A stretch of DNA of 58,799 nucleotides from Viridothelium virens (Eukaryota > Ascomycota > Dothideomycetes > Trypetheliales > Trypetheliaceae): NCBI GenBank assembly GCA_010094025.1, contig ML991876.1:1-58799 (forward strand), given 5' to 3'. The position numbers and the translations under genes were made by a program. The notes beneath the pieces are model-generated. The model was not told the origin of the DNA. It ran no database searches and worked only from the letters and a program-made list of their open reading frames with translations. Positions 1 to 58,799 of the stretch are shown piece after piece (within the stretch, counting starts at the first letter, position 1; each line of letters begins with the position of its first letter).

Positions 1-2490
1 CGCGTCGCCCTCACGGCGGTGGGATACCCACGCGGAATTCCGCGCAGAATTTCTAGTGCTTGCTACTACAGACAATAGTAACTAGACGCGTAGGTATCCT
101 CCCCTTCGGTACTTCGTAGCTGAAGCTTCCCATAGATTCTACCGCAGTCAGCTATATGCTCGAGCTAGGAATTTCGTCCAGGAAAGGTTTGTAATATCTG
201 AGACCTAAAATTACCATACCGACTGTCGATTCGATACGCGTGCAGATTCTTCAGCCGTAATTACCGCGTTGAGACAAGCTGGCTGTGCCCCATCTCGGAC
301 AGGGGCCATCGGATCTCCGGGCAGCTGAAGGTCGACTAGAGTATCGTACCATGCTCTAGGTACTCTACGATACGATAATCGTACGGCTGAAGCTTTACCC
401 TGCGGCACAGACTACCTAAATCATTAAAGGCAGGATGAGACCACATTACAAGTACGCTGTGATACGACCCGAGCTTGAGGTGGCCCGGCCCAGCCAAAGG
501 CTCACTTTAGGTACGCATTAACGTCATCGTGTCCGTGCGTCCGATTGTCAGCGTTATCGTACAGGATGCTCCTCTCCCTGAAGATCTCTTCCATCAGGAA
601 ACTTCCCATGAAACCTCTCAAGGTATTCCGTAAGCCAACACAGTTCTTGCGAGACGAATATATCCTGGCAGTCGCATTCGTCAGATATACTTACATCCCA
701 GTCTCTTTTCCAAGTCTAACCAGGAACCTCAAAGCACGCAGTACATATCCTTTTTAGCACTAAAGCCGATTCAAAGACGTCGTCAGTGGAGACAAAATAT
801 ATAAGCTGATTTTTGCTTAGTGAGGATCTGCATGATGATCACTAATGTACACCATCCTTCAACATCCGATGTCTACAATATCCTTTAATAGAGCCTTTCA
901 GTCTTACTTGAGTGTGAGTGCGTTATCGTAGTTGTCTGAATACTCCCGCACCCAACATGTTGCTTGCCCCATTGCCAAAACACGCTTATCCTTCCGCTAG
1001 TCTGTCTGTTGTGGGAGCTCATTCTTATCTTGGCTATTATTTCACCGAAGTCCTCTCATTCTCCGCCGTTGCCTGTCTTGGACTAAACGCCACTTCCTAC
1101 GGGGCTTGAAGCAGTATTCTTGGTTGGAGCATTTGAAATAAGGCCCATTCTTTCCATGAGGACCGAGGTGCTTTACTGACTTGTGAAAAGCAAGGCTCTG
1201 TGGATGTAGCGCAATAAACATACCAACTCTCACCTCTTCATAGTATTTGTGCTCTTCCTCTGATCTGGATTGAAGTGCGTTCATCCGGTGGCAGGGCACG
1301 AAACCAGAAACCGCACATGTCACAAATGGGCAGGTGCTGGTCCTTATCAAGAAGCTTTATATCAAACATTGTTACCATAGATACAAGTCTAATGATCAGT
1401 TTCTATTGAATGAAGTGCTCACGAGAGCACATGTCTGTCCCCCGCTGTATGGTAGCCGAGCGGCCGCTCAGCCCTCGAAGGAGAATCTCATTGACCGGAG
1501 ATCCGCTTCCCTCTCTACGCAGTGAGGTCCTTATCTCGGACGACCCGAAGTTTGGGGTTTCGCCAGCGGCGAATATTCCAGGAATCGCTTCCCCCGGAAC
1601 CCTTAAACTGGTCGTGCACCATTCTCTTCCCGAACCTCTTTGTCCATTTGGGCGTTGTCCCTGGAGATGAGCATCACAACATCGCTTGGAATGAGTCATT
1701 CATCGAGCTGCTAATGTCGCATATCATAGCTTCTCTAGGAGCATTGTAGATTGTACAGAAAGACGTGGTGTCCACGGTACTGTGTTTGCGGCTGAAGCAT
1801 AGCTGCCATTGAGGAGTCTACCTTTGTTGTCTCATATCGTGGTATCCTGTGCTGCAGTGCGGCTTGTGGTATTTGTGGTTGTCAGAGAATAGGGACAGAT
1901 GGCAAGCTTGAAGGCACCGCGGTCAGGGTAGAAGGTACGGTCGGGGCGAACAGGGTGGTCAGGGTGATTCTGGAGATGGGCAGTTCGATGGTATCGTTAC
2001 CAGTAATTGGAGTTGTGTAGATCTCACGAGGATAGTTGAGGAGGTCAAAGAAGGTACCTGCCAAGATATAAGAGGAGTGTAATGAAAGGAGGTGGTGGTT
2101 ATTGAGGTCTTCGTTCAGATCCTCTCCTTTAAGTGCGCTTTCGCAGATGTGGTGATAGCATATATCACTGTCAGGATTGGTATGCCCATAATACACAAAG
2201 CTGCAGGCAGCCAGCTATTTAGGGAACAAGGTCTGATTCCAAACTTCGGGAAACGTTTCCAGGCTTTCAAGTATCATATTTGTGGAACTGCTTGGGTCCT
2301 GGTTCGGCCGGTGATACTGTGCGGCTCGATTCAGGATATGATTTCGTTGAGAGTAATCTCCGACGGCTGAAAGGGTTCTGATTAAGTTTCTACCGCCAGC
2401 TGCTTTCGATTCGAACGCCTTCGTTATTCCTTTTCTTTCGTTCTTGTTTGTAGCTGTTATTCTAACTACCGAAGTTATGGGGTATGTGAA
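1..2490. other. Gene-poor left end, no convincing gene
   Basis: About 2.5 kb without a gene I can support. The open frames here are short (up to about 104 codons), overlap on both strands and show no motif or splice-consistent extension. The longest minus-strand frames (1042-1350, 1403-1699 and 1882-2196) were read for domains and none was recognised; the first two begin at non-ATG codons or lack context. A fragment of a decayed gene cannot be excluded. The right edge is the 3' flank of the truncated NLR gene. Confidence 0.5.
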
Positions 2491-4857
2491 TCAGCGATCA
2501 ACTCCAAAACCTCCGCATAATTCCATGATGGATTGCTGAAAATCCAACATTCCGGAGATATCCTCATACAATACTTGAGACAGCTCTTCAACTGTCAATG
2601 TCCGGAATGAACAGGTGACACACTGTAAAAGAGTCGATGCCAATGCTTGGTCTGGAGGCGTTAGATCCCGTGTGATTGATGTAGCCATTCGATCGTAAAG
2701 TGCTTCCATGCCAACCGGCAGCTCTTGCAAAGCTTTCTCTACATCGGCATGCGTATGGCATGTGTTCAACTTCTCAACAGCAAGTCGTACCCACTAATAA
2801 GCCCATTAGTGTCGGTAGACAGAAAATATGTATCTTGCGATACTCACAAGAAAGTTGTTTTCTGCCCCTTCCACTAATCGCTTAATGATGCTATCCCTGA
2901 ATTCAGCGGTACCGCTCATACTTAATTCTTGACGGATGTGACATCGTAGATCTTCCTGGTGCGTTTCTATGCATATCGTTGCTCGATGTACTGCTATTGG
3001 GAGCTTCTTTAGGGTCGTCGATATCTCTGAGGTCTCGCGACTAACAAGTAGAATGTAGATAGGCGTTGAAGACATTGCTATATCAGAGAGCATTCTAATC
3101 AGAGCCCGAGAATCATCCGCTTCATCAAGGCCGTCTATGACCCAGTATAAGCTTTGCTGTTCTTCCATTCTGAAGAGTATTGACTTGAAGATGCGTTGCC
3201 ATATGGTTCTCGGATCGGCGCTTTCGAAATCCACGGCTTCATCTGCAACCTCGATAACCTTGCGCATGAATTTAGGTATACGCTGGCCAATTTGGTAAGC
3301 GATTGAGCGAAGAAGTAGGCTCAATGTGCGTTTCTTTCGATTGCCAAATCTGAGGAAAAAGTACTGACAGCAGTAGTCTCTCTCAATCAGATTATTAATG
3401 ACGAAGGAAGACAACACAGACTTCCCAGTTGCTGCTCCGCCATTCAGCCAAAGCAAATGGAGACCTGGTCCTTTGGCATTGAGCCATCCGATGAAAGCCT
3501 TTTCTCGAACAATCCACTCATTAGTTCCTCGAGTCCATTGGTCTCGAAAGAAAATGTAGTCTTCATCCGGTAGTTCTGAGATGGCCATTATGGCCTTCAA
3601 ATCACGCGTTTCTCTCCCATTCAAGACCACTTGTTCATTTGATCTGCTCGTCGAAATAATTTTGGCGACAAGAGACTTCAAGACATTTCTCACTGTGATG
3701 TAGTTCGGATCTCTAGGGCTGTCGAACTTGCAAATGCCATGGTGGTCTGCATTCAATGCCTTTGATGTCTCCCCTGGATAGCCAAGTACAGATGAGTCCT
3801 TCTCCAGTACCATCTCCATGAGTTAGCGTAAAATGAGAGTGGATGGTGTCAGCATTGACATACCAATTGAGCATTCATGAGACCAAGAGGTGTAGGTTGG
3901 GTCTCATAGAAAGACACAATATCAAGTCTGGGTGCGATGTGACGAAACTGCTCGTTGAGCTTTTGCAGCGAAAATGAGTTCCTTGCGAGTTCAGATATAT
4001 ACTGCTTTGAGTTGCTGATAATTGTTAGTTGTAGTATGCGATTCAGTGTTTCTGCTAAGTTAGTACCCCTGTGTGGAGTTGCGAGGAAAGTGATCGCTGA
4101 AATCGCTCGGATGATTTCTTCGTATTCGGGATCGTTTTGGCCTTGAATATACGCCTGTCCATTGTAAGAGTGGTTTGTGTGACTTGGCAGACACTTTACC
4201 TCCTTGACAATGAGTCCTCCCATACTGTGGACAACAAAAATAAGGGGAACCTTGGAATGCTGTCAGATCCTAACGAATTGATGATACATGGATCTGACAT
4301 ACCCTGCCCATTTTCAGATCCCGTTTTGCCTCATCCCTAGCATATTTAAGGTCGAAGAGCAACTCTTTCGCGAAGTCTAGTACCACAGTGCCGACACTAC
4401 CGGCCTTTTTGAAATTTGCATTGTACCCAAAGCTAAGTATTCTTGCCAGGCAGATATCTGGCTCAAGTGGCAAGAACGTCAATGGCCATAGCAGCTCTGG
4501 GTTTCTGGACTTCGACCAGGTCCAGCGACTACCTCCCCCAAGCCCATGCACGAAGACTATGTCAGCCTTGTGGCCATTTTCAGGGGTGTAGATAACGTTC
4601 AAACCCAAGGGGCCGGGGTCAGTTTCGCTGTACTTCCGAATAGGTAGGTTGGTGGGTGTCGACAATTGCGACAGCGGATTTATAGTCCGACAGTCGCCTT
4701 CCTCGTTTGAAGGTGAGAGGCTAGATCGACTCGAATGACGACTGCGAGACCTTTCGTAACGGTTGTCATCGCTACTCTTTCTTCTGAAGATGAAACCTTT
4801 CGAGAACTGTCCAGGAGTCAAGATACATGATTCGGAGGGGAACTGAAAGCTTACCAT
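2491..4857 (-). CDS. NLR-like protein: alpha/beta-hydrolase + NACHT, C-terminus truncated
   Basis: Fungal STAND/NLR-type protein, a family tied to non-self recognition and regulated cell death. Six exons by eye: 4857-4855, 4806-4303, 4259-4200, 4154-3864, 3813-2848, 2793-2491; frame is kept and the product is 708 aa. The first exon is only the ATG, directly followed by GTAAGC; the 48-nt first intron is a multiple of three, so retention also keeps the frame. The N-terminal part is a lipase/esterase-like (SesB/DUF676-type) domain: DIVFVHGLGGGSRWTW, then, across an exon junction, nucleophile elbow VVHSMGGLIVKE and FLATPHRGTNLAE. The NACHT part has Walker A WLNGGAATGKSVLSS and Walker B-like WVIDGLDEADD, followed by winged-helix-like sequence ending MELCGGF. 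The frame then stops at once, exactly where the family normally continues into the rest of the winged helix and a WD40/ankyrin/TPR repeat sensor; no repeats are visible downstream. Probably a truncated or non-functional receptor, or an effector-nucleotide-switch remnant. Confidence 0.8.
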
Positions 4858-6309
4858 GACATCTGTAGAGTTGAAGCTTGTTTAAGAGGTTGGAGACTTG
4901 TACGCGGACGTTCGACTTGGTTGGATATGTTTCAAGGGCTTGCCAGTACTTCAAGTCACTACTCTACGATCGCCTCTTCGCACAGATTTAGTGATGCTGC
5001 GCGGTCTATCAAGTACATAGATCTCAGCACGAAACACGGTGAGAGAAATGAATTCTATGGGTCTCAGATCGGCATCTATAAAGTTTGGAAGGGATTTGGA
5101 ACTGAAATATTTGCGAACTACGATAACGAAGATGATAAACGATACTAGGACAAATTTATCCCGCAAGCTGGAAAGTGACGAGGAATAATGGAAAGGTCGT
5201 AGGTGATGAGAGAGATGGCTTCTCAAATGACAGATGAAATCCAGCAGGAAGACTTTTATCAAATAGAACACACAGGCGCCAACAAGAAGGGGGAAGGCAG
5301 ACGACGAATCAAGATTGGTGGTATCGTACCCTAGTAGATTTTCAGCCGTTCCCTGATCTCGCGACAGGCAATGTCTACGATGTCGCACAGGGCGGCCATC
5401 AGCCTCCAGAAGAGCTGTCGAGCGTTAAGTAGATGCGCGACACAGCTCTGCATACAGTAACTTTGCGCATGCTTTGTCACTATCACTCACTTGAAACGAG
5501 TATATTCATTATTCTCATCGACATGTAGCTTTTTGCACTCACATGTATACTGTTTGTAGGCAAAGTATGAATGAAGCTGTGGAGAAATGAGCGCAAATGT
5601 CGCAAAGTTCCAGACGGGAAGGGCAGGGTTTCACGAGTGGGGGGCACCTGAGCAGCTAGATACCGCACGCACTCACGCACTCTGCCGTGTGCCAGGTTCG
5701 TTGCCCGTAGCCTATCATCTTCTCTCATACGCTTTAGCAAAAGGAAAAACGCCACACGAGTACAGAGTATCTATTGATAGATCGAAAGTTACGCCCGGTG
5801 CGCCCGAGGCTGCAAATTCTTGATCACCTTGAGCTCATCGAACACGCTGCCATTAGGGTAAACCCTCCAAGAAAGTTTTCTTATGCACATTTGGGAAGTT
5901 GTAGCTAGAAGAAATAGCTAAAATTCCTCATTGGTTAGCAGCTCGAAGATTTCTACCTTCTGAATGGATCATTCTGTCAAAGCCTGGGTACCCGTGTAAG
6001 CGAAGGATTCTCAGGGGAAGCTACAGATGTCTCATACTGCTGTACTCCGTATTAGGCTGATGCACCGGGGACGGAGAAGTGGGGTAAATTGGTTACTTTG
6101 TGTTGCTAATTATCGTATCACTTTTCTTTTGTAGTGCCAAGCAATTGGTTTTATCAAGCCGACGTGGGCGCATGCCCGCCTGACCCTCCTGCAGGTCCAA
6201 TCCTAAGGGGTCAACACCTGTTATCTTCAGAGATGTGCCTCAAATCCAATTTTTCTGAGCCTCCGGGCCTTTCGCTAGATCTCCTCCCTTGATTTCGACT
6301 CTTTAAGAT
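4858..6309. other. Intergenic: 5' flank of NLR and promoter side of fructosamine-kinase gene
   Basis: No supported gene in about 1.45 kb. A 145-codon minus-strand frame at 4951-5388 is hydrophobic in its middle but has no recognisable domain and lies in the likely 5' leader of the NLR gene. Near 6038-6050 the sequence contains TACTCCGTATTA, a short motif common in fungal repeats; no element with paired ends could be built around it. Confidence 0.4.
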
Positions 6310-7594
6310 ATGTCAGAATCGTCTGAGTTAGCCTTTGGTGTTGAGGGGAACTTCCCTCTCCATAAAGCTGTTGTCAAAGGTAAGCATCTTCATGCTCGGC
6401 TGTTCATTGACTTCAATAAACGCCAGTCCCTTAGCAATGCCAAGTGGGACGAGAGTCATCTTGGCAGAGTCTTGTGGTGTATCTGCCTGGACGAAGACTG
6501 CGAAGATCTCTGTCGTTCTTCCAGACGGGAGTCCTAAGAGATATTTTCTCAAGGTAAGCCTGCGTACAATTTAAAATAATCAATGGCGTTTTGCATGATG
6601 AATAACTGATCCCATGCAGTGTGCAATAGGCCGAACTGCACAGTCTCTGGCCGAAGGTGAATACGAGTCTGCCTCGGCCATCAACGCCATAATACCGGGA
6701 TTCGTTCCTCAAGCAGCTGGATGGGGTCAATATCACATTGGAGAATCGCAAGTATACTTCTTTCTGGGCGATTACCATGATATGGACCTTTCAGCTGCTC
6801 CAGAACCGGCCAGCTTTACAACTCAAGTAGCTGAACTTCATTCGAAAGGCAAATCCCCCAATGGATTGTTTGGATTCCCAGTCCCGACTGTGTGCGGTAT
6901 CTTTGAACGAACAGTGACATGGGAAAGAAGCTGGGCAAAATGTTTCGCAAATCAGCTGTGGGATGTCATTAAGTACGACAATGAGACAAATGGTCCCTGG
7001 CCGGAGTATGACGCCGCTTGTAGGCAGCTCATCGACGCAGTCATACCAAGACTTCTGGGTGCCCTCCAATCCAATGGCCGTAACATTGAGCCAGCATTGA
7101 TCCACGGAGATCTGTGGGAGCGAAACATAGGAATTGATATGGAGACTGGCGAGACCATCGTCTTTGATCCCGGTTGCACCTATGCTCATAATGAAATGGA
7201 ATTTGGGACATGGAGGTGTTCTTGGGCGTTCCACTTCAAGTCTCCAATATACATGCGACTTTACAACGCCACATCGAGCCGTCGGAGCCTGTAGAAGAAT
7301 GGGATGACCGCAACCGATTGTACAGTCTTCATCCGTATTTGAATGATTCTGCAGGACATGCAGGAAGTATCTCAAGATCAATGTGAGTACCACTATTGAC
7401 GCCCGATGTAACGTTGAGTGATACGATCCAGAGCCTACAACGATATGCTATTCTTATGCGAGAAGTATGCGCCGCTAGGAAGCCTTGAGAGATACGATCC
7501 AGAGAAAGATATCAGTGTTACACGTACCTATATTCAACACTCCACTCATATCATGAAAGACGCGCACCTTAATGGCCAGTCTGTCATGTCTTGA
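6310..7594 (+). pseudogene. Fructosamine/ketosamine-3-kinase-like gene with a frameshift
   Basis: Member of the fructosamine-kinase/APH-like kinase superfamily, whose members phosphorylate protein-bound ketosamines (protein deglycation). Exons by eye: 6310-6379, 6435-6553, 6620-7382, 7432-7594, with introns GTAAGC..TTAG, GTAAGC..GCAG and GTGAGT..CCAG. The N-terminus carries CGVSAWTKTAKISVVLPDG and YFLK, then the kinase core with LIHGDLWERNIGI (catalytic Asp) and VFDPGCTYAHNEMEFG (metal-binding Asp). After MRLY, near 7264, the frame breaks: in frame 0 a stop follows within 10 codons, whereas the plus-one register continues with EPVEEWDDRNRLYSL and, across the last intron, AYNDMLFLCEKY, which fits this family. 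One missing nucleotide explains it. It is either a recent pseudogene or a sequencing error; a functional truncated form is unlikely because the conserved C-terminal helices are lost. Confidence 0.78.
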
Positions 7595-8048
7595 TTCAAT
7601 GGAATGAACCAATGGGAAATGCGGATCGTGAAATGAAGCGCGAAGCAGCCCCTACTATTTTAGCGACGTTACAAGGAATAGAGCGCTACGTGTCGCTCCA
7701 TGGAGTTGAAGGGAGAAGGCGAGTGCTTCTGCTAGGGTAAGTCAAGCCGAGAATTAAAAAGAACGGCCTGCTAGCGATAGAATTGAGATGCAATAGCTCG
7801 AAACTCGTTTTAAAAAGCTCAGCAATTCCTGAGCAACAATAAATTATCCTACCATCAAACCTCCATGCCACGGATGGCTTCGATTTCCTCTGTCTCCTCC
7901 CTCAACATTTAGGTGGCCTTCATCCGTCATCTAGATCTATCGCCATCAGTCATGCTACGAATTTCTTCCTCTTAGATCTTCTCAGTTGTCTTACCTCACC
8001 ATCCTCGGAACTGCCATGATCCATCTGATCACTAGGACCGTCACCACG
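7595..8048. other. Intergenic between kinase-like relic and inverted repeat
   Basis: No gene seen. AT-rich 3' flank of the fructosamine-kinase-like gene. A 61-codon minus-strand frame has no support. Confidence 0.4.
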
Positions 8049-8267
8049 TGAAAGTGTTTCTCTGCACCGTGCGTGGTAGAAAACCTATTCGATCTGATTC
8101 TTCTGAAGGTGGCGGATCGCCTCTACATGTATAGCTAGCTACGGAGATTGACTTCATTGTGCGGCCAATATTTGGATCCATTGGTTCGTCCAATATATTG
8201 ATCCTTTGTAGATGTGGTGGTAGCCAACGGTGTAGCCGCTAGCGAAGGTGGTTGGATTACACCATCA
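8049..8267 (+). repeat. Left arm of long-range inverted repeat (219 bp)
   Basis: The reverse complement of this segment reappears at 58541-58784. Read base by base, the two differ at about two positions, plus one extra 25-bp unit in the right copy. The segment covers the last 44 codons or so of the Myb-like gene and 86 bp beyond its stop. The 25-bp unit begins GGATCAATATATTGGACGA on the Myb coding strand; this arm has one full copy and a degenerate partial one, while the right arm has two full and one partial. Confidence 0.92.
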
Positions 8268-8839
8268 CCACGGCGCGTGTGCCGTTCAATCTTGTGCCTG
8301 ATCCTGTACCACCGCTGCTGTATCGCGCTCGAGAAGCGGCCTGGCAACAGTCTCTCCATATCCTTGAATGAAAGTCCTTCGGCTTTTAGTGTCAAAAGAG
8401 CAGCATTCTCCGCCGTCGTCCACGGCTTGTGCCATTTCTTTAGCCTGCCGCTCATGTGGCTGTCTTCGGTCTCCAATTTGAGCTGAATACGGTGCACCCG
8501 GCAATCCTTCTTGTACTCTTCGTCTGCCGCTTTTAGAAGTATTTCCCAAGCTGTTGGCCTTTCTGGTAGATCCTGGGACGTCCCTAGCTCCGATTCTGTC
8601 TCTGTCTCGGAGCCTGTTTTCTCTGGTGCTGGCAGGTATGGCAACGTAGATGCTAGGTCCGCAAGGACATTTAGCTTGTACATATCAAGCTTGACACCTT
8701 GACGCGGGGCATTCTGAGAGCCGTTATTGAGCTTTTGCTGAGTCGCCAGCGGGTCAGGGTGATCTTCCTTACCATTCCATGTGGGATGTTGGCATTTGTC
8801 GATATTATTGTGTGAGTTCATTTTCCCAGTTTTTTGCAT
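8135..8839 (-). CDS. Myb/SANT-like DNA-binding protein
   Basis: Single open frame; I chose the ATG at 8839 (MQKTGKMNSH...) because the frame further upstream opens only with a non-ATG codon; ATG 8821 is an alternative. Product about 234 aa. Residues roughly 140-190 form one Myb/SANT-like helix-turn-helix, with KPWTTAENAALLTLKAEGL, then SFKDMERLLPGRFSSAIQQR and WYRIRHKIE: spaced Trp/Leu positions and a basic recognition helix. Such single-Myb proteins are abundant in filamentous fungi and are presumed nuclear DNA-binding proteins. The N-terminal part is polar and low in complexity; nothing else is recognised. The 3' end of the gene is the part duplicated in inverted orientation at 58.5 kb, so the gene may belong to a dispersed or mobile family. 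Confidence 0.6.
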   Translation of the reverse strand: MQKTGKMNSHNNIDKCQHPTWNGKEDHPDPLATQQKLNNGSQNAPRQGVKLDMYKLNVLADLASTLPYLPAPEKTGSETETESELGTSQDLPERPTAWEILLKAADEEYKKDCRVHRIQLKLETEDSHMSGRLKKWHKPWTTAENAALLTLKAEGLSFKDMERLLPGRFSSAIQQRWYRIRHKIERHTRRGDGVIQPPSLAATPLATTTSTKDQYIGRTNGSKYWPHNEVNLRS

Positions 8840-9323
8840 GAAGTATCTTGCGGCTTTCGGTGATTGGTTTTCTGTCCGTGTTTTACAATTACATCCTAAG
8901 CACAATGTGATTTGTGGATTTCACACAGTCCTCTGTCGATATCACACGATCAAGTAGCAGAAGCACACTCCCATTGTCATCTGATGAATCTCTAAAATGC
9001 TCGATACAGGCTTTATTTCATTCACTAGAAGGCCGAACACGTTTTGAGCAATGAGATCGTAACACTTCATCACAGATCTTTTGTGGCTGTGATATCGCAC
9101 TTGGAGAGATCAAGGCAAATCTAGGTCTTCTGGTCGCGAAGATGGCGATTGAGCCTTCTCAAATGGCAATTGCGCCTTTTTACGTGACCTATCTAGCGAC
9201 GGAAGTTGTCGCCGGGACCTCGCCAAATGATAAAACTTCGTGTTACATGAGGACAATGAGGTTCACCAAGGAAAAGTTAGTCGAAATAAGACAGTATTCT
9301 CCAGAAGGTATACTAAAGAGATC
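8840..9323. other. Intergenic: 5' flank of Myb gene, 3' flank of array copy A
   Basis: No supported gene. An 86-codon plus-strand frame from 9142 overlaps the end of the next gene antisense and shows nothing recognisable. Confidence 0.4.
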
Positions 9324-10298
9324 TTATGCCGCAACCGATGTCAGTCTATGGACACTCATCCCGGCAAGTGCTCCGAGGCGCCTCGGCGCTTGGGAATTCT
9401 GACGAGCTTCTAGTTGCTCTTTCATGTAACTCACCTTCTTACCGATGCTACTATGCACATTCTTCAAATGCAGTTCGGCTAACTGGACGTAGCTTTCGCG
9501 TTTGACATATCCCAGACCTTTGATAGGGCAGGAATAAGAAAAAGTTGATACCTCAGTGAAGTGCGCGACGCAAGTTTCCTTTACCTGCCAGGGACAGTTA
9601 GGTTCAAGATAGAGAGGTTTATACGGACCTTGCTGCTTGTACGGATATCCCGATCGCGCCACGCTCACATGCTCCGCCTGGACCTCTGGGCTTTTTGATC
9701 CGATCCCTTGACCTTGGTATGTATACAGGGGTATCGCTTTGAAATGTTCCGCGCTCTTACTGAGAAGGATGAAAGGGCGATGCTTTGCGCATGCCGCACC
9801 AATCTGGGTCTCGGCTCTATCTGCATCTCCTGGTAAGATCTTTTGGTTGTAGAGCGGTTCAAGGTAGGGTGCAAGAATTATCGCCCCTTCTTCAAACCTC
9901 TCTTTTGATGCAAATCCATGAAACCAGTTCTCATTCGCAGGATGCTGATCCCAAACGCTCTTGCCATAGTACGAAGGCTGTATTGCAGGAGCCAAAGTAC
10001 TTTGGGCTATGGTGCTCTGTCGAAGAGTTGAGGTCTGGTGATATTTCCCTTCGCATGCTCCCCGTGAAGCCGGATTCCGCCGGTTCCAGACCGATCCGCT
10101 CTGCGCAAAAGACGAACTTGGAATCATGGCAGGCACATTTGATACTGCATTGGCTCGGGTGGCTTTACTGCGGACCTGACCTTGGATAGTCACCCATCCA
10201 TCCCGACCAGAAGACGCATTCGGATTTTTTGCGGTGTCTGGCTGACCTCCAGGGTCTCCGTGCTGTGTCCATGCGTTCCAATCCGTGTTTAGATTCAT
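9324..10298 (-). CDS. DUF6590-like protein, array copy A (minus-strand family)
   Basis: Intronless frame. I start at ATG 10298 (MNLNTDWNAW...), giving 324 aa; the frame stays open about 40 codons further upstream, but paralogues argue against using it. The first 130 residues are Ser/Gln/Pro-rich and poorly conserved. The C-terminal 190 residues are the shared domain: VWDQHPANENWFHG, EEGAIILAPYLEPL, DRAETQIGAACAKHRPFILL, KAIPLYTYQGQGIG, CVAHFTEVSTFSYSCPI, LGYVKRESYVQLAELHLK. The series (G.V..L..EP, AKIRRFVV-like strand, LPIYTYGGQG-like strand, closing helix) resembles the fungal DUF6590 domain; this is by eye and no function is known. There is no signal peptide or transmembrane segment. It is divergent from the plus-strand copy at 10822 across a 523-bp spacer, and its closest relative in the window is copy B (shared C-terminal tail HRL..[VI]AA). 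Confidence 0.75.
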   Translation of the reverse strand: MNLNTDWNAWTQHGDPGGQPDTAKNPNASSGRDGWVTIQGQVRSKATRANAVSNVPAMIPSSSFAQSGSVWNRRNPASRGACEGKYHQTSTLRQSTIAQSTLAPAIQPSYYGKSVWDQHPANENWFHGFASKERFEEGAIILAPYLEPLYNQKILPGDADRAETQIGAACAKHRPFILLSKSAEHFKAIPLYTYQGQGIGSKSPEVQAEHVSVARSGYPYKQQGPYKPLYLEPNCPWQVKETCVAHFTEVSTFSYSCPIKGLGYVKRESYVQLAELHLKNVHSSIGKKVSYMKEQLEARQNSQAPRRLGALAGMSVHRLTSVAA

Positions 10299-10821
10299 GG
10301 TGTGAAAGAGATTTCGAATTGCGAAATGGTCAGGATTTGGTTGCAATACCTGCCAGAAGAATTGAAGGAAGAATTGAAGTGTATCGTACGCTGTTCTCTG
10401 GATGCTGCCAGACAGCACAAGCTGTGCATATCAATCCTAGTCATCTTACTTCTGTGAAGTTCTAAGAAGTATGCAACTTCCCTTAGATCAAAGAGCAAGG
10501 ATGGGTTTCGGAGTCTTCGCTTGGAAAGGATCCTTTCAGGTCTTTGAGATTATAACACTTGAAAGAGAGATTGCTCTCACACAGACCCCTCAAACCTTTG
10601 TTACGCTCAAAGATATACTGCGACAATCGTTCTTGTGGGGAAGCTTGTTCCAATACAAAGGCCATGCCAATGCCAACAGAAAACGTCCTGTTGCGCGTAC
10701 AAGAGCCTGAATTTTCGCCAACTTTGTTTTAACTTGCAAATAGCCCTCATCTCTCTATTTTTTCTTGCTGAATTTGGAGACAAGACGAGTCTATCTGCTG
10801 TTGATTTGACATCCAGCGAAT
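10299..10821. promoter_or_regulatory. Shared divergent promoter region of pair A (523 bp)
   Basis: Spacer between the two divergent start codons. Patches also occur in the pair-B spacer: CTGTGAAG followed within 40 nt by TCAAAGAG, and a C/T-rich stretch shortly before the plus-strand start. It ends in the conserved leader at 10797-10819. Inferred to be a bidirectional promoter from position and constant length (500, 493 and 502 bp in the other pairs); no transcription start is visible. Confidence 0.5.
10797..10819 (+). promoter_or_regulatory. Conserved leader before plus-strand array gene A
   Basis: GCTGTTGATTTGACATCCAG followed by CGA, ending 2 nt before the ATG at 10822. The same 23 nt is found before plus-strand copy B (15846-15868) and, with few changes, before copy C (19239-19260). 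Being at the start codon it is probably in the 5' UTR and could act in translation or as a core promoter element. Confidence 0.75.
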
Positions 10822-12288
10822 ATGAGCAACTTCAAAACTCTCAAATGGGCCTTTGGGTGGCTCGAACAACACATTTGGGGTACAGTGAAATGCTTGAGAC
10901 AGATTCATAGGCTTCCACGTACTAATGAGTGGCCAGATACTCCAGAAGAGGGTCTCATCGCCCCATCGGAACAAGACAGATCTGCACCAGCAACTCAAGA
11001 CAAGGAGCGGTCAACTACCTGTTTGCATGGATGTTCAAGGTGTACCAGAATGTACTCAGCGGCTGAACCTATTGCAGAGACAAGTATTCGAGCGGGCGAC
11101 GCCTCTCCCAACTCGCACGATCAACACACAAATGCACCGCGGTCTCATCCCAGCTTTTCACCAAATGGAGTGCAGGTGGTGACGGTCAACAAAGAGCAAG
11201 CGGAAGTGTACGCACTTCTAATCACTCCTGAGCTTCTAGACTGTCTCCAGAATAATATCTCGACATTCAAAAATGCGGATTCCTTAGACAAGCAGATCAG
11301 TTATCTCGAGGAAGGTCTTGATCATGCCCAAAACAAGTTGAGCGAGACCGAGGAGTGCCTTGCAGAATTGCTTGGTCATGAACGAACTCCTGAGAAAGAC
11401 ACTGTGAAAGCTACCAGGGAGGAAATTGAGGATCTTACTCAGAGGAAAACATCTCTTCAGCAGTGGATTATGAACTTCGAGGACACGTTGGGTCAGCATC
11501 GCCAAGAGCAATTTTCGGCGAACTTCGCAAAGAAATTACACGAGACAACTCTCTATGACCTTCTCCGAAAGCCTTTACAGCAATCTGCTCTTCTACCTCC
11601 GACACAGACAGTACCGCCAGCGTCCGGGATTGACTCATTTTCGATCCACCTTGACAACGATAATTTTGAGGATGAAACGCACAGTTTCTTCGTTCATACG
11701 CAAGGCTACCAGCAGTCTCAGACATCTAGCGAAGCCCTTCGAATGGAATTGCGTGTTGCAATTGAGGAGAAGCAGAATGAAGTAGAAGAGTACCGTCACA
11801 AACTTGACACATTTCCGGAGATATATGCCAAGAATGCTGCACAATTCAATGAAAACGCGGCCAATGGTATTCAGCAAGGCTCAATAGAGACTTTCGATCA
11901 ATGGCACTTCATCCTGAAAGGAGACATCACCAGAGGACTTATCAAAGCGGAGGACGAACTTCAACTGATTAAGCTCCAAGCTCACGAAGCTGGTGTTGAG
12001 CATGCATTCGACGACGCATCTATTTTTCAGGATGACCCTGACGATGGTTATGCGGAAAGCCTTGAGGACGACATGATTCGTTCTGCTCCTTATGCAAGAA
12101 TACAAGGTTGGCGTGACAGCATTCCTACTAATGGCCGTGAGGATATCGCAAACACAATTCCAACTTGCGATGGAGATGATTGGGAAGCAACCCCTGTGGA
12201 GATTGGTGACAGCATCAGCTGTATAGGACATGAGGATCAAGGCCGAAGGATCCGGCGTTGGGAGGAAATGAAACTACAGATACATTAA
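10822..12288 (+). CDS. Acidic coiled-coil protein, array copy A' (plus-strand family)
   Basis: 488 aa, intronless; the start is fixed by alignment with copies B' and C' and by the leader. I do not recognise the family. Visible parts: a Trp-rich N-terminal helix (WAFGWLEQHIWGTVKC) closing with a conserved Cys; a variable linker to about residue 110; a conserved strand-like block VVTVNKEQAEVYALLITPEL; a heptad-type coiled coil (about 140-230); the block LYDLLRKPLQQSALL; a second coiled coil (about 300-400); then acidic motifs FQDDPDDGYAESLEDDMI, SAPYARIQGW and DDWEATPVEIGDSISCIG, and a basic end RRIRRWEEMKL. No signal peptide, transmembrane span or catalytic motif. Paired head-to-head with the DUF6590-like gene at 9324-10298, which suggests co-expression and a joint function. 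A transposon starts about 12 bp after the stop codon. Confidence 0.72.
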   Translation: MSNFKTLKWAFGWLEQHIWGTVKCLRQIHRLPRTNEWPDTPEEGLIAPSEQDRSAPATQDKERSTTCLHGCSRCTRMYSAAEPIAETSIRAGDASPNSHDQHTNAPRSHPSFSPNGVQVVTVNKEQAEVYALLITPELLDCLQNNISTFKNADSLDKQISYLEEGLDHAQNKLSETEECLAELLGHERTPEKDTVKATREEIEDLTQRKTSLQQWIMNFEDTLGQHRQEQFSANFAKKLHETTLYDLLRKPLQQSALLPPTQTVPPASGIDSFSIHLDNDNFEDETHSFFVHTQGYQQSQTSSEALRMELRVAIEEKQNEVEEYRHKLDTFPEIYAKNAAQFNENAANGIQQGSIETFDQWHFILKGDITRGLIKAEDELQLIKLQAHEAGVEHAFDDASIFQDDPDDGYAESLEDDMIRSAPYARIQGWRDSIPTNGREDIANTIPTCDGDDWEATPVEIGDSISCIGHEDQGRRIRRWEEMKLQIH

Positions 12289-12328
12289 CGGCACAAATTT
12301 AGTACAATAGAAATAATGTGCATCCATG

Positions 12329-12341
12329 TGTGACGGGACAC
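12329..12341 (+). repeat. Left terminal-repeat core of the transposon
   Basis: TGTGACGGGACAC, an exact reverse complement of 14146-14158. It lies about 29 nt inside the proposed left boundary. Confidence 0.8.
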
Positions 12342-12986
12342 CTGGTGTGAAGGGACAAAGTGATTGTTCAGGTACTTTAAAATCCCTCTTTGCGAAGCTA
12401 TGAAGTTTAATTCCGAGTTTATCCGGACGAAGAGGAGGAATTAGTGTGGTACGTTATGTCGTAAAATAAGCTTAACGCTATTCCAATTCCAGACGAATTG
12501 TGGCGCATGAGTCTACCGGCGACGCGTTGTTTGTGTGCTGAAGTCGCCTTTCGCTTGTGCATGTCCTTCCCACCATCGTTCGCTCATTGTCTCTTGGAGC
12601 CACTACGTTCCTTACCTTCTTATGGTCGCAAGCGAAGAGCATATTGAGGAAGGAGGGGCACGAGTGCAGTGTGGGGTATTTCAGGGAGCCAAGCTGGCGA
12701 TACTCTACACATCGAATGACAGCCCGCAACACGGTGAAGTTGTGCCTTTTCAACTCACAAGTACAATCAGGTGACTTTCGCATCTCCATCTGCTCAGGTG
12801 GGCGAATGGAGGCTTCGACTGCGATTATGTGCCGTTATCGCCTTTTCCTTTACGTTCCTCTTCACAACACCTTGTACACTCACCACAGGCTCGGAAAACG
12901 TTCATTCCCACATTGAGAACTTTGACCCATACGCCGTAATATCACTCCGCTATCTTCCCACACCATTATTTTCATAGTCAGCTAAC

Positions 12987-13960
12987 ATGGGCCGCGCCCG
13001 AGAGGCGCTAGCAAACCGTGATCGGCTCCTTCCACCGGGGGTGCATGGCACATTGCGTGCCCCAGCCAAACACAGTCAGGCCCCTCGCTCTACTCTCCAT
13101 TATCGTCAAAAGGGACGACCGTCGAAAGAAGAAAGGCTCAAAGCCATATCTTACCCCATGGGAAGAAAAAGCCTTCGCCAACTATGTGTTGCAAGCAGCT
13201 GAGCGTGGGCATCCCGTGCGAATAGAGGCGCGCGTGTTAAGCGCTTCACGGTCACGGCCATCGAATGTATCAGTGGAGATGGTAGGTATTTGAGTCCTAC
13301 GATGATCTGGCCAGCCACCACTCACAGAAGCAACTGGAGCACCTTTCCTACTCCTGGATGGCACTATGCGTGCTCTAAATCTGGATACACTGACTCCTTT
13401 ATCAGCCTACAATGGCTCAAATTTGTATATGATCCCCAAAATAAAGAGCGAGCTAACCAGGAACCCCGTGTCCTAATCTGCGACGGGTTTGGGGCACATA
13501 AATTTCTCGAAATCCTCGAATTTTGTTTGATGAACAACATTCTCCTTTGCCGAATACCCTCGTATACTTCCCACAAGCTACAGCTCTGTGACATTGGAGT
13601 TTTCGCCCCGCTGAAAACCGCCTATCGCGATCAGGTTGAGCGACTAGAGCGAGGAGCTGTCAGTTGAGTCTGTAAGACCATTTCACCGCCTTGTATAGCC
13701 CGGCAAGGGACAAGGCATTCACGAAGAAGAAGAATATCGCGTCCGCGTGGGCCGCAAGCGGTCTTTTCCCATTTAATCCAGACACAGTGCTCAGACAGAC
13801 ACCCAAGCCGCCCGCTGAACCACCCATTCCCGATACCAGAGTCTGTAAGAGTGGAATCGGTCCCTATCCACAAGGCGAAGTACGCCAAGCGCCGTCGACC
13901 TCAGAGTCTCTCACATCGTATAAACTAAACCCTGATCAAAGAAGATGCTCAAGCAGATGA
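12987..13960 (+). pseudogene. Broken pogo-type transposase (HTH + DDE_1 remnants)
   Basis: Pieces in different frames follow the order of a pogo/Fot1 transposase. From 12987: an HTH_psq-like piece with APRSTLHYRQKGRPSKEER. After a frameshift near 13130: a CENP-B/Tc5-type piece KPYLTPWEEKAFANYVLQAA. Then a jump that skips the first part of the DDE domain, including the first catalytic Asp region. From about 13330: GWHYACSKSGYTDSFISLQW, VLICDGFGAHKFLE (second catalytic Asp) and LQLCDIGVFAPLKTAYRDQ, stopping at 13667. A further in-family piece, SAWAASGLFPFNPDTVLRQ, follows in another frame to about 13830. Several frameshifts and an internal deletion make it inactive. Confidence 0.72.
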
Positions 13961-14145
13961 TAAGGTGGGTAAACAGCATCTACAGAGGCACCTTCAAAAA
14001 CTTGGCAATTCCGCCCAAAGATCCTCTACCGAACGTGCCCTGCTTCAAAGTGAGAACAGGTTGCTACATCAGAAAAACATCAAATTATCTAAGACATTGA
14101 CCTATTCACAAAGTTATACCTAATTCAACTCAGTGTACCCGTCGA

Positions 14146-14158
14146 GTGTCCCGTCACA
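14146..14158 (-). repeat. Right terminal-repeat core of the transposon
   Basis: GTGTCCCGTCACA, the exact inverse of 12329-12341. An additional GTGTCCCG follows at 14163-14170, matching the 17-nt spacing of GGGACA units in the left end. Confidence 0.8.
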
Positions 14159-14452
14159 GAGGGTGTCCCGCCGTGCGTGTATGGACATTATATTCTTGAC
14201 TACAAATGCCTTTCGGCTCACCGTCACTATTTGATGGCCTTTGTGTTCGGGGTTGATGTGACGTAATATATTCATATTACCCACAAGTCCTTGCAAATCA
14301 CAGTACTGGATACAGGTATCTCTACGATTGGTCCTTTCTATTCATATCCCTCTATCAATGGAAGTTAATCATTGCACAGTAAGAAGTCCATATTCCTGGA
14401 GCACTCTATATTTCTTCAAAGAGGCATAACCAAAAACTATCTGAAGACAGGT

Positions 14453-15379
14453 TTAGGCAGCAATTGGCTCCAGCCTGTGGAGATTTGTCCCAGGCAGACC
14501 TCTTACGTGCCTCGGAGATTGCGCATAAGTGCTTGGGTTCTTGTGGATGTTCAGCTCCTCTTTTATGCGACTTACCTTCATTTCGATGGCAACATGGACA
14601 TCCTTGAGGTGCAATTCGGTTAGACGAATATAGCTCTCTCGATTGATGTAGCCCAAAAGAAGTATGGAGCATGAGAAGGAGAAGGCATGGACCTCAGTGA
14701 AACGAGCAACGCACTTCTCACTTACCTGAAACTTCGAAGATGCCTCCAACCACAGAGGCTTGTGCGGCGTCTGTAATTCGTACCTGTTGCCTGGCCGAGC
14801 AAGGCTGACATGCTCTGCCTGTACTTCTTGAGGCTTGCCTTCGAGACCTCTTGATTGATATGTCCAAAGAGGAATAGCTTGGAAATGATCTAAGTGCTTG
14901 CTGAGGATAATGTATGGGCGATGCTTAGCACATGCTGCACCAACTTCCGTCTCGGCTCTTCCAGGAGCATCGAGCGGAATTTTGGTGTCTAATAGAGGCG
15001 CAATGTAAGGTGCAAGGATTACGGCACCCTCCTCGATTTTCTGTTTGACGGTGTATCCATGAGTCCAGCCCCTACCTCCTGGGTGCATATCGAACACTGT
15101 TGAGCCAATCCATGTCTTCGGGGCTTTGGACGGACACAAGGTTTCTTGGCGGGATATGGAAGCCTGGTGAAACTTGCTTGAGGGTTGGGCAGCTGTTAGG
15201 GCGCTCTTTGGTGGTGCTGCCCTGGACCTGTATGTGGAATAATTTCCTCTTCTGCTCTTTCCAGCCGTCCTCCACTCTTCTTGGCGACTATAAGAGCTTG
15301 GATTATTTTCAACTGCAGTAGGATGACCGCAGCCGTGCTGCTGTGTTCTGCCTCTTTGATAATCGAGATCTAGGGTCAT
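14453..15379 (-). CDS. DUF6590-like protein, array copy B
   Basis: 308 aa, intronless, ATG at 15379. Shared domain about residues 90-275: VFDMHPGGRGWTHG, IEEGAVILAPYIAPLLD, GRAETEVGAACAKHRPYIIL, FQAIPLWTYQSRGLEGK, CVARFTEVHAFSFSCSI, LGYINRESYIRLTELHLKDV. The variable N-terminus is basic and Ser/Gln-rich. Closest to copy A. It lacks one Gly of the otherwise conserved QG.G turn (QSRGLEG). Divergent from B' across 500 bp, and convergent with A' once the transposon is discounted (about 265 bp between the two stops). Function unknown; presumed intracellular as no targeting signal is visible. Confidence 0.75.
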   Translation of the reverse strand: MTLDLDYQRGRTQQHGCGHPTAVENNPSSYSRQEEWRTAGKSRRGNYSTYRSRAAPPKSALTAAQPSSKFHQASISRQETLCPSKAPKTWIGSTVFDMHPGGRGWTHGYTVKQKIEEGAVILAPYIAPLLDTKIPLDAPGRAETEVGAACAKHRPYIILSKHLDHFQAIPLWTYQSRGLEGKPQEVQAEHVSLARPGNRYELQTPHKPLWLEASSKFQVSEKCVARFTEVHAFSFSCSILLLGYINRESYIRLTELHLKDVHVAIEMKVSRIKEELNIHKNPSTYAQSPRHVRGLPGTNLHRLEPIAA

Positions 15380-15879
15380 TCTGAGAATGGAACTTGTGCT
15401 GTATCTGTAAAGAGTGAGATATTATGGAGGATGTTAGAGAGAACCAGGGCTTTTGTAATCTGTAAAGGGTCAGCAACAGAGCATCCGAGAAATGTATAGC
15501 AAGGGCATACTGTGAAGCTCAGATACGAAGCTTCTTTTGGCGGTCAAAGAGATGCCTTCGCTTTCTTGCGATCATGGCAATGCTTTGAAGATCGACAAAA
15601 GGTGAAGATCAGGAACAAAAGAATGTTCTTAGTTCAACCTTCATATGCAGTCTTTGTCTTTTACAAAGAACTATTTCATCAAACTTTCAGCCACTACAGA
15701 TCGCTCGCAATACGGGCAAAGATGTGCTTGCTGTATACTTTACAAAATATCAAAAAGCCCGCCATCTCACCAGAGTTCTGCAGGCAGTCTTTCTACTTTT
15801 TAGTCTATCTTCGATCCTCCGTACTAACCCAAAATTTCTTCTATTGCTGTTGATTTGACATCCAGCGACGAGAGCTATC
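15380..15879. promoter_or_regulatory. Shared divergent promoter region of pair B (500 bp)
   Basis: Between the two divergent ATGs. Contains the CTGTGAAG ... TCAAAGAG patch also seen in pair A and a pyrimidine-rich run before the leader at 15846-15868. Inferred bidirectional promoter. Confidence 0.5.
15846..15868 (+). promoter_or_regulatory. Conserved leader before plus-strand array gene B'
   Basis: Identical 23 nt to the copy-A' leader (GCTGTTGATTTGACATCCAG then CGA), here 11 nt before the ATG at 15880. The surrounding spacer has diverged, so identity here suggests constraint or gene conversion. Confidence 0.78.
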
Positions 15880-17322
15880 ATGGATCAATTCAGACAAGCG
15901 TACAATTGGCTCGAGCAGCAAGTCTTGGATATGGTGCAATGCCCAAGAGATCTCGACGAAGCTGCGATTGCTAATGCAGATGCAGTCGCGATATCCGCCG
16001 CTGATGAACTTGCGGCACGCAAACAAGGACCAGAACCATCAGAGCAAAATGGCAGAGCTTTGCTGTTAGATACGAGCAGACAGCTATCACCTCGTATCTC
16101 TAGGCTGGAGCCTGAATGTCGTGACAGCAAGCCTACCATCCGAATTGCCGAGTCCATGAGCTCCAATCTGTCGAACTCTCAATGGCATGTGCAAAGTGGC
16201 AGCGTAAATATGGATGAGCGAGATATTTCAGACACAGGAGAGCAAGTGGCAATAGTCAACAAGAATGGCAAAGAAGCCCATGCACTTCTCCTTACTTCTG
16301 AACTTCTCGATACCCTTCGGACTAATATCGAGATCTCCCGCACTACCGATGGCTTAGACAAAAAGGTCCGTGATCTAGAGAATGCCCTCGGTAGCGCCCG
16401 GGCAGAGCTGGCGCAAATCGACATGTCTTTGGCCGACTTGTTTGGGCAGAAATCAGCTCCAGGTCAATACATATCATCGAATGGTATTGACAGGCAGACA
16501 GAAGAACTGAATGCCAAGAAAGATGACCTGAGTCGGTCAATTGAAAAGCTCCAACGCATCCTCGATGCCTATCAGTGTGAGCAGTATTCGACTGATTTTG
16601 CGAGAAAGACATATGGACAGGCTTTCCTGGACATGCTTGAAAAGCCCTTGAATCAAAGTGGTCTATTGAATACCATCGAAAGACCACGAGAACCTTCCAA
16701 CCCAGAGTCGATTCCAGTTCAACTTGATCATGACCAGCCTTTGAAGGAAACATACTCTTATATGGACTTCAGTGCAGCAGGATGGGAAGAGAACTCGGTT
16801 TCCCCAAGCGAGGAGGAGAGACTGAATCTGCGCCAGCTCATCGAAGAAAAAGAGAATAAAATCGCAGAATGTCGGCATCATCTAGAAAACTTTCGCATGA
16901 TCTATGATAGAAACCTCTCAAATTTTCTATCGGACCGAGCAAATGGCGTTCACAACGACTCTAGAACACAATTTGACCATTATCACTTTACTCTAAAGAG
17001 CCAAATAACGAGGCAACTTATTGAGGCAGAAGCAGATCTCCGAACTGCCAAGGAACAGGCCCGCGAAGTTGGTATAGCGCACGCGTTTGATGAAGAATCT
17101 GTATTCCAGAGTAACATCAACGACGGCTATGCGGAAAGTTTTGAGGAGGATATGATTCATACAGCCCCTCGCGCAGATATACAGGCTTGGCAGGAGGATA
17201 TCCCTGATGAAGCCTATGAAAACGGCGTCGTCATTAGTGTCCCAAATTTCAGCGTTGACGAATGGGAAACAGAGTCTGTGGAAATTGGTGATAGTATTAA
17301 TTGCGTAGGTCATGAAGGCTAG
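15880..17322 (+). CDS. Acidic coiled-coil protein, array copy B' (ends at an early TAG)
   Basis: 480 aa, intronless. N-terminal helix YNWLEQQVLDMVQC; conserved block QVAIVNKNGKEAHALLLTSE; coiled coil (about 145-230); FLDMLEKPLNQSGLL; second coiled coil (about 310-400); acidic motifs INDGYAESFEEDMI, TAPRADIQAW and DEWETESVEIGDSINCVG. The frame ends HEG-TAG at 17320-17322, but the next 15 codons read GRKIQRWEEIKLQMH and then TGA (17368-17370), matching the normal C-terminus of copy A' (GRRIRRWEEMKLQIH). So an in-frame nonsense change has removed the conserved basic tail; a CAG to TAG transition would explain it. The body has no other break, so it may still be expressed. Paired with copy B. Confidence 0.72.
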   Translation: MDQFRQAYNWLEQQVLDMVQCPRDLDEAAIANADAVAISAADELAARKQGPEPSEQNGRALLLDTSRQLSPRISRLEPECRDSKPTIRIAESMSSNLSNSQWHVQSGSVNMDERDISDTGEQVAIVNKNGKEAHALLLTSELLDTLRTNIEISRTTDGLDKKVRDLENALGSARAELAQIDMSLADLFGQKSAPGQYISSNGIDRQTEELNAKKDDLSRSIEKLQRILDAYQCEQYSTDFARKTYGQAFLDMLEKPLNQSGLLNTIERPREPSNPESIPVQLDHDQPLKETYSYMDFSAAGWEENSVSPSEEERLNLRQLIEEKENKIAECRHHLENFRMIYDRNLSNFLSDRANGVHNDSRTQFDHYHFTLKSQITRQLIEAEADLRTAKEQAREVGIAHAFDEESVFQSNINDGYAESFEEDMIHTAPRADIQAWQEDIPDEAYENGVVISVPNFSVDEWETESVEIGDSINCVGHEG

Positions 17323-17789
17323 GGCCGAAAAATCCAGCGCTGGGAGGAGATAAAATTGCAAATGCATTGACGGCAGAGGTTCGCTGTCGACTCTCTTATC
17401 ATGACAGCTCTCCTCATGTAAGACTCGAACATTTGCTCTACTGTAGTTATTGATTGGTCAGACACTATAATACGACGTTGAATTCTCTCTACCCATTCTC
17501 TCTCTAATCATCAAGCCATATCGATATTTGGTACACTTTGAAGTACACTGACCACGTTGACACATTGACCCATTGCTAACGTTGATTATCTTTTTACAAG
17601 CTTGGTATTCTTTAAACTGATCAGTGCCGTGCTTTCTGCCTTGCGCTGATTCATGAATTCATTGCTGCGCTTTTGTAGCTCATAAGAAATGGCCTGTTGA
17701 TGCAAGGAAAGTAAAGGGGCTGGTGATATCTTACATAATGAATATATTAAAGAATGGATTGGCGCTATGGTATCTTATACTCTAGCAGT
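17323..17789. other. Convergent 3' spacer between B' and C
   Basis: 467 bp between two converging stop codons. The first 48 nt are the relic C-terminal codons of B' (to 17370). The rest is AT-rich; no gene seen. Confidence 0.5.
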
Positions 17790-18770
17790 CTAGGCAGACG
17801 ATTCTACAAGAATGTGTAAGCTTTTTGACGGTGCAACTGAAGCTTTGCAGCGCTTGCCAGTGACCGGACGCTTGCTCACATGGGGTATGACCTGCACATC
17901 TCCCTGTATCTTTTTCTGAGCCCTCCCAAGCTTAATATTGACACTCGTCATGTAAAGGTCGACCAGGCGGGCATAACTTCGTTGAGTTATATACCCTAAA
18001 AGTCTTATAGGACAAGAATAAGCAATGGAGTGGAGCTCAGTGAAATGAGCAACGCACGTATCTTTGACTTCCCAGGTTGTTTCATCTTCAAGCATCAATG
18101 GCGCATGTGGACCTTGTTGCGCACTGTTCAGCATCGGCTTTGTTATACCAACGTTCTCTGATTGAAACTCCAGTGACCGATTCTCAATGCCTTTACCTTG
18201 ATGCGTCCATAAAGATATAGCCGTATAGTGCAGCTCATGCTTGGCAAATATGATGTACGGACGATGCTTTGCAATCGCAGCGCCAATGTGAGTTTCTGCT
18301 CTATCCCTGTGGCCCGGACCAATATTATCATCCAGGAGTGGCTCCATGTATGGAGCGAGTACCACAGCTCCTTCCTCCAGACCCTCTCTTATACGTTTAA
18401 TACCTTTTATCCAGCGCTGGTGCGCTGGATGTTTGTCCATAATGGACGATGGTGCTATGAAGATCGGTGGCGGCTGTATGGTGGTCTCAGTTATGGTCGT
18501 GGGCTGATGACGCTTGTTCGTTTCGGGAATTGAGTACACCACGCTTTGCCTCTTACTCGAGACGCTGCCTGGAACTAGCGGCTTGTCCCATGCAGATGGT
18601 GGATGTATAGGAGTTCTTGAGGATCCGGTGAGAGTGCTAGGCGCCTCTCGACGGTGCGATCCCAGTTGCACCATTCCATTCCTTTGGTTTGAACTTAGAA
18701 CCCTTGTAGATCGATCTCGCTGTTCCTCATTATTCGATAGCCCATTAGCTGCTCCTCGGAAGCCCGGCAT
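17790..18770 (-). CDS. DUF6590-like protein, array copy C
   Basis: 326 aa, intronless, ATG at 18770. Shared domain about residues 110-290: IMDKHPAHQRWIKGI, LEEGAVVLAPYMEPLLDD, DRAETHIGAAIAKHRPYIIF, TAISLWTHQGKGIENR, CVAHFTELHSIAYSCPI, LGYITQRSYARLVDLYM. The N-terminus is Ser/Thr/Pro-rich and unlike copies A and B. All core motif residues (HPA, GA, EPL, RAET, AK.RP, QG.G, HFTE, SCPI, LGY) are kept, so it looks intact. Head-to-head with C' across 493 bp. Confidence 0.75.
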   Translation of the reverse strand: MPGFRGAANGLSNNEEQRDRSTRVLSSNQRNGMVQLGSHRREAPSTLTGSSRTPIHPPSAWDKPLVPGSVSSKRQSVVYSIPETNKRHQPTTITETTIQPPPIFIAPSSIMDKHPAHQRWIKGIKRIREGLEEGAVVLAPYMEPLLDDNIGPGHRDRAETHIGAAIAKHRPYIIFAKHELHYTAISLWTHQGKGIENRSLEFQSENVGITKPMLNSAQQGPHAPLMLEDETTWEVKDTCVAHFTELHSIAYSCPIRLLGYITQRSYARLVDLYMTSVNIKLGRAQKKIQGDVQVIPHVSKRPVTGKRCKASVAPSKSLHILVESSA

Positions 18771-19263
18771 AATTTTTTTCGGGTACCTGCAGTAAGAAAA
18801 ATTTATTGTAGTACTAGAAAGTTGTCTGGTGGTCTAGAAAACATGATAATCCATCGCAAAAGAGCTTCACTAAATAATCATATTAGTGTAGTAAAGTTGG
18901 AATCTTTGTAAAACTTTCACAAAGAATTGTAATAAAAGTAAAGCATTGAAAGGTGAGCATTTCTTTGTCGCTGACCTTGTGATCCGCCGCCTAGCTTCAC
19001 CTGCTATTCCTGGAACTCTTATTATGGCATAAAGAAATGAGCCACTCCATTCATTTCCTTTCCTTTGTATAATGAGGGCTATTTTTTCGTCTTGATTGCT
19101 TTATTATGGCTCGTCTTTACAGTGCCAGGTGTATAATAAGTATCACAAGGCGTTGGTGTCCCTCAACAAGCACTTAGGATTTTTAACTACTATACATCTG
19201 GTTCTCTTTTGAAGAGCACCAGAATTCACTCTGAACAAGCTGTTGATTTGTAATCCAGCAATA
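18771..19263. promoter_or_regulatory. Shared divergent promoter region of pair C (493 bp)
   Basis: Spacer between the divergent ATGs at 18770 and 19264. More AT-rich than in pairs A and B, ending in the leader at 19239-19260. Inferred bidirectional promoter from position and constant length. Confidence 0.5.
19239..19260 (+). promoter_or_regulatory. Conserved leader before plus-strand array gene C'
   Basis: GCTGTTGATTTGTAATCCAG then CA: the A'/B' leader with a small change in the middle (GAC to TAA region). It ends 3 nt before the ATG at 19264 and supports that start over the upstream non-ATG codon at 19243. Confidence 0.7.
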
Positions 19264-20784
19264 ATGGACACGATACTACCTCTCAAGCGGGCAGCAGAGT
19301 GGCTTGGTGGATATTGGAACACTGTGAAATGCCCTAAGCTTCCTGAAGATCCCAGGTTCAATGAAGCGAGAAGACACCTCAGCACGGCACTTCAAGGTCG
19401 CCGATCAGAGGAAAAGAAGTCAAGCACTTCTGAAGACCAAATCTCAATCCCATGCCATGAGCAGTACAGGGCTTCCAAGGACCTCGCTCAGACTCTAGTC
19501 CCTATGTCAGTTTCCCATACCAATGCAGTACGGACGGAACGTTTTGAGAAGATTTGCAGTACCCAGCTTTCGGCAGAGACGCGGGACCGAGGTGACCGTA
19601 CTCTCGCTGGAGTGCAGAGTCGGCCTAGCTTCAGTAAAGAAGAGATCCAGCTCGTCACTGTCAACCAAGGCGGAACTGCGACTTACGCACTAACTATCAC
19701 AGCTGAGCTGGCCGAGTTGCTCCGAACAAATATTTTGAGCTTTCGCCAACTAGACGGTCTAGACAAACAAAGGCGCGCTCTGAACAGTGCTGTTGAGGAG
19801 GTCCGAGAGCAGATCGAAGAGGCAAAGAACTGTCTTGAAATGATCGAGGAACAAGAGAATGAGAGCTCTGAGGCAAGCTCCAATGGCGTCAAAACAGAGA
19901 TGGGAAATCTCATGGAGCACAGAGAAGCGCTGCAACACTCGCTTGAACAGTATACCCAAGCGCTGGAAGTTCAGAAGAATGAGCAGCATTTGGAAAGGCT
20001 TGCAAGGACGAATCATGAGCGTGTACTACTCGATCTTCTTGAACAGCCTCTGCAGGAGTGTGGTGTCTTGGACTTAGAAGAGTCGACACAAATGCCGAAG
20101 ACCGAGTCCATCGACGTGCATATGGAATACAACTACTTCTGCGCCGATGAAAACCTAGAGGAGAGCCATACGCAAAGATCCCCAACACCAAGCGAACTGC
20201 TGAGGTCAAATATCCAGCAAGAGCTCCTGGAAAGAGAAGAAACGCTCGAAAAGGCCAAGGAGCAATTTGATGGCTTCGATGACGAGTATGACAAGAATTT
20301 AGGGGAATATTATGAAGATATTGCAACTGGAGCTCACAATCTCGCGAGGACGGTTTTCGATAATTTCTATGTCGAGGCGAAGCGACAATATACCAAAGAG
20401 CTAATTGATGCTGAAGCCAATCTCAGAGAGACAAGGCAACGAGCTCGTCAGATTGGCATAAAACAGGACATTATGGATGAGTCCATCTTTCATGATGACC
20501 CCTATGATGGCTACGGTGACAGTATGGAGAACGAGATGATCCACTGTGCACCCGTTACGCGCATCGAAGCCTGGCTTGACGGCGTCCCTGATAAAGCATA
20601 CAATGATAGTGCGGCTAATAGCGTGCCAACTTTTGAGTGTGATGATTGGGACGCCCGATCGGTAGACATCGGACATAGCATCAGCTGTATAGGTACGGGT
20701 AGCCAGAGTCGGAGGATAAGACAGTGGGACGAGATAAGGCTCACCAAAAGGGAAAGCCTTACTGAAGGCTCTTGTATCCATTGA
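19264..20784 (+). CDS. Acidic coiled-coil protein, array copy C'
   Basis: 506 aa, intronless, ATG 19264 (MDTILPLKRAAEWLGG...). N-terminal helix with YWNTVKC matching the [KQ]C of the other copies; conserved block QLVTVNQGGTATYALTITAE; coiled coil about 155-250; LLDLLEQPLQECGVL; second coiled coil about 310-410; acidic motifs FHDDPYDGYGDSMENEMI, CAPVTRIEAW and DDWDARSVDIGHSISCIG; basic tail RRIRQWDEIRL. It carries about 15 extra residues after that tail compared with A' (KRESLTEGSCIH end). Apparently intact. Pairs with copy C; stops face copy D across 416 bp. Function unknown; probably cytosolic or peripheral to a membrane through the N-terminal helix, which is inference. Confidence 0.72.
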   Translation: MDTILPLKRAAEWLGGYWNTVKCPKLPEDPRFNEARRHLSTALQGRRSEEKKSSTSEDQISIPCHEQYRASKDLAQTLVPMSVSHTNAVRTERFEKICSTQLSAETRDRGDRTLAGVQSRPSFSKEEIQLVTVNQGGTATYALTITAELAELLRTNILSFRQLDGLDKQRRALNSAVEEVREQIEEAKNCLEMIEEQENESSEASSNGVKTEMGNLMEHREALQHSLEQYTQALEVQKNEQHLERLARTNHERVLLDLLEQPLQECGVLDLEESTQMPKTESIDVHMEYNYFCADENLEESHTQRSPTPSELLRSNIQQELLEREETLEKAKEQFDGFDDEYDKNLGEYYEDIATGAHNLARTVFDNFYVEAKRQYTKELIDAEANLRETRQRARQIGIKQDIMDESIFHDDPYDGYGDSMENEMIHCAPVTRIEAWLDGVPDKAYNDSAANSVPTFECDDWDARSVDIGHSISCIGTGSQSRRIRQWDEIRLTKRESLTEGSCIH

Positions 20785-21200
20785 ATTGAAGATTACTCTA
20801 TTCCAGCAGGTCTTTTTGAATAGAATTTAGTCGATCTTGTATCATGATCAATGCATACCAAATGTGATTCTAAAATTGTAACTATATCGTGATTAGTGGC
20901 GCGCTTAAGAAATGATCTTGCTTATATCGAATTTCATACATCATACTCTGATATCTATCAAGATATGTGAGCTAGATACCTCATCTTGTAGGTACCGCAA
21001 AAGATGGTATGTTGAACGAACAAGAATGGCAGTTTTCATTTTCGAGAACTCTATGTTCATTTGCATCGTCTATCATTTAATGCTAGTGGCGAGGCAATAC
21101 AAGCGCGAAAGAAGAAGAGAACATACCGATCAACTGAACCCGGAAGATCAGGGTTAAAGTTCTATGATACCGATCCCTTCTCTAGCAAAACTTAATCTCG
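20785..21200. other. Convergent 3' spacer between C' and D
   Basis: 416 bp between two converging stops; AT-rich; an 81-codon frame inside has no support. Nothing else seen. Confidence 0.5.
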
Positions 21201-22310
21201 TTAAACAGTGAGTGGGCTGCCACCTACAGTAAGTTCCACCTGACTTGGTATCGTTGACATTCCTCCAAGCACGTTTACTTTTGTGCTCAACTCTGTCTCG
21301 ATCTCTCTCTCCATTTCCTCCACATTCCTATCGAGATTGTTGATGAGCGCTTCCCTGTACATGCATGAAAGATGGATATAGCTTTCGCGAATGATGTAAC
21401 CGAGAGGCTGGACTGGGCAGGAATAAGAGATTGCCTGTGGCATTGTAAAATGGGCTACAGATATCTCACCTGCGTTCCATGTGGTATCTTCTTCGACGAT
21501 AAGAGGCTTATGTGGCCCTTGTGGTAACGTTATATCACCAGGCCTTACCACACTTACGTATTCTTCTTGCATTTGTCGTGTCTTTTTCCCGATCCCCTCT
21601 CCTTGAAAGGTGAACAGTGGAATGGCGACGAGGTGTGCTTGGCACTTGAATAACAGAATGTAGGGGCGACGTTTTGCTGAAATGGCTCCGATACGCGTCT
21701 CCCCTCGATCTCGATGGCCGATTGGAATAGCTGGATTGAAAAGAGGCTCAACGCAAGGGGCCAGAAAGATGGCTCCAAACTGAAGCTGAGACTTGATCTC
21801 TTTGGCTCCATGTATCCAGTTCTTCTCCGCTGGATGTTGATCCCAGACTGAAGTGCCAGCATAAGGCTGATGACCAGGGTGTTTTGGAAGGTCTCGATTG
21901 GATGCTACAGCTTGAGAAATTGCAAGACGTTTGCATGGAAGTAAGTCCTCCTGAATACTGCTCTCCCGCTTTCTCTTAGTGCCCCTCGCCTTCAGAGTGA
22001 TTAGGTTAAGGGCTGAAACTGTAGTACATTTAGGGAGATTCGCGCTCATTCTAGAGAGACTCACCTTTCTGCGTACTTGATCTGTGCAGAACAGAGTTCC
22101 AAATGAGACTTCTGGGTGCTTGAGTAGGGTCTGTATCTGCCAACCTGCAGCAGCTTGGTGACAGAGACTGGTTTCCATTACTTGGCGCCAGGCCAGAAAT
22201 GGATTTTTAAAATTCGTTATCTCGTTGAACACATATTTCGAAAGCGGCTGCAGCAGGGTTACACCTATAAAAAATAGCAATCTCCAGTCAAGGTCAGATT
22301 GAGTGAACAT
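21201..22310 (-). CDS. DUF6590-like protein, array copy D, without a partner
   Basis: 369 aa, ATG 22310, intronless as read. Shared domain about residues 150-330: VWDQHPAEKNWIHGA, LQFGAIFLAPCVEPLFN, DRGETRIGAISAKRRPYILL, VAIPLFTFQGEGIGKK, SVAHFTMPQAISYSCPV, LGYIIRESYIHLSCMYRE. It departs from the others at RGET (RAET elsewhere) and AISAKRRP. The N-terminal 110 residues differ completely from other copies, with Cys residues and a basic KRKRESS stretch that could be a nuclear localisation signal. There is no plus-strand partner: the position about 0.5 kb upstream is taken by the 3' end of the histidine kinase gene. Confidence 0.7.
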   Translation of the reverse strand: MFTQSDLDWRLLFFIGVTLLQPLSKYVFNEITNFKNPFLAWRQVMETSLCHQAAAGWQIQTLLKHPEVSFGTLFCTDQVRRKVSLSRMSANLPKCTTVSALNLITLKARGTKRKRESSIQEDLLPCKRLAISQAVASNRDLPKHPGHQPYAGTSVWDQHPAEKNWIHGAKEIKSQLQFGAIFLAPCVEPLFNPAIPIGHRDRGETRIGAISAKRRPYILLFKCQAHLVAIPLFTFQGEGIGKKTRQMQEEYVSVVRPGDITLPQGPHKPLIVEEDTTWNAGEISVAHFTMPQAISYSCPVQPLGYIIRESYIHLSCMYREALINNLDRNVEEMEREIETELSTKVNVLGGMSTIPSQVELTVGGSPLTV

Positions 22311-22774
22311 ACGTTTCCGACCTGTACGAGTCTGAAAGCTAAATCAATGAAAGTTAAGTGAAAGGTCATAAAGAAAAGCATAATTTTGTCAAAGCTTTCA
22401 TTGAAGACCTCGACACTCCAACAAACCTGCATTGAAACAAAGGTGGGACAAAGCCGTACACTAAGCTCACTCCTTGCAGTAGGAAAGAGAGCTACCTCTT
22501 GTTCTAGTCATCCCAGCGTCCCGAGCGTCAGACGGTCGCATATACTGATCCCGCTAGGCCTCAAAGGTGCTTCATCAAAGATTTAAGCTCGTCGATCATA
22601 ACTTTCGACTATAACAGCGGTATTGGCTGTTATGTTGTGAGTTTGGATTCCGCTGAAGTCACATCAGCCATAATTACATCCTTTTCCGATGGCGGCTTTG
22701 CTTAATCCTACACCATCTATAACGCCATAGTAATGTCAATTCACACGAAGTATTATATACACTTACATCCTCAA
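22311..22774. other. 464-bp spacer upstream of copy D and downstream of the histidine kinase
   Basis: About the length of the divergent promoters elsewhere in the array, but ends in a kinase stop codon, not a plus-strand start. No clear copy of the leader motif is seen; the nearest resemblance, GCTGTTATGTTG near 22626, is too weak to call. Confidence 0.45.
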
Positions 22775-25700
22775 TCACCCGCTCTTCCCAGCAAGCTTCC
22801 TCCTCGCCCGCCCCAACACCGGATCCAGCAGCTTCAACCGCACCGGCTTTGGAAAGAACTCATTTGCCCCACTCGCCTTGGCCTCTTGGATGTTTTCCTT
22901 AGTTGCCAAGCCCGTAAGGACCACGATGCACACGGGATCAAGCCGCTCGCGCATCTCGTACTCGCGAATAGCGCGCGATGCTGCGACACCATCGAGCTGC
23001 GGCATCTGGATGTCCATAAAGATGCAGCTGAAAGCGCCACGCGCAGCCTGATAGGCCGCAACCGCGAGCGCGCCATTCGTGGCGGTGGCGACAGGGAGAT
23101 TCTGCCGGCGGAGGTAGGTGCTCAGAAGCTTGAGATTGATGGCGTTGTCGTCGACGATTAGGTATGGTGCTATGTCTGAGTCTGGCGTGGGCGGCGAGGC
23201 AGCTGATGGAGCGGATGGTGGTGGCAGCACGTCAGGCGTCGATTTTGGACTGAGGTCCGGATCACGCGAAGAAATGGGCTGCGGTGGATGTGGCTGATGT
23301 TCCGTCGAGTTAGTTGGGCTCGATGTTGCCTTTGACGGGGTTATCGAAGGTGAGGTGGAAGCAGAGGTAGTTACATTGCGTTGAGCGATGGAGCTACTAT
23401 CCTCATCAGGTTGCTCCTGTGTATGAACAGAGGAAGAAGAAAAGGCCCCAGGTAATCGCCCGAGCATCTGACTAGCTTGTTCAAGTTGAATGTCGGCCCA
23501 GCGGTCGAGTGCAAGCGTGAAAGTCTTTGCAAGTTTCCGAGGCCCACAACTAAAATGGCATTGTTAGAAATTCTTATTTTGTGAAGATTTGTGATCAAGA
23601 CTTACGGCTGCGCAATGTATTCAAACACGCCATTGCGTTCTATGGTCCTGGACGTGGTGGAGAGATGGCGGGCAACGGCTGCGCTCGGGCAAATCACCAC
23701 AACGGGCTGGATGACGACGCCGGCCTTGTTCATGTCGGCTAAGGCTTCCGCGCCTGCGAGTGTTGCCAAGTAGATATCCGGCTTTATGGCAGTCTCTGTC
23801 GAGGGCAGTACGTCCATGTACAGCCAGGCCTGACACTGACGTGCAATAGCTGTCCTTGGCAACTGCCAATCCTTGCTCTTATTTGGGATTCCTTGTGCCG
23901 TTAACGCAACAGTGTCATTGAAGCCGGAGAGTGAGACGCGGAGACCTTTTGTGCGACTAATCAAGACTGCAAAGGTACTATTCTCGTGGGAAGTCTCGGC
24001 AGAGGTGGAATGAGGTAGAGGGAGCGAGATGGACATTGTCGATCCCCTACCTGTCTCACTCTGTGCATCAATGGTGCCACCGAGTGATGTGACAATCTTG
24101 TGCGTAATCGAGAGTCCTAGGCCTGTACCAGGTGACAGGGAATTCTCCTGTGAAAAAGGAGTGTAGAGGTGATGAGCTAGATATTCCTTGCTGATGCCTT
24201 TGCCCGTGTCCTCAACAATAATCTTGACCTCTGATATAGGTGCACCTTTCCCTGGCAACTCTTTCTGATCTACAGTGACCTTGATATGCCCGCCCACAGT
24301 GTATTTCAGCGCATTACCGAATATGTTCATCACTATCCGTCGCACTGCTCCCGGTTGTGTGGAAAATCTCCAGCTCGCCGCTGGACTTATGTCGAGAATA
24401 ATCTTGACTTGATCATGTGACGTTCCTCTGGAAGTGGGTTCAATCTGCTTGCTCAGCACTTCCGTGTCCAAATCCCTAACGGTCGGGTCGGGAGACATGA
24501 GGTCTGCCTGAGTGTCTAAAGAATTGCTGGATGCCTCGAATTCATGACCGGCAAAGACGCTCTCGACAACTTCTTCTATGATGGAACCAATATCAACATC
24601 CCAGGCTACAGCTGTTGAGTTGCGGTCCATCATATTGGAAGCTTGACTATCACCATCGCGCCGTGGCGTCTGCCGTCTCGTTTTGGATGCCCGCATGATA
24701 TTGTTGACCTTTGCATAGTCGAGCAAATGGTTAATAGTATCCAGTAGCGTCATGCTGCACCTTTCAATGGTGTGAACGGTGCTATCCTGAAAGACGTCTA
24801 TGCTCGTCTCTTGAAGCAGCTCCACGCCCCCAAGGATGCCATGCAGCGGCGATCTCAGCTCGTGCGAAATGGATCCCAACACATCTGTCTTCACCCGATT
24901 CGCCTGCTGTGCATCAATCTTGGCGACTTCAGCCATGATTGTCGCACCAAACGCGCGGAGGTAACTAAGCTCGCTTTTGACAGAAAAGACGCGGGTAGGT
25001 GTGCGCGTCCACGCAACACCACCAGCGTACCAACGTGACCTGTGCGAGTCCCAGAGCGGGAAAGCAAGAACACTGCGAGCATTGGGGAAAACTTTGATAA
25101 TGAAAGAAGGCTCTTTGCTGCGAGCGAAAGACTGCTGGCGCTGACGGCGACCACGAGACGACCCATCAGTAATCGCCGCAGTTGCGCTGCTCGCCGAATC
25201 CTGATGGTCGCTATCGCTCTCAGTATCGGAAAGCGGTACCCCCTCTTCATCAAAATTGAAGATCTTGCCTTCGGGATACCGTCGCAGCAGTAGGTGGAGA
25301 AAGCGTTCTGGCACAGCAAGATGCTCAGCATTGGGTTTGTCGCCATCAATGCTAGCGATTCCGGTCGTGGAGAAACCGAAAATTTCGCACGTCTTATCAT
25401 CGCGTAATCTTCTATTTGACCCTGACCTCACAGATCGCACGCTTTCCTCTCCGCTCGAAGACGATTGTGAGTTGTGTGAGTTGCCTGTGTCGCAAGAGTC
25501 ATGCTGCTCAGACTCTATCATGCCTCCATACGTGGTGACGCTAGCATCGAAGAATAAGACGCCTTCAACCTCAATGGACTCGCGAATAGTATTTGCAGCG
25601 CGGGAAAAGAGGCTGCGAATGTCATGCGCTGAAGGCGCTGGACTAGGCGTCCCCGTGAGCGATGTTGACTTTCCTCCTGACTTGACAGAGCCGGCCAGCG

Positions 25701-26649
25701 ACGGTGACTCCGATACAGATTTGAAAAAGCGGTGCGGAACGTCGGTTTCACCTGACGCCCGCCGTTCGGCAGAGTTGGAAGTTGGCGACGCCGGTGGTGA
25801 TGATGATGATTCCGGGGCGAAGCACGACTGTGTACCGTGCACGTCTTGCAAAGTAGCATTGTCCTCTCCATTAGTGAGCCCTGTTTCCTCGTGCATTCTT
25901 GCCTGTTGAGCTACGTTCAGCATACCCTCCTGACCGGCATCGCCTCCCGGTCGAGTTGACCACTGATCCGAGGAGAGACCGGTTATGGTTGTCATGCCTT
26001 CAACGAAACTTCCTAAACCACGCATCATTCTCTTACCGCGAGCTTCATCCTGTCTGTAGCGGACCAGTACCAGGTGATCCATAATTGTTGAGGACATGTC
26101 TCGCAAGAAGTCCGCCTCGGTATTGCCAAGAGCCTCGCGCGGCTTGCTGTCTGTGACGGAGAAGACACCAATGAGGGAGCCAGCAGGGCTGCGAATTGGG
26201 ACCGAAGCATAGAACCGAATGTCCTCGTGCGCATTGAGGAAGCGGCTGGATGCGAAGCGACTGTCGACCTGCACGTCGGGCACGACGATCACTGGCATCG
26301 TCCATGCAGCATCATCCTTATTCCCACCTCCTGTAGAACAGGCTGCCAGGCTGTCGGAAGTGACTTCGAGGGCATGACTCGAAACTCCTTGAGAATGCGG
26401 AAAGGCGAGGCCACAGAGAAGCAGGTTCTCGTCGGTCGGCTTATCTGGGGAGCTCCTCAGAGTGGAGGAGGCAGTTGTCTCCGCAATTACATATTGGTAG
26501 CGACGGTCAAAGAGGGAGACGAACGCGCGATGAGCACCCAACCGTAGCAGGCCTAACTGTGCAAAAGCCGTCAAAGCCCGGTCACGACCAGGGCGCGCTG
26601 GCGGGATGGGGTCGTTTGCATTGTCGACGAAGCCATGAACTGCAGACAA
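22775..26649 (-). CDS. Hybrid histidine kinase with GAF domain and receiver
   Basis: Fungal hybrid two-component kinase. Two exons seen: 26649-23606 and 23549-22775, with a 56-nt intron (GTAAGT..TTTTAG) joining EYIAQP to CGPRKLAKTFTLAL; 1272 aa as read. Order: GAF-like sensor (about 25-200, with FYASVPIRSPAGSLIGVF); a long Ser-rich linker; HisKA with H-box SISHELRSPLHGILGG (phospho-acceptor His about residue 596 of this reading); HATPase with N-box FGNALKYT and G-boxes VEDTGKGIS and GTGLGLSI; receiver with IVDDNAINLKLL, phospho-acceptor Asp in FMDIQMP, a Thr in VVLTG, and Lys in FFPKPV. All catalytic residues are present. The first codon of the frame is not ATG and an acceptor (TTGTCTGCAG) lies just there, so a short 5' exon is missing. 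No transmembrane segment; likely cytosolic, signalling through a phosphotransfer protein. The fungal class was not assigned. Confidence 0.85.
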
Positions 26650-27631
26650 GTCAAGATGACTATTGTGAGATTCCGATCAGTGAGGGCATAGCGAAAAGTG
26701 GAATCGTCAAATTCACCGATACGTCTCTCGTTCGTGTACCAAGGCCGTAATGCCTTTGTCGGTCATACCCGTGCAGAATCATCCAGCATCCCTTGACTGC
26801 TCGGGCTGAGATGGAGAACTGAAAAGTGCATGGTATTATGGGAATTGCCATATGCCAGATTTAAGCGGGATTCTAGACCCACGTACCGTGACTCCTGTCT
26901 TACCCGATTCCGCTAGAAGCCCGCAGCCCGTCTCGAAAGGAACTGCTACGCCAATTGCCACTGGCGTGTAAGAACCCTGCGCGTTGATCATTACATCATT
27001 AGACCGTCTGTACTTAGGTAGTTGTCTCAGTTGGTGTAATCGCTTCTTGAGATTTCAACGACTTGCTCTATGAAGCAAGAAAGAAGTGAGAATGTGAGAG
27101 TGGTAGGAGTTTTAAGGAAGAGGCAGTCTTCGGAGTATACCAAGACCAAGCTGCTATGGCAAGAGCATAGAAGCGCACAGTTATGGTCTACAGCTTCGTA
27201 CTTCCATTCAAAGGTCCGAGCTGACAATATCACTAAGGGAGCCCGAGCTATGGCTTTGGTGATTCGAGTCCATTATGTACTAGTATGGACAGGGGGAAAT
27301 AGAGGGTAGAGCCATGTTTAGTTCTGAGGTTATGCGGCATCGTTGCTTAGATCCATAAAGTCTAGGTACCCGGCTCCAGGCAGTTCAAATCTGAGTGGCC
27401 TTGGAAGATCATAGTGGCAAAGTGTCTCGGATGCTTAAACCACTCAAGGGAGCTGTATTGAGAACTGATGGCTACTGCAGTAATATTCACACATTGGATT
27501 CATGTAATAAACCCCTCCCACCTCTCGAAAGCAGACCCTCTGCAAAATGTAGAATCAGAAATCACCAAGAGTCATTGTGAATGTGTATAGGAGATGGCCC
27601 AGACTTGGCTATGACGAGTAGGGCCAGCATG
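26650..27631. other. Upstream region of histidine kinase; missing first exon expected here
   Basis: About 1 kb with no independent gene. The 5' exon of the histidine kinase should lie in the first few hundred bases; an open stretch at 26660-26851 on the minus strand may contribute, but I could not find an unambiguous donor. The remainder is 3' flank of array copy E. Confidence 0.4.
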
Positions 27632-28498
27632 TCATAAATTTGTAAGAGCAAGGCTGGACATTGTCTCATCGAGAGAGCCTTGCGTGTTCGCGCGACCACC
27701 CTTTCTGTATAGTGCCCACAGACGCAGAAGGCTCTCCATCGTGATGTAACCTTTGGGCAGAATTGGGCAGGAATAGTCAATGCAGTAAGGTTTCGTAAAA
27801 TGAGCATGTGCTTCTGGTTTGATCTGCCATCTTGTGCCAGCTTCGAGCAACAGAGGCAAGTGAGGCGCATTGCTAGCCCTTTCTGGTCCCAGTCTTGAGA
27901 TGCCAACGTATTCTTGCCGCAGCTCTGGATGAAACTGCTGGATGCCTTTGCCGTCATGAGTGAATATCGGAATCGCCGTGAAATGTCGCTCATGCTTCGA
28001 TAAAATGATGAAGAAGCGTTTCTTAGCAAATAGAGCCCCGCCAACGTTCTCTGCCCGGTTTCCATGCCCTGGCGCAATGCTCGTATCGAGCAGTGGGCCG
28101 ACATGCATGGCGAGGATGATTGCTCCTTCTTGGATGCCTCGTTTGACTTCGTTTATACCACAAATCCACCCGTCTTGCCTTTTGTAGCAGTCGTACACTG
28201 TCGAGTTCCCTGTGCAGCTCTGTGGCAAGTGAAAAACCCTATCTGGAAGTTCATATCCCTGCTGTCTTGTGTGGTGTTTTTCGTTTAGATGCTGCGGAGC
28301 TACCGAGAGTTTTGATGTAGTCCTAGCCACCGGTATAAGACCTCTTGAAGGTGCCGTGACGCCTGTTTCCGGGATCTTGGATATTTTTGAAGCTGTAATA
28401 ATAACTCGGGGATTTCGTTTCGCAGGTAGTCCCGAATTCGGGCGTTGATCAGCAGCATTCGACTTTGAAGACCTCGGAAAGTACTGAGGAAGAGCCAT
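27632..28498 (-). CDS. DUF6590-like protein, array copy E
   Basis: 288 aa, intronless, ATG 28498; the most divergent minus-strand copy. Shared domain about residues 100-275: VYDCYKRQDGWICGI (HPA lost), IQEGAIILAMHVGPLLD (EPL replaced by GPL), NRAENVGGALFAKKRFFIIL, TAIPIFTHDGKGIQQ, HAHFTKPYCIDYSCPI, KGYITMESLLRLWALYR. Several otherwise invariant residues have changed while fold-level spacing is kept, so it may have a shifted function or relaxed constraint. Separated from copies A-D by the histidine kinase. Head-to-head with E' across 502 bp. Confidence 0.72.
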   Translation of the reverse strand: MALPQYFPRSSKSNAADQRPNSGLPAKRNPRVIITASKISKIPETGVTAPSRGLIPVARTTSKLSVAPQHLNEKHHTRQQGYELPDRVFHLPQSCTGNSTVYDCYKRQDGWICGINEVKRGIQEGAIILAMHVGPLLDTSIAPGHGNRAENVGGALFAKKRFFIILSKHERHFTAIPIFTHDGKGIQQFHPELRQEYVGISRLGPERASNAPHLPLLLEAGTRWQIKPEAHAHFTKPYCIDYSCPILPKGYITMESLLRLWALYRKGGRANTQGSLDETMSSLALTNL

Positions 28499-29000
28499 GA
28501 CTGTTAAGAGTGTGTCACAGCGTCTTTGTCAAGTACTAATGACGAATGTATTTTCAGAGAATTTGCGTACAATTTAACAGGTCGAGCCAAGGCCTTTGTG
28601 CTGTGTTAAGTGCTTGTGAATACCTTGACTTAAAGTCATGAACTTTGACAGCAATTGCGACATTTTTCAGAAGTCCGTGGGGAATGACCGAAGATCCTAC
28701 GATATGAATTCCGCCGATTACCTGCTACGTAAGCCATGAAACTGCGCGTTAAAAGGGCACAAAGAGCTAGGCTAGTCCGGAGCCAGGAAATCTTCAGCAG
28801 TATATCTTAGGCAACACTCAAGCCGATACCGCTATACAATCAATTCTTCCTCGTTCAAAGAACCTCTGAGAGTGCTCGCCCTATGCGAAGGCGAAATTTG
28901 GCCTGACATTTTCTTGCGAAATCCTTCGTGTAAGCGTCGAAGGCCTACTCGTAGCAGGTCTGTCTGCTTCGCGAAAATTCCGTAGAGGACGGCTCCCACA
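28499..29000. promoter_or_regulatory. Shared divergent promoter region of pair E (502 bp)
   Basis: Same length as in the other pairs, but no leader motif precedes the plus-strand ATG here and no patches shared with pairs A-C were noticed. Inferred bidirectional promoter. Confidence 0.45.
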
Positions 29001-30473
29001 ATGAGACAACTAGCCACAATGCGCAATTGGTGGAAGAATTGGAGGCGAGATAGAAAAATAAAATGTACAACCAAACCAATGGAAAGTCGAGCAACAGGTG
29101 TCCTCTCTGTACCTCAAGCGCAGCCGATCGGAGCGGACTTCCCAGCAGAAGCCTCCGCACGCCTTGAACAGCAAAGCGGCGCAAATCCCAATCCCTACAA
29201 TCTGAGGGACGCAGGATACAGCTATAGCAGAATATCTGACGAGTCGCAGCCAGAATGGAATTTCAACATCATCGGCAACGCAACAGACTCCCTCCGAGGG
29301 TTTGAAGAAGAAAACAACCGACGTTCTACAGGAGCAGTATTGAGTGAGAGAGCTCCAGAAGTATTCGTGGCCAATAAAGGCACCACTCAGTACTTTGCTC
29401 TGCTCCTGTCGGTAGACTTGGTGGAACAGCTTAAAACAAAGCTGCAGATTAGTAGGATGATCTCTGCGGCGGAGCAACTGATCCGAGCATCAGAAATCGA
29501 CAAAGCCATGGTGCAGCATACAAGCATGCAGATTGATGCTGAGCTTTCCCGGCTCCGCAGCAAACAAGGGGACCCAAGCCAAAGGCAAGAGACCGACATC
29601 GAAAGCCTCAGGAAGCAGATTCTTAAGGAATGTACCCTGAAGTGCAGGGCTGATAGGATGTTGGAGTTGGTGGCAAATAGGCTCGAGAAGTTGCAGGAGC
29701 ATGTGCAAACGCTATCCATATCGAACAGAATTCATGAAACAGCATATCAAGATCTCCTGGCACAGCCTCTTCGAGAATCCGGATTACTCGTCGAAGACGA
29801 AGAGTTGATTTCGATCAGTCGTGCACTGGAAGAACCCCATCTTGAATGCGATCAAGGTAGCCTCTTCACGAAATATTCAAACCTGAGTGATGAGCCCGAG
29901 CGCAGCACCGATAATCCGCAGGCTAGCGAACTGTTGTTGATGAACATTAGGCAGGATCTTGATGAGAAAGGTGCGATTCTTGCCAACATCAAGGAAGAAT
30001 TTGAGGGCCTGGACGGGAACTACTATCGCGATAAAGTGGCGTTTCTCGAAGAGCTAGCCGATGGAGAGCATCAGCACGACATTTCCGACTTTGATGTCTT
30101 CCATGCTCGAAGGAAACACGAAGTCACCCGCCAGCTCATCAACGCCGAGGCGGAATACGACGAAGCTAGGCAATGCGCCTTTGACGCTGGAATCCGGCAT
30201 TTTGAAGACGACGAGTCTCGTTTCCAAGATCGATCTGATGATGGGTACTCCGAGTGGACAGGGGGCAAGGTTGAACAGAGAATCCATCATGAGTGTATCG
30301 GTTCCTGGTTAGATGATCTAAGTGAGTCTGAAGACAGTGCTTCTCGTACTGTCCTAGAAGTGGATGAGTGGGATGCGGAGTCCGTTGATGTTTCTGATAG
30401 CATTAGTGCGAGGGCAGTAGGCCGTCTACGCAGTAAGATCGATTGTTGGAATGAGAGAGTGATGGCTTATTAG
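29001..30473 (+). CDS. Acidic coiled-coil protein, array copy E'
   Basis: 490 aa from ATG 29001; ATG 29019 (MRNWWKNWRRDRKIKC) is an alternative that puts the Trp-rich helix at the N-terminus as in other copies. The helix is much more basic than in A'-C' but keeps Trp residues and the terminal KC. Conserved blocks: EVFVANKGTTQYFALLLSVD; coiled coil about 150-235; YQDLLAQPLRESGLL; second coiled coil about 310-400; FQDRSDDGYSEW; DEWDAESVDVSDSIS. The C-terminal RRIR.WEE tail is only weakly kept (LRSKIDCWNE). Most divergent plus-strand copy, as its partner E is among the minus-strand copies, which suggests that each pair diverged as a unit. Confidence 0.7.
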   Translation: MRQLATMRNWWKNWRRDRKIKCTTKPMESRATGVLSVPQAQPIGADFPAEASARLEQQSGANPNPYNLRDAGYSYSRISDESQPEWNFNIIGNATDSLRGFEEENNRRSTGAVLSERAPEVFVANKGTTQYFALLLSVDLVEQLKTKLQISRMISAAEQLIRASEIDKAMVQHTSMQIDAELSRLRSKQGDPSQRQETDIESLRKQILKECTLKCRADRMLELVANRLEKLQEHVQTLSISNRIHETAYQDLLAQPLRESGLLVEDEELISISRALEEPHLECDQGSLFTKYSNLSDEPERSTDNPQASELLLMNIRQDLDEKGAILANIKEEFEGLDGNYYRDKVAFLEELADGEHQHDISDFDVFHARRKHEVTRQLINAEAEYDEARQCAFDAGIRHFEDDESRFQDRSDDGYSEWTGGKVEQRIHHECIGSWLDDLSESEDSASRTVLEVDEWDAESVDVSDSISARAVGRLRSKIDCWNERVMAY

Positions 30474-30924
30474 AGGATAGTAGCTCTTGCAAATTACGCC
30501 TCGCTTCTAATGAAGATACGCGGGCATTCTAATCTTCCCTCATCAGTTCATCCAGTCGCTATATTCTCGCCTACCGTTTGAAAAGTAGTTAATGCTAGGA
30601 CCCCCCACTTGACTTCCCCGACAGAAGACCGCCATCATCATAAGAACCATCGCTGTCAAAGTACATTTTTCAGGTGCTTCGTGGCCAAGACGAATTTCTG
30701 AAAGGGTGTATAGAGGATGTGTGGAGGGGACTTGATCAGAGCATCTCCCCCCATACTTTAGAGTACCGTAATAAATGAAAGCTGGGACTGACGGGTAAAC
30801 CACGGGGGCCCACCTAAGCTACCCCACGCCGACGTTGAGTCAATTCGCGTGAGTCGTCATTTTCGGTAGTGTACGAACATAAACCTGTCGATCTGCGCTT
30901 CCCATTCCCAATCTCCCAGCAGTC
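30474..30924. other. Promoter side of lysyl-tRNA synthetase gene
   Basis: 450 bp from the E' stop to the KRS start. An 86-codon minus-strand frame inside has no support. No TATA-like element stands out. Confidence 0.4.
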
Positions 30925-33097
30925 ATGGCAGAACAGACCAAGAATGGCATTGTCCTGCCTCTAACGGAGCAGAGCCGCGAGCAAGCTGCAGCTTCAGCTC
31001 CACCAGCGGGCGGCGCAGAAGGCCAAAATCTACATCTTGATGAGGTTTGTTTACTTTCGAATGCTTCACCTGGACGATTTTAGGAATTGACTTCGGAAGG
31101 AAACCGGCGAACGGGTCTCTAAATCCGAGTGTAGGTGAATTCGTGCCTTTCAATGAAAATGACGTTGATTTAGTACCATAGTGAAGAAACGCCAGAAGCA
31201 ACGACAACTCGACGCGAAAAGGGCTGAAAAGGCTGCTGCTGCATCTCCAAAGACCCCGAAAGCTGGGAATGCCGAGGACGAAGAGAAAGACCTCACACCC
31301 AATCAATATTTCGAGATCCGAAGTCGAGCAGTCAATAAGCTAAGGGAGAACCATCAGCCGAATCCTTATCCACATAAATTCCACGTCAACACTGATTTAC
31401 GAGAATTTTTGAAGGAATATAAAGATCTCAAGACCGGTGAACTTCGTAAAGATGTGGAGGTGAGAATAGGTGCGAGGATATATACAAAGCGTGCATCAGG
31501 TGCCAATCTACGGTTTTACGATGTTCGCGCTGAAGGTGCAAGAATACAAGTCATGTGCCAGTCACAGGAATCAACAAGCAACATACCATTTCTTGATCAA
31601 CACGAGCACCTTCGAAGGGGCGACGTCATTGGCATCAAGGGCTTCCCTGGAAGGACGAGTCCGAAGAACCGGGCAGAAGGAGAGCTGAGCATTTTTGCCC
31701 AGGAGATAATACTTCTCAGCCCATGTTTACATCAATTGCCAGGGGAACATTACGGCTTTAAAGATCAAGAACAGAGACATCGTCGGCGATACTTAGACCT
31801 TATCATGAACGACCAAACAAGGAATACTCTCATAACTCGCTCCAGGATGATCAGCCACATTCGGAGGTAATAATTCGGTTCTTCGCCGTGTTAAATCTCT
31901 AATATTAACTGTGAGGCCCTTATCTAGGTTCTTCGACCAACGAGATTTCATTGAGGTCGAGACTCCAATGATGAACCAGATTGCAGGAGGAGCAACCGCG
32001 AAACCTTTTACGACATTTCACAACGAGTACGATCAAGAGCTATTCATGAGAGTCGCACCTGAGTTATACCTCAAAGAGCTTATAGTCGGTGGTCTTGAGC
32101 GAGTGTATGAAATAGGACGGCAATTTAGGAATGAAGGAGCAGACTTGACGCATAATCCCGAGTTTACCACACTGGAATTTTATCAAGCGTTTGCAGGTAT
32201 TGAATCTGCTAATGTTTGTTCCTATACGTATAAACTGATTTTTGGATGTCAGATATGTACGACATTATGGAGATGACCGAAGACCTTGTCTCTGGCCTAG
32301 TACAGCACGTCACCGGTGGGCACAACACCACCTATCATACTCAAACAGGAGAGACCTTTGAGGTCAATTGGGCTAAGCCATGGAAACGTGTCGAGATGAT
32401 TCCTGCCCTAGAAGAAGCTACTGGCGAAAAGTTCCCTCCAGGCGATCAACTTCACACCAAAGAAACCAATGACTTTCTTAAGCGTGTCCTCCAGAAAGTC
32501 AACGTCGAATGCAGTCCCCCACTCACTAATGCTCGCATGATCGACAAGCTCGTCGGTGAATTCATTGAGGAGAAATGCATAAATCCTACCTTCATTACCG
32601 GACACCCCCAGATGATGAGTCCTCTCGCAAAATACCATCGTTCCGACAAAGGCATCTGCGAACGGTAAGTCTCCTCTCATAGCAATACAACGCCATAAGC
32701 CGACATGCACTAACTCGCCTTCCTCAGCTTCGAAGCATTCGTTTGCAAAAAGGAAATCGTCAATGCATACACGGAGCTGAACGACCCCTTCGACCAGCGT
32801 CTCCGCTTCGAAGAGCAAGCCCTACAGAAAGCCCAAGGCGACGATGAAGCCCAGCTTATCGACCATACTTTCCTTGATGCGCTTGAGCATGCTCTTCCCC
32901 CTACTGGCGGTTTCGGCATGGGCATCGATCGCATGGTAATGTTCCTGACAGATAATTATAGTATTCGGGAGGTACTCTCGTTTCCGTTTATGAAAGAGGA
33001 AAAGGATAGGGGAAAGATTAAAGCCGCGGCTGCGGAGGAGGTCGGAATAGAGGTCAAGCCAGGGGTCTCTGAGGACGTAGGGCTCGGAAAGAAGTGA
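30925..33097 (+). CDS. KRS1: Cytosolic lysyl-tRNA synthetase (class II)
   Basis: Charges tRNA-Lys with lysine in the cytosol. Six exons by eye: 30925-31044, 31100-31130, 31182-31866, 31928-32196, 32253-32664, 32728-33097; sum 1887 nt, 628 aa, usual for fungi. The 31-nt exon 2 reads [10 protein letters not shown] and joins [19 protein letters not shown], the basic tRNA-binding N-terminal extension. Then an OB-fold anticodon-binding domain ([20 protein letters not shown] ... [15 protein letters not shown]), class II motif 1 region ([16 protein letters not shown]), motif 2 ([20 protein letters not shown]) and motif 3 ([17 protein letters not shown]). All expected catalytic segments are present and no mitochondrial presequence is seen. 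Convergent with the BTB gene. Confidence 0.95.
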
Positions 33098-33415
33098 AAG
33101 GTGGGTGCGAGACGACATACTTCAAACACCTGATCAATACATGACTTTGTGTGGATATCTGCTGCAGTGCTGCCATGCCGCAAGCTTAGGTTGCTTGCGT
33201 GCTATCGGAGCATATATCGTGTTCATTCAAAGTAGCTAAACCATATTTGCAATGCCGCAAATGCTATTATGAGAATCCCAAGTCATACTAAAAGCAGCTT
33301 CTAAGCGCCATACTATGCAGTAGCAAATTTGGTATCTATGTTCCCCGCTAAAACTCAAAATCGTCAAGAGCGAATCTCCAGCACATCGTCTTCCTGACCA
33401 CGTTGACCTTCTCAA
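33098..33415. other. Convergent 3' spacer between KRS and BTB genes
   Basis: 318 bp between two converging stops; AT-rich 3' UTR-type sequence; nothing else seen. Confidence 0.5.
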
Positions 33416-36400
33416 CTACACATTCCCAAAAACCACCATAAACCTCAGAGTCCCTTCCTTCCTGGCCCTCGCTCCAGCCTCTGCCTCCGCCTCCGCCTTG
33501 CCCCTCTCCCCTCCTAATCTCTCCCCAAACTCCCTCATCGCCTGCGCTCCCGGACCACTCTGTCCCAACACACTCGGTGCCGGCCTCAACCCTGCCCCAC
33601 CTCCACCTCCCCCAACCCCCACTCCCGAACCCACTCCAGCCACCCCAGCACCAGCCGCTCCCTCCTCCCCCGCATCCAACGTCCCAAAGATGCCCTCATC
33701 CAACATCAACGTACTGCTCTTCCAACCCCAACTCTGACTGAAATTGAACTTATCCGGCGCGCTCTCATACACCGCCAGCATGCGGCCGCCCTTGCTGGGC
33801 GAATAAATCTTAAAGTACGTCTTGATCTGCGGGCGGGAGTCAATGTACGGCGGCAAGGCGGAGACATGGAACCGCGCCGTCGCAGCGCTCAGCTCGTCAC
33901 GACCGTCATCGTCAGCGCCACCAGCAGACGAGGAGCTGCCGTCGTCGCGATCCGAGTCGGAGGAGGTGAAGTCGTTGTCTCCGCCAGCACCAAGGTCTTG
34001 GAGCGCGTTGGCAGCGGCGGTGGAGGAGGAAGCGGGAGGCGCGGTGCCGACGTCGGAGCTCGAGGCGCCGGCGGTGGTGGCTGCGGACTGGGAGGACTTG
34101 GGGTGGCGAGAGGAGGAGGGGCCGAAGAGGCTGCGGATGCCGCCTGTATGTGGGCGAGACGCCACGGATGCGTTGTTCGAGACGAGCGTGGCGTCAGGGT
34201 CGCCGCTGCCAGAGGAGTCGCCTTCGTCGCCGACGGCGTGTTGTTGGCGGCGGGCTTCGCGACGGGCCTCGCGGTGGGCGCTGCGTTCGCCGCGGAGGAT
34301 CATGGAGCGTTCGAGTTCGCCGATGCGTTCGTCGACGGAGCGTTGGTTGAGGCTGGCTCCTGCGATGGTCTCCTCGGTTTCGCGCTCTTTGGAGCGGTGG
34401 AGGTATACACCGAGTTGAGGGTTTTTACTGGACTTGACCTTTTGGATGTATAGATTCCACATCGACCCAGCGTAGAAGACGGTGCGGGAGTAGACACGCT
34501 TTTTGTCTTTGAGTAGACGCGGATTAGGGAATTCGGCAGCAAAGCGGAAGGGTGGGAAATGACTATATGCCACGGGATTGGTATCTGGCATCGCCGCCTT
34601 GGTGGGCGTCATTGGACGCTGCTCATTTGCCGATGCTGCAAAGTCGGTGGCCCATTGTAGATCCTGTGGTTGGAGAGTCGCCGACATGCGTGAAGCATGT
34701 CTCTGAAATGCTTGAGTGGTAGTAACCACAGGCTCAGCATTCCCGCCCATGACAATATTGCAATCAGTACTAGGAATCCAAAACTTTCTTGGCTTTGCAT
34801 TCGCATCCCAGCTTCCTGATTCGATCTCTCCATCGTCGTCCATGGCATTATCTGACTTCTTTCCTTTACCTTTACTGGGAGGAGAAGGCTTGGAAAGAAT
34901 ACGACTACGTGGTGATCTATCGAGCGTATTCTCGGCCGGTTTCGTGAGGCCAAGTTCGTGATCTTCTCGGTGTGAGTTGAGAACTTTCTGCCTTAGCTCC
35001 ATACTCATCCACAAGGCGTTCGTGATAACCTTTTCAGGCATAACAGGCAATCCCAATATATCACGTGCAGTCCGGATGTACTGCAGTTTTTCGAAGTCGA
35101 GATGGATGTAATGGATACCCTCGTCCAGAAGAACCAAGAGCGGCTCCACTTCCGACGCGGTGTATAATGCCAGCCAACGGCTGTGACTATCGGACGTCTG
35201 CGGTCCAGTCGTGAATGAACTCTTGCGATACACCGTGTCAAATCGTACAGCCATTAGACTCAACGACTCCGGTGCCTTGGTAACTTTCCCAGCAGAATCA
35301 GTGAGACCAGCCTCGATGGCTTTTGCTTTGAGCCTTCGATCCAGAAGTCTCTTAGCCAGAACCCATCTATCCCATTCTCCGGCAATGAAGAAGCCATCAC
35401 CTCCAACAATCTCCCGAACGATATCTCCAGGCACTCCATCCCAATATTTCAGCGGCATACGCCAGCCATCTCTACACAGCATAGCTTTTGCCGATTCCAA
35501 CACTTTATCGCCAGCTCTGCCATAGTAGCTACTCGTCACAAGTCTAATAAGGGAGCCAAGAATCGGTGGACTCATTTGACGGAGCATGGCTTCGGTACTG
35601 GCATCGACCAGTTCATGCATCTCGAGCCAACACGATGTAGCAAAAAGACCTATAGCTTCGGCCTCCTCTTCCACAGGACTACAACAACCGTAGAGACGTC
35701 TCAGTGCAAGCTCGAAGGCGGGCTGAGTGATGTGAGAGTCGATGTCTTCAGGATGCAAGGTAATTTCTCTGTTTGTACTTTCGGTCCAAGGGCCAGAGAA
35801 CATAGTAGCAAAGAAAGGTGCCTGATCCAAGATGAGCCGATGCAAGGCATATTTCGTGCCAAAGGCATGGACAATTATGTCTGAATAGCGACCGCTCAAG
35901 AGTCCTCTGGTGTATAGGTGGGCTTGAAGGGTACCAGGTTCTAGTGCTGCAGATTTTGAGAACATCTCTGCGGCTGTATCGTTGTACGACGGTTGTCTGG
36001 AGTTGCCTGGAGTAGTGATTGCTTGAGCAGCAAAAAGCCGGCTCAAGGTAACCAGAGTTGTAGAGCTACTTCGCTGGATCGTGCTCCGGCGCTGCTCGAT
36101 TGATATTGTTGGGTCATCGACATCTTTCTCTGCAGGTGCCATTTGAGTACTTCGTTGACCAGAAGGTGAAACAGCATCTTCGAAGCGCGCTGTTCGTGCT
36201 GGAGGTCCAGATGCAGGGCGTTGCAGCGCTAAGAGGGGATGTGTGGAAGACGAAGAGATGTCGATAGGTGCAGAGAGAGGCTGATGGTCGTGAGACAAAG
36301 GTTGGTGGTAGTCTTGTGAGGAAAAAAACGAGGACCCTGCATTGCTGAACATTGACGTATGGAGGGGTTGGGGAGAGGTATGAGCTGGAGCCGGAGGAGA

Positions 36401-36451
36401 CGAAGACGCGCGCGACTCAGATGGACCGGAGTCGTGACCGGCAGCTGCCAT
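33416..36451 (-). CDS. Large BTB/POZ-domain protein (germ-cell-less-like)
   Basis: 1011 aa, single exon, ATG 36451. A Ser/Pro-rich N-terminal 175 residues is followed by a BTB/POZ domain (about 185-300): GLLSGRYSDIIVHAFGTKYA, LHRLILDQAPFFATMFSGPW, then helices to LRRLYGCC and a BACK-like region with MPPILGSL-type helices. This layout, with long insertions and a C-terminal region rich in Ser/Gly/Asp, resembles fungal homologues of germ-cell-less-type BTB proteins, thought to be substrate adaptors of cullin-3 ligases or nuclear-envelope proteins. Residues about 770-960 are low complexity (Gly-Ala-Gly-Val runs near 960), giving long GC-rich frames on the opposite strand that are not genes. Divergent from COX15 across 503 bp. 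Confidence 0.8.
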   Translation of the reverse strand: MAAAGHDSGPSESRASSSPPAPAHTSPQPLHTSMFSNAGSSFFSSQDYHQPLSHDHQPLSAPIDISSSSTHPLLALQRPASGPPARTARFEDAVSPSGQRSTQMAPAEKDVDDPTISIEQRRSTIQRSSSTTLVTLSRLFAAQAITTPGNSRQPSYNDTAAEMFSKSAALEPGTLQAHLYTRGLLSGRYSDIIVHAFGTKYALHRLILDQAPFFATMFSGPWTESTNREITLHPEDIDSHITQPAFELALRRLYGCCSPVEEEAEAIGLFATSCWLEMHELVDASTEAMLRQMSPPILGSLIRLVTSSYYGRAGDKVLESAKAMLCRDGWRMPLKYWDGVPGDIVREIVGGDGFFIAGEWDRWVLAKRLLDRRLKAKAIEAGLTDSAGKVTKAPESLSLMAVRFDTVYRKSSFTTGPQTSDSHSRWLALYTASEVEPLLVLLDEGIHYIHLDFEKLQYIRTARDILGLPVMPEKVITNALWMSMELRQKVLNSHREDHELGLTKPAENTLDRSPRSRILSKPSPPSKGKGKKSDNAMDDDGEIESGSWDANAKPRKFWIPSTDCNIVMGGNAEPVVTTTQAFQRHASRMSATLQPQDLQWATDFAASANEQRPMTPTKAAMPDTNPVAYSHFPPFRFAAEFPNPRLLKDKKRVYSRTVFYAGSMWNLYIQKVKSSKNPQLGVYLHRSKERETEETIAGASLNQRSVDERIGELERSMILRGERSAHREARREARRQQHAVGDEGDSSGSGDPDATLVSNNASVASRPHTGGIRSLFGPSSSRHPKSSQSAATTAGASSSDVGTAPPASSSTAAANALQDLGAGGDNDFTSSDSDRDDGSSSSAGGADDDGRDELSAATARFHVSALPPYIDSRPQIKTYFKIYSPSKGGRMLAVYESAPDKFNFSQSWGWKSSTLMLDEGIFGTLDAGEEGAAGAGVAGVGSGVGVGGGGGGAGLRPAPSVLGQSGPGAQAMREFGERLGGERGKAEAEAEAGARARKEGTLRFMVVFGNV

Positions 36452-36954
36452 TGTGCTGGAGGCTCTGAGTGCCTAATTTTGCATTTGGTTATCGCACTGG
36501 CAAATTGCTTGCATGTCAGCTAGGACGTGAAGAAAAAGTTTCGGAAGCACCAGAACTGTCAGACAGGCATTTTTCTTGGGCTGTATGACGTAGCAGGGCT
36601 TGGCTTTGGGTCACAGAGCTCGCCCTTTGGAGAATTAGGTGTGAAGAGACGAGAACCGTATTATCGAGTGAATGTGAGGATTATCAGGTGTTGCTAATAT
36701 GCAAAACGACATGGATCGTAGCGGGGAGTAGCACGAGTGGGTGAGTGGCCATCACCGCAACCGCTACCGCCATGCTGGACCCTGCACTTCCCGCCTGCCA
36801 GGGTCTACTGACGAGGGTCTGACGGCCCGAGGGTCCGAGGGTCCAATATCGTGACCTCAGACATCTATCGAGAAACGGGCATCCATCTCATCCATCTCTG
36901 CCATCGTGACCCCGCCAGAGACCGGCACTGACAGCCACATCACGTTCCTTAGTC
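36452..36954. promoter_or_regulatory. Divergent promoter region of BTB gene and COX15
   Basis: 503 bp between divergent ATGs. Near 36823-36845 it carries a short tandem, GGGTCYGAGGGTC-like repeats. Bidirectional use is inferred from position only. Confidence 0.4.
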
Positions 36955-38607
36955 ATGGCAAGTCAATTCTGCCTTCTTCTGAACTCTCGACAGGCCATCC
37001 CTCGATTCTCTCAGGAGCTCTTTAGCCGCAGAACTTGTCTCTTCCAGCAAGTCGCACGACAGACCCTTCGACAGAAAATCTCTGCTGGAGTTTTTCGTAA
37101 CCAGACGCGCCGACCCTTCTCCTTCACATCCAGGCCTACTTCGCCTTCGTCTGCCGTATCTCCTCTCGGAGCTCTTAGTCGGACAATCGCTCAAAATGGA
37201 ACAGAAGGAACAAAGTCAAAGGGTTTCTTTCCCCCAGTCAGCCATAAATCGGTGGCATACTGGCTACTGGGAAGTGCAGCCAGTGTTTTTGGCATAGTTG
37301 TATTTGGGGGGTTGACAAGATTGACCGAATCCGGTCTCAGTATAACAGAATGGCGACCCGTAACTGGGTCCCTTCCCCCAGTGGATGATTCTGCCTGGCA
37401 GTCAGAGTTCGACAAATACCGAGCCTCCCCTGAATTTAAAATCCTCAATCCCAACATGGACCTCTCTGAATTCAAAAAGATCTACTGGATGGAATGGACT
37501 CATCGCCTTTGGGGTCGTGTTATCGGCGTCACCTTCCTCGTCCCAACTGTCTACTTCATCTTGCGCCGGCGCGTCTCCCGTCCTATGGCCCTCCGCCTCC
37601 TCGGCATCACCAGCTTAATCGGCTTCCAAGGCTTCCTCGGCTGGTGGATGGTGAAGTCCGGGCTGAAAGACGACCTCTTCACCTCCGGCTCCCAGCCTCG
37701 CGTCTCGCAATACCGCCTCGCCGCCCACCTGGGCGCCGCCTTCCTCGTCTACGTCTCCATGCTCTGGAACGGGCTCTCCATCCTGCGCACGCACACCCTC
37801 CTCTCCCGCCTCACCCCTACCCCCATCCACGCTCACGAAATCCACTCCTTCAAATCCATCCCCTCCCCCCAGAACTTACTGCACTCCCTCCAGTCCACCC
37901 TACACGCCCGCACCTTCCGCCCCTTCCGCCTCTCCGTCCTCGCCCTCGGCCTCCTCGTCTTCACGACCGCCATCTCGGGCGCCTTCGTCGCCGGCCTCGA
38001 CGCCGGCCTCATCTACAACGACTTCCCGTACATGGGCCTCGGGCTGACGCCGCCAAAACGCGAGCTCTTCGACCCCTTCTACTCGCGCCAGCCGGACCCG
38101 CACCCCGACCTCGTCTGGCGCAACGCCTTCGAGAACCCGAGCCTCGTGCAGCTCGACCATCGCATCTTGGCGACGACGACGTTCACGGCGGTTATGGCGC
38201 TCTGGGCGTGGACGAGGTTCGGGAGGCGGTTTCGGGTGCCGACGGGGCTGGAGAAGGCGGGGCTGGGTTCGGCGGCGAGGTTTGCGGCGGTGAAGGGGAC
38301 GGTGTTCCCGGCGGAGGTGTGGAAGGGTGTGCGTGGTGTGGTGCATCTTGTGTGGCTTCAGGTTACGCTGGGTATTAGCACGCTGCTGTATCTAGTCCCT
38401 ACACCGCTTGCTGCCGCGCACCAAGCCGGAAGCCTGGCTTTGTTGACGGGAGTCGTGGTCTTGGGGAGTCGAGTATGTCTTCCAAGGATTGTGCAGATGG
38501 CATTGAAGAATCCGAGGGCAGCGACGAAGATGGGTCTTGTGCCAACGCGGAGGTTGGGAGAGAGGGCTAAGGGCGATGGCATGAAGTTTCTGAATGCTCA
38601 AGAATGA
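36955..38607 (+). CDS. COX15: Haem A synthase, mitochondrial inner membrane
   Basis: Oxidises haem O to haem A for cytochrome c oxidase. Single exon, 550 aa. The N-terminal about 85 residues are Arg/Ser-rich and free of acids, a typical matrix presequence, then about eight hydrophobic spans starting with YWLLGSAASVFGIVVFGGLT. Family signatures: GGLTRLTESGLSITEWRPVT and WMEWTHRLWGRVIG. The four expected haem-ligand histidines are visible at about 183 (WTHR), 258 (AAHLGAAF), 402 (QLDHRIL) and 489 (AAAHQAG). The middle third is very GC-rich, creating a 294-codon Arg/Pro-rich shadow frame on the same strand that is not a gene. Length and all key residues match fungal COX15. Confidence 0.97.
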   Translation: MASQFCLLLNSRQAIPRFSQELFSRRTCLFQQVARQTLRQKISAGVFRNQTRRPFSFTSRPTSPSSAVSPLGALSRTIAQNGTEGTKSKGFFPPVSHKSVAYWLLGSAASVFGIVVFGGLTRLTESGLSITEWRPVTGSLPPVDDSAWQSEFDKYRASPEFKILNPNMDLSEFKKIYWMEWTHRLWGRVIGVTFLVPTVYFILRRRVSRPMALRLLGITSLIGFQGFLGWWMVKSGLKDDLFTSGSQPRVSQYRLAAHLGAAFLVYVSMLWNGLSILRTHTLLSRLTPTPIHAHEIHSFKSIPSPQNLLHSLQSTLHARTFRPFRLSVLALGLLVFTTAISGAFVAGLDAGLIYNDFPYMGLGLTPPKRELFDPFYSRQPDPHPDLVWRNAFENPSLVQLDHRILATTTFTAVMALWAWTRFGRRFRVPTGLEKAGLGSAARFAAVKGTVFPAEVWKGVRGVVHLVWLQVTLGISTLLYLVPTPLAAAHQAGSLALLTGVVVLGSRVCLPRIVQMALKNPRAATKMGLVPTRRLGERAKGDGMKFLNAQE

Positions 38608-39279
38608 AGCATAATCTTAGTAGACATGATGTGCACGTGCATAAAACTTGTCGGATAACAAGTCGTGGGCATACAAATCAATTTTGGGTGTGTACATAGC
38701 AGAAGCTAGCGAGACTCCACTCTTAGCTCGGTGATGTTCCTACGTCTTATGTGTGAGGTACCTTTATCTATCGAGCGTACTCTTCGGTGCGTTGTTAATT
38801 GCGATCAGTTCACCGGAAGTGCTTTATGGTAGGTCGTTCAATCCTGCCACCGCTTGAGAGCACGAGAAGGCTGCAGTGAAGGCGAAAGCTTGAAGCAAGG
38901 CTCACTGCGTGATAGTCCAAATAATAATTTAACCGAGAAGATTACTATGGCAGGTGCAGAGCCCTTTCACAAACGCCGAAAACTCTCGTCATAACATCAT
39001 CAACGTTCAGTCATGCACGTGAGGCATCTGATGCTATGCGAATTCGCAAAGTCCGCTCTCGTAGTCCGCCGAATTATATGATCCATACGTATCCAGCCAC
39101 ATCGACCAAGAAAGTGGTAACCCGGGAGAACTTTTGATAGCTCTAACATCGAACATTTGCCCTACTTAGGAAAAGAAAAAAGAAAAGCATCGAGAAATGA
39201 ACCGTCACTCATTTATGAAATGGCCTAAGAGGGGAATCCAGAATAACCCAGAAGGTCTCGCATGAAACTTAAGCTATGA
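38608..39279. other. Spacer between COX15 and the kinase/dsRBD gene 3' end
   Basis: 672 bp between converging genes. No open frame of note and no repeat other than the inverted repeat that starts at 39280. AT-rich. Confidence 0.45.
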
Positions 39280-39428
39280 GACCATTTCACAGCACTTTGC
39301 TGGCAAATGTTCTCATCCGGTGTTCTAAGGATAGAGACCCTCAATCCAGATATCACACCTAGTTTGAGGGTTTTCACCCCCAGAAGCCCGTATGAGAACA
39401 TTTGCCAGCAAAGTGCTGTGAAATGGTC
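39280..39428. repeat. Perfect 37-bp inverted repeat spanning a gene 3' end
   Basis: Left arm 39280-39316 (starts GACCATTTCACAGCAC), right arm 39392-39428, exact reverse complements over 37 bp, with a 75-nt spacer. The spacer has its own 8-bp stem (ACCCTCAA 39337-39344, TTGAGGGT 39364-39371). The minus-strand kinase gene runs through the right arm and stops inside the spacer (stop 39374-39376), so its last 18 codons come from this structure and the left arm falls in the 3' UTR. An RNA of either strand could form a long hairpin. Could be a MITE-like insertion or a functional 3' structure. Confidence 0.93.
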
Positions 39429-42400
39429 CCTTCGCCCACGCTATTCTTCTCGTACGACAGCAGCGGCTTTACCAATTTCTCTCTCTTCGGTGATATGGGC
39501 ATCGTCCACGTCAGCTTCTCCAATGCTAATTTTGCCGCCTCCTCTCTTGCTTCCTCGGAACTCGCATACCATTGCGACGTCTCATGCACCATCCCATCCT
39601 TCACTTTCACTGACCATGCGATCTCCTCCCCATTCTGCCTTTTAAAATAGCGAGGTGGCAAGACTCGGAGGATGGCGCAATAGTGACGGAGCTTATTATC
39701 CCAAGATCTAGTGTCGCCAGAGGGGAGTGAATCGGATATGGTGTTCTTCGGGCTTGCAACGCCACGAAGCATGCCGGGCTTCCGCGGGCTAGACGAGGAG
39801 GTACTGACACTAGTTGCAGAAGAAGCGAATGAGGCACGTGAGAGGCTGGAGAAACCGCCGGAGCTGAGAATTGATGAGGTAGTGGAGACGCGTGAACTCT
39901 GTGAGAAGCGGTCAATGCTTGGTAAGGGACCCGAACGAGATGTCTCCAGCCTGAGTTGCTTGCGTGATGGACCTAGATCAAGTGGCCCAAAGGGTTCGTC
40001 TGTGGAGATTGGCTCGGGTGATTGTAAAGGCGCATCCTGCAGCAGCAATGGCCTGGGTTGATATTCTCGAAAGCTTCCAGACTCACTGTTGCCTGTCTCC
40101 GCATTTGCTCGGTTGCTTCTATTCCGAAAAACTAGGCCGAGAGCTCTCGATCTGTAATTACTGAGCGTCCCGTCGAGCGCCTGAGTAGAAGTCCGAATTT
40201 CTTTTTTACATGATGCTATTACTTTTCGATCTGACGGCTGCTCGATTTTAAAGCGAATTTCGCCCTCTATATCTTCTTCATTTTCAAAAACAATCTTCCT
40301 CAAAGAAACAATGCTTCGTAGACAAATACCAGTCTCGGTCAGGATACACGGGCGGAGTGGTTCGATATAATTGCTTAATCCGTCTTCTCGTTCAAAAACA
40401 GTGACAAGCTCAGCTAGTGTATCTTCAAGAGCTCGTAATTCGACACAGATTTCGCCGATGTCGTGTCTGTAGAGATGGGGCAGTGACATGAGCTGCTCGA
40501 CCGTCGACCTAGTGTTCATGAAAAGCATCAAAGCAGCATTAATTCTGCTCGGTGTGTCTGCACTTGGACACAGAAGGTATTTGAAGGTACCACTATATTC
40601 AATGTCAGACTCCAATGACAATGCTTGAGCAATTGGGTAAGTCTCGAGCTGTTCCCAACCCTCCGCTGCTCTCTCTTCCTCAGACAAGGGGACCAAAGCA
40701 TCGTCAGGAGTGTCGTCGAAAAGCACGAGATCAAGTGGAGGATCGAGGGGCGTGCAGTAAGTACTTGGAAACCAGCCTCGCGCTGGACCATCGTTGAGAA
40801 CACCTTCCCACCAGCCAGAAGGCGAGCGACGGATAATACGAACAATGTCACCTGCCTTGAGCCGTAGTACATTGATCTCGTCCTGTTTCGGCTCAAAAGC
40901 ATAAAGGACCCGCCATCGTTCAGGCTCAGGCGTTGATCTCTCGGAGTTTTCATTCATTTGGGAGACTTGGTACTCAATCCTGACGGCAAGATCCTGGGCA
41001 GCTATCAACGTATCTTCTGTTACTTGCTCCGTGTCTTTTAGTTTCTCTGACATGTCTTTTATACTGTTTGTCATTGCCTCGATCCTTTGAGGAGATTGCA
41101 TGCGCTCAAGGTTTGAAGTAGGTCGCAAAGCTCTCACCCGCGGGTCTTGCCCATAATCGGAACTCTGATGCACTACTTTTTGTCGAACTGTTTCGTCATC
41201 GATCTCTTGAGCGCTGCGCTCTGGAAGCACAAACTCATCGTCAGAGCTACTTGTGAGATCGACTTGCGGACTGCGACCGCCTGGATTCTGCGTTGCTTCC
41301 AGCAGATTGCTGTCTTGTTCTGCAATATCTTCGGCTTTTGAGTCACGACTACCCTCCAGCCATGAATACGAGTCTGCCTGCTTACAAGGATCTGGATACG
41401 GTATGCAGCTCAGGATCTCCGAAATCATTTCCGCTGTTGGCCTTTGATCTGCGGATCGCCTTAGCATCTTTCTGCAGATATCAATGATGCGCAAGATGGA
41501 CGGGTCCGCCTCCTTCTTGAGTTCATCCAGCCAGTCCGCAAGCTCTTCCAATTTCTCCGAATAGGGTCGCGACTCCTTGGATGAGAATTGAAGGCGGGAC
41601 ATGAACTTTCCAACTGATCCCGTCAAACCAACCGTCAGGAGTTCTACAAAAACGCATGCCAAAGAGAAGATATCTGCCTTTCTGCCATGCCTTTCTTTTT
41701 CGTTGATTTCTGGCGCGGCGTACATTGGAGTCTTTGCGCAATTACTAGACGATTCGGAGTCATTCGCAGGGACGGCTCGTGAGGCGCCAAAATCAATTAG
41801 TATGAGCTTCGTGGCCATATTCGCTTCGGTGCGTCTCAAGGCGACAAGGATGTTTGACGGTTTAATGTCTCCATGCCTAATGCTCATGTTGTTAGAGTCG
41901 GGAGCGTGCAGAGCTGCTACCCCAGCGGTTATATCTCTCAACCAATTCAGAATATCTTGTGTGCAGCTCTGTACTTTCCAAGGATTCTCCAAATACTGCT
42001 TTAGGTTCAATTCGGCAGCAGGCTCCATAAGCACATTCAGAGTGGCTCCATCTCTGTATACATCGATGAAACGGGGAATGCTGGGATGAGTCCTAGTCCG
42101 GAGGATTTGGATTTCTCGCTCAAAAGATGCCTCCACCGCAGCTCCGCGCTTCTTTATCTTGACAGATTTTCGAGCATAAGTTTCACCAGTGAATATATTC
42201 TTCACCTTATCCACAGAACCATTCGCACCACGGCCAAGGTGATCAATATAGGTGATATATTTTTGATAAAAAATCAACGGACGCAAGAGTGTCGTGCCAC
42301 TGTCAGGGAGATTCTCAATACCAGATCCACCTGTACTTAGAGCACAAAATGTGCCAGCCTGCGGGCCCGAGTAATGAGTGCTAGACTGACCCTGTCCAGT

Positions 42401-43823
42401 GGTACCTTTCCCGGACTGGTAGCCGCCGCTTGAGCCTCCAGATGGCCCCGTAGCATCATTGTGAGAATTCCCAGATCCGTCATGACCAGTATGACCGTCA
42501 TTATCATCGTCGTCATGTTCATGATACTCGTCACTGCCATCGTCACTTTGGAATTGTTCAGAGTCGCTCCCACTCTGATTTTCGTCCTCGCTCTCATTGG
42601 CTTGGGGAATCCTCCAGTCTTGCCGGACATTCCAGAGCCTACCACCATGGTCCAGATCTCCATATTTGAAATGGCTAATGACATGGTCTCGCCATACAAG
42701 GAGAGTTTCAAACTCTTCCGAGCAAAAGCCACAGAATGTTCTCTTTGCATCCGGATGGAATGTCGAGCTTCTTTCCGTAAGAACGTTTTTGGTCATATCA
42801 TGGCGATCTCTCAAATGACGCCGAAATTTATCCTTGCGTTGATGCATGAAAGGGTCACCGGCTGATTGCTTGAGACATTCTTCACACACGTACACAGTGG
42901 ATGGTCTGCGAACGTCCAGATGACGTTTCAGTGCGTCTACTTTGTCGGTCTGGTAGCAGCAGTCCTTGAAAATGCATTGATATCTTCCTTCACAGCCCCT
43001 AGTTTGATCACATTTGTGTTGGATAGCCTCGTCGGCATATTTCTGTGCAAGTACCTGTCCACTCTGGAGACTTGGTGGAGCAACAGCGGGAGCTTCATGT
43101 TTTATTTCCCCATCGAAACATATCTCTGACTTAACAATCTCAGCAACGTGGCCGATGCCTTTTTGCATCAAGCTCGCAAGATTTTGCAAATGTTCCATTG
43201 TGACCTCAGAAGCGCGGGTATTCGGGGACTGTGACCTGTGATAGGCAAGCCAGTAGCGTATAAGGTCGCGATCGGTCGGAGCAAAATTTTCTTGTGGTGC
43301 TTTTGGACGTTTACCAGCTCGTGGCCGGTCCGACTTATCTTCTGTAAAATTCGCGTTATTACGGCATCTTTTGGGCGGTCTTCTCCAAGTTTTCTCCGGT
43401 GCGGCTGGAGCCAAGGTTGTGTTTTGGGATAGAGGCACTTGAACATTTTGTGAAGGAGTCAGGAACGAGGCTTGTTCGGAGGTTATGTCTAAATTTGGCG
43501 CTTGAGGGTGATTCATGCTCTGATAGCTCATATACTGATCGTTCGTGGCCGCGAGACGATCCGAAGGTTGTGTTCCATACGCAGAATCTTGCGTAAGATC
43601 AGCTGGATTCTAAGTAGGCACAGATTAGAGTCATCTTCCTAAGGCAGTAGTCGGTACGCCCAACACTCACCACGCAACCACCACCGCTTGGCATATCTGT
43701 AGATGCTGAGTGAAAGCTGGGTTCCGTGTAGGCAGTCTCGTGTGGAATGGCTGCCTGCTCATTGTAGCCAAAGCTAACCCACGAACTTTCGTAGGCGCCA
43801 TCGGTCCAGCCTTGTTGGGCCAT
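39374..43823 (-). CDS. Zinc-finger / protein kinase / SH3 / dsRBD-like multidomain protein
   Basis: Two exons: 43823-43671 and 43609-39374 with a 61-nt intron (GTGAGT..TTAG); 1462 aa. Order: C2H2-like zinc fingers about 250-365 (CIFKDCCYQTDKVDALKRH, YVCEECLK, TFCGFCSEEF with a distal H..SH); an acidic Asp/Ser/Gly linker; a Ser/Thr kinase domain about 500-770 with LGRGANGSVDKV, catalytic loop HGDIKPSNIL (HGD in place of HRD), IDFGAS and CAKTPMYAAPE; an SH3 domain about 945-1000 (VLYAFEPKQDEINVLRLKAG, then SGWWEGVLNDGPARGWFPST); helical region; Ser-rich stretch; and a C-terminal block about 1355-1425 that looks like a dsRNA-binding fold (LRHYCAILRVLPPRYF ... AREEAAKLALEKLTW). The final 18 codons derive from an inverted repeat. 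An upstream exon ending near MHVDENAR with donor GTGAGA at about 43918 could extend the N-terminus in frame. Presumed cytosolic or nuclear signalling protein; substrates unknown. Confidence 0.85.
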
Positions 43824-44865
43824 GATCGAGTTTGAGGAGCGGCTTGAGGCAGGCTGTGGTCCGGCCTTGAGTTCATTGAGGTAAAAGAGGCGTGACAAAA
43901 TTTAGAAATTGGTCTCACCCGCGCGTTTTCATCAACATGCATCTTGGTGCCCCTCGGTAGGATATCATTAAGACGTTCGCCCACTTCGGTGGTGCTTTCG
44001 CCCTCTTTGCCCAAAGAGCGGGCGACTGCCTAAAGAGGGGCAACGCAAGTAAGAGCACCATCTCTGAAGATGGCAAAGCCATCCTTAATTGCAACCAATG
44101 GCAATATTTCTGGACAGTAGAACGAGTGCCTCCAGAAGGAAAGATTAACGAGGCGCTATCGTAGCGAATTGAGTTCGGCTGCAAGGTCTGGAAAAGCAGA
44201 ACCAGGCGTAAAACCTACCGACGATACGGAGACCATCCTTCATATAATTAGGTACCTAAGGTACCGTACCTAAGCGTGCTAAGGCACCAGAGTGGTTTTC
44301 CTCCCGTCCATTCCAGGTGAGGTGTCACGCGGTGGTCAAAAAAATCGGTACTCTACACCAAATTGGGTGGGGGCCATCAAAGCAGCCGCACCAGCAAATT
44401 GTTCATAGAATTTATCTAATTTATATCGCCCACAATATATTTTCTCTCAAGGAAAAGAGTTTATAGAATACGTTAAGCCAGAGTTTACAGCTATGTAGTT
44501 TTTTAAAAATAGAAGGTTGTGGTTGGCTCATATAACACGGGTCTAATTTTTTTTTACGGTCGACAGGGAGAAATACGTCGAGCTTGCTACACGTGACGTT
44601 ACATCCCTGTCGTTATTATCCGCGAAAAGTTGTTGCGCATCGGTGGCCACCGATCGTCCTTTTCATCTATTGAGTCAACTTCACCATCTCCACTACTGTA
44701 CTGGACTTTCTTTGCTTTCTGCCAACTCAGGACCCGGGACTTCAGCCTCTTTGCTGTGTTCGAGCACTCCCCCGCCTATCAAGATAGTCGGAACAATTCA
44801 TCGCAACCGCGCTCACCTCCGAACATCCCCTTGGTCCAGTCTTCGGTAGAATCCTGTGCGCAAAG
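43824..44865. other. Divergent spacer: kinase gene leader and TIM17 promoter
   Basis: About 1 kb. The minus strand at 43824-43945 may contain an extra 5' exon of the kinase gene (in-frame residues AGPQPASSRSSNSI before its Met after splicing). Around 44249-44275 stands a GGTACC-rich run (TAGGTACCTAAGGTACC), a type of repeat often seen in fungal intergenic DNA. The rest is AT-rich. Confidence 0.45.
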
Positions 44866-45701
44866 ATGGACCACTCGAGAGATCCCTGTCCATGGGTGGC
44901 GCTTTCTGATTTCGGTGGTAAGCAGAATAGCTTCCTCTATATTTGTAGCTGATTTGCTGTTGCTAACGAAATTAGGTGCATTTGCTGTAGGGCTTCTTTT
45001 CAAGATCTTCGAGAGGAAATACTAACGACAAGTGTAGATGGGGGTATGCAGAAGAGTCCTTCAGTTTGATATATTATGGAACATATTTGAGAGAAGTGCT
45101 GACGATCAGTGCTCAGGCAATAGGCGGTGCAGGTATCTTTCGACCCTCTCTATACAAGCAAGTGTCCATGACTTATCATACACAGTGTGGCACGGCGTGA
45201 AAGGCTTCCGTAATAGTCCTTATGGTGAAAGAAGGATAGGCGGTACGCAGTCGAAAGCGAGGACAGGCAAGATGACTATGACTGACTACTATAAGCAATA
45301 ACGGCTATCAAAGCACGAGCGCCTGTACTCGGTGGCAACTTTGGCGTTTGGGGCGGCTTATTCTCGACATTCGATTGCGCAGTGAAGGGTGTACGGTATG
45401 AGCAACCCATAAAGAGGCTACTCGAAAATGGCTAGTCGCAAGTGAGATGCTGATACGGAACGATAGAAGGAAGGAAGATCCCTGGAACGCCATCATCGCA
45501 GGATTTTTTACTGGTGGTTCCTTAGCAGTCCGTGGTGGTGCACGAGCTATGCGAAACAGCGCGATTGGTTGTGCTATCCTCCTTGCAGTCATCGAAGGTG
45601 TTGGCATCGGATTCCAACGTATGATGGCCGAAAATACCAAGCTGGAACTTCCCCCTCCACCTCCACAGGCAGAAGGCAATAAGATTGCGGCACCAGCGTG
45701 A
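44866..45701 (+). CDS. TIM17: Mitochondrial inner-membrane translocase subunit Tim17
   Basis: Core subunit of the TIM23 presequence translocase. Seven exons by eye: 44866-44917, 44976-44986 (11 nt), 45038-45043 (6 nt), 45117-45132 (16 nt), 45186-45242, 45296-45395, 45467-45701; sum 477 nt, 158 aa, normal for Tim17. Spliced protein: [20 protein letters not shown], then [80 protein letters not shown] and a Pro-rich tail (LELPPPPPQ). The 6-nt exon encodes Met-Gly and completes the conserved FAMGAIGG segment; each junction uses GT-AG and keeps frame. Four hydrophobic spans with Gly-zipper spacing are typical for the Tim17/22/23 family. The conserved CPW near the N-terminus is kept. Confidence 0.93.
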
Positions 45702-46701
45702 ATCCCATTGGCACAGGATACGGTCTGGACCGAGCATTACTTCGATGGGAATTAATTATCAGGGCATAGTTGGGAGCTGGCGAATTTGCGACTACGCTTT
45801 CGAAGCCTTCCAACGTTACCTAGGTTGCATCAAAGGCGTCATGGAGCGATTGTGCTTAGGTCTCTACTCTTCCTTGTTGAGCGATACATGGCATCATTCA
45901 TGGGAATGTTGCTTGCTTCTGTACAATATTTCCGGAATAATAGACTTTTTGAAAGGACATCATAGCTATCTTGAAGTTTGCAAATGGCTTACTTTGTCTA
46001 GCATTGTTATCCTCCTCGTCGTATCGTCAGATTCATGTCTTAAATTACCTTGGAGCCTCAAGTTTTTGAATCACGACATTTCCTTGGCCTCGGTCGTGAT
46101 GCCCCGCCAAGTTGGAACCATTCCTCACATGCGCAAGCTCCATACTCTATGCAGAATGACTCTTCTCCGCTGCGCTATGTAGAATGACGAAGTGGGGCAG
46201 AAGCTTCAGTGTTCTTCCCCATCAGAGAAAGATTAAGAGCGGCTTTGATATCTTTTCAGTGATTTCTTTCCACCTTCAGGTTCTCTCGCTCTTGTTAATA
46301 TTAAGAAAAGAAAAGAAAATTGATAAATTATCCTTTCAAGAATTATCATTAAAAAAAAAAGGCTGCGCTCTAAAGAGTATCTGATGCGCAAAGGCTCTTT
46401 TCCGAGCCCAAGACTTCAACAAAGCACATTCCGATGTCTTGACGTTATATCTCCACATAAAAGAGAATACTCACCAAGGTGTAGAGATCTATATAAGGAT
46501 TCCTGAGAAACTCCCAGAAGGTACTGAGGGTCAAGATACAGCCCACTGCTGGTAGCACCGCTGATCGCACAGGTATCTCTTAATTCAAGAAGCGCAAGAA
46601 AGAACCCAGAAACTAGTCGTATAAGGGCCCATAGAAGAACCCTCTGATAGTCCTATTTCAGCTCCAGTCCACCCGAAACGTCGGCCACAACATCATTGAA
46701 A
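45702..46701. other. Intergenic between TIM17 and the aminopeptidase
   Basis: 1 kb. A plus-strand 165-codon frame (45685-46182) overlaps the TIM17 end, starts within it and has no domain; rejected. There is an A-rich tract at 46350-46362. No gene seen. Confidence 0.45.
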
Positions 46702-47886
46702 ATGCGCATCCGCGACCTCGGCTACGCTCCATCCTCTCTCCCCCCCGGGCCAAGCAACTCCCTCCTCGACATTCCCGGCGTCTCTATCGGGCAAACCACA
46801 CAGCACGACGGCTCCACGCACAAAGGCGTGACGGCCATCTTCCCGCGGCCGACTTCCTCGATCCAAACCCCGTGCTACGCGGGCATCTCGGTGCTCAACG
46901 GCAACGGCGAGATGACGGGCAAGTTCCAGGTCGCCGACTGGGGCTTCACAAACACTCCGATCCTGCTGACCAACAGCTGCAGCCTCGGGGTGGCGATTGA
47001 CGAGGCGTGGAAGTGGTTGCTTGACCGTATGGATGCGCAGGGCATGGATGAGCTGGCGCAGGCGAGGAATTATGGGACCCCAGTGGTGGCGGAGACGGCG
47101 GATTGGTATCTGAATGGGGCGAGGGAGAGCCGGATTGACGGGAGGTATGTACGGGAGGCGCTTGAAATGGCGGCGGCGGGGGCGCAGAAGGAGGTGAAGG
47201 AGGGGAGTGAGGGGGGAGGGGCGGGTATGACGTGCCATCAATTTAAGGGGGGCACCGGAACGAGCAGTCGTGTGGTGGCTACGGGGGGAAGTAAGGAGTA
47301 TAGCGTAGGTGTGCTGGTGCAGAGTAATTATGGCCACATGCCGGATTTGAGGATTGGGGGTGTCCCCGTGGGAAAGGTGCTGAAAAAGGAGCTGGATGAA
47401 AGGGGCGAAAGCTTGATGACGTATGAAAAGAAGGTTGAAAGATCAGCGGCGGGGACGAAGTCAGAAGAAGGGAGTATTGTTATTGTCATTATTACGGATG
47501 CGCCACTGTTGCCCACGCAGCTTCAGCGCCTGGCAAGACACGCAGGAGTGGGACTCGCTCAAGTAGGCGGGCCCGCGAGTACTGGACGAACGCATTCGGG
47601 TGATATTTTCCTCGCGCTATCGACGGCGGCTCAGCCTGTGGAACAGCTAAGTCCCGAAATAAAGCTGAAGACTTTGAACCCCACAGAGACTTATTCGGTG
47701 GATGTGGTCAAGAATGAGAGTATCGATGCTTTCTTTTGCGCTGCAGCAGAAGCAACGGAGGAAGCGATATTGAATTCTCTGGTAGCCGCGAGGGACGGAA
47801 TGACGGGGATTAAGGGACGAAGAGTGGAGGGATTACCAGTAGAGAGGGTGAAAGAGTTGTTGGAGAAGCATCTAGTCAAGGTATGA
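46702..47886 (+). CDS. DmpA-type aminopeptidase (peptidase family S58)
   Basis: 394 aa, single exon. I start at ATG 46702 (MRIRDLGYAPS...); the frame also reads two codons upstream from a non-ATG. It belongs to the P1/DmpA Ntn-hydrolase-like family, which removes N-terminal residues (D- or L-amino acids, beta-amino acids in some members) and is activated by self-cleavage before a Ser. Here the cleavage site is in EEGSIVIVIITDAPLLP, giving Ser258 as nucleophile. Other hallmarks: NSLLDIPGVSIGQTT, KGVTAIFPRP, GNGEMTGKFQVADWGFTNTP, GGTGTSSRVV, VLVQSNYGHMPDLRI (the conserved Asn) and APLLPTQLQRLARHAGVGLA. All catalytic features are present. No signal peptide. Substrate cannot be told from sequence. 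Confidence 0.9.
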   Translation: MRIRDLGYAPSSLPPGPSNSLLDIPGVSIGQTTQHDGSTHKGVTAIFPRPTSSIQTPCYAGISVLNGNGEMTGKFQVADWGFTNTPILLTNSCSLGVAIDEAWKWLLDRMDAQGMDELAQARNYGTPVVAETADWYLNGARESRIDGRYVREALEMAAAGAQKEVKEGSEGGGAGMTCHQFKGGTGTSSRVVATGGSKEYSVGVLVQSNYGHMPDLRIGGVPVGKVLKKELDERGESLMTYEKKVERSAAGTKSEEGSIVIVIITDAPLLPTQLQRLARHAGVGLAQVGGPASTGRTHSGDIFLALSTAAQPVEQLSPEIKLKTLNPTETYSVDVVKNESIDAFFCAAAEATEEAILNSLVAARDGMTGIKGRRVEGLPVERVKELLEKHLVKV

Positions 47887-48381
47887 TGGGGATGCGTCGT
47901 CTGCGAGCTGGAGGGAGTAAAGTTAGCTTTGTCATGTCCAGTTCTTAGGCCGTGGCGTTTCGATACTTCTTTGCCTTTCTTTCTTCTTCTCCCTTGTCAC
48001 CGTACAATTCCATTTGATCCCTACAGAATGTCGGCACAGTACAACTTCGCTTCAGGAGCCCGAAAACCTGCAGAGGTAAGATCGTTTGCCGATTATAATG
48101 ATGTCCACCTTCCTACTGGACTGTGGGTGGGATTTAGACCAGACTTTTCGCATTGACCGCCCTCTTTTGTATTGTTTGGTTCTAATTATCAAAGAAGGTC
48201 TACCAAAGTTTTCTAACATTAGGCCGGCCAACGAAGCGAAGTCATTACTCAGGAAACCCTATAAATTGCCAGTCCGTCGGCTGTTGCGAAACTCCAAACT
48301 GCCGATTCAAGAAACATCATGCTTAGTCTACAGCCTTGCTTTCAGCCGAAGGTTGACTCACTACTGCATCCCTCATGCCAT
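47887..48381. other. Spacer with a possible two-exon minigene
   Basis: ATG at 48028 opens MSAQYNFASGARKPAE, followed by a good donor (GTAAGATCG at 48076); an acceptor TTAG near 48220-48223 would join 13 further codons and a stop, giving a 29-aa peptide. This rests only on splice signals and frame, so it is a weak suggestion. Otherwise nothing in the spacer. Confidence 0.2.
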
Positions 48382-50664
48382 CTAGAAGCCGCCTGCTCCC
48401 TGCACTCTTTTCACTGCTCCTACAATACCTTTCGCCCAACTAAATTTGCCTGCATCCACACCGATACTTCCGTTTGCCAGCTCGCCATTCCCATCAAGCC
48501 AGCACCCCGCCTTGTCACCCTCCTTAACCGCCTTACCAAATCTATCCGTATTTTGACCCCTCTTCAATCCCTCCTCCCATCTCCGACACGTCTCTTCATC
48601 ATCAACCATGATATTCACCTCCTGCGAATGATACCAACTCTGGGCGTCCTGATTCCCGTTTCCCATGATGCCCACCGCAGAGTCCACGATCATGATCTTG
48701 ATATGGCACGAACGTGACTTGAAGCTGTTGTGAATTGGCAGATTCTGGTCGGCTGCGACGTAAAAGTAAATATCCAGACGGTCACGGGCTTCAGGATCAT
48801 CCTCAAGCTGCTTGTATAGCTTGTGCGCAACGCCCTCATTATGTCCACCTTGCATAGGAAGAAGTTCGCCAGCATCGTTGTAGCCTAGGCAGACGTAGTA
48901 TGTTACCGTAACGCCGCGCTTTACTGCATCAATGAGCGCGGGTAACAGCGGTGCGGCGTTCAGATCGGGGGTCTGAATGAAGACATGATTTTTTGCGTTC
49001 CGTACGGCGGAGAGCCAGGCTTCATTTTGCGGGTTGTAGACACTGCTGTGGTTGGGAGCGCCGAAGGGTTTGCGATTGACCATAGCAATGGGGAATGGTT
49101 TGTGGACGGGATGCGGAATATAAGGAGTAGGTTCATGGCCAGGTGGAGGAGGTTCTGCGGTGGCTTTGCGGTCATCATGTGTGTTTTGGTTTAGATGGCG
49201 GGAGAGCGCTTCCATAACGCCTTCGTTTTCCTTCGGCGAGACGGCTGCTTGCATGCGATGGACTTCACCGGCAATGTCGGCGTCGTAGTGGGGATCTCCG
49301 GGAAGATGCTCTGGAAGATGCTCTTTCTGCCCATCTGTAGTGACTTCGGCGAGGCTCCGAGCATTTCCAGTCTCTGGGACATCGGGTTTATGCAGGTTCT
49401 TGAATGATTCTCGTGAGAATGCGGGCAGTCCTCCTTCTGTTGCGGGAGTGCTGTGGCTCGGCAGAGGAGGATCTAGTGTGTTGCCCCAAGAAATGAGAGC
49501 TGTGTCGTAGAAAGAGTCGACAATTGGGCCTTCAAGATGTGTCATCATTTCTAGATTATCATTTTTCTAGCAAAGCTATTCAGTCAACTGTCCCATTTGT
49601 CTGCTTGAATACTCTTACCTGGATATTATTGCTGCTTACGACCGCAAATTTCCTGTCCACCACCATGAACTTGGAATGAAAAGTGCCAAGAGCCGGTCGG
49701 TGATAATTCACAACCTCCATGTCGATGTTGGGTAGTTCCTCCGGACTCGGTAGGCGGACATTCTCCCCGGTATAAGTTGCCATCGGAACTTTTTGGTGGT
49801 TGTCCAGTAGCTGTTTAATGTTGCCCCTGTCATACATAAGTTTGACAATGGCCTTCTCTCCTCGTTCCCCTGCCTTCTTTGACAGTTCCCGCAATGCATC
49901 TGTGATGAACCTTGTGGCGTCCGAATCCATCCAATAGTTCGTGGCCAGAAAGACTTCCTTCTCAGCTCTCGCGATGAGGTTGGACTATCCCCCATTAGCA
50001 AAGTTTGCATCTCCACAGCACCTATTCCACAATGCTTTCCCGTTTTTCGAGGTGAAGACTAAATCCGACCCACCATATGCCGACAGATATCCCAAACACT
50101 CCCCACTACCGTTAGGGGCACCACTCCACTCCTTCCCATCAGACACGGACTACACACCCCTTCCAACTTTTCCCCTTCCAGCGTCAGTAGCGCATCCCGA
50201 TAAATCCTCAGAAACAGCTCGCTCGGCTCCCTCCCACCATGCTCCAATCCCCAGTCTCCGCAGCTCTTCGCTTTCTCAAGCTCCTCAGCGCTCGCTGGCC
50301 TCCGTTCATGTGGGGCCGGCGCGTCAAGAACCTCTGGGTGGGATGCACCAAAGACTTGCTTTGCGGCTTCGGCGGGGGCGAGGGAGGGGTCCTGCGAGAG
50401 GGCGTGGGAGACAGACTTAGTGGGATCGCGGCAGAGGGAGATGAGGTGGTCGGAGAGGTGGTGGTGCTTCATGGTGAGAGTGCGGGAGAGAAGGGACGAT
50501 CGGGGAATCGATTGAGGATAGAGTTGGGAGTAGAGGAAGGGTGCGAGGGCAAGGGCGGAGGCGATTGAGATTGTGGTGAAGAGAAAGAGGAATGCAGACG
50601 CCGGAGTACTAGAAGTAATCGAGTGAAGAGTAAGATTGGAAAGAGGAGAATGCAAGCTACTCAT
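48382..50664 (-). CDS. Phospholipase D superfamily protein (two HKD-type motifs)
   Basis: Three exons: 50664-50074, 49984-49619, 49566-48382; 713 aa. An N-terminal hydrophobic span (about 20-45, ASAFLFLFTTISIASALALA) suggests a membrane anchor. HKD-type motif 1 in exon 2: HSKFMVVDRKFAVVSSNN; motif 2: HIKIMIVDSAVGIMGNGNQD; both have H.K....D and the trailing Asn. Other landmarks are EVFLATNYWMDSD and NIQKNDNLEMMTHLEGPIVD across the second junction. The pairing of motifs with cardiolipin-synthase/PLD-like spacing and a long linker between them matches a fungal PLD-like family of unsettled substrate (phosphatidyl transfer or hydrolysis). Intron 1 uses donor GTGGGT; intron 2 acceptor GCTAG was chosen because it restores the conserved NDNLE segment. 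Confidence 0.88.
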
Positions 50665-51245
50665 GTCGGCTTTGATTGCGGGAAGGCTAGCTAGATTTAT
50701 CTGACTGCTGTAAATACCTGCTGAAGCAATGCGCGCAGCATGCTTACCTTACCTACCCTACATGCTGTGGTGAGAATTGAGATGTGGTAGTGGCACCGTG
50801 GCTCGGGTTTCAAGGCAATTCGTCGCGTGCTGCAATGATGACGATGGGGCGCCAGCAAAACCAAGCTTTTGCCAAGCCGGCGTTGGCACCAGATCACTCG
50901 CTGATTGGACTAGTCATTTGCAAGAAAAAGCTTGTTTCAACAGCTGAGCAGGGATTAGGCTTAGAGTGGGGCACGCTATTCCGTCATCGCGGGGTGGCGG
51001 GGCCTACCATCTCAAAATCTCCGAGCCTGCTATGACTCGAGTAGTTATACGGAGTATCTGCGTTAACATTGTCGTGAAGGTACCTATTTAGTAGTCAAGC
51101 TCAGACCAAGCTTGGCAAAGGATTTTTGTAGTCAATCCACATGATCATTATCCACATTAACATCGTGTCTCAAACGTGTGAAGTCGTACAGTTCATCCGA
51201 CTCCTGACACTTCTAAGGACCGAGAACTTTTGAACCAATTTTCAG
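50665..51245. other. Intergenic between PLD gene and Cys-motif gene
   Basis: 581 bp: promoter of the PLD gene and 3' flank of the next. Contains TATACGGAGTA at 51046-51056. No gene seen. Confidence 0.45.
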
Positions 51246-54147
51246 TTATTCCCAGCGCTTCCATTCCTCTGCAATCTTTTCGATCTCACGTTCTACTCTA
51301 TGAAGCTCTTCCTTCGACTGAGATTTCGGGCTCCACCTCTTCATATCGTCGGCCTGGTTCCTAAGAGCCTTGTGCCTGTTTTGTAGATGCATTTCTGTTG
51401 CTTTCCTTTCTCTGGCCTCACGTGCGAGCAGGCTCCAGTCATCTCGTTCTGTAGCCCGACGCCAAACATCTCTCATCCTTGGAGAATACAGTTGACAAGA
51501 TGTCCCCAATGAATTTTCCCGAACGGGCTGCATTTTTGGGTTGAATTTTTCTGCAATTGGATGGCCTTCCTTGATAGCAGGATAGACGACCACCTCGAAG
51601 CACGACTCGCAGGCAGTCAGCTCAGGAAGCTGCGGAATGAAATACCACCGTTGCTGCACCATCAGGTTGTCTCTCGCACAGGCAGGCAGAGGCTTCTGCT
51701 TGTTTTTCCTGATCAGTGAGATAAAAGGGCGAATGTCCGGGGATCTTCGATGCAATCGAGCAAGAGTGTCAATGTCAATGAGAGAGTCCAGGTAAGATGC
51801 AAATGGTTTGCTCTTTGGTTGAAGGTCGCACGTGAGAGGCGAGCGAGGCTCAGACTGATGTATTCGTGTGAACGAACCTTGTAGTGAAGGTAAGAGAGCC
51901 TCGACGTTGCTGACACAATTTGAACAAGCATGAAAACCGGAGACGTGATTTCTTGAATCGTCATATACGCTATACCACGAACGCTTTTCTTCTTTATCGC
52001 CAGGACAAGGTTTCTCAACCGCGGCAACAGCTGCAAGGGCAGCGAAAAGATTGAGATTGTCTCGCTTCTCTTTCAAGGTAAGAAGCCAAGCCAGTCGCAT
52101 CCAAGGTGAGCTGAAGTCACATTTTCTTGGCTTGCCCAGACGTCTAGCAGGTGCCTTCTTGAAAAATTTTCCAAACTTGGACGGAAGGAAAACAGCCTCC
52201 AAGCAGTCCGGACAGATGTCAATATCCTGATAGTATTCGAGGGTATACCAGTCATTGTACTTAACGGAATACTCACTGCGCGGACAGACATGTAGAAGCG
52301 GCTTGTCGACAGGAGACGACTTTTCGGTATTGTCACTCACTGCCCGTTTGCTTGAGTCTTTCGACTGGGGGATTCCTTCCGCAACCGTATGATGGCGCGC
52401 GTGTAGTCGTGGTCGGGATGGACCTTCTCTGGAAGACCGGGAGGTTTCTGAATGATCGGATGGTAAAGTTGGAGACCGTGAGCGCGTCACTGACAGAGGA
52501 GCACTTGACTTGCCGGTGCTGGGAGAATAGACATGGTCCTCGTAATTTGGCATCATGGGAATATTGTCTTCCGGATAGGGCAAAACAATGCTAACGTTAG
52601 ATGGCTTTTTGGGGGAGGGACCAGGGATGCCCGCACTAGGAATAGGTGGAGTTGAGTCGGACCGTATCGATGAGGAAAGCCGCGACTGTGTTCGAGCTCT
52701 GTCCTTTGTGGGTTGAGGACAGCTCCCATACCGATCGGGCGGGTTATCTGCCCTTGCGAGCGACTGATTCACAGTAGAAGCGTCGTGTCTAGTCGGAAAA
52801 GATGATGGCGTGGAGTTGTTTACCGCGTAGCTTACTGGGGGAGGCTTTGAACGAGGTGATCTTGTTGAACTGTAATCTGGATGATTCGGTTCCCTGGGAT
52901 GAGGGGAATCCGGAGGCGTTAGAGGAGCACCACGTGGAGCCGCAGGTGATACACCCCTGAAATCTCGATGCTTTATCTCCGCACTACGCAAAGGGTCACG
53001 ATTATCGCCGGTCTTGGTCCGAAGCGCCTCGTCAAGGTCATCAGCGAATGAGGTTCGTAAGGGACTCGGCCTCGCTCTCTTCGCCTCACGATCACTGGCT
53101 GATGGTGTCTGCAGTGGGCTGGGTTTCGACTTATTCGTCCCCAGAGTAACTCGAGGCAGCGTAGCGGCCGTGTCGGTGAGTCGCCGAATGCTTGACGGTC
53201 GATCTTTGGGATCAAACTTGAGAGTTTGGCTCTCGCTATCATTGCCTTCACTGAACTTAACTCTGGGTTCTTTCTTTTCAAGATCCGCTTTGGTGAAAGA
53301 ATATCGACTTGATTGAGCCTTATCTCGTACTTGGTTCGCTTCCTTGGTGTTTGAACCAAAATCGCCAACGACATCGTCAGATGTCGCAATTCCATTAAAG
53401 TTACTGGAAGCCTGACCAGTCGATGCTGTTCTGAAAATCCGAGGTCTGCTAGGTGTGGAGTTGGGAGCTGCATGGCCATAATCGGAGCGGGTCTCATATC
53501 GACGGGCAGTCTTTGATGAGGTGATAGATTCTGGAGACAGAAGATATTCGCCAGAATGTCGATTGCTTGACTTTGGTGGGTCTCGAGCGAATGCATAGGG
53601 CGAAGGTTTCCGTTGGGTGAACTCCGGAGCTTTGTCTGTTTCAGTCGATATTCGAGCAATTTTACGCCTTCCACGTCGAGAAACTTCACTATCACTGCTA
53701 CTGTGTTCACTCGGTGTATTCGATTGCAGGTCCTTGTCTTCTGGCTTCACTTCTACCATGATGGGTTCTTGATTGACACTTCCTCGGAGACATGCCTCAT
53801 CGCTACTATCATCACCAGATACGCTAGCTGGACCCGTCTCTTTTGCCAATGCCTCAGATTCATCCTCTACGCTTGGTGAAGGCGGCCAAGATCGTCGCTT
53901 GCGTGGTGGACGTGAGGAAGCTGAGGCCCGTGCTCTCGAAGTTTCTCGCCGATAGTGTTCAGCATCATCGTGGTATCGAGTCTTGCTGTGACATGCATTA
54001 GTACAGCGACTCAGCTCCGGCCGGTTTGATTAAGACCCACTTCGACGGTCTTAGACCGTAGTCCTTGTAATTGGAAGTATGTCCAAATGAGTCATGTCTA
54101 GAAGGTTCTGGCCGAGAAGAGTATTTACTGCTATCGTAAGAAGCCAT
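51246..54147 (-). CDS. Conserved fungal protein with Cys-pair motifs, function unknown
   Basis: Two exons: 54147-54041 and 53985-51246, 55-nt intron (GTGGGT..ACTAAT..ACAG); 948 aa. Exon 1 starts MASYDSSKYSSRPEPSRHDS; after the junction a strong basic nuclear-localisation-type run RPPRKRRSWPPSPSVEDE appears, then about 450 residues of Ser/Pro-rich, presumably disordered sequence. The conserved C-terminal 330 residues have paired cysteines: HVCPRSEYSVKYNDWYTLEY, DICPDCLEAVF, KCDFSSPWMRLAWLLTLK, EKPCPGDKEE, FHACSNCVSNVEALLPSL, ACARDNL, TACESCFEVVVYPAI and SCQLYSPRMRDVWRRA. These CxxC-type pairs could bind zinc. I recognise the pattern as a widespread but uncharacterised ascomycete family. The C-terminus is a charged helix (EIEKIAEEWKRWE). 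Likely nuclear; role unknown. Confidence 0.8.
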
Positions 54148-55802
54148 ACAGTAAAACGCCAAAACCCCGCAGTATCGAAGCCAGACCTAAGGAAGGTGTA
54201 GAGAGGTAGTAGCAATAAAATAAGGAAAGCACATGGGTAAGGGGGAGATAGATGTTTTTGTTGCCTGCTAAGGACTGAGGACTAAGGACTAAGGAGGGGC
54301 ATGGTTACTCGGAATTAGGAGTGGAGTCGTATTGCCTGCTTACGCGATAGGAATGCGAGTGGAGAAGTGGTGGGCAATGGGGAGTAGACAAATGGCGGTG
54401 TACCGAAGAGAGGGAAGTCTGCTGCAGGCCGCTCGGGAAGGCGAGCACTGTGGTTCCGATTGCATTCGGTCCTGTCGATCTCTGCTGAGCTACACGTCTG
54501 GCATGTCGCAGATGCATGCGTCTGTCCAACCGCCAGCGTGGATTTGGTCTGGGTCCCGCATTCGCATGCAGCCAGGCGAACCTGCATTGCCCAAAGGCGT
54601 AGAACAGCGTGCCGTCCGCATAGCCATCCGGCCGTTGCTCACTGGCTCCAGCCGTTGGGGATGGAGTGGGTGCGACCAATCGAGTTTGCCACTCTCTCTC
54701 TATCTGTCTCGGCCGATACCTTGGGATGAAAGTTTTGCACTCGGCTAATCGGTCCAGAGCTTTGTAGCCGTCTCCAAGAACAATCACTTGCTCTAGAGTG
54801 TACGCGGAACTCTCGGATGGACCATGAAAGCATCTTTGACCTCTAGAAAAGTCCTTGGAGCGGTCGTTCTTCATCAAAGGTAGTTGTCGCGTGACAATTT
54901 CCCAGTCAATGCAATACTCTACGGTACTCTAGTGAGTTTTTTGGCTCAGGCATTCCCGCTTCTACAAGACTCATCGTCGCCTGCGTAATTCCTACGAACC
55001 TTGGTAACGCCGGCCCAGCTACAGATAGCCAGCAAGACACCGCATATCGCATGACGCCGGTCAGCCGCAGAATCAAGGCGAGCATTGCGCCTCAACTTAC
55101 ACGAGCACGACGCGCATAAGCAGCTTTTCAGCAGTGCAACCCCTTCCGGCGTTTCAGTCATCAATCACAGCGCAACACGCGCGTTTTTCTTATATTGCTT
55201 TTCACCTAGATCGCTTTTCATCATCCATCTTGCACTCACGTTCCTCGAAAATCCAGGACGATCATTCCCTGTGCGTACTTCAGCTCCACCAGTGCTCAAA
55301 TTCTCGTGAAGCCAAAATTTGGGTATCCCTTTGAATGCTCGGGCTACCATAGGCTACCGCAAAACATCCATACATTATTTCTTCGGGGAACGGGATCGGT
55401 GGACCGATGGCTGCATGTAGCTCTTTCCACTTGGCCTCATCCTTTGAACATACTTTTCGTTAGAGCTACCAGCTGGCTATCTGAAGCTTGAGAATATGTT
55501 ATGCTGTTGACCTTTGAAGTCTAAGTTTCACTATCGAGTACATAAGCCATGCCAAGTTCCATGTCTTCTCTCGGGAAACATCAGCCTAATCATTGATTAG
55601 TTGAATAAGAAAAAGGGCAGGAACGTTAAGAGAGGTCGCCATTGTTCCAGCCATTGGCCCCGTCCGAGTGTCATACGCCTTCATGTGCTTTTGTCTTCCT
55701 GGTACAGGAGAAATCTCCTTCCAGTTCACGTCGATAAGGCATTGGCGACAACTGTAAAAGGGCATTTTTGCAGGAGACCGGGGCCTGTGCCAGATTCACC
55801 GC
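54148..55802. other. Gene-poor region upstream of the Cys-motif gene
   Basis: About 1.65 kb. Overlapping frames of 138 codons (plus, 54332-54748) and 190 codons (minus, 54305-54877) share the same DNA, and neither has a domain or clear start context. Probably promoter and non-coding DNA. A simple duplication GGACTGAGGACTAAGGACTAAGG stands near 54272-54294 (7-mers in tandem). Confidence 0.45.
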
Positions 55803-56189
55803 ATGAATATTCAACAAATCAGGGCATTGATTTCTGCATCTCTCTCGGCTTTCCTCCTTGCTTTTACTGGACATCAATCAACAGCATTTTCGCCCTGCAT
55901 TATACATGGTGGGGAAACTGCTAAATGCGGTAGGCTGGGCGTACTGCTACTTGCCAGCGAACAAGTGCATATGTGCCATAAGGACCAATCGAATCATCAA
56001 ACACAGATCTCGCCTCGTTGCCTCATGAATGTAATTCCATTACCGATATCCCACTGGTCAAGTTCCGCTGAGTCAACAACTCTTGGGGCTTGGAGCGAGC
56101 TCCGAAACTCCATTTGCGATGGCAAGGGTCACTTGCCATCTTCAAAGCTGCCAATCCGGTGTTCGGAGTCTGTACAGAGACTCTGTTGA
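55803..56189 (+). CDS. Candidate small secreted cysteine-rich protein
   Basis: 128 aa from ATG 55803. The first 28 residues look like a signal peptide: a short polar start (MNIQQIR), a hydrophobic core (ALISASLSAFLLAF) and small residues before a plausible cleavage after STA. The mature part has seven cysteines in about 100 residues (PCII, AKCG, HMCH, RCLM, ICDG, RCSE, RLC-stop), a composition usual for secreted fungal effectors or antimicrobial proteins. No family is recognised. The opposite strand also holds a 117-codon frame with a hydrophobic start (56023-56376), so one of the two may be chance; I prefer this one for its cysteine spacing. No introns assumed. Confidence 0.38.
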   Translation: MNIQQIRALISASLSAFLLAFTGHQSTAFSPCIIHGGETAKCGRLGVLLLASEQVHMCHKDQSNHQTQISPRCLMNVIPLPISHWSSSAESTTLGAWSELRNSICDGKGHLPSSKLPIRCSESVQRLC

Positions 56190-58540
56190 GATAGGAGAAA
56201 TCGAAGTGTTTGAAGAGCTTGAGTCGACCCACTTGATACATAACTAGGTACGACTCAAGTCTGTGTACTGCCCAGTGATTGAGACCACGTCTTGTGGGAG
56301 TGCTGACCGGTCGAACAGTGTCAACCCACAAAAAGCAAAGGAGCAGTAAACCAGCCACAATGTGCGAGCCCCTCATGAGAGTGTCGAGGTAGGGTTACTC
56401 TAAACAGGGCGCCTAACAGCAGCTCGCTCCGCCACTCCACATGATGAGAAATATTAATTACCTCATACAGAGTCCTCTGTACCCACAATGAGTTCTAGGC
56501 TCCTTAGATTCGGAGCTGATCATTGCCACAATGATCGAGCTTCAGAGTAAAAGGTAACCCAGAGCCAGCCTTTCTTCAAATTCGCTTGTACATGAGTAAG
56601 GCTAATGGCATTAGCATCGTGCCGCATCAACACCATAAGTACTGCCCATGTCCTAGTTCTCGATGCCTTTGCTGCATGGCAACGGCTGTACCAATAGCCA
56701 CCATGATTATATCGCTTTCAATGCAAGTCATCGCTGATTCTCCTCAATTTAGCAAGGCTACTCGGCCGAAATCAGCAATGTATCCAATTACTCGACCACA
56801 TCATCCTGTGCTTCTTTGATAGACAAGGAACCACATCACGCTGGAGTGCGACAGGGTGTTACAGACGTGTCACCCTAGATGCTTAATTACATACCTCTGT
56901 TGGTTTGGCACTACACACTGCCACTTGCAGGCTCAGGCGGTGCTCGAGCGGCCCAGGCGTGGCGTGTAGCTATACCGCCACAGCTAGGGTTTGCTTACCA
57001 ATTTCTCACGCCTAAGCGTGGAAAATGAGATTGGTGTGTCTGGTTGGTACCGGTGACTCTACCTGATTTAATCCCTTTCCCTGTTTTCCAGGGTCATCAA
57101 GAATGAATACAACCAATTCGTCTCCCTCGCCTTTCCGTTTGGTGCCTCTTAAGTTACAACTTGGACTTACACATCAACTCTGACATTATCGCGCAACGAT
57201 GTCGGCATTTGATCTGCTTGATGTGTTCGTATAGGAAGTCGAATGCACCAAGAACCCTGCGCAGGCTACAACTGGAATCGCAATAGGGTAAAGAGGAGTT
57301 TTGTTTTGGACAGATGAGGAGCACCATGCTAGGTACTGGAGAGATTACCCTCACGACGATACGGACCAAAATATTGAACAAGTCTACTTTCTTAGTCATG
57401 GCGGGAAAAAAAATAACAACCACCCCTGATAGAAGTGAATTGTCAGCCGAGGGAGGAAATCCTACTGATCTTTTGTCGAACAAACACGGTCGAGCCGATG
57501 GGGACTAGTGACAATTGGAATCAGAATGATGGGCATGAAACGCTAACCTCACTTAATTGATTCCGTGTCATTAGTGCCTAAAACCGGTCCCAGCTCCAAA
57601 AATGTATCAATGAAGGTCTCAGTGAGTATTCCGCATGTGACTGTGTATATCGGGCCGGAGAGGCGCTGCCGATGCTGGAGATAAAGAAGCAGGTCCTCGA
57701 ACGCGAAGGTATGCGTTGCTTGTTTTTACGATCATGCTACGCTTTTTGGCGACGACTGGACGGCGGGCATAGATGCTGGCCATTGGCCCAGAGAGCTGGC
57801 CTAAAGCTGCGACGATCTTCCATGATGAAGTATCAAAATGGGAAAGAGGTGGGATCTGATCCCTGGATAGTGATCGAAAGTCAATCTTGGATATGGAAAA
57901 GCTGGAGAAGGATTCTGATGTCTTGTCGATTAGAGTATCGAAAGAACTACGGGATCGCTCGAGTAATGCACTTACTTCCCCAGAGCTACGAACATGGGAA
58001 ATAAGATTTAGACATGTCCAGCTAGATGTAGAAAATGCGGTGGAGGCATGATGTGCCATGTGATGTGTGAGAAGGCATTTCTATCACGTGAATGCGAGTG
58101 AGGGTCGTGAGTTATCCATGCATATAGATATCCTCGCCTCCGCACTCAGTCCACAAGCTTTCGCCACCAATTTACCACAGTTAATGCAAGGTTTCGGAAC
58201 GTCTATGATCTAACTAAGGTGGAAGACTGGGAGTGGGAAGTCTGGCAAAATTAGGCATTTCATGGCCGGTTTGAAATTCGTTAATTTGTAATGTTCAGGC
58301 TCCTGAATTCGTTCTATATGATAAGCAATATCAAATACTCAGGACTTGATTTTAGAGTATTTCGGTCCACCTTCGTGCTTTAGGGTAAAGCTTCTCTGTT
58401 ATGTGAGCCTACCTGCCTGGATTTGTGTTATGGTATCGGAGGAAGGAAGGTTAAGGTAGGCTATAGAGGCAGGCACCTACGCACCTACCCACAGAATCGA
58501 TGCTATCCATTCGAGCAGTCTCATCCCATTCCTGCTGTGT
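56190..58540. other. Gene-poor right end with possible gene relics
   Basis: 2.35 kb. At 57600-58050 the plus strand has codons that look protein-like but in broken frames: NEGLSEYSACDCVYRAGEAL, then, in another frame near 57870-58048, DMEKLEKDSDVLSIRVSKEL and SSNALTSPELRTWEIRFRHV before a stop at about 58051. It may be a decayed gene or one with an intron I cannot place; no family identified. A 146-codon minus-strand frame over the same DNA is probably its shadow. The rest shows no feature. Confidence 0.35.
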
Positions 58541-58673
58541 TGATGGTGTAATCCAACCACCTTCGCTAGCGGCTACACCGTTGGCTACCACCACATCTAC
58601 AAAGGATCAATATATTGGACGAACCAATGGATCACTATATTGGACGAGCCAATGGATCCAAATATTGGCCGCA
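58541..58673 (+). pseudogene. 3' fragment of a Myb-like gene copy, frameshifted
   Basis: Reads DGVIQPPSLAATPLAT then TKDQYIGRTNGS exactly as the C-terminus of the Myb-like protein at 8135-8839. The extra 25-bp unit then shifts the frame, giving LYWTSQWIQILAAQ and a stop where the intact copy reads KYWPHNEVNLRS. No upstream part of the gene (no Myb domain) is present before 58541, so this is an orphan 3' end. Confidence 0.8.
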
Positions 58674-58784
58674 CAATGAAGTCAATCTCCGTAGCTAGCT
58701 ATATATGTAGAGGCGATCCGCCACCTTCAGAAGAATCAGATCGAATAGGTTTTCTACCACGCACGGTGCAGAGAATCACTTTCA
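58541..58784 (-). repeat. Right arm of long-range inverted repeat (244 bp)
   Basis: Reverse complement of 8049-8267 with about two mismatches and one additional 25-bp tandem unit; the length difference (244 minus 219) is exactly 25 bp. Outside the arm, homology ends abruptly on both sides. Confidence 0.92.
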
Positions 58785-58799
58785 TGTGTATATGACTTC

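What the first reader, a model, noticed from the sequence alone, without database searches (positions are those of the whole stretch)
9324..30473. Array of head-to-head gene pairs built from two unlinked families
Five copies of a DUF6590-like gene (minus) and four copies of an unrecognised coiled-coil gene (plus) alternate as divergent pairs A/A', B/B', C/C', D/(none), E/E'. Minus-gene stops are 5129, 3337 and 3411 bp apart for A-B, B-C and C-D; subtracting the 1.9 kb transposon brings the first to about 3.2 kb, so the unit of duplication was a whole pair of about 3.3 kb. Conservation of pairing, orientation and spacer length across diverged copies indicates that the two products work together, for example as a complex, a recognition pair or a self/non-self module. 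I know of no described system of this form.
Basis: partly seen in the sequence, partly recalled or inferred. Interest (0 to 1): 0.9.

Follow-up and report, generated by a model that had tools for sequence, protein, structure and literature searches.

The report
Fungal toxin-antitoxin-like gene pair array
A lichen fungus carries a row of diverged head-to-head gene pairs in which one protein is predicted to fold like a bacterial RNA-cutting toxin (MazF) and its neighbour is a strongly acidic coiled-coil protein that may be its partner or antidote, a layout like bacterial toxin-antitoxin modules but in a fungal genome.

The parts
9324..10298 (-). A: DUF6590-like basic protein, 324 aa; its domain (residues 112-302) was modelled and has the MazF/PemK fold (predicted)
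   Evidence: 31.8 bits, over cut-off; pI 9.4
10299..10821 (.). Divergent spacer A/A', 523 bp
10797..10817 (+). 21-bp box, 4 nt before the ATG of A'
10822..12288 (+). A': acidic coiled-coil partner, 488 aa
   Evidence: pI 4.8
12313..14191 (+). pogo/Fot1-type transposon (DDE_1) between pairs A and B; 45-bp terminal inverted repeats
14453..15379 (-). B: DUF6590-like, 308 aa; fold by homology with A only
   Evidence: 18.7 bits, under cut-off; pI 9.5
15380..15879 (.). Divergent spacer B/B', 500 bp
15846..15866 (+). 21-bp box, 13 nt before the ATG of B'
15880..17322 (+). B': acidic coiled-coil partner, 480 aa, lacks the last ~15 residues of the family
   Evidence: pI 4.6
17790..18770 (-). C: DUF6590-like, 326 aa; fold by homology with A only
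   Evidence: 24.8 bits, under cut-off; pI 9.7
18771..19263 (.). Divergent spacer C/C', 493 bp
19239..19259 (+). 21-bp box, 4 nt before the ATG of C'
19264..20784 (+). C': acidic coiled-coil partner, 506 aa
   Evidence: pI 4.8
21201..22310 (-). D: DUF6590-like, 369 aa, without partner; fold by homology with A only
   Evidence: (16.7 bits, under cut-off); no coiled-coil remnant
22775..26676 (-). Two-component histidine kinase and response regulator ORFs: an intervening gene, not part of the module
27632..28498 (-). E: DUF6590-like, 288 aa, most diverged; fold by homology with A only
   Evidence: 31.9 bits, over cut-off; pI 9.7
28499..29000 (.). Divergent spacer E/E', 502 bp, no 21-bp box
29001..30473 (+). 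E': acidic coiled-coil partner, 490 aa
   Evidence: pI 4.8

Best explanation
The locus is a tandem array of two-gene modules that work like toxin-antitoxin pairs. The minus gene of each pair encodes a basic protein whose C-terminal domain adopts the MazF/PemK ribonuclease-toxin fold (predicted here for A, by homology for B-E). The divergently transcribed plus gene encodes a strongly acidic coiled-coil protein that binds the MazF-fold protein and holds it in check, as acidic antitoxins do, probably by covering its basic RNA-binding face (inferred). Matched partners diverge together, so that new pairs with private specificity arise by duplication and by replacement between individuals (partly shown). 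Loss of balance, for instance on fusion with a strain that carries other pairs, on infection, or in spores that lose a partner, would free the ribonuclease and stop or kill the cell (inferred). Shown: the pairs, their recurrence, their parallel divergence, the opposite charge. Predicted: the fold. Not shown: RNase activity, toxicity, binding, neutralisation, any biological trigger.
Confidence: 0.5

Rival explanations
1. A non-toxic RNA-binding complex: the MazF-fold domain has become a regulator or RNA-processing factor and the acidic coiled-coil protein is its scaffold; the array is an ordinary lineage-specific expansion.
For: A shared fold shows no function (note); the catalytic Thr register is unresolved; D survives without partner; a DUF6590 gene on contig 38 stands without such a partner.
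Against: The catalytic Arg column is invariant in 10 of 10 rows; pair C differs to 62/51% between two genomes whose A proteins are 99% identical, fast for a housekeeping complex if the two C pairs are orthologous.
Confidence: 0.27
2. Local accident: two unrelated neighbouring genes were carried along by tandem duplication; shared history produces the congruence and there is no functional link.
For: Congruence is expected from duplication in one piece; D has no partner; 4 of 6 outside coiled-coil relatives cannot be shown to lie beside a DUF6590-like gene; the three other DUF6590 loci of the genome have no coiled-coil homologue.
Against: The same pair is kept on the ENA contig (58% to A, 48-50% to A') and in Q9157; spacer length stays 493-523 bp although, apart from the 21-bp box, spacer sequence is hardly conserved; 10 of 10 acidic against 8 of 8 basic.
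Confidence: 0.18
3. Allorecognition locus of the het type: the pair is a polymorphic incompatibility module like Neurospora het-c/pin-c, whether or not the minus protein is a ribonuclease.
For: Pair C against its Q9157 counterpart is 62/51% identical while A is 99%. The database clusters (90%) of B, C, C' and E hold one member each, that of A two. Linked pairs with trans-species alleles under balancing selection are known for het-c/pin-c (PMC2988816, abstract).
Against: The Q9157 C pair may be a paralogue, not an allele; cluster sizes are a weak sign (the A' cluster has three members but one contig); no HET, NACHT or HeLo-type hit in the nine proteins; no population sample; species identity of the window rests on one protein.
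Confidence: 0.3
4. Selfish poison-antidote element (spore killer) that spreads by meiotic drive.
For: Only the two-gene poison/antidote logic and the tandem expansion (inference).
Against: Nothing here bears on transmission; A-type or A'-type proteins occur in Trypethelium, Bathelium and an ENA contig, so the pair looks old and retained.
Confidence: 0.08

Closest known systems
MazEF / PemIK (Kid-Kis) type II toxin-antitoxin modules
   Same: Predicted MazF/PemK fold of one protein, conserved Arg of the RP strand, two adjacent genes, basic toxin-like and acidic partner.
   Different: Fungal genome; genes divergent with 0.5-kb spacers instead of one operon; partner is a ~490-aa coiled-coil protein without MazE/AbrB hit; long N-terminal extension; no PemK/MazF HMM hit; activity unknown.
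Pfam PF20233 (DUF6590)
   Same: 2 of 5 minus proteins exceed the curated cut-off, 3 of 5 match below it.
   Different: A diverged subfamily with its own partner; the other DUF6590 loci of this genome (contigs 27, 38, 48) have no homologous partner.
Neurospora het-c/pin-c incompatibility pair (PMC2988816, abstract read)
   Same: Closely linked two-gene unit whose two members are polymorphic together.
   Different: The abstract ties such loci to HET-domain genes, none here; trans-species alleles are shown there, not here, where only two genomes were compared.
Two-gene fungal spore killers such as Neurospora Sk-2/Sk-3 (recalled; PMC6185902 seen in a search listing only)
   Same: Possible poison plus resistance logic.
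   Different: No homology tested; no segregation data.

Membership tests
MazF/PemK toxin superfamily | MazF/PemK SH3-like barrel fold | tested here: met
MazF/PemK toxin superfamily | Catalytic Arg in the RP-strand motif | tested here: met
   Arg in 9 of 9 and 10 of 10 rows, set against E. coli MazF Arg29 by hhalign
MazF/PemK toxin superfamily | Catalytic Thr on the next strand | tested here: inconclusive
   Thr in 9 of 9 window-family rows, Ser in the contig 38 gene, but one residue off in the profile alignment
MazF/PemK toxin superfamily | Recognised by PemK/MazF profile HMMs | tested here: not met
   No such hit listed at E up to 10 in Pfam (6 proteins), NCBIfam and PHROGs (6 proteins each)
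MazF/PemK toxin superfamily | Sequence-specific endoribonuclease activity | not testable with these tools
   Needs expression and an RNA cleavage assay
MazEF operon | MazE/AbrB-type antitoxin upstream in the same operon | tested here: not met
   Partner is a divergent coiled-coil gene; no MazE/AbrB hit at E up to 1 in 4 of 4
Type II toxin-antitoxin module (as a way of working) | Acidic protein inhibitor bound to a basic toxin | tested here: inconclusive
   Charges fit in 8 of 8 and 10 of 10; binding and neutralisation not tested
DUF6590 (PF20233) | Score over curated cut-off | tested here: inconclusive
   2 of 5 over, 3 of 5 under; all five align along the domain
het-type allorecognition locus | Balanced, co-diverged alleles within a species | tested here: inconclusive
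   One comparison: pair C 62/51%, A 99%
het-type allorecognition locus | HET, NACHT or HeLo-type domain in the locus | tested here: not met
   No such Pfam hit at E up to 1 in 9 of 9 proteins
Spore killer | Segregation distortion | not testable with these tools
   Needs crosses

The most novel reading that the evidence does not exclude
A eukaryotic array of MazF-type toxin-antitoxin modules with a new antitoxin class (acidic coiled-coil), expanded and diversified as a self/non-self or antiviral kill-switch; and, through it, the whole fungal DUF6590 family is a MazF-fold family, some members of which sit in NLR-type genes as RNase effectors.
Probability: 0.3. Interest if true: 0.95.

Novelty: new variant of a known kind. 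Interest (0 to 1): 0.8.

Why it matters
DUF6590 has no described function in Pfam, and none of the 5.39 million papers searched holds the name. A MazF/PemK fold would give a fungal protein family a testable activity (RNA cleavage) and would place bacterial-style toxin-antitoxin logic, in a new gene arrangement and with a new partner, in the genome of a filamentous fungus. Diverged matched pairs in one array are a natural test bed for how toxin-antidote specificity evolves, and a candidate mechanism for allorecognition in lichen fungi.

Tried and rejected
Full-length structure prediction with nine sequences failed (pLDDT 37.6); the domain alone worked. PDB searches by sequence: nothing for the DUF6590-like profile; 11 weak matches, best E 0.17, to assorted coiled-coil or helical chains for the partner. 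The single E. coli MazF did not stand out among 165 E. coli ORFs (ranks 3 and 11), so I do not claim homology by sequence. The divergent 520-aa ORF beside the contig 48 DUF6590 gene looked like a second pairing but is not detectably homologous to the coiled-coil family. The contig 38 DUF6590 gene has an ORF that I read by eye as KH-type (not scanned) and an ankyrin-repeat ORF as neighbours, no coiled-coil homologue. The 21-bp box as a 3' splice site: considered because it contains CAG; set aside because no donor of the pattern GT[AG]NG[TA] lies within 450 bases upstream (other donor types not tested) and the frame upstream of the A' ATG is closed by a stop. No complex of the two proteins could be modelled (single-chain tool, both jobs used), and the partner was not modelled. 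Of the 10 paper searches, one search matched 281 papers of which 10 were listed.
Full report
OBSERVATION. Four divergent pairs have spacers of 523, 500, 493 and 502 bp. The fifth minus gene, D, has an intact frame of 369 codons but no partner; ORFs of a two-component kinase (22775-26676) lie where a partner would be, and searches with A', E' and a distant relative found no remnant in the genome. The gap between pairs A and B holds an 1879-bp pogo/Fot1-type element (DDE_1; 45-bp terminal inverted repeats, 76% complementary) with 13 further matches in the genome, 11 of them with stops (the tool calls such counts lower bounds).

HOST. Protein A is 99% identical to Q9157_002316 of Trypethelium eluteriae, order Trypetheliales, class Dothideomycetes; the assembly is 30.7 Mb in 175 contigs. 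Species identity rests on this one protein.

THE TWO FAMILIES. Minus proteins share 32-50% identity over their length and 40-60% in the domain, plus proteins 25-38%. In this genome the coiled-coil family was found only in the array, four members (the two further hits, E 0.5 and 0.11, are not convincing). DUF6590 also occurs on contigs 27, 38 and 48; the coiled-coil searches gave no hit on these contigs.

PAIRING ELSEWHERE. Database searches gave five coiled-coil proteins with the four-sequence profile and three with C', and seven DUF6590-like proteins, own copies included. Outside the window these are six coiled-coil proteins (P0002, P0003, P0004, P0005, P0014, P0015) and four DUF6590-like ones (P0006, P0010, P0011, P0012). 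P0014 and P0011 carry the neighbouring tags Q9157_002312 and 002313 on a contig of 57,597 bp, as does A's counterpart 002316. P0003 and P0012 are each on a single contig of exactly 38,235 bp, so almost surely the same one. Bathelium mastoideum has both families (P0004, M1822_008446; P0010, M1821_003743) but under different assembly prefixes; for P0002, P0005 and P0015 no partner was seen (P0005 lies on a 2,883-bp contig). So pairing is shown or strongly implied for 2 of 6 outside coiled-coil proteins and open for 4 of 6. Orientation and spacers elsewhere were not seen. These searches need shared 5-residue words and so miss distant relatives.

CONGRUENCE. For the six sure pairs (A, B, C, E, ENA, Q9157 C) the distance matrices correlate at r 0.907 and 2 of 720 relabellings (the true one included) reach this; with Bathelium as an assumed seventh pair r is 0.910 and 10 of 5040 reach it; for the four window pairs alone r is 0.955, 1 of 24. 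D, P0002, P0005, P0006 and P0015 were left out for want of a partner row. Trees of nine rows each: C groups with P0011 (100/98) and C' with P0014 (99/99); the A' types group (97/97); on the DUF6590 side the A types group together with D at weak support (83/94); B is next to the A' types on the coiled-coil side (92/97) and unresolved on the other. There is no well-supported conflict. This is what duplication of whole pairs predicts; it does not by itself prove interaction.

ACTIVE SITE. Arg and Thr are essential in MazF and highly conserved (Arg25/Thr48 of the B. subtilis protein, Arg29/Thr52 in MazF-sth; PMC10893535, passages read). The Arg column is Arg in 9 of 9 rows of the window family and in 10 of 10 rows with the contig 27 and 38 genes (the contig 48 gene, split over frames, and P0006 were left out). 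A Thr on the next strand is invariant in 9 of 9, Ser in the contig 38 gene, but lies one residue off in the profile alignment.

CHARGE. 8 of 8 DUF6590-like proteins have pI 8.8-9.7 (net charge +6 to +15) and 10 of 10 coiled-coil proteins pI 4.5-4.9 (net -26 to -46), as expected for an RNA-binding toxin and an inhibitor that shields its RNA face; this is suggestive, not proof.

DIVERGENCE BETWEEN INDIVIDUALS. Against Q9157, A is 99% identical, but C is 62% and C' 51% identical to the proteins tagged three and four numbers away. The 90% clusters of B, C, C' and E hold one member each, that of A two; that of A' holds three members but one contig, so I lean little on cluster sizes. The pairs thus seem to turn over at very different rates; alleles under balancing selection, as in het-c/pin-c (PMC2988816, abstract), or gain and loss of paralogues both fit.

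A 21-BP BOX. GCTGTTGATTTGNNATCCAGC ends 4, 13 and 4 nt before the start codons of A', B' and C'. No other exact copy was found in the 30.7-Mb genome; one 2-mismatch match lies on contig 111. In the window, shuffles give 0.04 matches at up to 3 mismatches on average against 4 found, the fourth being a 3-mismatch match inside the kinase gene. E' lacks it. The rest of the spacers is hardly conserved. It may be an operator, a leader RNA element or a target of the toxin-like protein.

NLR LINK. On contig 27 a canonical DUF6590 domain (126 bits) lies in the same frame just upstream of an ORF that I read by eye as a helical NLR N-terminal domain (no Pfam hit), separated by one in-frame TAG; an NPHP3_N-type ATPase ORF follows in another frame and a PNP_UDP_1 ORF precedes. 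This places a DUF6590 domain next to, perhaps in, an NLR-type gene; the pieces were read apart only.

VERDICT. Not filed as MazEF: the partner and the gene order differ, no PemK/MazF HMM is hit and no activity is known. Literature: 'DUF6590' occurs in none of the papers searched; searches for MazF/PemK with fungi, NLR, incompatibility or mRNA interferase listed 14, 10 and 10 (of 281) papers, none of which by its title or abstract start describes this; a 2025 review on fungal cell death has no 'MazF', 'ribonuclease', 'antitoxin' or 'antidote' in its main text (PMC12881547, term search); the survey of fungal NLR effector domains has no 'PemK' or 'MazF' (PMC9815663, term search with passages). 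Supplements and subscription papers were not searched.

Noticed in passing
10797-10817, 15846-15866, 19239-19259: 21-bp box immediately before three of four coiled-coil genes, with no other exact copy found in the 30.7-Mb genome.
   Followed up: partly
L001 1312-3083 (G000 contig 27, about 236,700-238,470): DUF6590 domain in frame with, and directly upstream of, an ORF that reads like a helical NLR N-terminal domain, separated by one TAG; an NPHP3_N ATPase ORF follows and a PNP_UDP_1 ORF precedes.
   Followed up: partly
L040 1104-2666 and 4144-4633 (G000 contig 48): A DUF6590 gene lies divergent to a 520-aa ORF of no known family that looks coiled-coil by eye; not detectably homologous to the window's coiled-coil family.
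   Followed up: partly
12313-14191: pogo/Fot1-type DDE_1 transposon between pairs A and B; 13 further matches in the genome, 11 with stops.
   Followed up: yes
17320-17367: B' ends at a TAG; the frame beyond still resembles the C-terminus of the family.
   Followed up: no
P0015 (source lgn, 19,736-bp contig): Distant relative of the coiled-coil family (29% to C' over 353 residues) with a similar C-terminal motif; the family may reach beyond Trypetheliaceae.
   Followed up: no
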